Positions 1-64,000 of a DNA stretch of 64,000 bases are shown in pieces (position 1 is the first letter of the stretch; every line of letters begins with the position of its first letter). Position numbers and translations under genes: made by a program. The notes beneath the pieces are model-generated. The model was given only the letters and a program-made list of their open reading frames with translations. It did no database searches and was not told where the DNA came from. This stretch comes from Tetracentron sinense (Eukaryota; Streptophyta; Magnoliopsida; Trochodendrales; Trochodendraceae): the NCBI GenBank assembly GCA_015143295.1, contig CM026562.1, positions 1,302,001-1,366,000 on the forward strand, written 5' to 3'.

Positions 1-741
1 AAACCTATAGGCTAACAACCACTTATTTTATTCGGGGGAAAATAGGAGCGGGTGGGTAGATAGGGACCTACAGTCTCGGTCGGAGTCTAGGTAAGTGATT
101 CGTTTAAGTCCTGGGGAAGAGGTTAAGCATCTGGGACCCCCGTCTAAGACGGTTACCTACTCCATATGTAAAAGCCAAATAAGATAAAGTTAAGGAAAAT
201 ATTTAAATGTTTAGAGTGTGCTAACCCAAGAAAGAGAAAATTCTAAACTAGGGTTGAACCCGGGTTGGGTTGCCTACAAACCCGCCAGGACGGGATTAGA
301 CCGAGTGTAGTTCGACAGGTACCTTAGACCCATACCGGGGTTATGGGTGTGTGTGCGTGCATCGGAGTGGCTTAGGGGTTAGCCCGAGGCTAGGGTTAGT
401 TAGCCGAGGAGGCTAGGGGATTGCACCAGAATGGCTAGAGTTAAACCAAAGTGGCTATGGGTTGAGCTAACCATGGTTAAGGTTGTTAACCATGATTAGG
501 GAACACGCCCGGGAGAGGCTAAGCCTGATTTTTGGTCTCTTTACATTTTTCTATTTCTTTTTAGATGCAACCAAAGTTAAAGATAATTAACCAGAATTAA
601 GGGTAAACTAACTAGGGTTAAGTTTAACCCTAGTTGATCTATGACTAGGTTAGGGTCTTAGTGGCCCCAAGGACAGTTGGAGGGCCTAAACTGGCCTCCT
701 ATAAGGTCTTGGCCATGTGCAAAGCCCATTGTTTGTAGTGT

Positions 742-2032
742 ATGGAATTGACGGTAATCTCAGTACCGCCAATTCTATTTCTCCACAAAATTGAATTGGC
801 GGTACTAGAATTATTGCCAAATCCAGTACCTTCTGCCAAAAAAAGGATTGCAGCTATAGGTAAGGAAATGAGAAAGCACCAGAGGGTTCTGGGACTCTTA
901 GGTGAGGTCTGGATGTTGAATTGGGCCTTGGGACAGGCCTGAGATTGGTCTACAATGTGGATTTTAAATGAAATCAAACAAACTCTAGAATGCTGGTAAA
1001 CTCAATACTGACATTCTGGAAGTTTTCCATTTTTTGAGGATTCGGCCACGGGTAGTGGGATTTGAGGACCTTGGAATGAGGAGAAATGTTAAAGGAAGGT
1101 TCTGGGGACTGTCCCAGGGTTCTGGAATGGACTAGAACTTACTGGCTTGGATAGGAGCACCACTGTTCTAGGGATTATCTAGAATGGCGGTAAATACAGT
1201 ACCGTCATTCTGGCTTTCTTCCATAAACTGAAATTTCTCCCTTGTCCGTGGACCATGGTTCATCCGAGGCTTTCCCCCATGGTCAGGGGGTGTACTAGAA
1301 TGCTCAAGGAACTGCCTTTACCTACCCAGACTCGTACACAAGCATCAATCTCTAAAAGAAGGTCCCCTTGCCTATAGGGAAAGCAAGGGGACCACCCTTC
1401 TAAGAGGTAACAGCAAATTCAAATCCTTAGAAATGGACCAGGGGAATAAGCAACATAATATAATGAAGAATAGAGAATAGGTTCGGGTCTTACCCTCTAC
1501 CTTAGCAAGCTCCAAAGATGGATGGTGATCGCACATAGGTGTAAGGGGGTGCCGTCTACGGTGAGGGAAGCCCAAGCTATCTCTCAGGTCCTACCTTTCT
1601 CTCTTGATTCAGGGTTTCGAACTTTGCTTGAGGCAACACAGGTCTGGGTTTAGGTAATCTGGGGTTTCTGGGTTTTTCCACAAAGTTTCTAGGCTGAGGA
1701 TTGAATGAGAGAAAAGCTTGGTATGGTGGGGGTATTTATTAGGATTTAGGGAGGCTGGGGTAGGGTTGTAATTCAAGGGTGGTTATGTGAGGTTGAATAA
1801 GACCATTGAAAGGTCAACCTGGAGGTGCAGGGGGTTGCAGCACTGTTCTGTGTAGGATAACTGGAACGACGGTAAAGCCATTCCAGGATCAGGCTAAAAG
1901 AAAAATGGCGTTAATATTATTACCGTCATTTCTGGGTTTTTCTCATAAAATGGCTTGGTTGGACTGGTTTGAGTTTGGGGCACTGTAGCTTTGCATAAAA
2001 AAGAAATGTTGGTAATAACATTACCGACATTA
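742..2032. repeat. dispersed palindromic motif, about six copies
   Basis: A palindrome of the form AATGRCGGTAA-n-TTACCGTCATT recurs about every 100-450 bases. Copies lie at about 744-776, 984-1020, 1181-1212, 1860-1888 (partial), 1902-1931 and 2004-2032. Each has arms of about 11-13 bases round a 3-7 base centre, and several are followed by a similar TTTCTCATAAAATG-like stretch. The copies differ from one another while the two arms of each copy stay complementary. They may be diverged tandem units of one transposon. I do not recognise the family. Confidence 0.55.
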
Positions 2033-2179
2033 TTTGAATATTCAAATATTCGAATTTTCATGGGCCCCAAAGGTTGGTTAAGGTTTGTGGGCCCATGGGG
2101 AACTCGATTGTGGGTTTGTAAGCCTTGGGGCCTTGGGTTTAATTTAACTGGGCCTCGGACCATGGTTAGTCTGGGGGCT

Positions 2180-2345
2180 TAGTTTTAGACCTAGGGCTAG
2201 GTTTGGGGTTAAGATTAGGGTTAGGGTTAAGGTTGGGGTTTGGATTAGGGTTAAACCTAGGTCAGAGTTAAGGTTAGGTTAAGGTCAGGGTTTGGATTAG
2301 GCCTAAGTCAGGGTTCAGATTAGGGTTAAGCTTAGGTTTGGAGCT
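2180..2345 (+). repeat. degenerate telomere-like TTAGGG repeat
   Basis: A run of variants of TTAGGGTT, such as GATTAGGGTTAGGGTTAAGG and GGTTAAACCTAGG. It is too irregular for an active telomere. It may be an interstitial relic or a simple repeat within old transposon sequence. Confidence 0.5.
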
Positions 2346-2389
2346 TTGAGAGAGGAGGTTAGGGGCGTAAAATGAGGTGCTTACAACTG

Positions 2390-4865
2390 GCTCTCAAGTT
2401 TGATTCTTGTGAAAAGATTCACTCTCCTCACTTATGGCAATAAGCCACTGTGCTGACTCCCCACTAGTAATGACCTTATGATAAGTACTAGATTCTTGAA
2501 CCTCAATATTCTCTGCCACACTAAGAGCATATGCAATCAGGTCTACATAATCATATCTCTGAGGTGGCCTAGATTGCCTCCTCTGTCTGCCCTTAGCAAG
2601 AGTCTATTGTTGCTCCTATGATGCTTCTTCCTCCACCTCAGGATGTTGCACCTCTTCTTCCTCTTACTCAACTAGAACATCTTTTGAGTATTCTCTGAAA
2701 CTTTAATTCAAACTCCACCTTCTCATTGACACCATAGTCTTTTCCTACATCAACATAATCTTTCTTAGGATTAAACATAGCTAACTCGTCAAAAGTCACA
2801 TCTCTGTTGATAATACACTTTGATGACTTGGAATCAGTACACCACAACCTGTATCCCTCCACCCCATCTGCATATCCCAAAAATATGTACTTCTTTGCTC
2901 TAGGCTCTAGTTTACCCTCATTCATATGAGCATAAGTTGGACAGCTGAACACCTTCAAATCAGTATAATTTGCAGGAGACCCAGACCATACCTCTTCAGG
3001 AGTCTTACACTCAATAGCAATCGATGAAAATTTGCTAACTAAATAACAAGTTGTGCTAACAGCTTCAGCCTAAAATTCCTTGGAAAACTCAGCATTGGAG
3101 GGTATAAATATTTCCCTCTCCAATAATGTCCTAATCATTCGTTCGACAACACCATTCTGTTGTGGAGTGTTTCTAACTGTGCGATGTCTCACAATCCCTT
3201 TATTCTTACATAACTCATTAAAATAACTCTCGCAGAATTCCATATCATTGTCAGTTCTTAAGCGCTTGATCTTTTTCCCTGTTTGCTTCTCAATCAAAGT
3301 CTTCCACTGCTTGAACTTTACAAAAGCTTCATTCTTGTGCTTTAAAATAAATATCCAGACCTTCCTTGAAAAACCATCTATATATGTCAACATGTATTTA
3401 CCACCACCTAGAGAAAGAACACAAGAGGGACCCCAAAGATCATAATAGATATAATCCACAGTACAATTGGTTCTACAAACAACTGTACTGAACTTAACTT
3501 TGTGTTGTTTTCCAAAAACACAATGCTCACAAAAGTCTAGCTTCACTGTCTTCTAACCACAGAGAAAATTTTGATTGCTCAACAGTGTCATACCTCTCTC
3601 ACTGATATGCCACAACCTAGTAGTGTCAAAGTCCGAGTCTGATGACGATACAGCAGATGCACCTATATTTGTACTACCTTGCAACACATAAATGTCATTC
3701 TTCAGACGTCTCTTCATCACAACAAGAGCACCTCCCTTGTTAATCCACATAACTCTACCATCAGCTTTATAGCTACAATCATTAGAGTAAAGCATATCCA
3801 AAGATAGTAAGTTTTTCTTCAACTCTGGAACGTGCATTACATCAGTTAAAGTTCTCACAATCATGCATCTTGACTTGAATTGAGCTTAACCTAACAACCT
3901 TACAAGCTACATCATTTCCCATCAGGATTACCACTATCATTAGATCGATAAGTAGTAACCCAATCTCCATTAGGACAAATATGGTAGGAACGACACAAAT
4001 CCAGAATCCACTCATAACCCAAGCTACCAATAGTAAATGTGAGTACATCCCCATGATGCTCTGCAACACTAGCAACATTTTTTGAATTATCATTTCCTTT
4101 TCCCTTATGCTATGGACAGTTTTTTCTGAAATGCTCTTCCTTGTGATGATGAAAACACTTTATTTTTCTAGGCTTTGATTTCATCTAGGCTGAACTCTAC
4201 TACTAGAAGTCTTCTCATGTGTTCTCCCTCTTACAAACAAACCTTCACCCGAGCTCTCCACACTACTCTCAGACACCCTTTTCTTCAACTTTTTAGAGTT
4301 TAGGGCTACCTTGACATCCTCCATGGAGAGAGTATCTCTTCCATACATCATAGTGTCAACAAAGTGCTCACGGTGATAAAGAACACATTAGAAGAATTTC
4401 TTGGTCCTCATCATCAATTTTAATATCTATATTTCTCAAATTCAAAAGAATTTTATGGAATTCATCAAGGTGGTCTTTAATAGGCATACCTTCGTGCATC
4501 TAGAGTGTATACAATCGCTTCTTTAAAATACAAGCGATTTGTGAGAGATGTTTTATGTACAAACTCTCAAATTTGAGCCACAACCCCGCTGTTGTGTCTT
4601 CTTCAACAACTTCTCACAAAACTCCATTGCTTAGGTACAACAGAATCGTACTATACACTTTCTCTATTAATTTATCCTTCTCATCCTCCTCCATCATTGC
4701 AGGCAAAGCATCTTTGCCCTTCAATGCTTTCGTCAATTCTTATTGCATGAGCACAACTTTCATCTTTACTCTCCAAAGACTGAAATCATTCATTCCATTG
4801 AATTTCTCAATGTCAAACTTCCCTGCCATTTGAATTGATACAACCAAATAGCTCTAATACCAATT
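2390..4865 (-). mobile_element. Copia LTR retrotransposon fossil, internal part (truncated)
   Basis: On the minus strand, reading from about 4.8 kb downward, there are gag-like sequence (about 4.1-4.8 kb), a protease region (about 3.85-4.1 kb), a GAG-pre-integrase zinc-binding region (3.55-3.86 kb), the integrase core (3.07-3.55 kb) and the domain after integrase (2.67-2.96 kb, with the Copia phrase KKYIFLGY). This order is that of Copia. Reverse transcriptase and the distal LTR are missing, so the copy is truncated near 2.4 kb. It is broken in several places and is an old, dead copy. A primer-binding-like stretch at 4851-4862 resembles the initiator-Met tRNA complement. Confidence 0.85.
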
Positions 4866-5183
4866 TGTTATAACCAGTTCGACAAATACCAAAGAAATAA
4901 GAAAAAGAATGCAAGCAACCAAATATAAGAGACAACAATATATGTGGTTCGACAAGATGCCTACATCCAAAGGCGAAACCGGTGAGAAAATACAATAAGA
5001 ACAAGAGGATTGCAGTGGGGAACAAGCTCTCTCTTCTCTCTTAATCGCAGCCTTAAAAAACCCTAATTGAGTCATAACCCTTTTATACAAGAAAAGACCC
5101 ACAGATTTAGAAGTCCCGCAAACCGGTCGACCGGTACCCCCAAACCAGTTGACAAGTGGCTGGAATACGAGCCAAGAACAACA
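4866..5183 (-). mobile_element. LTR of the Copia fossil
   Basis: About 318 bases starting TG and ending CA, lying directly outside the primer-binding-like stretch at 4851-4862. It is therefore the 5' LTR of the minus-strand Copia fossil. The second LTR is not in the window next to the truncated end. A short similar stretch, GTTATAACCAGTT, recurs at about 9709-9722. Confidence 0.65.
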
Positions 5184-5184
5184 C

Positions 5185-5825
5185 ACTATAATTCAAGTAT
5201 AAAGTTTATAGAAATTACTCAATTTAGTTAGTAAATAAACACTATAACACATTAGTAGAAAAACTTGAATCTCGACAATATTAAACTGAAAGTAAAGGGT
5301 AGAACACTTATCAATATGGTGACCGAGGCACGTGTTGAATACGTTGTCCTTAAGGTGATTAATGCTCCCGTTCTGGTGCTTACAAGTCTCTGGTAGACTC
5401 CCCCAGGATTCAACAGTCTCAATCCGTTGGAAGTGAGCACTCACAATCCAGTGGCGACAGTGAACTCGACAGTACTTAAGCCAAAACTTAGAATAATTCA
5501 ATAGCTAAGAACAAAGCCAAAAAAGACAAATAATATAAGGAAGGTGCAGAATCTGAATTTTTATTCATCCTTTCTCCAAGGAAGAAGGAGAAGACTATAT
5601 ATAAGGAAAAAGACCGATAGACAAATGAGCCTGAAAACCCACATGTTAGAAATTTGTTAAGGCTATTCATTCTCCATAACATCCCTAAAACATTTGAAAC
5701 TTTTAAAAGAAAGTTTCAAGAAATTAAATTGACTTTAAGAGAAATAAATAGGAGAGAATAAAGGAGAATCAAAACACGAAATTTTGTTTTAAACAATAAA
5801 TTCTGCAACAATTTCCAACATAAAA
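5185..5825. repeat. direct repeat, left copy
   Basis: About 640 bases that recur in the same direction at 10665-11152, with shared phrases such as GGAAGGTGCAGAAT and CTCCATAACATCCCTAAAAC. The first 155 bases (5185-5340) also recur near 10515-10665, but inverted. The pair flanks a degraded Copia region and could be its LTRs, or two independent copies of another repeat. No coding content. Confidence 0.65.
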
Positions 5826-6660
5826 CAAAATTTGTTGAATAAGTAAAATTGACAAACCAAAGTTCCTGTGAAATAGGCCAAGGTGTCTTTTGGATTTGAA
5901 CCTTAGTTTGGTGAAGACATGTCGGGTTCATGAAGGAATTGGTGAACTTGGTCTTGAACTAAGTAACCAAAGCACGAGCGGGAGTGGGGAGCAGGAGAGG
6001 GAGTGACAGCGCGAGAGTGTCAAATTTTAATTTAGGATAGGGTCGAGAGCACCTCTGGAGCGCCGGTATATATAAATAATATTTTTATAAATTAAAGTTA
6101 TATTTTTAATTTATTAATTAAAAAAAATATTGGTGCTCACTTTAACAACAATCCACACAACTCAACTAAACCAGTAAACCACTTAATACTCACAATCTTC
6201 ACATGTCTAGTCTTTACCTTTTTTTTAATGTTTTTTTTTGCTTTCGTAAAAAAATAAATAAGAGATCAAATAAAGAAAAAAGAGAAGTAATAAGAAAATA
6301 AGTTGAAAAACTTGAAAAATAGCTTACACAAATACATTACACTTGATTAAATTAAAAAAAAAGTATACAAAATAAAGAAAAAAAAGGTGGATAAACAAAG
6401 GTTGTGTCAACCTTTAAAGTGGTACCTTCACCTGACAGTTTATGGAAAAAGACATCCAAAACAGTCGGTCAAAAACCACCTCTATAGAATAAAAACCACC
6501 TTACCGAGTTCAAACCGCACTCAAATCCAAACCGCACTCCAACGATGAATTCACTCTCAAACTGTGGGAGCGAGGTTTGAGTGTGGGATTAGGTGGGCAT
6601 TTGGACGGTGTGGGAAGTGATATCACACCGCCCGCAAGGCGAGTGTATGGTGCACCTGCC
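5826..6660. other. AT-rich non-coding stretch
   Basis: AT-rich with A/T runs at 6060-6400. Phrases like AACCGCACTC and its complement face each other at about 6512-6580. I see no gene or clear element boundary. Confidence 0.4.
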
Positions 6661-7985
6661 TACACCTGATCACCACCCATAGAATGGGCCGTTAGGCTTC
6701 GCGCATGCTAAAGGCCCGCGCACTAGCTAGCCAAGGGCTTACTCACCACCAGCTCGCCTAGCATTAAATGCTGGCAGTAGGACAATAATGTCCCGTGGAT
6801 ACTCCTTTGTGTCAGTCCTTAGGAGACTGACACGTGGTTAGGGTTTGCCCTTGTGGGCAAACCCCATTCAAGCTCTGCGCATAGACTCTATGAGTCCATC
6901 CATGGGCCAATCAATGGCTAGCCTTGTCCATGACCATAAATGGCCAAGGACTAGACCCAAACCAAGGGCTGGACCCATGATCCCACCTTGTGTTGGTCTG
7001 CAAACTGACTAAGGTCAAACCCTGGTTCGCAGCCCAATTAGGCTTTGGACCTGACCTAGGCCATGGGTGAGACCCATGGTCTCACCCCTTTTGACTTACG
7101 AACTGACCAAGGTCAATCATTTCCCAGCTGACAGTCAGATACTGACTGCCAAATGGCAGAGAATCCCTGATAAAAAAAGACTCTCTGTCAATTTTGGGGG
7201 ATCTCAAGATATAGATCCCCTCTTTTCCTCCAATAATAGAGTACCATATGACACTCCATTCGAAAGGGGGAGTAATCTTTTCCCTTTTCTGGGAAGATAA
7301 GACTCTTTCCTCTTTTGAAGGGAATCCTTATCCTCTTAGGATTCCCCAAAAAGGGAAACCAATTTGGAGTTCTTAAAAAAAGAGGACTCTCATGCGTACC
7401 AGGTTTCCTCAAGATAAGGGAAACCAACTATCAAAGGACAGATGTACCTCTCTAAAAGGAGAGAACCTTTTTTACCTCCACAAAAGGAGGAAGTCAAAGG
7501 GGAGTCCAAAAAGGACTCTCCAAAAGATATAAAAAAATGAGTTTCTCACAAGAAACTCTCACGAAGTAAGAAAGAGGAAAAAAACAAAGGAAGAAGACCC
7601 ATGAAGAAGAGGGAGAAAAAAGCTTTCTTTTCTCTTGTAGGAAAACAGTTGTCAAAGATGAAGAAGAAAGATCTCACATCAATGGAGAATATTAGGTGAA
7701 CCCTCAATATGGCCATCTTTTTTTTTTACAAAGACGTCTATGAGGTATCCTGTAACTCCTACATGGGATCTGGGCAACCCTATTGAATAAATACAAATAT
7801 TGAATTCAAATATTTTGTTATTCTTAATTCTTCTTCTTAATCAGAGGTTCTTCCCCAAATCGAGAAAGTAATTAATAGTATAGGTTTACTCAGGTTGGAA
7901 GAATAGTCCCCTTCACAAAATAATAAACTCCATATAACAATGGAGGCAATTTGACACACAATGAAATTTACGCGTTACGGACAGT
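6660..7985. mobile_element. LTR-like non-coding block with hairpin array
   Basis: A moderately GC-richer block with no coding region. Its right part (about 7748-7985) is clearly related to 61050-61276, the right end of an LTR-type insertion with TG and CA ends and a 5-bp target duplication. It is followed by a minus-strand Copia region at 8.0-10.2 kb. The likeliest reading is a 3' LTR of a minus-strand element. The left boundary is not defined. The piece at 6809-7558 is unusually rich in perfect hairpins and is listed separately. Confidence 0.5.
6809..7558. repeat. array of about 13 perfect short hairpins
   Basis: Successive perfect inverted repeats (stem length in bp): 6809-6833 (9), 6841-6864 (10, loop TTGT), 7065-7087 (10, loop CAT), 7104-7115 (5), 7132-7148 (7), 7146-7159 (6), 7197-7220 (8), 7320-7346 (9), 7402-7425 (7), 7448-7463 (5), 7475-7490 (5), 7502-7518 (6) and 7539-7558 (8, loop CACA). 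An imperfect stem of about 13 bp lies at 6918-6955. The stems have different sequences, so this is not one repeated hairpin. Confidence 0.75.
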
Positions 7986-7999
7986 TTAGATTACTAAGG

Positions 8000-10160
8000 T
8001 CTTGAACCAATCTCTTATAGTCATGACCAAGACAACATATCACACACACAAAAGCTCCAAAATATTATCGAGTTCTATTTGTTGGGCACATTTCAGCCAT
8101 GTGCTATATCCCGATATTCATGAACGCTCTAGAAAATCAGCCTAAATTCTCATAGGAAGCAGCCCCACTTCCACACTCATATACTGCATCTATCAAGGGT
8201 GTCCCGTAACTTTACACCCCACTGAGAATCAGCTATAGATGACATTAAGAGTATACGTCTCATCCTCCTCACGTTATAGGTAGCACCTTAACATCATAGG
8301 GATGAGCACGGAATAAACTCCTTAGTTGTGCTCTCATCAAGTTACTCAATAACTTGTTTTCCCATTAAACCTAGATCTTGGGATCTCCAATCACATAGGT
8401 TGGGTTACCATTGTCAGTTGCTTATTATTTATAGGCTTTAGACCTATCCCCTCTATGTACATATATTAGATCTCTTGCTAATCCTTTGGTCAATTGATCA
8501 ACAAAATTTTCGGTTGACCTCACAAAATCAATTGCAATCATTTTGCTATCGAGTAATTCTTTAATAGAATTATACATTCGACGAATATGTCGGGATTAAT
8601 GATTTTTTGCCCTTGCTATAATGTATAGTTTAGCAATCACAATAAATTAGGATAATATGCATAGGAATAGACATCAATTATTAGTATATCTACCAATAAT
8701 ATTCTTAACCATCCTGCTTCCTTTCCAGCTTTATCTATAGCTGTGAATTTCAATTTCATCATGAATCGGGCTATGCAAATTTATTTAGTAGATTTCTATA
8801 ACATTCCACCTCCTCCAAGAGCGAACACATATCCATCATAGACTTAGATTCATTTGAATTTTAAATCTAATTTGCATTGTTATATTTTTCTAATACAACG
8901 AGATACTGAATATAGTTAAGACCATAGTTCAAAAACTTGAAAACTTGACTCGACTCTAAAGTTATTCAGTTCGAGTAAGTTGAAAAAATCAACTTGGTCT
9001 AACTTGGAATATATATGTAATATATATGTGTGTGTACCAATTAAGCAATTACTAATTTCTTGGAATTGTATACAAGATTGAACCACAAATAACTTAAAAT
9101 AAACTTGGGTTAAAAGAACTGAAAGTAGGCTTGTTTTGCAGCCTCAAACCTAAAAATTAGGTTCAACAAAGCCCATAATAGTAGTAGGTTAGCTTTGCAT
9201 CCCCAAAAAATATGATATAAAAATAATATGATGATTGAGTTTAGGTTTTTTTTAAAAAAAATGAAAGTGATAAAAATATCATTTTGTGACTCGACCTAGT
9301 CTGGCGAGTCGAAAAAGTCAACTCGACCGAGTCATCCTAGTAACTCGCCGAATAGTTTCTTTTTCGAGTTTTGAGCAAACTCGACTCGAAACTTTGTCGA
9401 GTCGATTAACTCGACTGAGTTACTCGGTTGAGTCGAGTAACTCAGCCGAGTTACTTGGGTGACTCGCCGAGTTTTAAACTATAGTTAAGACTATAAACTA
9501 GAGTATATATCCCAGATATCTCAACACCCTAATAAAAGAATCCTAGTAATCTTGCCATGGATTACAAGTATATATACTGAGTTTATTTATAGCAAATGTT
9601 ATATCTGGTCTAGTACAATTCATGATATACATCAGACTACCTATTATCCACTAGTTAGGATACACCATCTCATGTATGTTCCCTTAACACACATATATTA
9701 TTAAAATGTGTTATAACCAGTTTGCAAATATCCTGCCTAAATTTTCTCAACACTTTCTCAATGCAATGAGAATAAGATAGCCTAATGCAGGCAGAATTTC
9801 TTAGAATTTCAATTCCAAGAGTTATGTCTCCACAAACCAAGTCTATCATTTAAAAATAAATATTTGGAGTCTCTCAACGATCTTTAGTATTTCGTTATCA
9901 GATCCGTTTATCAATTTATCATTGATATATAGGCAGATAATTAGACAAGACTCGCCATTGAGTTTAGTGTAAATGCACTTAGCTGCTTCATTAATTTGAA
10001 CCCATCATTACTCTTTCAAACTTTCATGTCATTACATTAGTGTTTGCTTCAGTTCATATGAAGATCTGAATAGTCTACAAACTGTTTTAAACCTTGAACT
10101 ACAAACCCTTCAAGTTGATCCAAATATATATTTTTTCTTCAGCTCTATCAAGGAATAGAA
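8000..10160 (-). mobile_element. degraded Copia fossil (reverse transcriptase/RNase H region)
   Basis: Translated on the minus strand, short stretches match the Copia reverse transcriptase and RNase H region, for example around the active-site region at about 9900-9960 and the RNase H-like stretch at about 8470-8600. The left flank (8000-8450) is probably untranslated sequence of the same element. It is heavily broken, with no long frame, so it is old. A hAT-like element has inserted at 8923-9483. Confidence 0.6.
8923..9483. mobile_element. hAT-like MITE, interior built from the word ACTCG
   Basis: It starts CATAGTTCAAAAACTTG and ends with the near complement GAGTTTTAAACTATA. It is flanked on both sides by the same 8 bases, GTTAAGAC (8915-8922 and 9484-9491), the target duplication length of hAT elements. 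The interior is dominated by variants of GACTCG, CGAGTC and ACTCGCCGAGT. There is no coding capacity. It sits inside a Copia fossil and so is younger than it. Confidence 0.85.
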
Positions 10161-10514
10161 ATTTTACACCCATTTCATGGATTTCAGGATTATATATAGG
10201 TTAAGGCCATATTAACACAAATGGATGCAATTATTGTTACTAGTTGATATTTACATCACTATTCTCATATTTGGTTACGAAAAACCTATACGCACTACTA
10301 TCATGGCCATAAATTGTGATATTAAAATTTATATATATATAAATTTTATAGATGATTACAATATATATTCTTAAGAGTAAAGATGGAGCTTTAGAAAATT
10401 TAAAATCCTGAAAAATGTAGTAGAAAATCATATTGAAAAATCTAAATAAAAAAATGCTGAGTATAGAGGTCAGATGGAGGTGAATGATATGATTTTGACT
10501 TATTTTCAGAATTT

Positions 10515-11152
10515 TGCAACACATGCCTCGGTCTCCATATTGATAAGTGTTCTACCCTTTATTTTTAGTTTAATATTATTGGTGAATTCGAGTTTTTCTA
10601 TTGATGCATTGGAGTATTTATTTACTACCTAATTTGAGTATTTTTTGTATACTTTCTACTTGGATTATAGTGCTACATATCAATTTTACCAACAAATATC
10701 TTAAGGTGATTAACGCCCTCTCTCTAGTGCTTATAGGTCTCTGGTAGACGCCCTCGGGATTCAACAGTCTCAATCTGTCAGAAGTGAGCACTCACAATTC
10801 GGTGATCACAGCGAACGCGACAATACTTGGGCCAAAACTTAGAATAACTCAATATTAAGAAAAAATCCAGAAAAGACAAATAATATGAGGAAGGTGCAGA
10901 ATTTGACTTTTTATTCTTCCCTTGTCTAAGGCATAAGGAGAAGACTATATATCTAGGAAAAAGATCAATAATAGACAAAAGAGCATTAAAACCTCCACGT
11001 TAGAAATTTGTTCAGGCTATTAATTCTCCATAACATCCCTAAAACGTTTGGAACTTTAAAAAAAAAGTTTCAAGAGATTAAATTGACTTTAAGAGGAAAT
11101 AAATAGGAATCAAAATAAGAAATTTTGTTTTAAATAATAAATCCTACAACAA
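10515..11152. repeat. direct repeat, right copy, with a 155-bp inverted segment
   Basis: 10703-11152 matches 5346-5825 in the same direction. The adjoining 10515-10665 matches 5185-5340 in the opposite direction (CCTCGGTC and GATAAGTGTTCTACCC against GGGTAGAACACTTATC). One of the copies has therefore undergone a local inversion. Confidence 0.65.
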
Positions 11153-11581
11153 AAGGCAAACCTCAACCAACTCAATAAAGGATCCTCAACCTAACCAATT
11201 TGCCTAACCCAACTAACTCAATAAAGGAACCTAACCCATTTGACTAACCCATTTAAAACACATAATTATTAGTAGTTAAATGAATTAATCGTATATTTTA
11301 TATTATCATAATATTTAAAAATTTTGACTACTTTACCCAAGTCAAAAAAACAAAGGGTTGTTTGGCATCACTCTAAGAGAGTGATTTTATATTCTCAGTG
11401 AAGGGAACTAGAAAATATCGTTTGGATGCTTTAAGGGAGACAAAAGTTATGCTAGAATAGATTTTTCAGAAAAATGTCACTCTTATTTTGAGAATCATAT
11501 ATTCACTTTTACTATCACATCATAACCCTTATTGCCACCACCCACATTGCCGCCCAAACCCCTACACCACCCCCATCACCC
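11153..11581. other. non-coding stretch
   Basis: AT-rich, then C-rich with CACCACCC-like phrases. I see no gene. A short phrase pair, CTCAATAAAGGA-CCT, is repeated at 11173-11230. Confidence 0.4.
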
Positions 11582-11721
11582 TCAAATCAAATCACATCAC
11601 CACCTCAACCTGCCACCACCCCCACGAAGGGTGGCAATTAGGCTAGCCAGGTCAAATCAAATCACATCACCACCTCAACCTGCCACCACCCCCACGAAGG
11701 GTGGCAATTAGGCTAGCCAGG
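11582..11721. repeat. perfect 70-bp tandem duplication
   Basis: Two identical units of 70 bases, 11582-11651 and 11652-11721, beginning TCAAATCAAATCACATCACC and ending GGCTAGCCAGG. The lack of any difference says the duplication is recent, or is an assembly artefact. Confidence 0.9.
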
Positions 11722-13950
11722 TCTAACGCCCCAAAATCCCCCTAGGAGAATGTGAAACTTTGACATGTGACTTACTTGACTTAATCCATTCAAAAACATT
11801 TAAATGTATACTAAAAGACGAATCTAAAAATGTCCTCATAATCATTAACTTTGAACAATAATAATAATTCCAATAATTAAATTCAACCTGTCTAACCAAT
11901 CATAAATATCAAGTAAACCCGATCCTTAAGCATGATCAATGATTGAAAATAAATCTAAACAATATAATTCGAAATTGTCTTATTACATTCCTTCAATAAA
12001 CTAAAATAAACAACTAATCATCTAGACTCAATAATAGGGAAAGTAATCCAGATTGACTTCATTTTCCTAGAAATCACCTTCTTGCTCTTCTATGTACTCT
12101 TCCATCCAAGGTTGTAGAGCACAAATGTTGAACCCTCATCTATCCATATGTTGTAATACTTGTTGGGTCATTCTTGTTCACCACATGTTTTCATGCTTGT
12201 TATACTATATCTTTACAATTATATGTTTTCATATTCGGTCCTCGCAACCAAGGTCTTACCAGTCTTGTTAGTTCATGCGAACTCATGACTCGTGAACTTA
12301 TGAGAACTTATCAATTATCATACCGTGAAACTTGTTCTTAATCGTGAAATGATTAACCTTCATCTAGGTTATCCCTTAGGTTCCGATATCAAATCACCGA
12401 ATTCCACCAAAGTCACCCATATAACTAAGGTTATGGGATTCAGGGTGTTGATATCATCATCTAAGTATTCCCTTATCCGGAATTCAATCAATCAATAAAC
12501 ATGCATAATTTCATATGAAAAACATGCAAGAATTACATTAAAATCTTACTCATATATGAAAAATAATTTGCAATATAAAAGTTAAGTTGAATAGTTGACA
12601 AAGTTAATTCATAGCATCAATAGAAATTACCAATTTCTAGCATTATCTATAATTCATCATAATTCCATGATTATTCTCATTCTTCTTGTTTCAAACATAA
12701 ATCATAATGTTAACAAGGTTATTCACATCCTATTCATGTTATTCACATTCTACTTTAATAATTCATGAATGCATTATCCAATCCATTCCTCCGTTCTCAA
12801 TCATAAACATAGAATTATACATCCATTCATTCTAGGTCTCATTCTTAAAATTATCTTCAATTCATACAAAAAAAATCACAATATGTTTATTCAATTCACA
12901 TAAACTCATAATCAACCCTAGATCTTGATTTCATGTAAACTCTTAGAGATATCATTAGGTTAGACAATGCATAGTATATAAACATATCTTAAACACATAT
13001 CCAGATTTTAAAAATACTTAATCTTATAACAACCATTAGGTAGAATAGTGCATAGTACTTAAACACGTATCCAGATTTTAAAAATATTTAATCTTATAAC
13101 AACCATTAGCTAGAACAATGCATGGTACTTAAACAAATCTTAAACATGTATCCAGATCTTAGAAATACTTAATCTTATAACAATCATTAGCTAGAACAGT
13201 GCATAGTACTTAAACACATATTCATGCCTTGAAAACTTAATTTTATAACAATTATTAGCTAGAACAGTGCATAGTACATTCCTTGATCATTTCCTTACGA
13301 TCCCTCGCTTGATCGAATGAGCTTGGATTTCAATCTCCAAGTTTTCCCTTCTCATTGAGATGAAAACCCTTGAGAAAACCTAGATTGAACTCTCTATGGA
13401 ATTCCAAAAAGTCTTATAATGTTTTTCTAATCCTAAATCCACAAAATAGAGAGTTTTTATAGAGTTAAGGACCCTAAAATATTTAAAAAATGTTAGAATA
13501 AGCGTTTATCAGAAAACTCCCGTTCCAAACCCTACTCCGGTATTTGACCCATAACTTTTGACTCAATTATCAGAATTGGACGATTCAAAATGTGATAGAA
13601 ATTATATTCAAATGGTAACACTTTCTTGTGAAATAGAGATATCCCAATTTTAAGTTATTCGATGTCAAAATAGCCCATCAAGTTGGATGAATGTAAGAAA
13701 GAACCATAATCTAATTAGAAAATAATTAAGATACTACCTAATTGGTTTATGATTTCCTCTTCTAATATAATTCATAATTAGAAAGAGAGAGAGGGAGTGT
13801 ATAGGTCCCTTCCTATTAACTATTGGTTATAATTCTAATCTAATTAGAACTTATTAAATAGAAGATCTATGGTGGGCTCCACTATTTTATACCTTAAGAC
13901 CCTAGATACTAATATCATATATAAAAGAGGGTTTTGCTATACCGTATATA
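11722..13950. other. repeat-like non-coding stretch
   Basis: AT-rich sequence with no coding frame of note. It contains a minisatellite at 12954-13280. Phrases such as GAACTCATGACTCGTGAACTTATGAGAACTT suggest local repetition. It is probably LTR or untranslated retrotransposon sequence, but I cannot place the family or ends. Confidence 0.4.
12954..13285. repeat. minisatellite, about 4.5 units of 69-79 bp
   Basis: The phrase ATTAGCTAGAACAGTGCATAG, with variants, returns at about 12954, 13033, 13106, 13184 and 13253. Between the copies lie TACTTAAACACATATCCAG and CTTAATCTTATAACAA. Unit length varies from 69 to 79. Confidence 0.85.
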
Positions 13951-14640
13951 ATTTGTCATTTTTTTTGTTCTTATTTTTGCATACATCACATGAATGACAC
14001 AATTATCAATAAATTAAAATTCGGGTCTCTACATCAAGCCCAAATCCCGATTACTCAACTCAAAGTTAAGGCAGGCGGAGCGCACCATACTTTGAGATGG
14101 GCTGAATTAGGGATGAAATTTAGGGCCAAAATAAATTTTGGGTTGAGCTTGGGACGAAGAGCTCATTTATTTACTTGTTTGCATACATCTAGAATTTTGA
14201 TAGGTTTAATCTTTATTGAAAGGTAGGTTTTACAGGGTTTTTAATGTAAATTTAGTAATTTCATAGGGTCCTCGTGATTAATAATCAAATGAGATATTTT
14301 TCTCAAATTTTTGTTTTTATAATTTCTAATAAACTATTAATGATAGATTTACTAGGGGTATTATTTTGCCAAATACAACCTACACATACTTAATATATCT
14401 TTGTCGATTCGGAACTCAGTCGAACCAACCCACGAGTGGTCCTGCCAAAACTCAACCCAAGCTTAGCTCGAGTTCAACTCAGACCAGCCTGAACTCGTCT
14501 CAAAGCTCAATGTTATGTTGTGAGCCAAGCATGAGTTGGTCTTTGTTAGAGCTGCCCCGGCCCATTAACAGCCCTACTCACGGGCCCAAGAAAAGTTGGG
14601 TGGTGTAGTCGGGTTGGCGGGTCGGATCAAAACTTGCCGA
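13951..14640. other. non-coding stretch upstream of CPN60B
   Basis: No supported gene. CCCATTAACAGCCCTA at about 14562-14577 resembles the right terminal repeat of the TAGGGCTGTCAATGG hAT-like family seen whole at 40398-40825. The stretch before it is rich in AACTCGAG-like words, so it may be a remnant. No left end was found. Confidence 0.35.
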
Positions 14641-14770
14641 TGGGCACAGAAGGCTACGATCTTCTAGATTGTTCCATATAGGCCAAACAGGACGGCATAT
14701 ATTTGAATCCAACGGTTCAAATTGGTTCGAAGCTTCGGGAGCAAAAACGACTTCGCTAGTTCGCTGTTTT

Positions 14771-14777
14771 TATAAAA
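14771..14777 (+). promoter_or_regulatory. TATA box of CPN60B
   Basis: TATAAAA in a T-rich context, about 110 bases before a good splice donor (CCGG followed by GTAAGT at 14888) that would end the first untranslated exon. Transcription would start near 14805. This is inference from spacing. Confidence 0.5.
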
Positions 14778-14804
14778 CCTATCAATCTATTATCATTTCA
14801 TTTC

Positions 14805-16167
14805 TCTTAAGAGTAGAGCTACTGCGTCGACAAGCCTTATCCATCCGATACCTGCCAAACCCTTGCTCTTTGAAAGCCGTTTTCCGGGTAAGTTTTCTGG
14901 TTTTCCGTTCCTTGGTTTTTGTTTCTGCTTAATACCTAACCCTAACCCTAGGTTTTCCAGTTGATTGCGTTTGTGTGTTTTTATGCTTAAGCGCCATTTT
15001 TATTCCCTGATCATTGATTGTAACTTCGTCCTCATTTGAAGGTCAAGGGCAAGGATAGGAGAAATCAAGCAGCTTTGAAACTGAAAAGATTGTTCTTGCT
15101 TCTTTGATCAGAACAAGGTGAGTCATTCTTGAACAGTCATTTATTGAGGATTTTAATGGCTATTGAGTAGTTTCAGCTGGTTTTCTTTTTAGAATTTGAA
15201 GTTTATTCGATTAAGTTAGTGATTTTTCTTTAAATTTAGTTTGATTATCTAGATTTGGTTGCTGGGTGAAATCTTACAGAGTTACGGCATCTCGATGTCG
15301 CAAGCGCTAAGGCATTCACATCCCACGATCCCCATGGGGTTTCCTTCTGGGTGCGATCGCATGGTCGATCCGGAAGGAGCGGAATCTTAGTCTTTGACGA
15401 TATGGTCCTCTCCCCACGGCGGATATGTGAGGTGGCCCGCAGTCTAATTTTGGATTGGTGTTGAGTTAGTAAGGCTTTTAAGGTTCTAGTGCTATTATGA
15501 GGTCTAGTCATGTCGCCTCATTTAGTGTTCCTTGATTCATTTCTTTGTACCTTTTTTTGTTGTAGTTGGTTATGTCTTTCCTTTTAGTTTATCTTCAGCC
15601 TCTGGGTTCACTCTCTTGTGATCCCCTTACTGCCCTGTACGTATTTATGCTTCTTTTTACAAATTATCTGATTTACCGATTAAAAAAAACCCATTGTTAC
15701 TTGTTCATTGTGTTTACAAGTTTGCAATGAATGGACTTGATTCTCGATTGAGTATATCCTCATTTGATGAAAAAACATTGGGCTACTGCTGGGTATGCAG
15801 CACACAAAAACACACACACACAAATATTTTTTATAGGAATAATAATTCACATTGGTTGATTTTTGAGATATGCTTCAAAAGATAATTCAGTTACCAATCA
15901 ATATGGTTGAAGTTGATGAGTTCATGGTTTATGCATCTCATATGGTTTCTTATTGTTTTTCCTCATTGAAAATTGTGATTCCTCTTATACCATTATGCAT
16001 CTAAATTTAAAACTCTTTACTGAAAGACTTCCAAAATCTAGTGATGCCATGATAATTTCATTTTTTTGGTTAATGGACGATGAGTTCAGTTTGCGTTTAG
16101 GAGTAATGTAGGTCATTAACAGTATCAATTAGATGCATTTCAAATCAGTCAATCTCCCCCCCCCCCC

Positions 16168-16203
<36 letters not shown>

Positions 16204-16324
16204 CATTGTTTATAGATGTATATTACTGTGCCTTGGTGTTTGTTTTGTTGGTTTTACTGTGGACGATATAATTCAGGCAAAGTTGATGTTAAATTTTAGC
16301 ATATTACCAGGTTCTTAGAAGTAA
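14805..16324 (+). other. CPN60B 5' untranslated region with introns (inferred)
   Basis: A first non-coding exon is suggested to end at 14887 before GTAAGT. A second possible exon is 15042-15117 (AG before it, GTGAGT after it). The last acceptor before the start codon is at 16310 (ATTACCAG) or 16319. The intron begins with a telo-box-like CCTAACCCTAACCCTAGG at about 14936-14953. The last intron holds a poly-C/TC tract. RNA data are needed to fix these exons. Confidence 0.45.
16156..16204 (+). repeat. poly-C tract followed by (TC)n
   Basis: About 23 C residues (16156-16178), then TC dinucleotides to 16204. It lies about 105 bases upstream of the acceptor before the CPN60B start codon. Such a tract is prone to length change and to sequencing error. 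Confidence 0.95.
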
Positions 16325-19300
16325 ATGGCATCGGCTTGCACTACCATGTCTTCCATTGGCTCTTTGGCTGCTCCTAGTGGCCGTGTGATGGACAAGAAGC
16401 TTTCAAGTTCTTCAGACAAGTTTTCTTCTTTTGCTTCCATATCTTCGAGTTCGCTCGGTGGAAGGAGACAGAATATAACTCTACAACGGAGACGTTCTCC
16501 CCAAATTATGGCAATGGCCAAGGATTTATATTTCAACAAGGATGGTTCGGCTATCAAGAAGCTGCAAGTGAGTCTATGAGTAAGACATTGTTGCTTCCTC
16601 TTGCAGTGAGGTGCAGGTGGAGTTTGCTATTTCTAACTCTTTATTCATATTCTGTCTCAGAATGGTGTGAACAAGCTCGCTGATCTAGTTGGGGTTACTC
16701 TTGGTCCTAAGGGCAGGAATGTTGTCTTGGAGAGCAAATATGGCTCCCCGAAAATTGTTAATGATGGTGTGACCGTAGCCAGAGAGGTATACTTACTAGA
16801 AAGCTTCTAATGCTAAGGTTTTATCTGTAAAATGGGAAACAAAAGATGGATATTGGTTTTTTTGTTGCACTTTTGTGTTTATCCTTCCCAATTATTAACT
16901 TTTTCATTGGCTTTTTGCCATTAGCTGTTAAACCACTCCATGGTATTTCTTGCTTATCCCATAGTGACAAAGTCGGGGTTCAGGAATAATTTGGCAAGGG
17001 TCAAGCTCGAAAAAATCCAGAAAAATATGGGTAAAATCCGAGAACAATTCAGGGAAAAAAATATAAAAAGATATCCAACAATTTAATTAGATAATATATA
17101 AAATAAGCTGTTTACTTTATCAAACTAAACGAATTATTGCAAAATTCGCGAATAATTCGCAAAATTCGGGAATAATTCACAAAATCCGCAAATAATTCAG
17201 CAAACGAATCATTTGGAGAGTAATTTGGCACACCTAAAATTTGTGAATAATTCGCAAATTTTTCACAAATTTGGAGAATTTTGTTAATATGGCTTATCCA
17301 TATTTCTGTGCAATTGAGAGCTCTGCTTTTTGGCTTAGAACCGCCTTCTTTAGTTGTTTCCTGAAGCTTATTAGGGGAATGCAACATACTTCTTATCTCT
17401 TAGATTTTCAAATGGATATGAATTATGAAATGTTAAAGTGATAGATGTTTAGGTGGAATTTGTTATTGTGGTTGCTGACTTCTATTCATTTCTTAGGTTG
17501 AGTTGGAGGACCCAGTTGAGAACATTGGTGCTAAGTTAGTGAGGCAAGCTGCTGCCAAGACCAATGACTTGGCTGGGGATGGGACAACGACGTCTGTTGT
17601 TCTTGCACAAGGTCTGATTGCTGAAGGTGTTAAGGTTTGTAAGACATTTATTTCACCTAATTTGCTTTGAGAAATTTAAGAACATAGTTGTTTATGCAAT
17701 GTAGCACTATCTAACAAGACGTAAGTTGTTCAGGTGGTAGCTGCTGGTGCTAACCCCGTTCTAATTACTCGAGGTATTGAGAAGACCACAAAAGCCCTAG
17801 TGGCTGAGCTCAAGTTAATGTCGAAAGAGGTAAGGTAGAATGGCCTTTAATGTAGATTTAACTGGCTTCAAGACTAAAGAATACTTATGATGCCACCTTG
17901 ATTTTCCCAATGACTAATGATTTTCAGATGCTTCTGAACTGAAGTCTCAAATTTGCCTTCTGGGTTCATATATGATGTTTGGAGTTTCCTGTAGAGTTTG
18001 GAATGAAGGTTTCACCATGGATGTAAAATGGGGTTGCAGGTTGAGGACAGTGAATTAGCAGATGTAGCTGCAGTCAGTGCCGGAAACAACTATGAAGTAG
18101 GAAATATGATAGCTGAAGCCATGAGTAAAGTAGGCAGGAAGGGTGTGGTGACGCTTGAAGAAGGAAAGAGTGCTGAGAACAGCCTCTACGTTGTGGAAGG
18201 AATGCAATTTGATCGTGGTTATATCTCCCCTTACTTTGTCACAGACAGCGAGAAAATGGCAGTTGAATTTGAAAACTGCAAGGTATGTGTTTGTGCCAGG
18301 AGACAGCTTAGTTTCTAAGAGGAAGTGTGGTTGTTTAGCTAAATATCTTAACCTTGGAGTTCTATATTCATGTATTTTCTTTGATGGATGAATTTGGTTT
18401 ATGTAGTTGCTTCTTGTTGACAAGAAGATAACAAATGCGAGGGATCTCATCAATGTTCTGGAAGATGCCATTAGAGGGGGATACCCAATTGTGATAGTTG
18501 CAGAAGACATTGAACAGGAAGCTCTTGCAACTCTTGTTGTGAACAAGCTTAGAGGGGCACTGAAGATTGCTGCACTCAAAGCTCCTGGATTTGGAGAGCG
18601 CAAGAGCCAGTACCTTGATGACATTGCTATTTTGACAGGAGGTTAATAACTTGATCTTCTAATTTCACTTCTTATATTGTGAGCTCTTCTCCTGCTGCCA
18701 CTGTGGAAAACGAAGGAGCCAGCTTTGTTATGGCTTTTAAATGTTTGTTCCTAGTTCTTGAGAGGATTCTGTAATTTGTGTACAGGAACTGTAATTAGAG
18801 ATGAGGTAGGCCTGACCTTAGACAAAGCTGACAAAGAAGTTTTGGGCCATGCTGCCAAGGTAGTGCTTACCAAGGATGCAACTACAATTGTTGGTGATGG
18901 AAGCACTCAGGAAGCAGTAAATAAGCGAGTTGCACAGATCAAAAATCTTATTGAGGTGCTACTATATTCCATAATTAGGAGGTTCTTGTCATTATCATCA
19001 CTGAGTTCTCTTGAAACCATAATTATATTTTTTGGTTGTGCAGGCTGCTGAGCAGGACTATGAAAAGGAAAAGCTTAATGAAAGGATAGCAAAACTGTCA
19101 GGTGGTGTTGCTGTCATTCAGGTAAATTCTCAATTACTTTACCAAAATGCTTGATGAAGCAAGTTTGAGATATTTTTCTGTATATTGATGTTTCTGATGA
19201 TCTTTGGAAGGTTGGCGCACAAACTGAGACAGAGCTCAAAGAAAAGAAACTGAGAGTAGAAGATGCTCTTAATGCAACAAAGGTATCTTTCCTGAACTCT

Positions 19301-19600
19301 GCAGCAAGTTCAGCCACCACCTCCGGGCCTATGGGACAAAGGCTGTTTTGTTTTTAAGAATAATTGTCATGTTCTACTTCTGTTTTTCCTGTTCAACGCT
19401 TTTGTGACAACCAATGTGAAAAGGATCGAATAATTTAGTCATTTCAATGGTTGTCTCTCAGGCTGCTGTTGAGGAAGGCATTGTAGTTGGTGGTGGGTGC
19501 ACCCTATTGAGACTTGCATCAAAAGTTGATGCCATAAAGAACACCCTTGATAATGATGAGGAAAAGGTATATATATGTAAATGTTGAGATGGGTTTAGGC

Positions 19601-19635
<35 letters not shown>

Positions 19636-19638
19636 CCT

Positions 19639-19678
<40 letters not shown>

Positions 19679-22600
19679 GTGTTGGGGGGAGGGGGTTGTG
19701 GAGGTCCAGAGTTAGTATTGCTCGCAAGTGTTTGGTGGTGTCTCACTCTAAATTACCTTGAATGGGTGGCAGGTTGGGGCAGATATTGTTAAGAGGGCTT
19801 TGAGTTACCCACTGAAGTTAATTGCCAAAAATGCTGGTGTTAATGGAAGCGTGGTCAGTGAGAAGGTATTCAAGAAGTATACTTATGTCAGTGTGTCTCT
19901 CTATCGTCATTGCATGTGCACTCAAATAGCTTACTAATAGGAAGTGACCCATTTTTCCTTCAGGTACTCTCCAGTGACAACCCAAAGTATGGTTACAATG
20001 CTGCAACTGGAAAATATGAGGATTTAATGGCTGCTGGAATAATTGATCCAACCAAGGTGATTTGCTTTTATTGCTTTATTTATTTATTTTTTATTATTGT
20101 TATTATTATTATTTTTACAAGGCATCATTTATATAAGTTTAGTAAATTGGTGGGCATATAAAATGTCTTGTTTTAAGGGACTCAAAACCGACCCAGCATC
20201 ATGGGGGATACAATCCTACCACTGGAGCAGCCAGGGAGGTTTAATATGCTTTTATTGCTTTGAATTGTATTATTAGGATATAGGATTACGGGTCCTGCAA
20301 TTTATTGTATTCCATCGTCATATGTCACTGTTTTGCTTTATTGTTTTCCATTTTCATTACTTTGTTTTGTCTGCATTTAAATTTAAGGGTAATACGTATT
20401 TGGAAAGTAAAAAAATGGAATTTGGTGTAGGAATGCCTTAACTGGTATTGCTATTTAGACTATTGGAAAACTAGTGGGCTGCACATGCGATGCACGTGAG
20501 GGAGAGAGACTGGCAAGAGGGATCCTAGTGAGGGGCATTTTGGGAAAAAAATTAAATAATATTTTAAGTATTGAAACTTGAGGGACATTTTGGGTGAAAA
20601 AAATTGTCCTGTATTTTAGGAAAAAATCTAAATAATATTTTAGGTATGCATGTGAGAGAGGGGAGGGGGAGAGACTATGAAGAGGGACCCTAGTGATGGG
20701 CATTTTGGAAAAAAATTAAGGAATATTTCGGCCCTAGTGAGGGTCATATTCTCTTTATAATAATAGTAGAGTTAAATTGAAATAATGTTTTTAAAGGTCA
20801 ATCAACATGAAGATATTTGTTACAAAAAAAAAACATGAAGATAAAATTCATTTGTTTTTAAGGATAGTTTTTTTAACTAATTAAATATTTATTATGATTT
20901 TTTTTTCAAAAACCGAGGTCATACTGTTGAACCCTAAGAATTGGTAAATTTTAGTCACAGTTAATAGGGGTTAAAAGGAACAAATGTTTACCTATGGGTA
21001 CGATTGAACTCAGGGAGAGTTCAATCACAATTAATTGTGATTCTATCTCTCACATTATAGTAGAAGATAAAATCTAATCAATGTTTTCAAGAGTTAATTT
21101 CTATTATAGTAGAAAATAAAATTCAAGAATAATGTTTGCACCACTCTTTAAAGACTCACTATCTTTTTTATTGGACATATTGTTAGTGCTAACATACGTT
21201 TTTCCCTTGAATATGTAAGATTCATTAACCCTTAGGAGTCAACAATATAGACTTGATTTTTAGAAAGAAATATTAAAAATATATTTACTTTAATGATTAA
21301 AAATTCTTAGCAAATGGTTAGTGAATCTGAAACATAATTAATAGGGATTAAAAGGGACACGTGTTGACTTGTGGTTGTGATTGAATTTGGGGAGAGATTA
21401 ATTCCCTTTTTTTTTGCTAAATACAATCCCAATTGATCTGATCTTGAGTAAAATAAGGGTAAGAGGACTCTAATAGGACTCAAGTGTGTTGCATGTGAGA
21501 AGAGAGGGAGGGCGAAGGGGGAGAGATTGGGGTGAAAAAGGGGAGTTCAAATCACAGCCAATTGCGATTGAACTCGGGGAGAATTCAATCGCACTCAGAG
21601 GTGAACACGTGTCCCTATTAACCCCTATTAATTGTGTTTAACATTCACTAACCCTTAATGTTTAATAATCTAACCTTGGTTTTTAGAACAAATTATTTTA
21701 AAAAATTAACTATGGGTAGAAAATTTTAACCATTAGGGTTAATATTTATTTATTTATTTAGTTATAAAAACCAAAATTAGATTGTTGAACCCTAAGGATC
21801 AATAAATATTAATCACATTTAGTATGAGTTAATAGGGACACGTGTTGACCTATGAGTGTGATTGAACTCAAGTTCAATCACAATTGGGTGTGATTCAATC
21901 TTGGAAAAGAGAGAGAGTGAGAGGGACGTGGGACTTGGGACTTGGGAGAGAGGGGGAAATGATGTGTTGGATTTTTTTTATTTATTGGTTAGAGAAATGA
22001 CATGAGAGATTGATGGGGAGAGAGAGTGGAAGGGTTGAAATGACGAAACTAACCTTCCAAACATGTTAGCATTTCACAAACTTCTATTACACATTAAGGG
22101 CAGTTTAGGTATGATAATTGTCGATCTATGTTTTGAACAAAGCCATCAGCTTTAAAATAGTAAAGATTTTACGATTTGTGTTTGTAATAATGTTCCACTT
22201 TGTAACAAATGTGAGGGTCTTAAGAGGGCTCAAATTTTTTTCCGTTGGGTGTGGCTTGGTTTCACTGCTTACTGATGTGAGTTTAGTTTCCTATGCAAGT
22301 GTTTACCCAATTTGTTGTGAACATATAAAAGTGGATGCCCCTTGGCTGAATTGGGAGTAAGTTGTATTAGGTCTGGTGTTAGCCGAGTATGGTCTGGCCA
22401 AAAATTTCAAATTTCTGAATGCAGAGAAAACCTACAAAGTTCGTGCTAGAAAACTAACAAACTTCCATGCTTTCTCGAATTAGGTGGTGAGATGTTGCTT
22501 GGAGCATGCATCCTCCGTGGCAAAAACCTTCCTCATGTCAGATTGTGTGGTGGTTGATATTAAGGAGCCTGAGCCAGTGGTTGCTGGAAACCCTATGGAC

Positions 22601-22725
22601 AATTCAGGTTTTGGCCGTAAATTAAAAACAACTCCCATATTTTATTTTATTTTTCAAATTGTGATCAGAATGCATCAGATGAATAACTGTTGCCGTTGTA
22701 TGTCGTTTCAGGGTATGGTTACTAA
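16325..22725 (+). CDS. CPN60B: Chaperonin 60 subunit beta, chloroplastic
   Basis: Plastid GroEL homologue that, with the alpha subunit and Cpn20/Cpn10, folds Rubisco large subunit and other stromal proteins using ATP. Coding exons: 16325-16567, 16661-16786, 17497-17634, 17734-17829, 18040-18282, 18407-18641, 18786-18955, 19044-19121, 19211-19282, 19462-19566, 19773-19865, 19964-20056, 22484-22607 and 22712-22725. They join in frame to 609 aa, close to the family's usual 600. Residues 1 to about 55 are a Ser-rich transit peptide. The ATP-binding [11 protein letters not shown] lies at about 150-160 and the cpn60 signature [12 protein letters not shown] at about 468-479. The protein ends NSGYGY. 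All introns are GT-AG. Intron 2 carries a hAT-like MITE and intron 12 (2.4 kb) a Helitron and related repeats. The gene looks intact. Confidence 0.97.
16960..17291. mobile_element. hAT-like MITE, interior built from the word AATTCGC
   Basis: It lies in intron 2 of CPN60B. It starts CATAGTGACAAAGTCG and ends with the near complement GAATTTTGTTAATATG. It is flanked by the same 8 bases, GCTTATCC (16952-16959 and 17292-17299). The right half of the interior is a chain of variants of GAATAATTCGCAAAATTCG. It is non-coding. Confidence 0.8.
19605..19676 (+). repeat. CT microsatellite in CPN60B intron 10
   Basis: (CT)n interrupted by four CCCT units, about 70 bases long, beginning about 40 bases after the donor at 19567. 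It also adds a pyrimidine-rich track upstream of the acceptor at 19772. Confidence 0.95.
20471..20771 (-). mobile_element. small non-autonomous Helitron in CPN60B intron 12
   Basis: Read on the minus strand, it begins near TCTACTATTATTATAAAGAG, a usual plant Helitron 5' start. It ends with the hairpin CACGTGC-ATC-GCATGTG, a 7-base spacer and CTAG followed by T. That is the Helitron 3' layout (hairpin, then CTRR, then host T). The 5' junction base is not a clean A/TC, so that end is approximate. The 3' hairpin is nearly the same as that at 44286-44302. Confidence 0.75.
20915..21910. repeat. Helitron-related repeat module, four copies in mixed orientation
   Basis: A module containing GTTGAACCCTAAG, TTAATAGGGACACGTGTT and a hairpin, TTGAACTCGGGGAGAGTTCAA, occurs near 20915-21060 (forward), 21300-21420 (forward, weaker), 21540-21700 (reverse) and 21760-21910 (forward). 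The same module fills the Helitron at 43908-44313. This explains most of the 2.4-kb length of CPN60B intron 12. Confidence 0.6.
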
Positions 22726-23095
22726 GCTGCAGTAGGATGTGGTGAGAAAGTAGCGAGTAAGATCCTAAATGGAGACATTTACCCCTCAAAGAAAAAATTC
22801 TTAAATGGAGACAGGGAGAACTCCCAGAGTTTTATTATTGAGGTTTAGGAACTGAACTATTAAACTCCAGTGATGTAATGTTACTGGAGTTCGGCGTGTA
22901 TTAACAGCAGGCATCTGCAATGATCTTAGCTTACACCTGTGAGTATGATGAAAGAAATCTTGTGTGGTTCTTCTGGGTGCTTTGGGTTGTAGTGAGATTT
23001 CTAGGGGATTGTTAGTCTGATGAAAGAACTATTGTCATCCGGTTACCATCAATTGCATAATTTCTGTCCGGACCTGGTGAATATTTATACCTCTA
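22726..23095 (+). other. CPN60B 3' untranslated region and downstream flank
   Basis: This follows the stop codon at 22723-22725. No other gene is visible. The exact poly(A) site cannot be set from the sequence. Confidence 0.5.
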
Positions 23096-23390
23096 GGGTG
23101 CATTCGAATGGCGAGAAAGTGGGTGAAAGAAAAGAAAGGAAAGGAAAGGAAAAGAAAGAAAACTTAAATTTTCTCTTAAAATAACCTTCAAAAGATGGAG
23201 GGAGTTTTTGAGAGAGAGTTTGTCACTATTAAAGTGCAAGAAAATAAAAGTGTTTCTTGTACACCGAATGGAAGAAAAGTGCAAGAAAATTCATTTTTCT
23301 TTTACTTTTCTTCACTTTCTCATCGAACGGTAGTCACTTTTCTTTTATTTTTCCTCACTTTCTTGTCCTTGTCAAATGGTACTCACCCTA
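23096..23390. mobile_element. MITE-like inverted-repeat element
   Basis: The ends TAGGGTGCATTCGAATGGCG and, read inward from the right, TAGGGTGAGTACCATTTG are related, and both are followed by GAGAAAGTG/AAGAAAGTG and A/G-rich runs. The middle is non-coding. No matching flanking duplication was found, so the family is uncertain (hAT-like by end sequence). Confidence 0.55.
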
Positions 23391-24669
23391 AGGATTCTCA
23401 GCACCTAACTTAGATTCTTAAATTGCCCGGTTCCTAGTTTTCAGGTGCTAAAACCATATGTTCCAAAAGCTTATAAACAGAACAGCATTGATCGGGCCTG
23501 GAACTGAATTATCATAGTAGGTCCTGCACAGTCAAGGATCTTGATCTTTGTTGCCCTATTCTAAAACTAACATAGTTAAACATGCTGTTAAACAACTGCT
23601 TTCTAACAAGGAAGGTAATAGAGAAGATGACAATTTTAGATCATAAGAGCTTACTATGAATCAACAGTCACCCTCTGCAACAGTTACTGGGCTTTAATCC
23701 TCATGATCATTCAAGCCTTTTTTTGAGATTGTCATAACTGAGTCGAGTCTTGGAGAGAGAGAGGTCTTATTGGGAAGGTGGAATTCATGGTCAAAAGTAG
23801 TCTCAAGTGTACTAACTTCTTTAGTTCTAGGGCAATAATGACAATAGCAACTCTATATTATCTTATGTTAGATTGTTCAAAAGAGAACTTGGAAAAGGGG
23901 CACAAAACGTGACACCTGAGATATCATAGTCTCTCCCAAACAAGCAGCTCTTACATATCATTTGTGTCTGTCTTTAAAAGAGTGCCTGTGGTATCATACT
24001 GTCCCATGAAACCCTGATGAAAGAGTCAAAACAAAATATACTAATACAAAACAGGAAAAAAGATAATAAGGGGAAAAAAAACTTGAGTACCCATAGACTG
24101 ACTTAATCAACAAAGCCTCTTCTGGCACATTAGGGGCTACCTTAGGTCTGGTTGTCTGTGTGAGTATAGTGTGTTAGTTACGTGATAACCTTTCACCAAA
24201 AAAACAAAGCCCCTTCTGCAAACTATAGCTAAGCCACACATTTATTATTTTTAACTTTATTTTCTTCAATAAATATCATATTTCGCTTTTGCATTATTGT
24301 AAAGCCACGTATTACCCCCTTTGTATACATCACCATCTCCTTAGTAAGGGGATGTTAACCAATACAAGTCCAGCTATGCCCTTAGTCAATCCATAAGGTC
24401 ATGCCTAGGCTTCAACCATTTCTTGGAATAAAAATAAAATCGAAGATTTTTTAACTGAGGAAATTAATTTAACAACAAAAGAAAATAGTCAGAACGACTT
24501 CCAATATTTAGATTTAATTGATAAAAAAAAAAGATGGAACAAAATGTATCAACAGGTGGGCTAAAGAAATAGAAACAAAACTCATGGTAGCATAAGTGCC
24601 ATTTTTACTTCGAAAGTTTAATTGAAGGTCTTTCCGAAAAAAAATAAAAATTGGAGGCCAATTTTGAGT
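23391..24669. other. intergenic stretch
   Basis: No supported gene or clear element. A/T-rich with scattered simple sequence. Confidence 0.4.
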
Positions 24670-24857
24670 CAGAGCTCTGCTTCACGGCGTTGAAGCCGAG
24701 CTCCCCTTTTTAGTGTATGACAATGACAATTTTATAATTATGAAGAGAGGCAAGGTCAATTTTGTAAAACACTTTTTCCTCTATAATTACAAGATTGTCA
24801 TGGCTATACACTAAAAAGGTGAGCTCCTCTTCAATGCTATGAAGCAGAGCTCTGCTT
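24670..24857. mobile_element. foldback MITE with terminal repeats of about 75 bp
   Basis: 24670-24742 and 24783-24857 are inverted copies of each other, both containing CAGAGCTCTGCTTCA, GAGCTC and TTTTTAGTGTAT. Only about 40 bases separate them. It is non-coding. No clear target duplication was found. Confidence 0.8.
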
Positions 24858-26830
24858 TCTATTTAAACTGAAAAAATTAAGGCATTGTTTGTTTGGAAGG
24901 AAAAATACACGTAGGAGACTTAGATCTTGGGGAATTATTATTTTTCATGCTTTTGTGCACTGATTTTTTTTTAAAGAATTTATTTCCCCTGCATGCAATA
25001 CTTTTCATGAAAAAAAGGGATTATTTCCCAAAGCTCTCTCTCTCTCTCTACAGGGAACTACAATGAAGAGAAGCCAATTTCAAGTTTCTCGTACTTTTTT
25101 CTCTCTTTTTTTAATTTTAATTTTTTCCTCTAAACAAAAAAGTAATAAATACATAAAAACATAAAACTTGTTTGAGAAATTATTTTCTAGCAGAAAATTA
25201 GGAGAATGATCTAAAACCACCCAAAAGTGATGATTTTGAAGTCAGGTAACTATTGGTTCAAGTGAACTCCACTATTAAGTAGTTTAAGTAGTTGAGTTGT
25301 TTTTATATCGACTAACATCAAATTCTTAAGAGATGTCAACCATTACATTGTCACTTAGAAAGTCTTAGCTCCTTTGAGTGGTTTGAGGAAATCAATTTCT
25401 TTCTTTAAAATTTATGCTAGTAGTGGCCGAATAGGCCCATTATAAAGACCTAGAACCAATTTATATTGTTTAGGAATGTGCATCTAAGATTTGGGTAGGG
25501 ATTTGCAAGCTACTGGTTTAGGAGTTAAAAGGGTTAATAAGTTATTTTGTGTAGGGTTGGCAATGGCTTGGGTTGGTAGTTGGTACAGGATGGTTTAGCG
25601 TCAAGTTGACGAGCATAACCTCAACATGACCAGGCCCATTATAAGCAGGCAACCCAAACCCAACCTAATGAGAAATTTTTTAATCCTAATCCACTTACAT
25701 TGCTAAGGGGTTTTGGTTTTATGTCCCCCATTTGTCTAATTTTCATCATTCTATCTAATAAACAGGTAGGGTGTACCCACCCACCCAGCCCTCCGGGGTC
25801 TCTATTAGGCGGCTTAAAAAAGACCCATCGGATCCACATAAACAGTCAAAACCAGTGCAAATTGTAAACGGATTGAAAAACCAAACCCAAAACTGACCCA
25901 CGAATCCAAGACCTCGACCTTAATATATGGAAAGTCAGGTAAGTTGACTGGTGAGATCAAAATTGGCGCGACTAATATAGTGTATTGACGTGAAGCTCTA
26001 ACACTACTAGTACTTCTCAATAAGCCCCAAATTAGACCGAAACACCCTTCGGCCCACATTTATACTAGTTACTAGTAATTATCAAAGGGCCCACCCAAAG
26101 CCCAATTTTTGAGTTGACTAATTAGGCCGAAACCCAGATGGAAGTATGCTGGACCCAAAGGCAAATGTACTTCCAAGCCCACACAATTACATACTTTTTT
26201 AAGAACAGATGTCCATGTCAATGGGACTATGAAGGGTACATGTAGAGTATATCCAAAAGGATGGTCGACCATCCTCATGCATGCAAATGGGGAAGTATAT
26301 AGGAGACTCGGATCCACTGTCTGATGAATCCATCACAATATTTTTGACGGAAAAAAATATTCCAAATGTTCACAAACAAAGTCTAAAGATCTTAAGGTTG
26401 TGATCATCTAATTAGGTTGACTCTTGACCTAAAGTGATCTCCAAGCTGGGAACAATTGAATTGTGTTATCAATGTGTGCCACGTGTCAATAGGGTTCTCA
26501 TAGAATGTCATTATCTTCAAAACACTAGTCAAAACCTTAAAACACATTGTTTGACCAATAACCTGAAAATCTTCTTACTGTAACTGTTAGAACTCTAATT
26601 GAAATGGTAACTCTTTCTCTCTCTTTCCACATCCATCGGTTATACCAATCAAAATAGGCGAGTTTTTGCTATTTGATGGCTCCCTCTTTCCCATCTCATT
26701 TTAGATTAGAAATGTCTCTCATATTAGGAAAAAAAGGGTGAAAATAGCAAGTTTTGGCCCTCAATCTCTCACACACATTATAGGGTTGTATCATAAAGGT
26801 CCACAAATGGATAAAATCACAAGATTTTGG
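24858..26830. other. intergenic stretch
   Basis: No supported gene. A possible left end of a TAGGG-type hAT element (TAGGGTTGGCAATGGC) lies at about 25551, with no matching right end. The rest is unremarkable. Confidence 0.4.
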
Positions 26831-27050
26831 TCCTCAATCTCTTTTTTTTTTTTTTTTTGGTATCGGCATACATACATAAGTAGAGTTAGTACGGTCAGTA
26901 GTTAGTTGGAGGCATTGAGGCTCTTTGCAACCTTTACCCCAAAGGGATTAGATCTCCTCAGACCTTCCCCATGGAAGGCCACACCCCTACCACTCACGCA
27001 AGAGGCAGGGATGTTCCTCCCTCCTTTCAAACAGAGTCATAATTTTTTTT
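26831..27050 (-). mobile_element. possible SINE or other poly(A) retroelement
   Basis: On the minus strand, a non-coding sequence of about 180 bases ends in a run of about 18 A (T on the plus strand at 26831-26848). It includes GGAACATCCCTGCC, weakly like a pol III B box. No A box or target duplication was found, so this is a weak call. Confidence 0.3.
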
Positions 27051-27648
27051 TCTTAACCTGTACAGGTGTTACAAAAAAAAAAAAGAAAATTGAAATCTAC
27101 ATATGGGGGTGGCACCCATCAATGGATGAAAGAGGGGGACACACATTAACACTCTCACACAATATAAACCAAGTTTATATATTGATGTTTCAATGTAATG
27201 TAATACCTACCTTGTCCCTACCATTCTCTCTCTAGTTTTATTAATGTCACATTGTTGAGTTTTCCATCTTGAGCGTTACATTCCAAAACATATTAAAATA
27301 AAAATAAAATAATAAAGTAGGAAAAACATATAAAAAGGGACCCAAAAGCCAAAACCAAAACCATGACTGAATGAAAATTGAGAACATTAAAAAAAAAAAA
27401 CAAAAGAAGAAAGGAGTGAAAGAAAGAAAGAATGCATGGCAATTGGCATGCCATGGCATTTGGGTATGTTATAGTTGGCCTTAGTATTCTGCTGTGACTC
27501 TCTCTGTCCTTTGAAAACCTCTACACCTCCTCCACGCCGCTTCTCTTCCTCATCTCACCAACAACACTTTCACCCACTTTGCATTTCTCTTTTATTTGCG
27601 AAAACACCCTTCTGGGTTCTGCCTTCTCTTCTTTCTCTCTGTGGAACC

Positions 27649-27669
27649 ATGGCCTTCTCTTGTTTCTAA
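27649..27669 (+). CDS. upstream open reading frame in the Pumilio leader
   Basis: ATG in a strong context (AACCATGG) followed by five codons and TAA, giving MAFSCF. It lies in the inferred untranslated first exon, about 20 bases before the donor. If the leader is transcribed as inferred, it could lower translation of the main frame. Confidence 0.4.
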   Translation: MAFSCF

Positions 27670-28456
27670 TGCCGGCGCTTCTCTCACTGGTACGTCTCCA
27701 TTGACGTGGGTTTCCCTTCTTTCCTTTTTTTAAATTTATTTATCTGTCCATGGACTCTGTTTTCTTATATTTTAATCTTTTCTTTCTAAATGGGTTTTCG
27801 TTTTTTTGGTTTTGTGGGTTTTCTGAAAATTTTAATTTATTTTGCGTCTGGTTTTTGATGATCGGGGTTTTGTGGGTTTTGGTACATTCGATGTATCGAT
27901 TTAATTTTTGTTGGGTTTTCTCTAAAAGATTCGATTCCGGTTTTTTCTTCTTTTAGACGATTTTTCGGCGTCAAATTCAAGGAGTGGAGTATCAGAATCG
28001 TTCTGATTATGATGATCGTGGTTGTGAAGTTTTGTTTTGATTTTGGTTTTGAACTGGGTTTTGGGCATTGAATGTTTTTCTTTTTCTTTTTGGGGGGGGG
28101 GTAGAATTTTTCTTTGTGATGACTGGATGTTTAGATGAGTCATCGATTGTTTTTGTTGTGTTGGAAAAATCTGGACTCGTATTACCAGATTTTCACTACA
28201 TAGATTGATGAAGGTAAGTCTTTTTGTTTTTTCCTTTTAATTTACAATCTCTCCTCTCAGTTAAGCAATGGATATTAGAATTTAACTGCATTGGATGATG
28301 TGTTTCGATTAATGGGTTTCGATTAATTTGTGGATTTCTTCCTCTTTTTTTTTTTTTTTTTGTAAATTATTGTGTAAAAAGGAAACACAATGTTCATCTG
28401 TTTCACAGTTGAATTTTAATTTTCATAGAAATGGGTTTAATGATATGGGCGGAATG

Positions 28457-28459
<3 letters not shown>

Positions 28460-28489
<30 letters not shown>
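28460..28489 (+). repeat. (TA)n microsatellite
   Basis: About 30 bases of alternating TA in the inferred leader intron of the Pumilio gene. Confidence 0.95.
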
Positions 28490-28490
<1 letters not shown>

Positions 28491-28640
28491 ATTATAATTT
28501 ACTGGAATTTCCCCTGCCTTGGCTTCCCACTGAGATAAATCTGGTTGCATTGAAGGTATTGTCTGTGGATCTGCATGGCCGAGTAGAGCTGGCTCTGTTC
28601 AGCAACAAGAGACGGTTTCAAACTTCCTGCTATTCTTGAG

Positions 28641-31392
28641 ATGATGGAAGGAGGAAGGACCGAACAGGAATATGATGAATTTGAAATGCTTCTGGGCGAG
28701 ATACCGAATGCAACTTCTGGAAATCCTCATCCTGAGGATTCCAAACCCACCAATTCTTCAGCGGATTTGGAAAGGATTGCTTTGGAAGAGGAAGAGAGAA
28801 AAAAATCCTCTCTGCCTGTCACTTTTACTAACTTCTACCATACATCCCAAGAAACAAGCCCCGGTAGAAATGCAGCCTTTTATGGTGGTTTGTCCTTTGA
28901 AATACCCAATACTGCATGTGTGAATTCCTCTCAGGGGTCGTTCAATGAGAAACTTCAAACAAATGAAAGTTTGGATGGAGCAAAACTGACAGTGAAGAAT
29001 GGTCATCAATCCCCCATCAATAATGTTGATCGGGATGACTCTAACCGGCCCGACGGCCAATCCTTGACATCTGCATTTGCAAAATTGAGCTTCAAAGATG
29101 GAGCAGCAATGGAAGCTGCAAGTCCTCCTTTGGTTAATTATAAAACCTTACCGAATTGTGCCTTTTTACTGGAAGGACAATATCCGAGCTGCTTAAAGAA
29201 ACCACTTTCCGATTTGGATTCAGGGGGCATGGTAATACCCTCTCCCCAATCACCCAATACACTAAATGGCATGAATATGGTGAGCCCCACATCGAATGGT
29301 CTCAATAAGTTCGATGAGGAGATGAACGGCCAAGATAGTGCAAACTTTCTAAATCTCGACGTTCAAGAACTAAAGAAGCAGAAATCTGGTTCTTGCCAAT
29401 TGATCGAGAACTTCTCGAGTGACTTGGGGGAGCAGGGACCAGGCCTCTCGGTATACTCTGGAGCCATGCCATTAGCTCGTGGAATGCATGCCTTTCAAGT
29501 CCTCTCAAATGTACCTGTGCCTGGAGCGGAGTTCCCAGTGACACCCTATCAGCAGCAGTACTTCTTGGACAGACAATCTCCTCTTCCTTGCATGCAGCCA
29601 CAGCAATTAAGCCAGTCCAACATCACATGGAGACATATGGAGGAACAGCAGTATTCCAGGATGCATCAGCAATACATGTACTTGCAACGGCTCTGGAATC
29701 AGCAATCTGAAGCTCATCATCCAATTCAAGCAAGTGGTAATGCAAATAATGGGATGATAACTAGGAACCCGATGCAACCATATTTTGATATGCCCATACC
29801 CCACCAACTTGAACAGTCAAACCGAGAACCATTTTGGAACAATGCTGCATTTTCTAGGGGATTAAACCAATATGATCTCCCACTGATGGGCAGTGGCCTT
29901 TGCCGTTACTATGCTCAGGGGTTCTGTGGGAGGGGAGAGAGCTGTCCGTTTGCACATGGCCAGAAGCAAACAGCTGCGAGCAGTTTTTCCCATCCTCATT
30001 CCGCCATTCCTGCCAAAGATTATGATGCAATCGAAGTTTTGGACAAAGTGGGGAAACAGACTTTTCCTGAAAAGATTCTAACTAGGGCGAATGGTTTGAA
30101 TTCACTTAGAGCTATCAGGCCTGGCTCTGTTGGAGGACATGAATCACTTAATCATGTTCACTCAAATGAAAGGATTTTCTTGGATGGTCATTTCCACCAC
30201 AATGCCTCCATTTTAAATACTGACTCCTTCCAGCTAGATGGTAGGATCTCACGGGGATCATCTCCTGATTCTATAGATCTAAGACATAGTAATCTGAGGT
30301 CACAGCTTCAGAAATATAACTCCATTGATGAAGTCACAGGTAGAATATATCTCATGGCAAAAGATCAACATGGTTGCCGCTTCTTGCAAAGGAAATTCTC
30401 AGAGGGCACTGCAGAAGATGTTGAGAAGATTTTTCTTGAGATTATTTGTCACATTGTCGAGCTCATGACGGATCCTTTTGGAAATTACCTTGTCCAGAAG
30501 CTGCTTGACGTGTGTGACGAGGATCAGAGGATGCAGATACTATACGCAATCACTAGAAAAGCTGGGGACCTTGTTAGAATTTCGTGTGACATGCATGGGT
30601 CGGTATTTTTTGCCTCTTGTGGCATTTTCTATTATTGATGCATGATATGTTTTAGTTTCTCATGAATTTTCCATCCTTTCTTTGCAAACACAGGACTAGG
30701 GCTGTTCAGAAGGTGATTGAAACCCTTAAGACTCCGGAGCAATTTTCCATGGTTGTTTCCTCACTGAAGCCCAATATAGTGATTTTGATAAAAGACATGA
30801 ATGGTAATCATGTTGCGCAACGCTGCTTGCAGTACTTGATGCCCGAATATAGTGAGGTAAGTGAAGATGTCGTCTTTATTCAATGACTTCATATCTCAAT
30901 GGTGATTCATGCTTCTTTCTCTGTTCCATAAGGTCTTATTGTCTACACCAAACCACTCATTTCCAGTCTTGCCAATTTATATTTTGGATGGGTGTAACTT
31001 TTTAGAAGGAAAACAATTAGAGAGCTTGAGAAAGTCGCTTCCTATATAAAAGTATTATTTTACTACTCATCCAATCAATCTGTAGCCAGCGTATCAACTT
31101 TTTCGTCAGCACTTTTATGAATATGTGTATTAGGGTATATCGAGTATTTTATTCGAGTCTAAGAAGTGGTTGGTTATACTAGTAGGTAGGTTCAATGCTT
31201 CACTTGTATTCCTTCAAGCCCAGTCCAACCCACAAGCCAACTCTCTATGATGGTCAATTGTTTGGTGACTCTCCAACGGCTACCATCTCTCCCCTCTACT
31301 CATAAATAGTGATAGTTGAATTACTTTCAACCAGCAAGGTGTTGAGAACAATGGGTAGAAATTATGCTATTCAAAAATAAGGGAATTTAGGA

Positions 31393-31447
<55 letters not shown>

Positions 31448-34400
31448 TCAGGACCAATATATTGGGGAAGAAATATGTTGGTGAAGATGTTGGAAAATTG
31501 AATTCTTTATGGGTTTAAGGTTAAACCCCTTTCTATAACCTCAAATAAAGCAAATAAGAAAGATTCCTAGAGGCAATCCCAATGACATTTTACACCTTGG
31601 AATCCAGATCAAGTATTCCTAGAGGCAACCCCAATGACATTGTACACCTTGGAATCTTGATCAAGTACTACAAGGAAGGGTCACCACTCACTACCACCTC
31701 TTATCTATGTGTCATCTTTATTATGTGATCTAAGTTCAAGACCTGGTCCTTAGTGCGATTAGGTCTTTTTTTAGCAATCTGAGTGTATCTTTTCTTTTTG
31801 GAAGGGTTCTAGAGTATTTTCCGAGTGCTCATAGGCATGGTTTAAAATATCTTCGATATTTCCGATATCGCAAGGTAAAAAATATCCTGTACATGTATTT
31901 TTTTTTTCTTGCAATATATCACCGATATTTATGAAATATCGCCCAATATTTCCAATATACGTTCGATAATTTTGATTTATGTTTTATAAGTTAGGGACAT
32001 GGAATAAAATGTCGACGATATATGTCGATATCGAGGACATATGTCAATATCGCACACCCCACCCCCCGACATATATGCATGGGGTATTATAAATTTTACA
32101 CCATATCGACAATATATCGTTGATCTTGTGCAATATCATGCGATATTCTAGGGAATGTTGGTTTTTAAGCTATAAAATAAAGTCATTTAAATTTTAAAGC
32201 TTATTTACATAAAATATCATTTTAGTAAATGATTTTAAATTATACCTCCATTTGAATTCAATAAAAATCCTAAATACAAATTCTTGAAGAATAACTTTTC
32301 AGTTTAAGAACAAAATCTACTTTTTAGCTTCTTTTAGAGATTAGGTCAAAATTTTAACTTTCAAATGCTAAAGTATTTCTCAAATCTTAAATTTCATAAA
32401 TTCTACCATATCAAAACATTAATAAGAACCCAAAAGCCTGGTGAAAAAAGTTTCATATTTTAGTTTTCAAATATTTTCATCTACTGGGTCAAACAGTCAA
32501 CTAGCAGCTCAGCAGGAAAAAAAAACTTACATTCAAACTTTACAAAAAAAAAATTAAGCATATTATAAGTATCCTCCATTTAAAATAATTTCAAATTTAA
32601 ATTCCAAAATAATCATCTGGATATGTTTTTGGGTATGAGCCATATGGATATTAGTATGGATGTGTAGAGCCTTATGTGACAGTGTCAGTGACAATTGTGC
32701 ATTAGTATCCACAGTATCCACCAATGGTAGTGTTGCTACATCTTGGACCAGATGACTAACAACGTAATATAATGGTAGCATAATGTAATGAGCTGGGCAT
32801 AATATTGTACATTTGTACTTATGTGGAAAACCAATACTATTGTTAGCCTAATCAAGACAGAGATGAGTCCGAGTCTTTGCGTTACTCCATATGTCTCTAA
32901 TTGTAGTTCTTAGGGTGGGTTAGATTATTCCATCATTGATGTATTATTTATGAAACTCTATTTGTATAATTTTATTGTTATGAATGAAATATTTTATGTA
33001 AGTTATATCATTATTAATCAATCACACATTATCGACACTCGTCAACGCACATCTTTGCTCCCTTCTTATTGCATCTCTTATTTACATTATTGTTTTTTTT
33101 TTTAAAAATTATTCTCAAATATGAGACAGGGGGATCCGCTCTCCCCATTTCTCTTTGTGATTGCCTCGGAGGCTCTAAGTCGGATGTTGTCTAGAGCAGA
33201 GGGGATGTTATTCGAAGGTTTTCCGGTTGGTGCTAACAGGTTGAGGATTTCTTATCTCCAATATGCGGAAGACACTCTTATTTTTGGGCGAGCTTCGAGA
33301 AGGGACCTTCTATATCTCAGATGTATTCTTAGATGTTTTGAAGCGGTGTTAGGATTACGGGTCAATCTAGCAAAGTCTGAGCTTCTCCGGGTAGGTGAGG
33401 TACTTATTATAGACCATCTAGCCATTTGTCTAAGTTGTCAAGTGGGATCGCTTCCTTCGGTGTATCTTGGCATGCCTTTGGGTGCAAGCTATAAAGCAAA
33501 ATCAGTGTGGAATCCAGTGCTAGACCGAATTGCAAAAAGATTATCCGGGTGGAAATCGGCCTCCTTATCGAAAGGGGGGAAATTGACTCTTATTATGAGC
33601 ACCTTACGAAGTCTCCGTACTTTCTTCATGTCTACTCTCACCATTCCACGCTCTGTGGCTAATTTTATATAAAAACTCTAGCGGTCGTTTCTATGGAACG
33701 AGAGAGGGGATCAAGCCAAATATCACTTAGTAGCCTGGACTCAAATGTGCCGCCCTATGGAAGAAGGTTTGAACCTTAAGCCGCTTATCCAAGTAAATAA
33801 AGCTCTGTTAGGAAAATGAGTGTGAAGATATGGAGAGGAGTTAGATAGTTTGTGGCGAGCTGTGATAGTAGCCAAGTATGGAGAATCGTCATGTTGCATT
33901 CCTCGGGAAGTCAGAGGCATTCATGGATTGGGTTTTTAGAAGGGGATTATGGTAACTACCAACTTGATTGTGCCTTACTTTAGTTTTCGGATGGGGAGAG
34001 GGTCGGAGGTTAGGTTCTGGAAGGATGTATGGTCTGGGTCTACTCAGCTAATGGATGATTTTGGGAAGTTCTTTGTCCTAGCATCCAACAAGGATGCCCT
34101 AGTGGAGGAATCATATGAGAGGAGCGCAGAGGGGTAATTTGGTGTCCGAGGTTGCTTCGAGACTTAAATGATTGAGAAATCAGTGATATGGCTCGGCTAT
34201 TAGAGCGCATAACCATGGTCGGTTCTCAGTAAGACTTTTGCTACAATTTTTGTCCCCTACTCCGGGTGAGTCTTTTCCTCATAGGGTGTGTGGAATCCTG
34301 GGATTCCCTCCTTCTTATGGTCTGCAACTTTGAATAAATTCCTAACATGTGATCACTTGCAACATAGAGGATGGAGCATGGTTAACGATGTTTTATGTAT

Positions 34401-37400
34401 CTCCAAGTGGAAGAGACGGTGGATCACCTCCTTTTGCACCGCCCTATAATTCAGGTGGTGTGGGGCTTTTTCCTCTCCCGCATGAGGGTGGCATGGGTCT
34501 TCCCCTTATCCCTTCACGACTTTTTATCTTGTTGGTCCTTGGATAGGGGGGTGGGTGCTTTGGAGGTGATTTGGTCAATTCTCCTTGGGGCTATTTTTTG
34601 GTGGTTTTGGAAAGAAAGAAACCTCAGTGTGTTTGAGGGTGTTTCTTCCTCCGTTCCATGGATTTGCGAGCGCATCCGGTTGGGTGTTATGGAGTGGGCA
34701 TGGATCTATTGTAGAGGGGAGGAAATTCATGGTATTTTGATTTAATATGTTTCTCTCCTAGGGAGGTAGGTTTTCACCCCGGTGTTGAGTTTATATACTT
34801 GTAAACTCTATTGCCGAGTCCTCTCCTTGTACCCCTTTTTCCATTTTTAATATATTGAAGTATTGAACTGCATTATCGAAAAAAAAAAAAAAATACATAT
34901 ATTTTAACATTACCTGATTACCTGGAGTTTCATGGCAAAATTCCATGTTTTCCCTATATTTTCCCATTTTTCCATCGACGTGTGCAAAATCCTTGATAAA
35001 CAAAATATCTTGCGATATATCCCTCGATATATCTTTATCCCACCGGTGCGACATGTCATGCATTATCGACATTTAGAACCTTGCTCATAGGTGATGGCAG
35101 ACCTTTAAGCATTAAAGGCAACCTACCTCTTACTAGGCAACTCATAAAACAAATCAACTTTTTAATATTTAAATTGTACGAATTACTTTTTTGCATGATA
35201 CCTCACAAGTCATTAAGTGTTTCACGTTGGCGATCAGTTGTTACACAGTCCTTCAGTGGGATCCAGTTAGGCAGTTATGCAGGATTAAATTTTTTACCTA
35301 CAATCCCCCACTTGACACACACTTGATCTAGATTAACTCTAACTCTCATTCATAGTATGGAAAGAAAACCTAACTTGAAGATGTTTTTTATCCCATTTAA
35401 TCATTGGGTTCACTGGTAAGAGTCACCTTAAACCAATTAGTGCAGTTGGGTTGGGTTTAAGTATCCTCAAGTTCATGAGCTTCCGAGCTACTCATACGTC
35501 CACATGCTTCAGAAATCTTACGCTGTGAATTTATCATGTATTCTCTTTATAAGCTTTTAGAAACATTAATAGTCTTCAAATAAGAAACAATGTGAATATT
35601 ACTTTTATAAACAGTGTAGTTAAAATGTCGCCTAGGCAACACCTCGCCTATTGAAGACTCTCATCACCTAATCATGATCTAGGCGGGCTTGTTATAATTT
35701 CCACTTAAAAAGTAGATTTTGGTCGCCTGGGCAATCCCTAGACTATGTCTCGCTTAGGGAACCGCCCAATGGCCTCTGTGATGCCTGAACGCATTGACTT
35801 CACTGATCTAAAGAAAAAGCGTCCGTACTTTATCCATTAATGTTTTGTCATGATTTCAATTATTCCATTGAACCTTCTGAATTTCTTGAGTACCACATGT
35901 ATTATTATCGCATTAACCTCAAAGAGGTTGTATTTTAGACCATATTGTTATCCCAATTCATTTAGTTGGTTTGGTTTTAGTCTATCCTCTATAGAAAATA
36001 TACATCAAAATGAGACTTAAAATTTTATTTCCGTATTCTCTTCACATTATTTGTTTCTTCTGTGAAATTGCATTGGTTAATGAACCAACTATCATTACGG
36101 ATGCTAGCAAGTACTCCCATATGTTTGATCCTTGTACTAGTTCCTCAATGGAATTTTCGGTTTATGTGAATAGTCTTTCCACGATGCATGGAATTCCTTG
36201 CAATTGCAATAGCCGTCTTATTGTCACTAGATTATTGTACTCATATTATCATGGGCATTTAAGGTTGTCTCTTTTACAAGCTCAAATATACACTAGATTT
36301 CCATATTAGCCTTGTAAAGAGAGATGAACTCAGCTTCCATGGTTATTGTGCCTTCCATGGTTATTGTGCCGTACATCTTTCTCTTGCTGTTTTTTTTTAG
36401 GCAGATAAGGAGGAAATCCATTAATTGAGAAAAACTGTAGAAGAGAAGAAAAAAGGGGGGATGAGAAATATTTCCCCTCAAAAAGCCAAGCTATGGATTA
36501 AGGAGTTGCAAAAATTTAATTAACTCCATTTGTACGAATGTCTGAAGGGGTGACGTCTGCAAACTTAGGCAAATGCGATGACCAGCTGTGAATATACCAC
36601 CCTGCCGAGTAGCGGATATTAGGCGAGGAGCACTCCGATCCTTCAAAATTTTGCTTATTTCTTTCACACCAAATGCCCCAACAGACTGCAGATGGAAGCA
36701 TACTCCACAAGATGTTCTCCTTTCGGCTATAAACCCCTTTGGGATAACCTAGAATCAGGTCATGCACCTCCTTGGGGCATACCTAGGCCATTTTAAATAA
36801 AGAAAGGAAGAAGCCCTGCTGCCCCCATGCCTATGGACATTGGATGAGGAGGTGATGAATGTTTTCCTCAGCTTCTTTGCACATGATACATCTATTAGGA
36901 TCGAGCATACCACAATTTTTTAGAAGATCAATTCAATTGTTAGAATCTTGTCAAGTGATGCCGTCTAGAGAAAGGCTAAATCTTCTCAAACTGAGGAATT
37001 TTAACTTTATCCGAATCCTCCTTCTCTAATAGAAAGCTATAAAAATCGGAGGTCTTAAATGTACCTTTTACATTCCCCAGGTCCTAGCCAAATCTGGCAG
37101 TCATCTGTATCTAGCTTTATTTGCACATGCCACAATCTATAAAAAGAGTAAGGCATTCCACTAACTCTGCTTCCTTCAAGCTCCTCCTAAAAGTGGGGCA
37201 CCAAATAATCTCTTTGTTTATGTGCTCATAGAGATCACAAATTGGGCATCTTTCACTAGGACCATCTTATATAGCCTCAGTCACAAATCACCTAATTTTC
37301 AAATACTACGCCAGTCATCTTTCCAAAAGCAAACCCTGCACCCATTGCCCAACGCAATCTAGACTCTCTAAGACCTGATCCTATACATTCGTAATGCCTT

Positions 37401-40400
37401 TTCCAAACTCCCACCCCATTATGGGAAGTGACGGCCTTGCAATCCCAACCGTTTTTGGGCATCCCAAAATCAGTGTAGTCAAAGTGTGCAGGCGATAGGA
37501 GGTTCCCCTAGGCGAGGCGAGGCGAGGCGAGGCATGGCATGGCATAGGCAAGCAATTATTACTACTTTTGCGAAAGTAAATTACCAAGTTGTTTGTAGGG
37601 CCTTACCCCAAAATTTATTACCTAGTCTTGATTATATTAGCAAGCTTCTAACCTTTTTCTCAATGCATGTACCATTTCCTACAAAATTGTCTCCATTCGA
37701 AATTCTTAGATTTGAGCCTTAGTTTAAAACCACTTTCATAAATGTAGCGACATATATAAGATTACACCTAATCTCAAGGATCAAAAATGACGTTTATTGA
37801 GTTAAACTTGATCAAATGCTAGTCTAAGTTTATGTTGCTGGTCTCTAGAATAGGAGTAGGGTTGTCATTCCTCATTTGGACTGATCTTGTGTCATCAACC
37901 TCCTTGAAGTTAGTTAGCAACTCCTTGTTCAAGGTGATGTGTTTGATGGCTCAAGAGTCAACATGCCACCCTTCATTACCTCCACATTTAAGACATCGAG
38001 TATCATGTTGGCTTCATCTCGAATAATATGAATCTAATCAACCTTCTTTCTTTGATGACATGTCCAGGCAAAATGTCCTAGTTTTCCAGAATTTTAGCAC
38101 TTTCTACTAATCTTGTTAGGCTTGAATTTTTTTCTGAAAGTTCTTCTCTCCTTTTGGGGGAGCGCTTGTAACTTTTCTTTGGGGTTGGGGAATTCTCCTT
38201 CATAACATACCATTGAGATCTATCCTCAAGTTGTGTCATTCAGGTATTTTCTCCTATCGCATGGAACTGATAGAGCTCCTTAATGCCTCTCCTTCTAAGG
38301 CCAGGTTGAACATTTTCCCATGATGGAGGAAAGCAGCTACTTGTTGGCTTTGAGTTAAATTCTCTTCAACATATACAAGATCACATGCTTCTTTTTTCAT
38401 CCATTTTCAATGAGAAGTACTTTGTCATAAAAGTGGATTGAACGAAATTGGATTCATATTGAATCGCTTTTCCAGAATTTCCCAAAATTAGCAGTCTTTA
38501 AAAAGTAAACTAGACAAGATATTAAGGCTAGTATCTTTGTAGAGATAATCCTCTTTCTTCCACTTGTTGTAAGTGTTATGATCTTTGAAGACTGCTCATA
38601 ACTCATAAGGAACTCTTGGAGAGTCTTCTTCAAGGTTATGAACAAGCTCCATGATGGTGAGGACAAATCGTACCTTCCTTTTCCACATAGGTAAATTCAT
38701 GACTCCTAACTTGTCTAACTTCTTTACGTCTTTTACAACTTGATATCTCTGTCATTGAACCAAATAAAGATCAAAAGTAGGAACCTTGAGAAAATGATAC
38801 CTTAAAATGTTGGGAAATGGAAGAAAACGAAAAGATATCTAAAGGATTCAAAATATAAGGGAACTAAGAGAGAGAGCCTCTCCTAGTCTTCTTAGGCATG
38901 TCTGTGTGTGTTGTGACAAAAAGGGTCAGTTTACAGTGAGATCCTTCTTTCATACTTTATTGCCAATTCGGAATCTCTCTTTTCCTTATAGATTAGTTTG
39001 GAAAGCGAGGTTGCAGTCCAAGGTTTCCTTCTTCCTATGGTTGGTGACTTTGGACAAGATTCTTACCTGTGATCACCATATGAGAAGAGGGTAGAGGATG
39101 GCCAATGGTTGTTTCATATGCCTTGCTTTGAAGGAGATGGTTGTCTACCTCCTGCTTCATTGCCCTTTTGCTTCCAAGGTTTAGAGTTATTTCCTAAGTC
39201 ATTTGGGTATTAGCTGGACCTTTCCTCGCTCTTTCTATGACTTCTTATTGAGTCGGCTTTTGGTGCAATTTGCGGGTAAAGGCCCGAAGGGGGAGCATTC
39301 GCAAAGGCTGTTTTGCCCACAGCGATTGTATGGTCTATTTGGAAGGAAAGAAACTCCAGAGTGTTCGAGAGGGTGGTCTCATCCCCCTCCAGGGTATGTT
39401 ATAGGATTGTACAAATATTGTTTCAGTGGTGAGTTGTCCGAGAGGATTTCGATCTTGCGTACAAATACTCTTTTTTATAACTGTTTGGATGGCGTTTGGC
39501 TTTTATATCCATGTATTTTGTTGTTTAAATCTCGACTCACCTTATGAGCGGTCATCATAAGGTGTTTTAAAAGGCTTGTGAGGCTTATGCCTTGAGGCGA
39601 GGCTTAAGGAAAACGCCTTGAGGCTTAACCATAAGGCTTATGCCTCAAAGTGTGAAGCTCACATGAGGAACACGCCTTATGCCTTGAGACCTGCTTTATG
39701 TCTATAGCATACGCCTCATACATTAACTAAAATTAGGTTTGTAGCCACATAACTGGGACTTGAGCGTTGTTTTTTAATTTTAAATTTGTTATTTGTTTCA
39801 ATTAATAACAAATAATACTTTATTTATTTTAGATAAGACATTGAAAATAATGATGATGATGATATTAGTTTTCAACTAACACTTAATTTATTATGTTTAA
39901 TGTATTTAGGCTTTTAAAACCCTTAAAGCCTAATTCATACTGATTTTCCTATTAGACATTGCAAAAATTTGGAGCCACTGCCCTATAATGTAGTTCATGA
40001 CTTATTTGCAAATTTTTACTAAAATTCTAAATCCACCACATAAATTGATGATTGAACATCATCTTTAATATGTATATAAATAAGAAAGTAAATTTAATTT
40101 CAACATTTGCTTGCCCTTCTTATATTTTTTTTGATAGTTGAATAATTTATATATTATTTTGTATGAGTATGTGCGCGCCAACATGCACACAGAAATGTAC
40201 GCGAATATGTATATATATATATATATATATATATTTGCATGCATATCTCTCTCTATAGTCTATATATATACTATAATCTTTCATTAACTTTTAAAATATT
40301 TTTATAATTTCTCTTATATTTGATTTATTTGTTAAAATAAGAGAGAACGAGACTTTCTTGTGAGGCTTACGCCTTACATATCTTGAGGTCCTAACGCTAG

Positions 40401-41236
40401 GGCTGTCAATGGATCGGATCCGATTAGCCGGACTTTGGACCTTATATGTAATCGGTGGAATCTGATTATAATCGGATTGGATCCAGATATAGGGTGATTC
40501 GATCCGATTGAAATCCGATCTGATTATAATAACTTTTTTTTTAATCATTTTAAATATATTACATATATTTTCTATGCATAAAGTATTAATTTTAAAAAAA
40601 TTAACATTAATTTGAGTTAATTAAGGTACTATTAGATTTTAATATTATTAAAATAATTTTTTTTTAAAATTAACCTTAATCGGATCGGATTCGGATCTTT
40701 AAAATATAATCGGATTCGGATTGATTAATTCATGATCTAGCGAATCTCGAATCAAATTTGGATCTATTGGATTCTTAATCGGATCTAGGCAGATCCGGTA
40801 CGAATCCGACCCATTGACAACCCTACCTAACGCCTCGCTTCATGCCTTCCCGTTTTAAAACATTGGTTCATAATGAACTCATAAGAGAGTAAAATGTAGG
40901 TAATAAACCCTGAGTTGAAATTTGAAGTGTTTTTCACTTGTGAATTCATATGTAACCTCTATTATTTAGGACAAGTGACCTTTTTATAGGCAACTAAACT
41001 ATTTTCTAATTTAATTCAAGTGCTATGGTTGGACGCTATACAAGGAGGTAGTTGCCTTTTCTTCTAGTATGGGATTTGGTACATGGTGTGTATCTTTGGT
41101 GTTGCCTTTAAGCAATTTCTTTCACCTGCCTTCATTTTAGGTGGAAACCATGGAATGAGGATTTAACTTTAAACCATAAGGGATTCGATTTTCCAACCTC
41201 TCATCAAAGGATCTTTCCCCAACTTATTGGTCCTAA

Positions 41237-41274
<38 letters not shown>

Positions 41275-44200
41275 CCCTGTACTCTCTAAATTCTCTTGTT
41301 TTTGTATCCTTTAGTTTCTACCCATTTTCCCCAACACCAGGACCAGAGGAAATTATCCGTGAATAGTTTAAGCCTTGGAGGAGAGCATTAATTTCAATTT
41401 AACCAGATTCCCTTGTGCTAATAGGCTCCAGGAACACTGTGACATTCTCACTCTGGTGCTTCCAAAACTCTCCCTGAATCCAGGCTCAGATTACCAAGAG
41501 AAGTACCATCAAAATTCAAATCTCCTTTTGCAGATTTTTCCATGAGGTTGGTAGCCTTCCTAGACCCACCATTAAAAGATAATATTCTCTTAGTTGCTTA
41601 TGAATATAATATATTCACATCCCAAAGTCCTCCATAGCTATGACTCGTCAATGTAATTGAGTTACAAAGCTTCGGAATTGAAACATACATGTCTTCAAAG
41701 TTTCTTCTGTTATGCTCTTTGAACATGCCCCAACCAAAAACATATGTGAGAAATCTCCAAAGGATTCTCTCTATGGCCAAAATGTTCATAAGAGCAGCCC
41801 CCAACACGTGTTCCAAATGCTCGGGAAAAACTCAGTTTCCTACTAACTAAAAGTAGAAACACCACACCTCTGTAGCCACTTTGTAGTGAATAAACAAGTG
41901 ATGCACATTTGGTTATTGCTTCAAGCATCATAAACATTGTTGGAAATGAAATATCCTCTATTGAATGCAATAGTAGGTGCTTTCATGCGAAGCATCTCCA
42001 TCCAGACCTAGTGGCCAGACGTATAGTGGATGATGTAAAGATCCGGTTCTGGTTCAAGCATGAAAAACTTATTGTCTTATTGATAATGCTGTCAACAGGG
42101 TAATTGTGTTGCTTTGGAACGTTGGCATCCAGTGGCAAAGGTCTGCGATCAAATGGGTCAGTTGGAGACCGCCTGACTATTTGATCGCAGATCTTTGCCA
42201 CCGGATGCCAACATTCCCTTCGTAATAACCAAGGTGGGTATGGGTGTATTTTAAGAGATGACCAAGGCATAGCCATAGTTGCGTTAGTTGGGGGTGTCCA
42301 AGGGGGATCAGTTATTGGCATGGAATTTATGGCTATTCTGAGAGCTGTCCAAGTTTTGAAGCATCTGGGATTTGGGGTGGTTCAAGTGGTCTCTGACTCG
42401 TTATGGGCAGTGGAATGTATTAGGAAAAGAGAAGCCAGACCGTGGTATTGTGCTTTGGCCCTAACTGATATTGATGACATTGTTGATAGCTTTAGCGAGC
42501 ATTGAAATATGTCATGCCCTGCAGATTTCCTTTCTAAGCTTGCTATTGGGGAGTTGTCTTTTGTGCCATCTGAATTTCCTATTTTGTTGCAAAATATAGT
42601 GCTAGATTATGCAAGGGGGTGTACCTATCATCGGGTGTAAATACCTGTTTATTTATACATATTTCCCTGGTGGGGGTCTGCCTAAATCCCAGCTTTCCTC
42701 CCCCCTCCCCAAAAAAGGTCCTCTATTGAAAAGGAGGTCCAGTGTATATATATCCAGTGCTACAGTCCAAGCAATGCTTCCAATAAGTTAGTACTAACCA
42801 CAAAAATTTATCATCCCCTAGGAACGGGAGTGTTGTTTGATCCAATTATTGTGGCCAAAGGCTTTAAATCTTTAATATCATTTAAAAGAGGATTCATAAA
42901 ATCTGGCATAAGCCTTGTAGAACTTGGTTGGATTATGTTCAATTTTCCTTCAAAAACTGTTAGATGTATGTTGTCTTGGGTTGACTCATGTTCATTTAAT
43001 ACGTATAGGTGTATGACTCGACTGACAAAGTATGATTTTAGTAGAGTCATCTAGTCACATGAATGATCTGCATCATTATGATTTGATAATTATTTCAAAT
43101 CAGTTGACATTTGAAAGCATTTTGCAATCATGTCAGTCACATTATGGGAGATGAGGAAAAGGTGAAAACATTCTTAATACTTTCTTGATCATTTGTTCCA
43201 TTTGACTTTAGAATATGTATAGAATCTATAGATATGCAACCATGAAGCCGTAGGTCCAATTCCATCTTACCTATAGAGGAAGAAAAGAAAGTCTTAATGA
43301 ATAGAAAAAGGGTCCATGTACTCTTGATAGAAGTGTTCCTACACAATTTCATCATACCTTTGAGGAGGAAAGGAAAGTTTTAATTAACGGAAATTGGGGA
43401 AGAAATCCATGCACTCCTGACAGAAGTACTCCTACAATATAGTTCTTACCGTGCTTAACTAGTTTCCAGCTTCCCTATACTAAAGTAACTTGTAAGCGTT
43501 GCTCTCAATGGTTACCCAGGCCACAGTTTCTAAAAATTCATAGTATGCCATGTTTCCAGATCATGGGGCCTCATTCATTACAATGATTAATGAGTAAGAC
43601 TATTTGCTTAATTATTGTATAATTTATAACTAACTATAATATTTTAAATAAAAATTTTAAATGTCTTTTTATAAAGTAATTAAATATTTTGCTAAAAAAA
43701 TTACCAACCCAACTTGTAGCTCAGTTAAAAAATATTAGCACTAATTAACTAATGTACAAATATACATATAACCTACATATTTCTTAAATTAGTGTACTAT
43801 GTATAATAAAAAAATATCTTTAAATAATTTTAAAACTAAAAATGAAAAAAAAATTCCGAAAAAGAAGAATAATTCGACAGTTGTAGAATGGGTGCATTTA
43901 ATTAACATCTTTACTATTATAATGGGAGAGGCTGGCGGAGATGATTTTTCTGAAATTCCCATATTACCCTTATATAAAAACAAAATTTTGATTTAATGTT
44001 TTGCTTTAAAACCCAAACTACCCCTTGCCTTTGATTTTATTTCCAAACTACCCCTTGCTCATCTATCTATTTAGAATCACAGCCAATCAAATTGAACTCG
44101 GGGAGAGTTCAATCGCACCCGTGGGTTAACACGTGTCCCTTTGAACTCCTATTAACTGTGGTTAACTCCTTCCCCTCGCTCTCACGTGCATCGCACATGC

Positions 44201-47200
44201 CACTAGCAAGTTCAATTGCACCCGCGGGTTAACACGTGTCCCTTTTAACTCCTATTAACTGTGGGTAACTCCTTCCCCTCGCTCTCACGTGCATCGCACG
44301 TGCCACCTGCTAGTATAAATAATTCAAATGGAAACATTGAAGTTTGTGGTAAATTTTAGTGGAATTTGGTCTTTAGTTTTCTGGAATTTCATCTAAAAAT
44401 CTAGTTTAAATTCTTAAAATATATGAAGATGCATAAATTTGACGCTTTTCAGCAAAAAACAGATGAAGTTAGTCGACTTTGGTTCATGTCAACCGATGTC
44501 ATGTAATTTATATAAAGCTTTTGTAATATTTCGGTTGATATTTGTAATATTTCGGCTGATATTACTGAAGTGTTGTTGAAACTACTGAAACATGTTGTCG
44601 AAATCCTGGACTACTTACACTTCAAGTGAATATCGTTCATCAATAATGAAGCCGAAACATTTCTACCAAAAATTACCAAAATATGTCAATTTTGTAAACC
44701 CACACAGGTAGGTTTATGCCGATACCCATGGAAAGGAAGAGTTTCTTAAGAAACAATATGAAATGCGTCTGAAAATACTGCACTTTTGTTGTCTCAAGTA
44801 AAATTTTTCAATACCCAAGGAAAAAGAAGCTTTTCGTAGGAAACATTAGAAAATGTGTTGATGTTTTAAATTTTAAACTATGCCTAGATCATGATCTAGG
44901 TGGACACTCACTAAACCTTGTTTTATTTAAACATAAAAATGAGATTTGGTCTCTGAGGCATCGCCTTGCCTAGGGAACGCCCTACCACCTAAGCGTTGCT
45001 TGGATGCTTTTACTACACTGATTTTTATTGTAAATATAATGGTTTAGGTGTCTTTTTGAGTTGTCAACCAAAAGTAAGCCTTTAATCTTGGGAGAGGAAT
45101 GATGAAAATATGTCTTTGTATTCCTCTCCTTCTTTAGCTAGACCTATTATTACCAAGAAATTTGTATAAACCTACATTTCAGTATATATATTGTTCTTGA
45201 CGTTGATATTTATACCTGGGGATATTCTCTCGGATGATGGAGCGAGGTGTGATTATACTTATCCACTTCCCTTAAGAACCAACTTGAGACTGAGATACTG
45301 AAGGAACCAACTAGCTAACGATATTAAGATATTGTTCATCTTGAGTCGGGATTTAGAATGAGAGGTATCAATAGAACAGACTGGGTTTGGTTTGTTCCTG
45401 AATCAGGCAGGGCCCTATTATTAATTGGACCTTAGAATCAGGCCCAAGCCCGGGCCATTGTGACCCATTGCCACTCCTAGGGTTCATTGTTTTAGACATG
45501 ATTTTAAAGGTGAATTTTTTTTGGGGATGAACAATTATTGTTGTTTGTTCTTTAGAGTTTAAAAAGCAATACGTGTTGGTTTGTTGTACGTGCTGGTCGG
45601 ACAATAAAATCTTTTCTATGCAGTTTATTTTGAACTTGTCATGTCTATATGGTATCATTTATCGGCACTTGTGCTTCATTGTATTGACTTATCTATTATG
45701 TCCTTTTGGACCATATGTCGGGCAATATGGTAGTCTAAAAAATATTGATCGATTGTAGGGTACAATTGTTCACTGGGGTTGGTTTCCTTTTTACTCAAGA
45801 TCACTGCTTTTGTTTTGATAGCTTAGGCTTTTAGTAGAAGGCATAATTTTATTCAGATTATTGATCTCTTTTTCTTACTTCTTACATGTGGAGGCATCTG
45901 ATTGCGTTGTGTTATTATGAATGCTACAGTAATTGAAGTGTATGCAGTGAAGCAAGTTTGACGATGTTCAATAAAATATTGACAGTGATTTCTTCTGCAG
46001 TTCCTTTTTGAAGCTGCGACTGTCCACTGTGTTGAGCTTGCAACAGACAAACATGGATGCTGCGTGCTTCAGAAGTGCCTTAGCCATTCTGATGGTGAAC
46101 AGAAATGCCATTTGATCTCCGAGATTGCTTCTAATGCTCTTATCCTATCCCAAGATCCATTTGGGTACTCTATATCTTCTCTTCTCTATTTTTCTTCTGC
46201 TTATTAATAATAGGGAAAACTACCTAAATGACCTCAGGGTCTATCACGACTACATAAATAACCTATGACAATTCAACTTAACTTTTATAACCCCCACATG
46301 TGAAAACAACCACATCTGTGAGATTCTATTTTATTTGGACTCATATTCCCCTAACCATTGAGTTAAAAAACAAGTCCCGAACCACAATCATGATCAAGAA
46401 CAAACCCAACACAGTCTTGTACAAGGCAGGGGAGGTGAACCAGGGATTAAATAGGGTGAACAACATACAGAAAGGCAGGAAGCGATCTCTGTCTTTTACG
46501 AATAGGACCCCTCTATGGGTTGAGCGATCTGTGTAATGAGATGCCGGTGATATTCACGTGACGGTTGAAACTCTTTTCATACCTAGGCCGATTGAGTGAA
46601 GGGATTCTTCATTTCCATTGAAAGCTAAGTATGGTGCACTGCATCTCCCTCGCTTCCCCACCAATCTCCCATTACTCCAAACAAATCACCCCCCAAAACT
46701 CTTACTACCTTGAATCACGATCCATGAAATGGAATACGAAGGCCATTAAATGAAAACATATGGTACATGTTAAAGAGAGGATCCATGTAAGGGAATTAGA
46801 TGAGAGAACTTCAGAGTTCAGAAAAGAGAAGCATCTTAAGAAAAAGACAAAACTAATAGAAATTTATTATCCAATGTTTTTGTTTAGAACCTAAAGACTG
46901 GGATTTTTTTTCATCTCTATCCTCTAAAAACAAAATCAATCTCAATCTTCTGAGTTAATCTATCGCATAGGAGAGAGGGAGACATTTAAGCCTGTAAGAG
47001 AGAGAGACACCCAACATGATTTGGTTGGGGACCTTTGATTTTTAACTCAATGTTTAGGGGCATATGGGTCCAAAGATTATAGAATTCTCACACATGTAGC
47101 TATTTTCAAATATGGGGGTTAGAAAAGTTAAGTTGAATTGTCAAAGGTCATTTATGTACTCGGGATAGACCTTCAGGTCATTTAAGTAGTTTTCCCTTTT

Positions 47201-47794
47201 TCATATTATTATTTTTAAAATCACCTTTCTTTTGTGACGACATTCCTCAAAATCCAGAAGAGCGGTGCAATTGCTTTTTCTCCCATATTCATTTGTGTTT
47301 TTAGTTTGTAATCCTTGAGTTCTGAGATGTGATTCAAACGTGCAGGAACTATGTTGTGCAATATGTCTTCGAACTTCGGATTCCATGGGCAACAGCAGAA
47401 GTGCTCAACCAACTAGAGGGTCACTATGGGTACCTCTCCATCCAGAAATATAGCAGCAATGTGGTTGAGAAATGCCTGAAATATGCAGAAGAGCGCCGCC
47501 CTCGTATCATTCAGGAACTGATAAATAATTCCCGATTAGATCAAATCTTGCAGGACCCTTTTGGCAATTATGTTATCCAAGCAGCGTTGAATAATTCCAA
47601 GGTAGGGTTTCCCCAAACCCATCCATTTCTTTCCTTGGGTCTTTCTAGTTGTAATCTCATGGATTATTTGTCCTCTTGTTGGACAGGGGTCTCTTCATGT
47701 TGCATTAGTAGAGGCTATAAGGCCCCATGTTGCAACACTCCGGACCAGCCCATATGGGAAGAAAGTACTCTCGACCAACAGTCTGAAGAAATGA
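28641..47794 (+). CDS. CCCH zinc finger and Pumilio-repeat RNA-binding protein (pumilio homolog 8/12 type)
   Basis: Predicted cytoplasmic regulator that binds UGUA-type sites in mRNA 3' ends and represses or destabilises the mRNA. Exons: 28641-30598, 30694-30856, 46001-46164, 47346-47601 and 47687-47794. They join in frame to 882 aa. A long low-complexity N-terminus (1 to about 415) starts MMEGG and includes the plant phrase LLGEIPNATSG. A CCCH finger lies at 421-439 (C-x7-C-x5-C-x3-H). Eight Pumilio repeats fill about 560-882. Base-contact residues, read from repeat 8 to repeat 1, are NYQ, SNE, NYQ, CCQ, NHQ, TRQ, NYQ and CRQ, predicting UGUA-U-AUA. Intron 2 is 15,144 bases and intron 3 holds a long-TIR element. 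The gene looks intact. The two adjacent ATG codons leave the exact start open by one residue. Confidence 0.93.
31393..31444 (+). repeat. (TG)n(AG)n compound microsatellite
   Basis: (TG) to about 31410, followed by (AG) to 31444, in Pumilio intron 2. Confidence 0.95.
31563..31666 (+). repeat. 52-bp tandem duplication
   Basis: Units 31563-31614 and 31615-31666, each starting ATTCCTAGAGGCAA and ending TCAAGT, with a few differences. Confidence 0.9.
31836..35083. mobile_element. hAT-like element, interior built from the word CGATAT, with a LINE inserted
   Basis: The ends CATGGTTTAAAATATC and, inward from the right, CAAGGTTCTAAATGTCG are related. The same 8 bases, CTCATAGG, flank it at 31828-31835 and 35084-35091. 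Both outer parts (31850-32170 and 34980-35070) are dense in CGATAT, ATATCG and TCGATATC. The middle is partly a LINE (about 33110-34893) that entered later. No transposase frame was recognised. Confidence 0.8.
33110..34893 (+). mobile_element. LINE (plant L1 type), 5'-truncated 3' part
   Basis: The frame at 33121-33669 encodes the C-terminal half of reverse transcriptase. It has RQGDPLSPFLF, then LQYAEDTLIFG (usual form YADD, here Asp to Glu at the third position), then LGMPLGA and LSKGGK. After frameshifts and stops, the zinc-binding zf-RVT region follows (about 34290-34740, WNPGIPSFLWS and WKERN). The copy ends in a run of 15 A at about 34879-34893. It is dead. It was inserted into the CGATAT-word hAT-like element. 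No clear target duplication was found. Confidence 0.85.
35084..35611. other. Pumilio intron 2, non-coding
   Basis: The start is the target duplication of the preceding element. No further feature is seen. Confidence 0.4.
35612..35805. mobile_element. hAT-like MITE, CTAGGCG-word family
   Basis: It starts CAGTGTAGTTAAAATG and ends with the near complement CATTGACTTCACTG. The interior has GCCTAGGC, CTCGCC and GGCGGG words. Flanks TTTATAAA and ATCTAAAG match at only five of eight bases, so the duplication is decayed. Related fragments lie at 37471, 44862 and 58254. Confidence 0.65.
36389..37400 (-). mobile_element. LINE (plant L1 type) 3' fragment, minus strand
   Basis: On the minus strand, the zf-RVT region is seen at about 36830-36920 (NRCIMCKEAEENIHHLL) and the WGIWCERNKQNFEG phrase at about 36640-36680. 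The 3' tail is the T run at about 36389-36396 on the plus strand. The frame is interrupted by stops, and the 5' part is missing. Confidence 0.75.
37471..37560. mobile_element. fragment of the CTAGGCG-word hAT-like family, with (GAGGC)n
   Basis: It starts CAGTGTAGTCAAAGTGTGC, then CCTAGGCGAGGCGAGGCGAGGC and CATGGCATGGCA runs. No right end was found. It interrupts the minus-strand LINE fragment or abuts it. Confidence 0.5.
37780..38750 (-). mobile_element. LTR-type gag-like fossil
   Basis: On the minus strand, short stretches resemble a Copia-type gag with a zinc-knuckle-like region (about 37950-38110) and an upstream helical region (about 38450-38670). It is heavily broken, with no LTRs identified. 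The family assignment is weak. Confidence 0.4.
38880..39545 (+). mobile_element. LINE (plant L1 type) 3' fragment
   Basis: It encodes the zf-RVT region with SFPYRLVWKARLQSKVSFFL and, after stops, HCPFASKV and WKERNS-like words. It is closely similar to the C-terminal part of the LINE at 34.3-34.75 kb, so it is the same family. Truncated at both sides, dead. Confidence 0.8.
39558..40865. mobile_element. hAT-like element, interior built from the word AGGCTTATGCC, with a second MITE inside
   Basis: The left end, TAAGGTGTTTTAAAAGGC, mirrors the right end, TTTTAAAACATTG. The flanks GGTCATCA and GTTCATAA agree at six of eight bases. The outer parts are dense in GAGGCTTATGCCTTGAGGCG. Its right part was split by the MITE at 40398-40825, after which GCCTCGCTTCATGCC resumes. 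The AT-rich middle holds a (TA)n tract at 40209-40234. Confidence 0.7.
40398..40825. mobile_element. hAT-like MITE, interior built from the word GGATCCGAT
   Basis: It starts TAGGGCTGTCAATGG and ends with the complement CCATTGACAACCCTA. It is flanked on both sides by CCTAACGC (40390-40397 and 40826-40833). The interior repeats GGATCGGATCCGATT, AATCGGAT and GATCCGAA-like words on both sides of an AT-rich centre. It is nested inside the AGGCTTATGCC-word element, so it is younger. Confidence 0.9.
41240..41272 (+). repeat. (TC)n microsatellite
   Basis: About 33 bases of CT dinucleotides in Pumilio intron 2. Confidence 0.95.
41590..41910 (-). mobile_element. LINE C-terminal fragment, minus strand
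   Basis: A minus-strand frame at 41598-41816 contains ILWRFLTYVFGWGMFKEHNR and RRNFED, matching the tail region of plant L1 proteins. Truncated and broken. Confidence 0.55.
42105..42610 (+). mobile_element. LINE RNase H domain remnant
   Basis: The plus-strand frame reads GYGCILRDDQG, then GMEFMAILRAVQVLKHLGF, VVSDSLWAVECI and ADFLSKL. This is the RVT_3-type RNase H domain at the end of plant L1 proteins. The catalytic region is recognisable (Asp of RDD, Glu of MEF, Asp of SDS). It follows a coding-like stretch, WVSWRPP. An inverted duplication lies at its start. It is a dead fragment. Confidence 0.75.
42116..42217. repeat. near-perfect hairpin of 38-bp arms
   Basis: 42116-42153 and 42180-42217 are inverted copies, with 31 of the inner 33 positions pairing. 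The loop is 26 bases. It lies inside the LINE remnant just before its RNase H domain. Confidence 0.9.
43264..43440 (+). repeat. diverged tandem duplication of about 85 bp
   Basis: 43264-43347 and 43351-43440 share ATCTTACCTATAGAGGAAGA-like starts, AAAGTCTTAAT and CTGACAGAAGTACTCCTACA-like ends. Confidence 0.7.
43908..44313 (+). mobile_element. small non-autonomous Helitron (406 bp)
   Basis: It starts TCTTTACTATTATAATGGG directly after A and ends CTAG directly before T, so it sits in an AT dinucleotide as Helitrons do. The perfect hairpin CACGTGC-ATC-GCACGTG (44286-44302) lies 7 bases before the CTAG. The terminal segment of about 107 bases is tandemly duplicated (about 44103-44209 and 44210-44313). 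Only the outer copy ends in CTAGT, the inner ending CTAGC. No helicase is encoded. Confidence 0.88.
44862..45020. mobile_element. fragment of the CTAGGCG-word hAT-like family
   Basis: The right end GATGCTTTTACTACACTG is the complement of the CAGTGTAGT end type. The interior (ATCATGATCTAGGTGG, CTTGCCTAGGGAACGCC) matches the element at 35612-35805. The left end is missing. Confidence 0.6.
46213..47196. mobile_element. Mutator-like element with TIRs of about 170 bp
   Basis: 46213-46380 and 47030-47196 are inverted copies, with ends GGGAAAACTACYTAAATGACC and many shared phrases such as GACAATTCAACTTAACTTTT. The interior is non-coding. No exact 9-bp target duplication was seen, so the superfamily rests on TIR length. 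It fills most of Pumilio intron 3 and ends about 150 bases before exon 4. Confidence 0.7.
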
Positions 47795-49352
47795 GTTGTG
47801 CTATTATTTGAGGAAATTCCTTGAGCCAGTAACCACTTCTTTTTTCCAAACAATAGTTTGGGTTCTAGATCTCACCAATTTCTTGGGGCAATGCATCTGA
47901 ATCTCTCTCTCTCTCTTCTCTCTCTCTCTGTAGAACTTTAGTATTCAACCTTCCCGAGGATCCTGTAAACTGTGTAGTATATAGGTAAAGGAAAAGCATT
48001 CAGTTCGGCTTTGAGACTTGGTTTTTCAAGTTGGGAAGGTGGAACGACCAAATGAAAAAAAAAAAGCCACAGATGCCTTGACCTTGTACATCCCATCTGA
48101 AGAGATCAAGGCAAATTTTGCATGTCATTTCATTTTTTACTCTTTGACATGGTCATCAAGAAGGATCACTTTTAGAGGCAATTTTGCGCAACACTGAATC
48201 TGCATGTTGGTAGCTTGGAGTTGTTGGTTAGGAATAAAAGATGCTGGAAAATGTAATGTGCTAGGGCTTTAACCAAAGCTCTTGGCTTGAAGGAGTGCTG
48301 CTGGAAGGATGGTTTATATTATATGGGCTTTTCATGCCAAATATATTCATTTGATGGGGAATGTGTACTCTACTTGTAATGGGAATGCTATCATAATTAT
48401 GCCTTCTTTATATTATATGGTCCTCTTTTCTAAGCTCTGTGCATCCTTGTGATACTCTTTTTTTTTTTTGCATTGTTTTGTTCTTGTACATGGGTATGAC
48501 AACTCTCTACAACATGAAAAAAGTCCATCAGGAATTCTTTGGAGGCCATTGTTGCAGGTTCCGATCCCAGAGCTCTGGATCTGTGGACTTTGATGTTCGA
48601 AGTACATAAATGTTGTGTAGTGCTGAATCTGCAGTTTTGGAGGCCATGAGGTCCTCTAATATGGTAGCTGTATGTTGTCAGTGCTGCCGATCACTATACA
48701 GTATATGCATTACTGAAGAGTCAACAACGTATCCATCCTTAACAAATTGTTCAATCAATGCTACATTGGACTGCGATTGCTAGGGTTTGGGAGCTAAACT
48801 GAACTGATAAATAATGGGGTTAGACTTGGGTGCACAAGATGTTCTCGGACCTTAGTAGGATCTGTATAGGGAAACCATAGGGTGTACAGGCTTAATTGTG
48901 GATTCTTTTTCTTTGCTTTCTTTCATGTTTTTGAGATGGTCGGATATCCGAGTAGCCGAGACATTCGATGGATCGGGCATGGAACCATTTATTTCATGTG
49001 GGGGACATCCCTAAACCTTCTGATATATCAAAGAATAAGCATAACGGTTTGGATTAGATATTGACTTATCGGACGGCTATAGGTTTCCCATTCAAGAAAT
49101 GGGACCCATTAATTGAACCAGATTAATGAGGTAGTGGGTCATGGTTATGGCTCATCAAGAAGATCAGGTCCATCTTTTGATTTTCCAAGACAGTGTTAAG
49201 AATACTGATTTATTACATTGCACTCATGGTGATCAAACTGCTCCTAAACTTTCAAATTGCTACTTCTGGGCTGCTGGTCCCTTCCCTCTATCCCAATTTT
49301 CTAATTCCTCAATCCCTTTTTTTTTTTTTCTTTTACAAGTCCCATAAAGTGA
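47795..49352 (+). other. Pumilio 3' untranslated region and intergenic stretch
   Basis: Sequence after the stop codon at 47792-47794. A CT tract lies at about 47901-47936. No other gene is seen before MET1. The poly(A) site is not fixed. Confidence 0.5.
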
Positions 49353-49358
49353 CACGTG
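49353..49358 (+). promoter_or_regulatory. G-box in the MET1 promoter
   Basis: CACGTG within GACACGTGGC, 90 bases before the MET1 start codon. G-boxes bind bZIP and bHLH factors and are common in light-regulated plant promoters, which would suit a thylakoid protein. A TC tract follows at 49387-49400. Confidence 0.55.
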
Positions 49359-49447
49359 GCTGCATATCTTTGAGTTGAAGTTAACGGCTCATTAGAACCA
49401 CGAGTCTCTCTCTCTCTCTGAAAGCCTTATTATACTTACCAGAGCAA

Positions 49448-52400
49448 ATGGATGGATACTCTTTCATTTCACTTTCTCCACTCAAAAATCCTCATTCATC
49501 TGAACACAAAAACAAGGCAAAGAGCAGAGAACCAAGCATGTCTATTGCTCCAAGCAGCTACCCATCTCTCTGTTCTTCACCTCCATTGCCAAGAATAACA
49601 CCCACCAAGCAGAACCCATCTCCCTTTTCTCATCTCAAGCATCCCTTATCCAAGAATTACTCAATCTGTATCTGCAATACCCAGTTCGTGAAACACTCGA
49701 TTTTGGTTGTTAAAGCATCAGCAACGGAGTCTGAGCCATCAAAATCAGAGAGTGGAGATGAAGGAGAAGAAGAATATGAAGTAGAATTGGATCAGCCATA
49801 CGGCCTCAAGTTTGCAAAGGGCCGCGATGGCGGAACTTACATTGATGCAATTGCGGCCGGAGGCTCTGCTGACAAAGCTGGGATTTTCACTGTTGGGGAC
49901 AAAGTACTTGCCACCAGGTTTTATTTTCTTATGGATCACACTTTTTTTTTTTCTTTTTTCTTTTCTGCAATTATCCTTCTCCTCTGTAGGGAATTTAGTT
50001 GGTTCAGAGGAATTTATGGGTTTTACCAAAATGATTTTGATGGCTTGGTGAATCTAGGCCGGATTTTCTGGCAGAGATGTTCTATCAACAGCTTATATTT
50101 TTTATTTAGAGGGGTTCGTGGGTGTAGTATACAACCTTTAATTGTACCAATTGTTTTCTGTGTAATTTGTTTCATCAGCAGTTTCTAATGGCACCCTCAA
50201 TTTTTATAGATATTTATTACTGATAACGTATATAGGATTTCAAGTACGTCAAATGAACCCATGATTATGTATGTAACCAGAGTTTTTGAAAATTTATGCA
50301 GTGCAGTGTTTGGAACAGAAATTTGGCCTGCCGCTGAATATGGGAGGACAATGTACACAATCCGCCAAAGAATTGGGCCCCTACTCATGAAAATGCAGAA
50401 GAGATACGGTTTGTTCACCTCCCCACTCTAATATAATCCTAATCAAATCAACTACAACATTGATCCATGCCAATCTAATATTGTGATGAGATACACTTAA
50501 ATGATGTAGTGTATCTCATTCACCTTATTACAATACTCCTAATATATTCCCTAAAAGACCCCCCCCCCCCCCCTCCCTCGCAGGCTTAATTATTTATTGC
50601 AGTCAACTTCCTTCAATATAGAACTCATCTCTTGTCAATCTTCCTCCCAAGATCATTCCCCTCACCATCACCAAGAGCAAAAAAGAATAGGTCCTGAATT
50701 CAATCCCCCTAGGAGCGGAGCCGGGGGACAGGGAGAGGCCATGCCCCCCCACCCCGCTCCAAAAAAAAGAAAAGAAAATTGTATATAGGTATAATTTAAA
50801 TAATAATAATAATATCTAATTTTTGGATATAGTGGCCCCCCAAAGTAGGAGTAATTGTTGATTATGTTGGAAATTTGACCTCAAAATTTTGTAAGTTTTT
50901 ATACGTATAATATAAAATTTAGTTAGTTTTATTTATAATGGCTCTCCTAAATGAGAGGGCCCTTGTTTTTTCTTGTGCACTGGACCTTTAATGGAATGCA
51001 ACATTAACGTATTTTATGACCATGATGGACCCATTGCTCAAAAATATAAATAAAAACACAGGGGCTATGCTCCCCCAAACCCAGGCCCCATTATATTTCA
51101 TGCACGCCTATCAACTGATCATTCTCAGCAAAATCCATTAATTTTCTTGATACGTGTACTCCCCCCCCCCAACAAGGAAAAATTCATGGCTCTATCCCTG
51201 ATCCCCCCACTCCACACACAGACACACAAGGTCTTCTCAAGAATTCGATGTTCATTCATTTCTATATCCACTTTTCTCACTAAACTTGTGATGCTTGCAT
51301 TCACGTTGTGGATATGTTGACATGGTTGTCAGGGAAGCTAGATAAACCAGGTGAACTTACAGAGAGAGAGATTATTAGAGCTGAGAGAAACTCTGGTGTG
51401 ATTAGTAACAAAGTGAGGGAAATTCAAGTGAGTATAATCTCTTTCAATATGGAAATGAATGTTGAAGACATGATGCAACTGCAGAATATCACTCTTTTAC
51501 CACCATTAATGTTTTCTTATTTATGAGGGAATTTCTCAAGAAGTAACACAAAGGCCAATGTAGTGCTTGAAGCTTGATTTTATTTTCAGATGCAAAATTA
51601 CTTGAGGAAAAAAGAGCAGAAGGAAAGCAGAGAACAGGACCTTCGTATGGGGCTACAGCTTTACAAGTAAGTCTTGACAATTTGAGTTGATCTTTTTTTT
51701 AAAGAAAATTATTTCATTTTAATTTTGTCTCTGTTTTTCTCTCTCTTAAATTGCAATTACACACGCAGTCAGGCGCATGCAACTGCATTATTTATTCACA
51801 ATTTGTGTCACTTATTTATTTCATAAGTGAAGGAGCACAAGAGTCACAAACATGTTCAGGAGGAAAGTACAAATCTAAAATTGCTGACCAGAATTTCATC
51901 CATGATATGTGCAAGTTCTATTACCTCGAACCATTTTTTGAAAATCACTCCATCATGTTATGTGTATCGAATTCCATGAGTATAGCGCTTTATAGGAGTG
52001 GTAGAAGTCTGAATGCCCTCAGCTTGAATCTTTCTCACCATCAGGCCAGAGATGACTCTTGGGAAATCCTTTGTCATCTTTCAAGGCACCTCCAATCCTA
52101 GAAGTCCCTAAATTTCTTGTCAAAGGGTCCTCTCTTTTTTCATTTCTTTTTTTTCGGGGGGGGGGGGGAGGTGGTATCTTTTTTCTCTAAATTTTTTATA
52201 TAACTTTTTTGTTATCTATCAAGAAAAAAGAACTATGATGGCTCTTCGTTAAGAGGTTTCACAATGGAACAACACTACCAACCAAACCACTCAAACACTA
52301 ACATGGCCAAGTTGAACTGGCAAATATTCTGAGTTCTTAGATATTTCTGTTGCCCAAGGATTGGACCCTAGAAGGGGGGGTTGAATAGGGTCTATGACAA

Positions 52401-55400
52401 ATTTAAATTTCTTCATAATCCCTTAAGCAGAATTTCAATTATCCTAATTAAAAGGGAATAGAAATTAAGCAATTTTACAAACAATGCAAAACAGTAAAGT
52501 AAAGAAGAGGGAAAGAGAAAGCAAACACAAGATGTTGTTCTTGAGGTTCGGCAATCCCGCCTACGTCCCATCCTCAAGCTATACCCACTTGAGGATTCAC
52601 CACGATTTTACTCAATCGCACGATCTTCTTCTAGGTGAAGATTAGACCTTCCTGGCAAGTGAACACCCTCTCTTGACTTCAGCCCTCATTACGGGTAGAG
52701 ACCAAACCTTACAATGAAGTTTCCTCACTTCAAGGACAAGAGTCTCACGGATCTCTTGATTTCAATTCACTTGGATGAGAAGTGTTTTACAATCAGAATG
52801 TGCTCTTAAAATGAGCTGAATAATAATCTCTCTAAAGCTCACTGAAAATCTCTCAAAGATTAGAGTTGAATAGCTCAAAAAAATTGATTTGTGGATTCTA
52901 GGTTTAACTCAATAAATTTAGAAATCTAAGCTTTGGAGTGATTGATATTATTGGAATTATTGGAGTTCTTTTGGTTCATAAATCATTTCATTTTATAGTC
53001 TAAGAAGTTTTATGGCCGTTTGAGTAACATTTAATGCAAAATAACTGTTTAAAAAATAGCCATTACTGTGCATTTAATGTTCATCCCGAGCATCGAGTCG
53101 ACTGAATGGTGATCCGGTCGACTAGATGAACACAGTGGCCAGAATAAAATCCTGGTCTTCATCTAGTCGAATGGATGGTTGATCTAGTAGACTGGATGGA
53201 TGATTTTCAGCAGAAAATCATTTTTTTCTTATAAATTCAGAGGTCTTCTACCTTATCTTTATTAAGATAATTACCATATTTTTAGATCTTTAGAATGATT
53301 TTTAATTTAGTCTTAAGGGACCTATGGTCAATCTAGGGATTTTGAGCTTTCAAACAACCAAACTTTGAGGATTTTTTACAAAAGTCCTAAATACTCTTAA
53401 ACTAAAATATAAAACATTAAACCTTCTAAGAGAGTTTTCATTCTTCTTCATACTTGATCTTGAATTGACTTCTTGATTTCATCTTTATGATCATCATTCT
53501 TCTTAGATAGTCTTCATATTCATAACTTGACTTGATACGATCTTTAACATCTTCAATATGATCAAACTTAATCCAATGACTTGCTTTGACTTGGTAATAA
53601 ATCTTCTTCATGGATGGAGACATTTTCATGTTTTTCCTTAAATGGTTTGCTAATGCTCTTGGTAGATTGATTTTCACATAAACTCAATTGAGACATTAGT
53701 AATACAAAGATCATTACATTATTGTGTTATCATCAAAATCATTAAGGGAACCTATGGTGGAAACCTATAGGCTAACAATCTCCCCATTTTTGATGCTGAC
53801 ATAATAATGAAATGGAATGGGAACAAGCTCCTCCTCAATGTATAAATTCAATACAATTTTTGAGGTAAGCTCCCCCTAAACATATGCATTAATGCTTTCA
53901 AGATATAAATTTAATTCATTTGCATATACCATAGATAAACCATTCACAAGTTCATGATACCATTATTTGATTCATTTCTATAAGTCATTATAAGCAATTT
54001 ATACCAATTTGAATATGTTATTTATTAAGCACATAATTCCAATTTAAATTAATTATTTCAAGAGTTTAGATAATTGTCATTCCATTATCACATTTCTCCC
54101 CCTAACATCATCAAAAAACATGAATACCAATATACTAAGTGCAAACAAATGATCCAAATTTAATTCATTTTCAACAAGACACAAGGATCATCAAAAAATA
54201 GTGAGCAAAGACTGTCATACATCCAACATATTCAAAACATTCATCATATCAAACATTTCATATATGTCAAAGATACAAATATCATCTCATTTCATATATC
54301 CATATCATATCAACCATCAATCATCAAACATACACCATTTCATAACATTATTTAAACATACAAATATCACATCAATCAATCATCACACCAAAATATTATC
54401 CATTATTTCATATACTCATACATGCCAATAAACATATGTTTTATTAATCATCTAAGCACATATTTAAATATCATTAAACATAGCATATGAACAATCAATC
54501 ATCCAATAAATATCAATCATCAAACTATTTTCAATAATCATCCAAAACATAATCAATACACATTAAGCATGATAAGATATAAAGAATATCCAAGACATAA
54601 AAAAAAGTAAACATTCATGCATCATTAATCAAGTCCTTTGTCTTGGTTGTAACCTTAGGCTACCAAACTATTCAAATTAGAGGAACTTGACTTTAAGCAA
54701 CCTACTACACAAGTTTAGGTAACACCCTTTGATACCCAAACCATTTTGGGTCCAATAAGATTCGTCTTTGGAGGGGTTGTTCCTTTAGGAACTCAAACTT
54801 GCCTTACTCTTTTGTTTCTAATATATGAATAAATAGCACTTGAAGAACTAGTAGATGAGGTAAAAAAACGTTTTGGTAATTCTTTTGTTTAATAAATGGA
54901 CTATATCCAATTCCTGCTTTACCAAACACACATCTTTGATTTCCTAGCATTGTATCTAAGGTCTTTTTACCATTAGTAAATTTAGTTACAAAGTTAATTA
55001 AATCATCAACCTTGGTTTTTAACTCATTGCATTCATTGGTTGGGACTTGAGGCTTTGGAGTGATATCTTCTTTTTCCTTTTTCAAATTTTCATTTTGTAA
55101 AAATTCATTTTTATTTAAGAGAGAAGAATTTTCTTTCTTAAGTTTTTTGTTCTTGGAAGTTAATTTTCTAAATTCACCGTATAGATCATCAAAGGCATCT
55201 CTAAGTTCATCAAAAGAAAGAGATTCATCGAGTGTGGAGTTTACCTCGCCCTCATGTGCAATGAGACATAGATTGACTTCTTCACCATCACTTGAGCTTG
55301 CATCCAATTCACTTGAATCGTCCCATGTAGCCTTCATAATTGTTCTTCTTGAGTTGGGGGCACTCTGGCTTGATGTATCCGGGTTTCTTGCATTCATAGC

Positions 55401-58400
55401 AAATGATGTCTTCTTCTTTGCTTGATTTGCCCTTGATAGTTTCATTGGCGAATTCCTTCTTGAATGCCATTTTCTTGATATTCTTCTTATGCTTCAAATA
55501 TTTCTTGAATTTTCTAGCCTTGTGAATCATCTCCTCATCCTCTTCACTTTTATCTACTTGTGAGGATTTTTAAGGCATGTCCGTTCTTAGACATTGGTTC
55601 ATATTCTTTATCTTTCATGATAGCTTCATGAGTCATAAGTGATCCAATAAGCTCATCCATTGGAAGATTTGTGAGGTCCTTTGCTTCTTGGATTACCGTC
55701 ACTTTAGGTGCCCATTCCTTTGGTAGTGAGCGAAGTATCTTCCTCACATTTTCGGCATTTAAGTACACATTTATAAGAGATTTTAAACTATTACTAATGT
55801 TAGTGAATCTAGTAAACATATCGGAAATAGATTCATCTTTTTCCATTTAAAAAAAATTCATATTTATAGACTAACATGCTAATTTTTTCTTCTTTAATTT
55901 GGTTGGTTCCCTCATTGATAATTTGGAGTTTATCCAAAATTTCTTTTGCGAAGTCACAAGCCGAGACTCTATTAAATTTTGGTAGACTCAATGCGTAATA
56001 TAAATTTCTAATTGCCTTGGCATTGAGTTGCACAAGCCTTGTATCGGCTTCCGTCCATTCATCCTCATTTTTTGGTACTTGAATATCATCTATAGTTTTG
56101 GTGGGGATGTGGGGACCATTGACAATGATTTGCCAACATTTATAGTCTAAAATTTGAATGAATGAAAGACATCATTCTAACTTTCCAATATTTATAATTT
56201 TCTCCATCAAACAAGGGAGGTCTAAGGGTTGATTGTCCTTCTCTAAGGGTAATTGCATATATATTATCCATATTTGTCAAAAATCTTTTCTCCTAAACGG
56301 TTAAGTCTAAAAACAGAGACCTAAGCTCTGATACCACTTGTTGCCCAAGGATTTGACACTAGAGGGGCGTTTGAATAGGGTCTACGGCAAATTCAAATTT
56401 TTTCCTAATCCTTTAAGCGGAATATCAATTATACTAATTAAAAAGGAATAGAAATTATGTAATTTCACAAACAATGCAAAACAGTAAAGTACAAAGGAGG
56501 GAAAGAGAAAGCAAATACAAGATGTTCTCGAGGTTCGGCAATCCCGCCTACGTCCCTGCCTCAAGCTATACCCACTTGAGGATTCACCACGATTTTACTC
56601 AATCGCACGATCTTCTTCCGGGTGAAGATCAAACCTTTACAACCTTCTTACGGGTGAAGATCAGACTTTCCTTGTAAGAAAACACCATCTCTTGACTTCA
56701 GTCCTCTTTACGGGTAGAGACCAAACCTTACAATGAATTTTTCTCACTCTTAAGGGAAAAAGTCTCACGGACCTCTTGATTTCAACACTTGGATGAGAAG
56801 TGTTTTACAATCAAAATGTGCTCCTAAAATGAGCTGAATAATCTCTCGAAAGCTCACTGAAAATCTCTCAAAGATTGGAGTTGAATAGCTCAATAAAACT
56901 AATTTAGGGATTCTAGGTTTAACTCAATACATTTAGAAATCTAAGCTTTGAAGTGATTGTTAGAATGATTGGAATTATTGGAGTTCTATTGGTTCATAAA
57001 TTATTTCATTTTATAGTCCAAAAAGTTTTATGGCCGTTGGAGTAGCATTTAATGCAAAATAGCCGTTTAAAAAATAGTCATTACTGTGTATTTAATGTTC
57101 ATCCTGAAGCATCTAGCCAACTAGATGGTGATCTGGTCGACTAAATGAACACAGTGGCCAGAATAAAATCCTGGCCTTCATCTAGTCGACTGGATGGTTG
57201 ATCTAGTCAACTGGATGGATGATTTTCAGCAAAAAATCATTTTTTTCTTGACCTTAATGATGGGAATAAATTCATAAGTCTTCTACCTTATCTTTATCAA
57301 GATAATTACCATATTTTTAGGTCCTTAGAATGATTTTTAATTTAGTCTTAAGGGACCTATGGTCAATCTAGGCATTGAGTTTTCAAACAACCAAACTTTG
57401 AAGACTTTTTACAAAAGTCCTAAATACTCTCAAACTAAAATATAAAACATTAAACCTTCTAAGAGAGTCTTCATTCTTCTTCATACTTGATCTTGAATTG
57501 ACTTCTTGATTTCATTTTTATGATCATCATTCTTCTTTGATAGTCTTCATCTTCATGACTTGACTTGATATGATCTTTAACATCTTCAATATGATCCAAC
57601 TTAATCCAATGACTAGCTTTGACTTGGTAATGAATCTTCTTCATGGATGGAGTCATTTTCATGTTTTTGCCTTGAATAGTTTGTTAATGCTCTTGGTAGA
57701 CTGATTTGTGCGTAGCGAAATTGCAATGCCCGATTAGGATTGGGCTGCGTCAACTTTATTGGACCGGTGTCACACCCTATCAAATAGGGTGTATTAACAC
57801 TATCATCTTAATCAAATCATTTGATGAAGTGTTCTAGTTTTAGTGTGTACACTTTATACCTAAGCCAAAGAGTGATGGTGTACCAATCTAGGTACACCTG
57901 CTTTACACCAAATCAAATGGTGGAATAAGTGCAACACATTAACACTCAAAACTTTTTCTCTCACACATGCCCGCAGATGGTTCTCAAATCCCGCGGAAAA
58001 CCTTTGCATTTCCATCCCACGGACACCCCACTTGTGAGGCCTCTTGAACATTTTCTAATAATGGGGGTGTATCATGCATGATACACCCACCTACATGGTA
58101 GCCTCACCCATAAAGCTCATCATTATCCAATGATGATGATGATAAAGCAAGCTCGTCATTATCCAATAATAATGAGGATAAAGCTCATCATTATCCACCA
58201 CTCTCCTCTCAAGTTTTGTGGGTCTCAAAGATATTCAAATTTCCTATTCTAATCAGTGTAGTCAAGGCGCGACCCTAGGCGTTTTTGGACCTCAATCGCC
58301 TAGGCGCCCCTTTAGACGGGCAAAACCCATTAAAAAAAAAAAAAAAAATTTAAAAATCCAATGAATAGAAAAAAATTAAAAAAAAACATGCAATGAAGAT

Positions 58401-61400
58401 GTAACAAGATTCTAAAACATTTTTTTTAACTAAAAATATTGTTTTCGACGCAATCTGGGCCTATTAGGAGGGGTGTATCATGCTTGATACACCCCACCTA
58501 CATCCATGTTTTACTCATGTCATTATCCTTCCACATTTTAAATCCCCTAAATCTCTCACATCACCCAATCACAACCAACCACACCTACACTCCAAATATC
58601 TCACAATTCTCTCAATCCTATCCAAATGAAGGGAGTTTAAAAGGGTTCAAATAAAAAAGAGGGGTGGCAGACCTAGAGAGAAGAACAAGGCCGAAAACAA
58701 AAAAGAGGGGAGAGGACCTCTCGGCTGGCCCAAACCAGCAGGCTACTGAGAGACCTTGGTCTCTCAATGCTCTCTCTAGCTACGGTGAAAAACAAAGGGG
58801 CAGGGAGGCTCTCGGCTAGCTCATGGCAGGCGGTGAGAGGGACCTTCAACATAGGTCCCTCTTTATATTCTTCTTCATTCTCGGTACAACAACTAAGGAG
58901 AAGATGGTAGCCTCTGCCCCATGCAAAGATGATTCAGGAATAACATGAGTAAAACATGGATGTAGGTGGGGTGTATCAAGCATGATACACCCCTCCTAAC
59001 TAAAGAATGACACGATGGTAGATGGGTGTGGGTGGTGGAGAAAATAGTGGATAGAGAATGAATGGTAATGGTGGTGTGAGGTGGGGCCCATTAGAATAGG
59101 AAATTTGAATATCTTTGAGACCCACAAAATGTGAGAGGAGAGTGGTAGATAATGATGAGCTGTATCCTCATCGTTATTGGATAATGATGAGTTTGCTTTA
59201 TCATTATCATCATTAGATAATGATGAGCTTTATGGGTGAGGGTACCATGTAGGTGGGGTGTATCCATTATTAGAAAATGCTCAAAAGGCCTCACAAGTGG
59301 GGTGTCCGCGGGATGGAATTGCAAAGGTTGTCCGTGGGATGTGAGAACCATCCGCGGACATGTGTGAGAGAGAAAGTTTGAGTGGTGGTGTGTTGCACCT
59401 ATTACACCCTTTGATTTGGTGTAAAGCGTGTGTACCTAGATTGGTACACTACCACTCTTTGGCTTAGGTATAAAGTGTACACACCAAAACTAGAACACTT
59501 CATCAAATGATTTGATTAAGATGATAGTGTTAATACACCCTATTTGATAGGGTGTGACACGGGTCTAATAAAGTTGATGCACCCCAACCTTAATCGGGCG
59601 TTGCAATTTCGCTGCCCACAAATCAGTCTACCAAGAGCATTAACAAACTATTCAAGGCAAAAACATGAAAATGACTCCATCCATGAAGAAGATTCATTAC
59701 CAAGTCAAAGCTAGTCATTGGATCAAGTTGGATCATATTGAAGATGTTAAAGATCATATCAAGTCAAGTCATGAAAATTAAGACTATCAAAGAAGAATGA
59801 TGATCATAAAAATGAAATCAAGAAGTCAATTTAAGATCAAGTATGAAGAAGAATGAAGACTCTCTTAGAAGGTTTAATGTCTTATATTTTAGTTTGAGAG
59901 TATTTAAGACTTTTGTAAAAAGTCTTCAAAGTTTGGTTGTTTGAAAGCTCAATGTCTAGATTGACCATAGGTCCCTTAAGACCAAATTAAAAATCATTCT
60001 AAGGACCTAAAAATATGGTAATTATCTTGATAAGGTTGAAGACCTATGAATTTATTACCCTAACTTTTGCCTAAGCCGTCATTTCGGATGTTCAACTTAG
60101 CGGGTATTTTGGTGCCCTAATTTTTTCCTAGACCATCTTTTTGAGATTTTGATCTAGCAGGCTTTGAAAATCTTACATTGGTCGGGGGAGATACTCCGTT
60201 ATCCGTCTATTGTAATCAGCAGATATGCTTCTGATGGTGAGAAGTCCTGCCTTAGAGTTGTGGTTTCTTCTTGGTGCATCAGATAGCAGTTTTCTTCGTT
60301 TCACCAATATTGAGGGACAATAACAATGATTTTGTATCCCAGGGAGATGGTGTTCTTTTAAAAGAACTGGCTGAACCCAAGTTAATTTTCTCAGGCTGCC
60401 TACGTACCTATAATAGGATCAAGTCAAACGTAGTTCAGAATGGGCATTTAGATTCGCATTTTGAGAGTGAATAGGTAGTTTCCGTTTATACATAGGAAGG
60501 TTTAGACTTCAGCCTTGTATTCAGGGCTTTTTAAAGCTTTGATTCGCATTTTGAAAGTGAATAGGTAGTTTCAGTTCATACCTAGGAGGGCTTTGGATTT
60601 CGGTCTTGTATTCTGGAGACTTTTGAAGCGCCATGAACAGTTTTAGCTCGTATTCAGGAGCCTGTCAAATCGCTCTAATTTTTGTCTGAACTGACTCTTG
60701 GAGTGTTAGTCTAGCGAGCTATTTGTTGCCCTAATTTTTTCCTAGACCCTCTTCTTGAAGTTTTGGTCTAGCGGGCTTTTTATTTTGACTCAAATTTTTT
60801 TATTTAAGCTGTACTTTCGGATTTTCAACTTAGCGAGTCATTGTCGCTCTAATTTTTGCCTAAGCCACCCCTTAGGGTTTTCGACTTAGCGAGCATGATT
60901 TTGACTCTAATTTTTGCTTAAGCCGTCCCTTGGGGTTTTCAACTTAGCGAGTCTTTTTGTGCTCTAATTTTGTCTAGACCGTCTTTTAAAGTTTTGGTCT
61001 AGTAAGCTTTTTGATTCCTTGGAGTAATATAGTTTCAGGAATCTTGCATTAACGTCTACATGGGATCTGGGCAACCCCATTGAATAAATACAAATACTTT
61101 ATTCAATATTTGTTCTTCTTTAATTCTTTTTCTTAATCAGAGGTTCTTCCCCAAATCGGGAAGGTAATTAACAATCTGAGTTTACTCAGATTTGAAGGAT
61201 AGTCCTTCACCCAAAATAATAAACTTCATACAACAATTGAGGTAATTTCATACGCATGACGAAATAAAACGTTACATGATTTTCACATAAACTCAATTGA
61301 GACATTAGTAACACAAAGATCCTTATATTATTGTGTTATCATCAAAATCATTAAGGGAACGTATGGTGGAAACCTATAAGCTAACAATTTCTTATATGAG

Positions 61401-62721
61401 ATGAACTGAAGGGTGATGAAATGACTTAGTTGGTACTAAGAATGTTCTTTTCATTCTATATGTGATGGTCTGGTTTTTGGAAGTTTAATTTAGTCTTTTA
61501 GCTTTAGAGAAATGCTGTGGTACAAATGTTTCAAGTTTAGTAAATTTGTCTTTGAATGTTAAGACCCTGATTTATTGCAATATTTTACTGATTTTTTCTT
61601 TTCATTCTTTAGTATTTTGACACTTTTCTGACGGGCTTCTATAATTTCTCTTCTTTCATTTGATATTCTTTCAAGTCGTTACCTGATAAATCCCAAATGA
61701 TTTTTGTAGTCTTCAACTCATAGTTACCAAACACCCGTATTATACCCGTTTAGTACTCGTATAATACTTTTAAGGGGGGTCGCCGTTTAAAACTCCGTAC
61801 TTTTTTCGTGTTACGTATTATACCCGTATCGCCGTTTAATACACGAATTACGTATTAAATGCGTACAATACGCGTATTTTTGCCGTTCTTTTACCGTGTT
61901 AAACGCTTATTCCACATTAAACGATTGTTATTAGTTTATATCATGATATTTATTTATTTATTATTTTTTAATTTTTCCATACTTTTACCGTGTTTTTGCC
62001 GTATAATACCCGTACTTCCCGAACGGATCATTGCCGTATTGTACTCGTACTCGTATTTGGTAACTATGCTTCAACTAGACACTTCTGCATGCTTCTATTC
62101 ATAGATGTCCGGTTGAGACTACAGTTATATGGTCTTGGGCTTCTAATCTTGCTTTTCACTGTTTATCAATAAAAAGGAATGGGAAATATGAAGAAGCATT
62201 GGAGAAGTTTGAATCGGTACTGGGATCAAAACCAGAACCAAATGAAGCTTCAGTAGCAAGTTACAATGTAGCATGCTGTTATTCCAAGCTTAATCAGGTA
62301 CTATTCCAGTTTCAATAGATAAAACTGTCATTATCACATAATGGAAGTTGGCAAGAATCATACAATTTTTTCTAGCTATTTACTTCTGTTGCATTTGCTT
62401 TCTTTGTCGTCATGCTCCTTTATTGCAGATACAAGCTGGACTCTCTGCACTTGAAGATGCCCTAGAAGCAGGATATGAAAATTTTAAGGTAATCAACAGA
62501 ATTTCAAAATATGTATAGCATGTTTTATTCCGAACAGTGATGCCTACAGATATCTGAATCTGTTGCTATTGTTACAGAGAATCCGGACAGATTCAGATTT
62601 AGCCAATCTAAGAAAATCTGAAGAATTTGAGCCTCTGCTCAAGAGGTTTGACGAATCCTTCATCAATGAAAATGCTATCAATGCCATCAAATCTATATTT
62701 GGAATATTCAACAAGAAATAG
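49448..62721 (+). CDS. MET1: MET1/ZKT, chloroplast PDZ and TPR protein
   Basis: Thylakoid-associated protein that in Arabidopsis helps assembly of photosystem II supercomplexes. Exons: 49448-49917, 50302-50408, 51333-51427, 51590-51666, 62177-62297, 62429-62488 and 62578-62721. They join in frame to 357 aa (Arabidopsis about 335). Residues 1 to about 88 are a Ser/Pro-rich transit peptide. An acidic stretch (GDEGEEEYEVEL) follows, then a PDZ fold with YGLKFAKGRDGGTYIDAI and GDKVLATSAVFG. Next come a charged helical part (KLDKPGELTEREIIRAERN) and TPR helices (YKNGKYEEALEKFESVL, ASYNVACCYSKLNQ, AGLSALEDALEAGY). It ends FGIFNKK. Intron 4 is 10.5 kb because of a nested LTR fossil. Intron 2 holds a hAT-like MITE. 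The reading frame is intact. The start is the first ATG in frame with the transit peptide. Confidence 0.93.
50710..51200. mobile_element. hAT-like element in MET1 intron 2
   Basis: It starts TAGGAGCGGAGCCGGGGG and ends GGCTCTATCCCTG, with inverted ends matching at about 10 of 13 positions. The flanks AATCCCCC and ATCCCCCC look like an 8-bp duplication blurred by a C run. The interior is AT-rich with C/G runs near both ends. Plants carry many elements starting GGGGCGGAGCC. Confidence 0.6.
52348..53777 (-). repeat. left (3') LTR of the Copia-type fossil
   Basis: 1430 bp, TGTTGCCCAAGG at the left edge and GGCTAACA at the right edge. It is uninterrupted and so gives the reference for the split right LTR. 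Confidence 0.88.
54804..56033 (-). mobile_element. gag region of the Copia-type fossil
   Basis: Minus-strand stretches resemble the UBN2-type gag of Copia elements (for example the region at 55550-55846), followed by a zinc-knuckle-like region (about 55370-55420) and a Lys/Glu-rich coiled region (54.9-55.3 kb). The frame is broken. Pol is absent. Confidence 0.75.
56325..56336 (-). other. primer-binding site
   Basis: GCTCTGATACCA on the plus strand, that is TGGTATCAGAGC on the minus strand. This is the usual Met-initiator tRNA complement, two bases inside the right LTR. Confidence 0.85.
56339..57706 (-). repeat. right (5') LTR, first part
   Basis: Matches the left LTR from TGTTGCCCAAGG up to GGTAGACTGATT, where the nested insertion begins. 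The remaining 110 bases lie at 61277-61386. Confidence 0.88.
57255..60060. repeat. 2.8-kb inverted repeat
   Basis: The left arm runs from about 57255 to 58517, including 450 bases of the host LTR and the start of the nested insert. It is matched, inverted, by about 58945-60060. The unpaired centre is about 58520-58940. The right arm includes the junction between host LTR and insert (CGCTGCCCACAAATCAGTC at about 59611-59630). Only the left arm carries the CTAGGCG-word insert (58254-58456). Similarity of the arms is high by eye. Confidence 0.85.
58254..58456. mobile_element. CTAGGCG-word hAT-like fragment
   Basis: It starts CAGTGTAGTCAAGGCGCG. It is absent from the matching place in the other arm (about 59085-59092), so its left edge is sharp and it came after the inverted duplication, or was lost from the other arm. 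The right end is not a clear terminal repeat. Confidence 0.55.
60061..61025. repeat. tandem-repeat block, LTR/untranslated type
   Basis: 60690-61020 and 60061-60170 consist of units of about 60-70 bases such as CTAATTTTTGCCTAAGCCGT followed by TTTTCAACTTAGCGAG. 60451-60630 holds two units of about 90 bases starting ATTCGCATTTTGARAGTG. A phrase near 60393, GGCTGCCTACGTACC, is common in plant Tat-lineage Gypsy LTR regions, but that is only suggestive. Confidence 0.6.
61719..62068. mobile_element. hAT-like MITE, interior built from the word CCCGTATTA
   Basis: It starts CATAGTTACCAAACACCCG and ends with the complement ACGAGTATTTGGTAACTATG, allowing small differences. It is flanked by the same 8 bases, CTTCAACT (61711-61718 and 62069-62076). 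The interior is a chain of CCCGTATTATACCCGT, ACTCGTA and GCCGTTTAA words. It lies in MET1 intron 4 and ends 108 bases before exon 5. Confidence 0.9.
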
Positions 62722-63380
62722 GACTGTGAGTTCAATCAGAACTTGCAAGGCCCAGTTCACCAATTGCCAATTGATCTTGCAACACGCGCAGATCAGCCAA
62801 GCCTCCAGGTGCTTCAAAACATTCTCTCTAGTTGGATTTTGACTATTGCTTAATTTAAGAGGGGGGAGAGAAAGAGAAGAAGCTCAAGAAGTTTTTCAAT
62901 GAGTGGTTTTCTGTTCTGATTGTTCTCCCCAAAGAGAGCCTTGTAATTATAACTTTTCCTGGTAGAAGATTTGACTGAAAAGAGCTCAAAAATGTATCAT
63001 TTGGGTACCTTGTGCATCTCAATTGGATGTTTGATTGTTCTCCAGCGACATATTCTTTCTTGAATTGTTATATTCAAATCTTTAATGTTGTTACCATTTT
63101 TTCATCTTTCCTAGAGGTTGGCATTAAGTTGTCATCATACAAAGTTTCACACATATGGGATTTATGCCGGTACTATGTTCAGAATCTTCAGACAAATAAA
63201 GAGTTTTTCTCCATGTAGCCTCTGATTACTGGGGTTGATCTTTACATGCATTCTGATTTTAAGAGCTAAAAGGAATATTGGTAGTTCGAATAGACTAACA
63301 TGAGATTCCTTGTACAAATTAATACTTTTATGTCATTGAAATAAGAATTACATTAACAGTATAGGTGGGCCACTTCATAG
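62722..63380. other. MET1 3' untranslated region and gap to the next gene
   Basis: Sequence between the MET1 stop codon (62719-62721) and the stop of the convergent gene (63381-63383). The two genes are tail to tail, only about 660 bases apart. Poly(A) sites are not fixed. Confidence 0.5.
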
Positions 63381-63639
63381 CTACATTGGAACAATCACTT
63401 CCCTTAAAACTTTTGCAGCATCTTCGGGAAAAACAGGATTTATATAACACCCACTTCCAATCTCAAACCCTCCTACCCCAGTTAATTGAGGTACTCTGTA
63501 GAAACCAGTGACTATAAGATAACTGTGGCGCGTTGATCTGAAGTGGAGAAGTGTGAATCAGGAAATTGAATCGAGGGTCATTCAACTGCAAAGATAGCTT
63601 TAGCAGCATGAGCTTCAGTAAACTCCCAAGATCAACTGC
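63381..63639 (-). CDS. ADP-glucose phosphorylase / GalT-like protein, last exon (frameshifted)
   Basis: The last exon of a homologue of Arabidopsis At5g18200 (ADP-glucose phosphorylase, GalT fold of the HIT superfamily). Read on the minus strand after an AG acceptor at 63640-63641, it gives [20 protein letters not shown], then [14 protein letters not shown] and SYSHWFLQ. In a second frame it gives [20 protein letters not shown] and [17 protein letters not shown], then stop (63381-63383). The family reads HWFLQ[10 protein letters not shown] without a break, so two bases seem to be missing at about 63495-63497. This could be a true disabling change or a sequence error. Upstream exons lie beyond the window. 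Confidence 0.75.
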
Positions 63640-64000
63640 CTGTCAATAACATCGAGGAGTGTGTCAAATATTTGAACAGAAAATTTGATGTGAATGCAAT
63701 GAAAGACAGAGAAAATAATATTACCATACAAGAACTAAAACATTTTTTTTCCAGTTATCCAAGAAAAAGAAAAAAAAAATTCCAGTTATCCAACAAAAAG
63801 AAAAAAAATGTATTGGCAGTTGTGGCAGAAGTAACAAATTATTATTGCTGATGACCCAAAAGTCTTCGCAACAGCATCTTTTAACTTTTCCAGCTAACAC
63901 CTCTAGCATCTAACTGCTCAATATGCGTAAGCATCCTTTTATATATATATATATAATGAGTAAAATAGAGAGGTCAAATAATTTGCGTAAGCAATTATAT
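63640..64000 (-). other. intron of the GalT-like gene (partial)
   Basis: Non-coding, AT-rich sequence with A-runs at 63743-63810 and a short TA tract at 63941-63954. It begins, on the minus strand, beyond the window and ends at the acceptor at 63640-63641. Confidence 0.45.

Follow-up and report, generated by a model that had tools for sequence, protein, structure and literature searches.

What kind of element can appear to be written in one reiterated short word, with each family using a word of its own? The window, a 64,000-nucleotide stretch of the Tetracentron sinense genome, raises this question with a series of short elements (Table 1). A first-pass annotation had read them as a hAT-like class in which five copies carry exact 8-bp target duplications and a transposase-binding motif has spread over the whole element. 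We find it probable that they belong to several plant hAT lineages with lineage-specific subterminal repeats, in which they are decayed or MITE-type, non-autonomous members. The element kind itself is ordinary, and the hAT family is well known in plants.

Table 1 Elements and element pieces identified in the window.
Element	Position	Strand	Tips (left / right)	Words and other features	Duplication
E1, MITE-type	8923..9483	.	CATAGTTCAAAAAC / TATAGTTTAAAACT	ACTCG adjoining both ends	GTTAAGAC
E2, MITE-type	16960..17291	.	CATAGTGACAAAGT / CATATTAACAAAAT	AATTC/ATTCG words mainly in right half	GCTTATCC
E3	31836..35083	.		CGATAT words at two ends only; reverse-transcriptase piece in the interior at 33106-33672	CTCATAGG
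E7a, CTAGGCG-word piece	35612..35805	.	CAGTGTAGTTAA / CAGTGAAGTCAA	both tips present	none
E7b, CTAGGCG-family left-end piece	37471..37540	+		right limit by eye	
E4	39560..40865	.	AGGTGTTTTAAAA / CAATGTTTTAAAAC	AGGC/GGCTTA words	no clean duplication
E5, MITE	40398..40825	.	TAGGGCTGTCAATG / TAGGGTTGTCAATG	ATCCGA arrays at both ends; nested in E4	CCTAACGC
E7c, CTAGGCG-family left-end piece	58254..58310	+		right limit by eye	
E6, MITE	61719..62068	.	CATAGTTACCAAAC / CATAGTTACCAAAT	CGTAT/CCGTA words	CTTCAACT

Five window elements (E1, E2, E3, E5, and E6) have inverted ends and exact flanking 8-bp direct repeats, in agreement with the number first proposed. Under a strict rule, which asks for YANNG at either end, at least 9 of 14 inverted matches, and a perfect 8-bp duplication, 4 pairs emerged from the window, all from these five elements, versus a mean of 0.175 and a maximum of 2 in 40 dinucleotide shuffles; a chance origin of the duplications is thus rejected for the set as a whole. 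Exact duplications of 6, 7, 9, or 10 bp showed no excess over shuffles. E2 lies outside the strict rule because its right end is CATAT. When the YANNG rule is dropped, E1 and E3 (10/14 inverted matches) are part of a class about as large as chance predicts (6 vs 5.15 expected); of the two, E1 alone is additionally backed by genome copies. Short inverted tips of the YANNG type are the hAT consensus and occur in four window elements; CATAG does not fit the stricter YARNG. hAT elements also prefer nTnnnnAn as target. Pooling three families, five long elements, and a further two window elements gave 56 duplications; 28 of them have T as the second base and 29 have A as the seventh, the window base background being 30% A and 32% T.

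No clean 8-bp duplication was found for E4, where TCATCATA precedes the tip at 39560 and GTTCATAA follows 40865, and none for E7a. The three CTAGGCG pieces open with CAGTGTAGTYAA, and an inverted partner (35794-35805) was found for the first of the three only. With two mismatches allowed, the 12-mer of these pieces occurs at chance level in the window (5 seen, 4.72 expected). The three pieces are decayed. Rfam gave no match at gathering scores, and ARAGORN in its bacterial setting gave no tRNA.

The ends and flanks were then compared among copies in the 1.16-Gb genome of this plant, 40 candidates being scored for each of E1, E2, E5, and E6 out of 2304-2712 first-look candidates. Among 30 E1 copies fetched from the 40 scored, 13 had exact duplications, 6 had one mismatch, 4 had two, and 5 had three to five, and 2 lacked an end pair. 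For E5, 11 of 30 fetched copies had exact duplications and 12 had one mismatch; for E6, exact duplications flanked 7 of 8, the eighth having 2 mismatches. The four E2 copies read, from the 40 scored of 2712, share the same tip and have 2, 0, 1, and 2 duplication mismatches. Most fetched copies of these four families retain fixed ends and complete or almost complete 8-bp duplications. E1, E2, E5, and E6 are short, have no coding frame, and exist as many dispersed fixed-end copies, as MITEs do.

We measured word enrichment with 200 dinucleotide shuffles per element, searching the best k-mer in both, and with same-length window stretches outside the elements. Four elements lie far above shuffled sequence: E1 (ACTCG, 17 vs 0.97 expected; matched in 0/200 shuffles and 0/295 stretches), E4 (GAGGC, 8 vs 0.49; 0/200 and 2/182), E5 (ATCCGA, 12 vs 1.23; 0/200 and 2/392), and the ends of E3, which were chosen after the words were seen (ATATCG, 14 vs 1.13; 0/200 and 0/288; 0/200 and 2/39 for E3 as a whole). 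Enrichment is weaker in E2 (ATTCG, 10/200 shuffles and 97/512 stretches; AATAATTC, 0/200 and 16/512) and in E6 (AGTAC, 2/200 and 63/483; ACGAGTAC, 0/200 and 28/483). The longer words initially given as reiterated units are too rare in the window for that role: exact CCCGTATTA occurs once, GGATCCGAT once (complement twice), AGGCTTATGCC twice (complement once), and AATTCGC three times (complement once). Only their shorter cores are reiterated.

Coding relatives with hAT domains, matching ends, and the matching word were found for two elements. The relative of E5 is L069, a 4119-bp transposon with E5 tips and word, an exact duplication, and an open frame of 670 codons that encodes BED, hAT RNase-H, and dimerisation (PF05699) domains. 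The relative of E4 is L091 (4469 bp, its left end located via the duplication), which has an exact duplication, a DUF659/hAT gene, and the E4 word; the ends of E4 match it at 79% over 38 bp on the left and 89% over 37 bp on the right. In L091, PF05699 is present as a piece only (3.4e-9), and the BED finger scores 16.0 bits, below the Pfam cut-off of 20.6. BED zinc fingers were also found in L070 and L072, as in L069, and a listed BED match adjoins DUF659 in at least 5 of 13 sampled loci, two of which (L107 and L108) were read and confirmed. Together with the 8-bp duplications and the mostly fixed-end genome families, these relatives uphold the hAT-like assignment.

Several words recur beside hAT genes. 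A tip plus array was seen at the right end of 9 of 13 sampled DUF659-hATs, with six different words, and neither 4 of the 13 DUF659 flanks nor 7 of 16 other hAT flanks showed one within the stretch read. The CTAGGCG and ACTCG words also terminate DUF659-hAT genes. By 6-mers, E1 pairs with L092, L098, and L099, E4 with L091 and L097, E5 with L069 and L083, and the CTAGGCG pieces with L094. What E1 has in common with the ACTCG transposons is the word, not the tip. No partner above z 1 was found for the 6-mers of E3, and none for E2 or E6 in 6 hAT loci read whole, 16 flanks, and 13 DUF659 flanks. Among the hAT loci read, no coding copy has the exact tips of E2, E3, or E6, or of E1. The exact duplication-plus-tip pattern gave 0 matches for the left end of L094, and for L092 and L098 no left end lay near either locus among 100 of 122 matches listed. 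Two lineages with nearly the same tip, TAGGGNTGTCAA, carry ATCCGA (L069) or AGGGCC (L072) as their word and encode transposases that are 43-46% identical. The proposal that families differ in word thus holds, and different words are tied to different hAT transposase lineages.

The arrays might nevertheless be passive, produced by local duplication or slippage near the ends rather than kept as protein-binding sites. The imperfect tandem copies, with periods of, for example, 31 and 20 bp in E1 and E2, would fit such an origin, which we consider unlikely given that L069 and L071-L074 (all with 8-bp duplications) bear an array at either end, that the words lie on both strands, and that the related transposons L092, L098, and L099 keep the same word. 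Slightly less likely still is an assignment of E2 and E6, perhaps also of E3, to a different cut-and-paste superfamily that likewise generates 8-bp duplications. In the 35 hAT loci covered wholly or partly, no transposase had their exact tips, and 12-base look-alikes of the E6 tip (L095 with one mismatch, L077 with two) come without a word array; however, the DUF659-hAT L101 has the end CATAGTTGTCAAGG, which is close to CATAGTTACCAAAC of E6, and L095 and L104 end in CATGGTTCAAAATATC, close to CATGGTTTAAAATATC of E3.

The position of the words accounts for their apparent spread. In E1 and E5 copies, the word is found in roughly the outermost 30-40% on either side, and its density is near zero mid-element. 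All 14 CGATAT sites of E3 lie at 19-306 and 3178-3190 of 3248, so that the description of each interior as written in one word fails for the longer elements. In L069, three strays apart, the word is restricted to positions 16-141 and 3956-4097 of 4119 and fills only the outer ~150-165 bp per end; E5 and the copies shown align to the outer ~205 and ~260 bp of L069. Judged by this alignment, E5 copies are L069-type ends with the middle deleted, and they appear word-built because the word-free middle is gone. E2 (332 bp) and E6 (350 bp) have two arrays that almost meet, which makes whole-element and two-end layouts look the same there. A binding motif multiplied until it covers the whole element, as first suggested, could fit the short E2 and also E6, where each tenth of the element's length contains the word (8 copies), yet it is rejected for E1, E3, and E5, whose words are concentrated at the ends as in L069, and is highly improbable overall.

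Subterminal words of this kind have precedents. Ac/Ds of maize, also a hAT, has 8-bp duplications, 11-bp tips, many short non-autonomous forms, and several transposase-bound AAACGG hexamers in the terminal 200 bp (PMC3260210). The window families resemble it in duplications, repeated subterminal word, and short forms, and differ in tips and words, in the coexistence within a single genome of several lineages that each use a private word, and in short forms that are mostly word arrays. Short subterminal repeats are also bound by the transposases of two other hATs, AAACCC/TGACCC by that of Tag1 from Arabidopsis and CGATTCAT by that of Herves from a mosquito (PMC3143072); the words differ from those here, and binding is shown there and inferred here. 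In Hermes, an insect enzyme of known structure, BED fingers grip short subterminal AAG(T/C) repeats and thereby promote formation of the active complex (PMC10368747), whereas the plant families are known from sequence. hAT-derived CGG-binding proteins have BED/Hermes DNA-binding domains with diverse motifs, and where a motif was obtained for a hAT-encoded protein, in four cases, it matches subterminal regions of the element that encodes the protein (PMC8097297); the account there concerns animals and fungi and mostly host proteins, as opposed to plant transposon lineages. We found no account of word arrays in plant DUF659-hATs in the open-access literature, judged mostly from search listings. 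Of the 34 papers that contain one of six 12-13-base tip strings, the 20 listed look unrelated by title, and the two that combine DUF659, hAT, transposase, and terminal inverted repeat are fungal, judged by title.

By analogy with these systems, each word is probably a docking site of the transposase of its own lineage. Each lineage would have short inverted tips, 8-bp target duplications, and a dense array of its own word adjoining each tip. Most likely, the words are gripped by the BED zinc finger at the N-terminus of the transposase that belongs to the lineage, and this would let each enzyme find its own family despite similar tips between families. Loss of the coding middle, seen for E5, would bring the two arrays close together in the other short copies as well. 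Two transposase types may serve the window elements. The first, with BED, hAT RNase-H, and dimerisation domains and TAGGGNTGTCAA tips, would act on E5. The second, with DUF659 and dimerisation domains, a BED finger where detected, and CANNG tips, would take in E4 by ends and word and the CTAGGCG pieces by tip and word, and possibly E1 by word alone, E3 by similar tip alone, and E2 and E6 by analogy only.

We tentatively suggest, as a reading that may well be right or wrong, that hATs here radiated by changing a matched pair of BED finger and dense subterminal word with the tip near-constant, the array serving as a family-separating address and MITEs resembling two labels back to back. With several pairs of word and enzyme side by side, this genome would be well suited as a test set, and lineages with near-same tips, different words, and 43-46% identical transposases allow a direct test of own-element recognition by hAT transposases. 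Sets of words and transposases could yield a recognition code for BED fingers, and the word-built look of such plant MITEs would have a simple reason, as what remains after deletion of the middle.

The window was scanned for exact 8-bp repeats around inverted ends with no preset coordinates. All five elements for which target duplications had been claimed by the first-pass annotation (E1, E2, E3, E5, and E6; short inverted tips and a private short word) were recovered. Requiring a YANNG tip at each end left four exact 8-bp pairs, all among these five (mean 0.175 in 40 shuffles); duplications of 6, 7, 9, or 10 bp with such tips showed no excess over shuffles in the window. Nine further pairs from the 8-bp scan, matching at 10 or more of 14 inverted positions, were discounted: some belong to long inverted or palindromic repeats (57528-59799, 57853-59474, 24679-24845, and 21613-21837), and the remainder form a class that shuffles also yield (expected 5.15 at 10 matches and 0.3 at 11). 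Word enrichment proved strong in E1, E3, E4, and E5 and weak in E2 and E6, and several of the long words proposed in that annotation occur only 1-3 times per strand in the window. Two words appear at one place because E5 is nested in E4, with its own duplication.

Features of the window and ends of coding loci
Feature	Position or length	Array	Tip or ends	Remark
E1	8923-9483		inverted	exact 8-bp duplication
E2	16960-17291		inverted	exact 8-bp duplication
E3	31836-35083		inverted	exact 8-bp duplication
E5	40398-40825		inverted	exact 8-bp duplication
E6	61719-62068		inverted	exact 8-bp duplication
PUF repeats, Pumilio-type exons	28587-30638 and 47326-47811			same strand; Pfam
Integrase and other retroelement pieces	2668-3885			Pfam
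Reverse-transcriptase piece	33106-33672			Pfam
L069	4119 bp		TAGGGCTGTCAAT/TAGGGCTGTCAAC	duplication GGTGAGGG
L091 element	C13:39873820-39878288			
L091, L097		AGGCTTACGCC	CAATGTTTTAAAACG	right end
L092, L098, L099		ACTCG	CAGTGTTTTAAAAC	right end
L094		CGCCTAGGC	CAGTGTAGTCAAGG	right end
L095/L104		CGATACGG	CATGGTTCAAAATATC	right end
L096		AATCG	CAAGGTTGTTAAATTG	right end
L101		CGCCTCAGGC	CATAGTTGTCAAGG	right end

The window DNA is plant-like (C12:1302001-1366000 of a 1.16-Gb assembly of 1479 contigs), and ten of its frames were submitted to Pfam. The PUF-repeat exons, from a Pumilio-type protein that also has a CCCH zinc finger, form two same-strand blocks 17 kb apart, perhaps one gene whose large, transposon-filled intron holds E3, E4, and E5. 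A large inverted repeat at 57427-59900, whose arms measure 524, 116, and 168 bp and are complementary at 91-95%, contains an additional 61-bp pair (58464-58524/58939-58999), and E7c, a decayed CTAGGCG-word piece, lies just inside its left arm. In the 8-bp-repeat scan, numerous 8- or 9-bp matches spaced by about 4.0 kb (53114/57124, 53183/57194, and 53388/57411) suggest a roughly 4-kb direct duplication at 53114-57497. Repeats of a ACACGTGT/CACGTGTCCC motif at 21613-21837 and 44106-44306, recurring in genome loci L102 and L103, possibly represent another repeat family.

For genome copies, 2279-2712 first-look candidates per element were narrowed to the best 40 for scoring, giving counts that are lower bounds biased to good copies. 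The other 39 scored copies of E6 are 86-90% identical; eight fetched copies, including that of the window, have identical start and end bases (8/8), with duplications exact in seven and with two mismatches in one. With a script that chose the end pair with the fewest mismatches, and so leans towards finding duplications, 30 fetched E5 copies gave 11 exact duplications, 12 with one mismatch, five with two, one with three, and one with six (under tighter end windows, one copy had no end pair and one had seven mismatches), and 30 E1 copies gave 13 exact, six with one mismatch, four with two, five with three to five, and two without an end pair. All four E2 copies read carry the tip CATAGTGACAAAGT, with 2, 0, 1, and 2 duplication mismatches.

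The proposed spread of the word over the whole element was not upheld, the words lying near the ends in E1, E3, E5, and the coding locus L069. After exclusion of copies that lacked an end pair or whose duplications differed at more than two positions (7/30 for E1 and 2/30 for E5), ACTCG density per 100 bp by successive tenths was 5.3, 4.6, 3.8, 0.8, 0.25, 0.3, 0.7, 3.1, 5.6, and 5.9 in 23 E1 copies, and that of ATCCGA was 4.0, 4.8, 5.6, 2.7, 0, 0, 3.1, 5.3, 4.9, and 3.8 in 28 E5 copies. The 14 CGATAT sites of E3 are confined to its first 312 bp and last 72 bp. The E6 word is present in every tenth (8 copies), and the E2 words are mostly in the right half.

In a genome search for the hAT dimerisation domain (150 of 1709 candidates scored), the complete sequence was retrieved for six loci that have long open frames; five of these have an exact 8-bp duplication and inverted ends. 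L069 encodes an open 670-codon frame with BED (finger SSSGTSHLINHLPRC), hAT RNase-H, and dimerisation domains. Its ATCCGA sites number nine at 16-141, twelve at 3956-4097, and three elsewhere (406, 1668, and 3132); E5 aligns to the L069 termini (~205 bp on the left and ~260 bp on the right) at 75-79%, and E5 copies match these termini at ~74-80% (among copies listed, up to L019). L071-L074 have TAGGSNTGTCAAA tips but GGCCC/AGGGCC arrays, their transposases being 43-46% identical to that of L069 (L072 finger, SSKNGISHITRHLKSTC). The L070 transposase is 58% identical to that of L069, and no TAGGSNTGTCAAA-type ends were found in its fetched locus. For 16 further hAT genes, right flanks only were read: nine have TTGACANCCCTA tips, seven of these with 9-14 GGGCC, one (L083) with 15 ATCCGA, and one (L089) poor in both; no such tip was found in the part read of the other seven. 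As far as they were read, L070 and the genes behind L075, L078-L082, and L087 are hAT-type genes lacking recognisable tips; they may be hAT-derived host genes or belong to other hAT families.

A second branch was found by searching for DUF659 (PF04937; 150 of 1783 candidates scored). Among 13 sampled right flanks, nine carry a CANNG tip and an array, and L093, L100, L102, and L103 showed no such end in the stretch read. In a shuffle test of these nine ends plus four of TAGGG type, the best 5-mer exceeded 300/300 shuffles in all 13 and the best 6-mer exceeded all 300 in 11 (the two exceptions being L069, 1/300, and L096, 15/300). The left end of L091 was located through its duplication (CCCCGGAC then CAGTGTTTTAAAA, C13:39873812-39873832; 100 of 105 genome matches listed); its words are AGGCG and ACGC, not AGGCTTACGCC. 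Among the matches listed, GCATTAAT then CAGTGTTTTAAAA occurs at C4:19544443, 15.0 kb before the L097 right end, where the same eight bases stand; from this arrangement we take the two ends as one putative element with a nested insertion. The L091 gene and L093 each contain a portion of the dimerisation domain. Among 136 BED matches listed (150 of 916 candidates scored), DUF659 is preceded by one at a distance of 492-618 bp in 5/13 loci (L092, L093, L098, L099, and L100). The fingers of the ACTCG-word loci L092 and L099 are GGINRLKHHIARIP and GGIHRLKQHIARIP, and that of L091 (AGGCG), GGISRLKNHLAGTH, scores below the Pfam cut-off.

The 6-mer profiles of window elements were compared with those of the right ends, each window element being shuffled 100 times as a control. 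By this measure, L092/L098/L099 match E1 (z 8-10); L091/L097 match E4 (z 16 and 12), as L101 does more weakly (z 6); L069/L083 match E5 (z 10); and L094 matches the CTAGGCG pieces E7a, E7b, and E7c (z 9-18), E7b being matched additionally by L091/L097/L101 (z 4-6). No pairing was found for E2 (best z 2), E3 (best z 1), or E6 (best z 1) among the right ends compared; the likeness of E3 to L095/L104 is confined to the tip.

These elements have 8-bp duplications, mostly fixed ends, and, close to those ends, words specific to the lineage. Coding relatives exist for E5 and E4, and coding loci are linked to the CTAGGCG pieces by tip and word and to E1 by word. The earlier assignment to a class within the hAT superfamily, with a different transposase for each word, stands in the main, and the window elements are hAT MITEs (short non-autonomous elements) of several lineages, an already known kind. 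Support for word recognition comes from known systems: Ac hexamers are bound within the terminal 200 bp (PMC3260210), Herves and Tag1 are each described as binding their own motifs (PMC3143072), Hermes BED fingers are reported to bind short subterminal repeats (PMC10368747), and the diverse motifs of hAT-type domains are reported to agree with subterminal sequence of the respective elements (PMC8097297). By analogy, the BED fingers would bind the words of their lineage, and such binding would keep the families apart.
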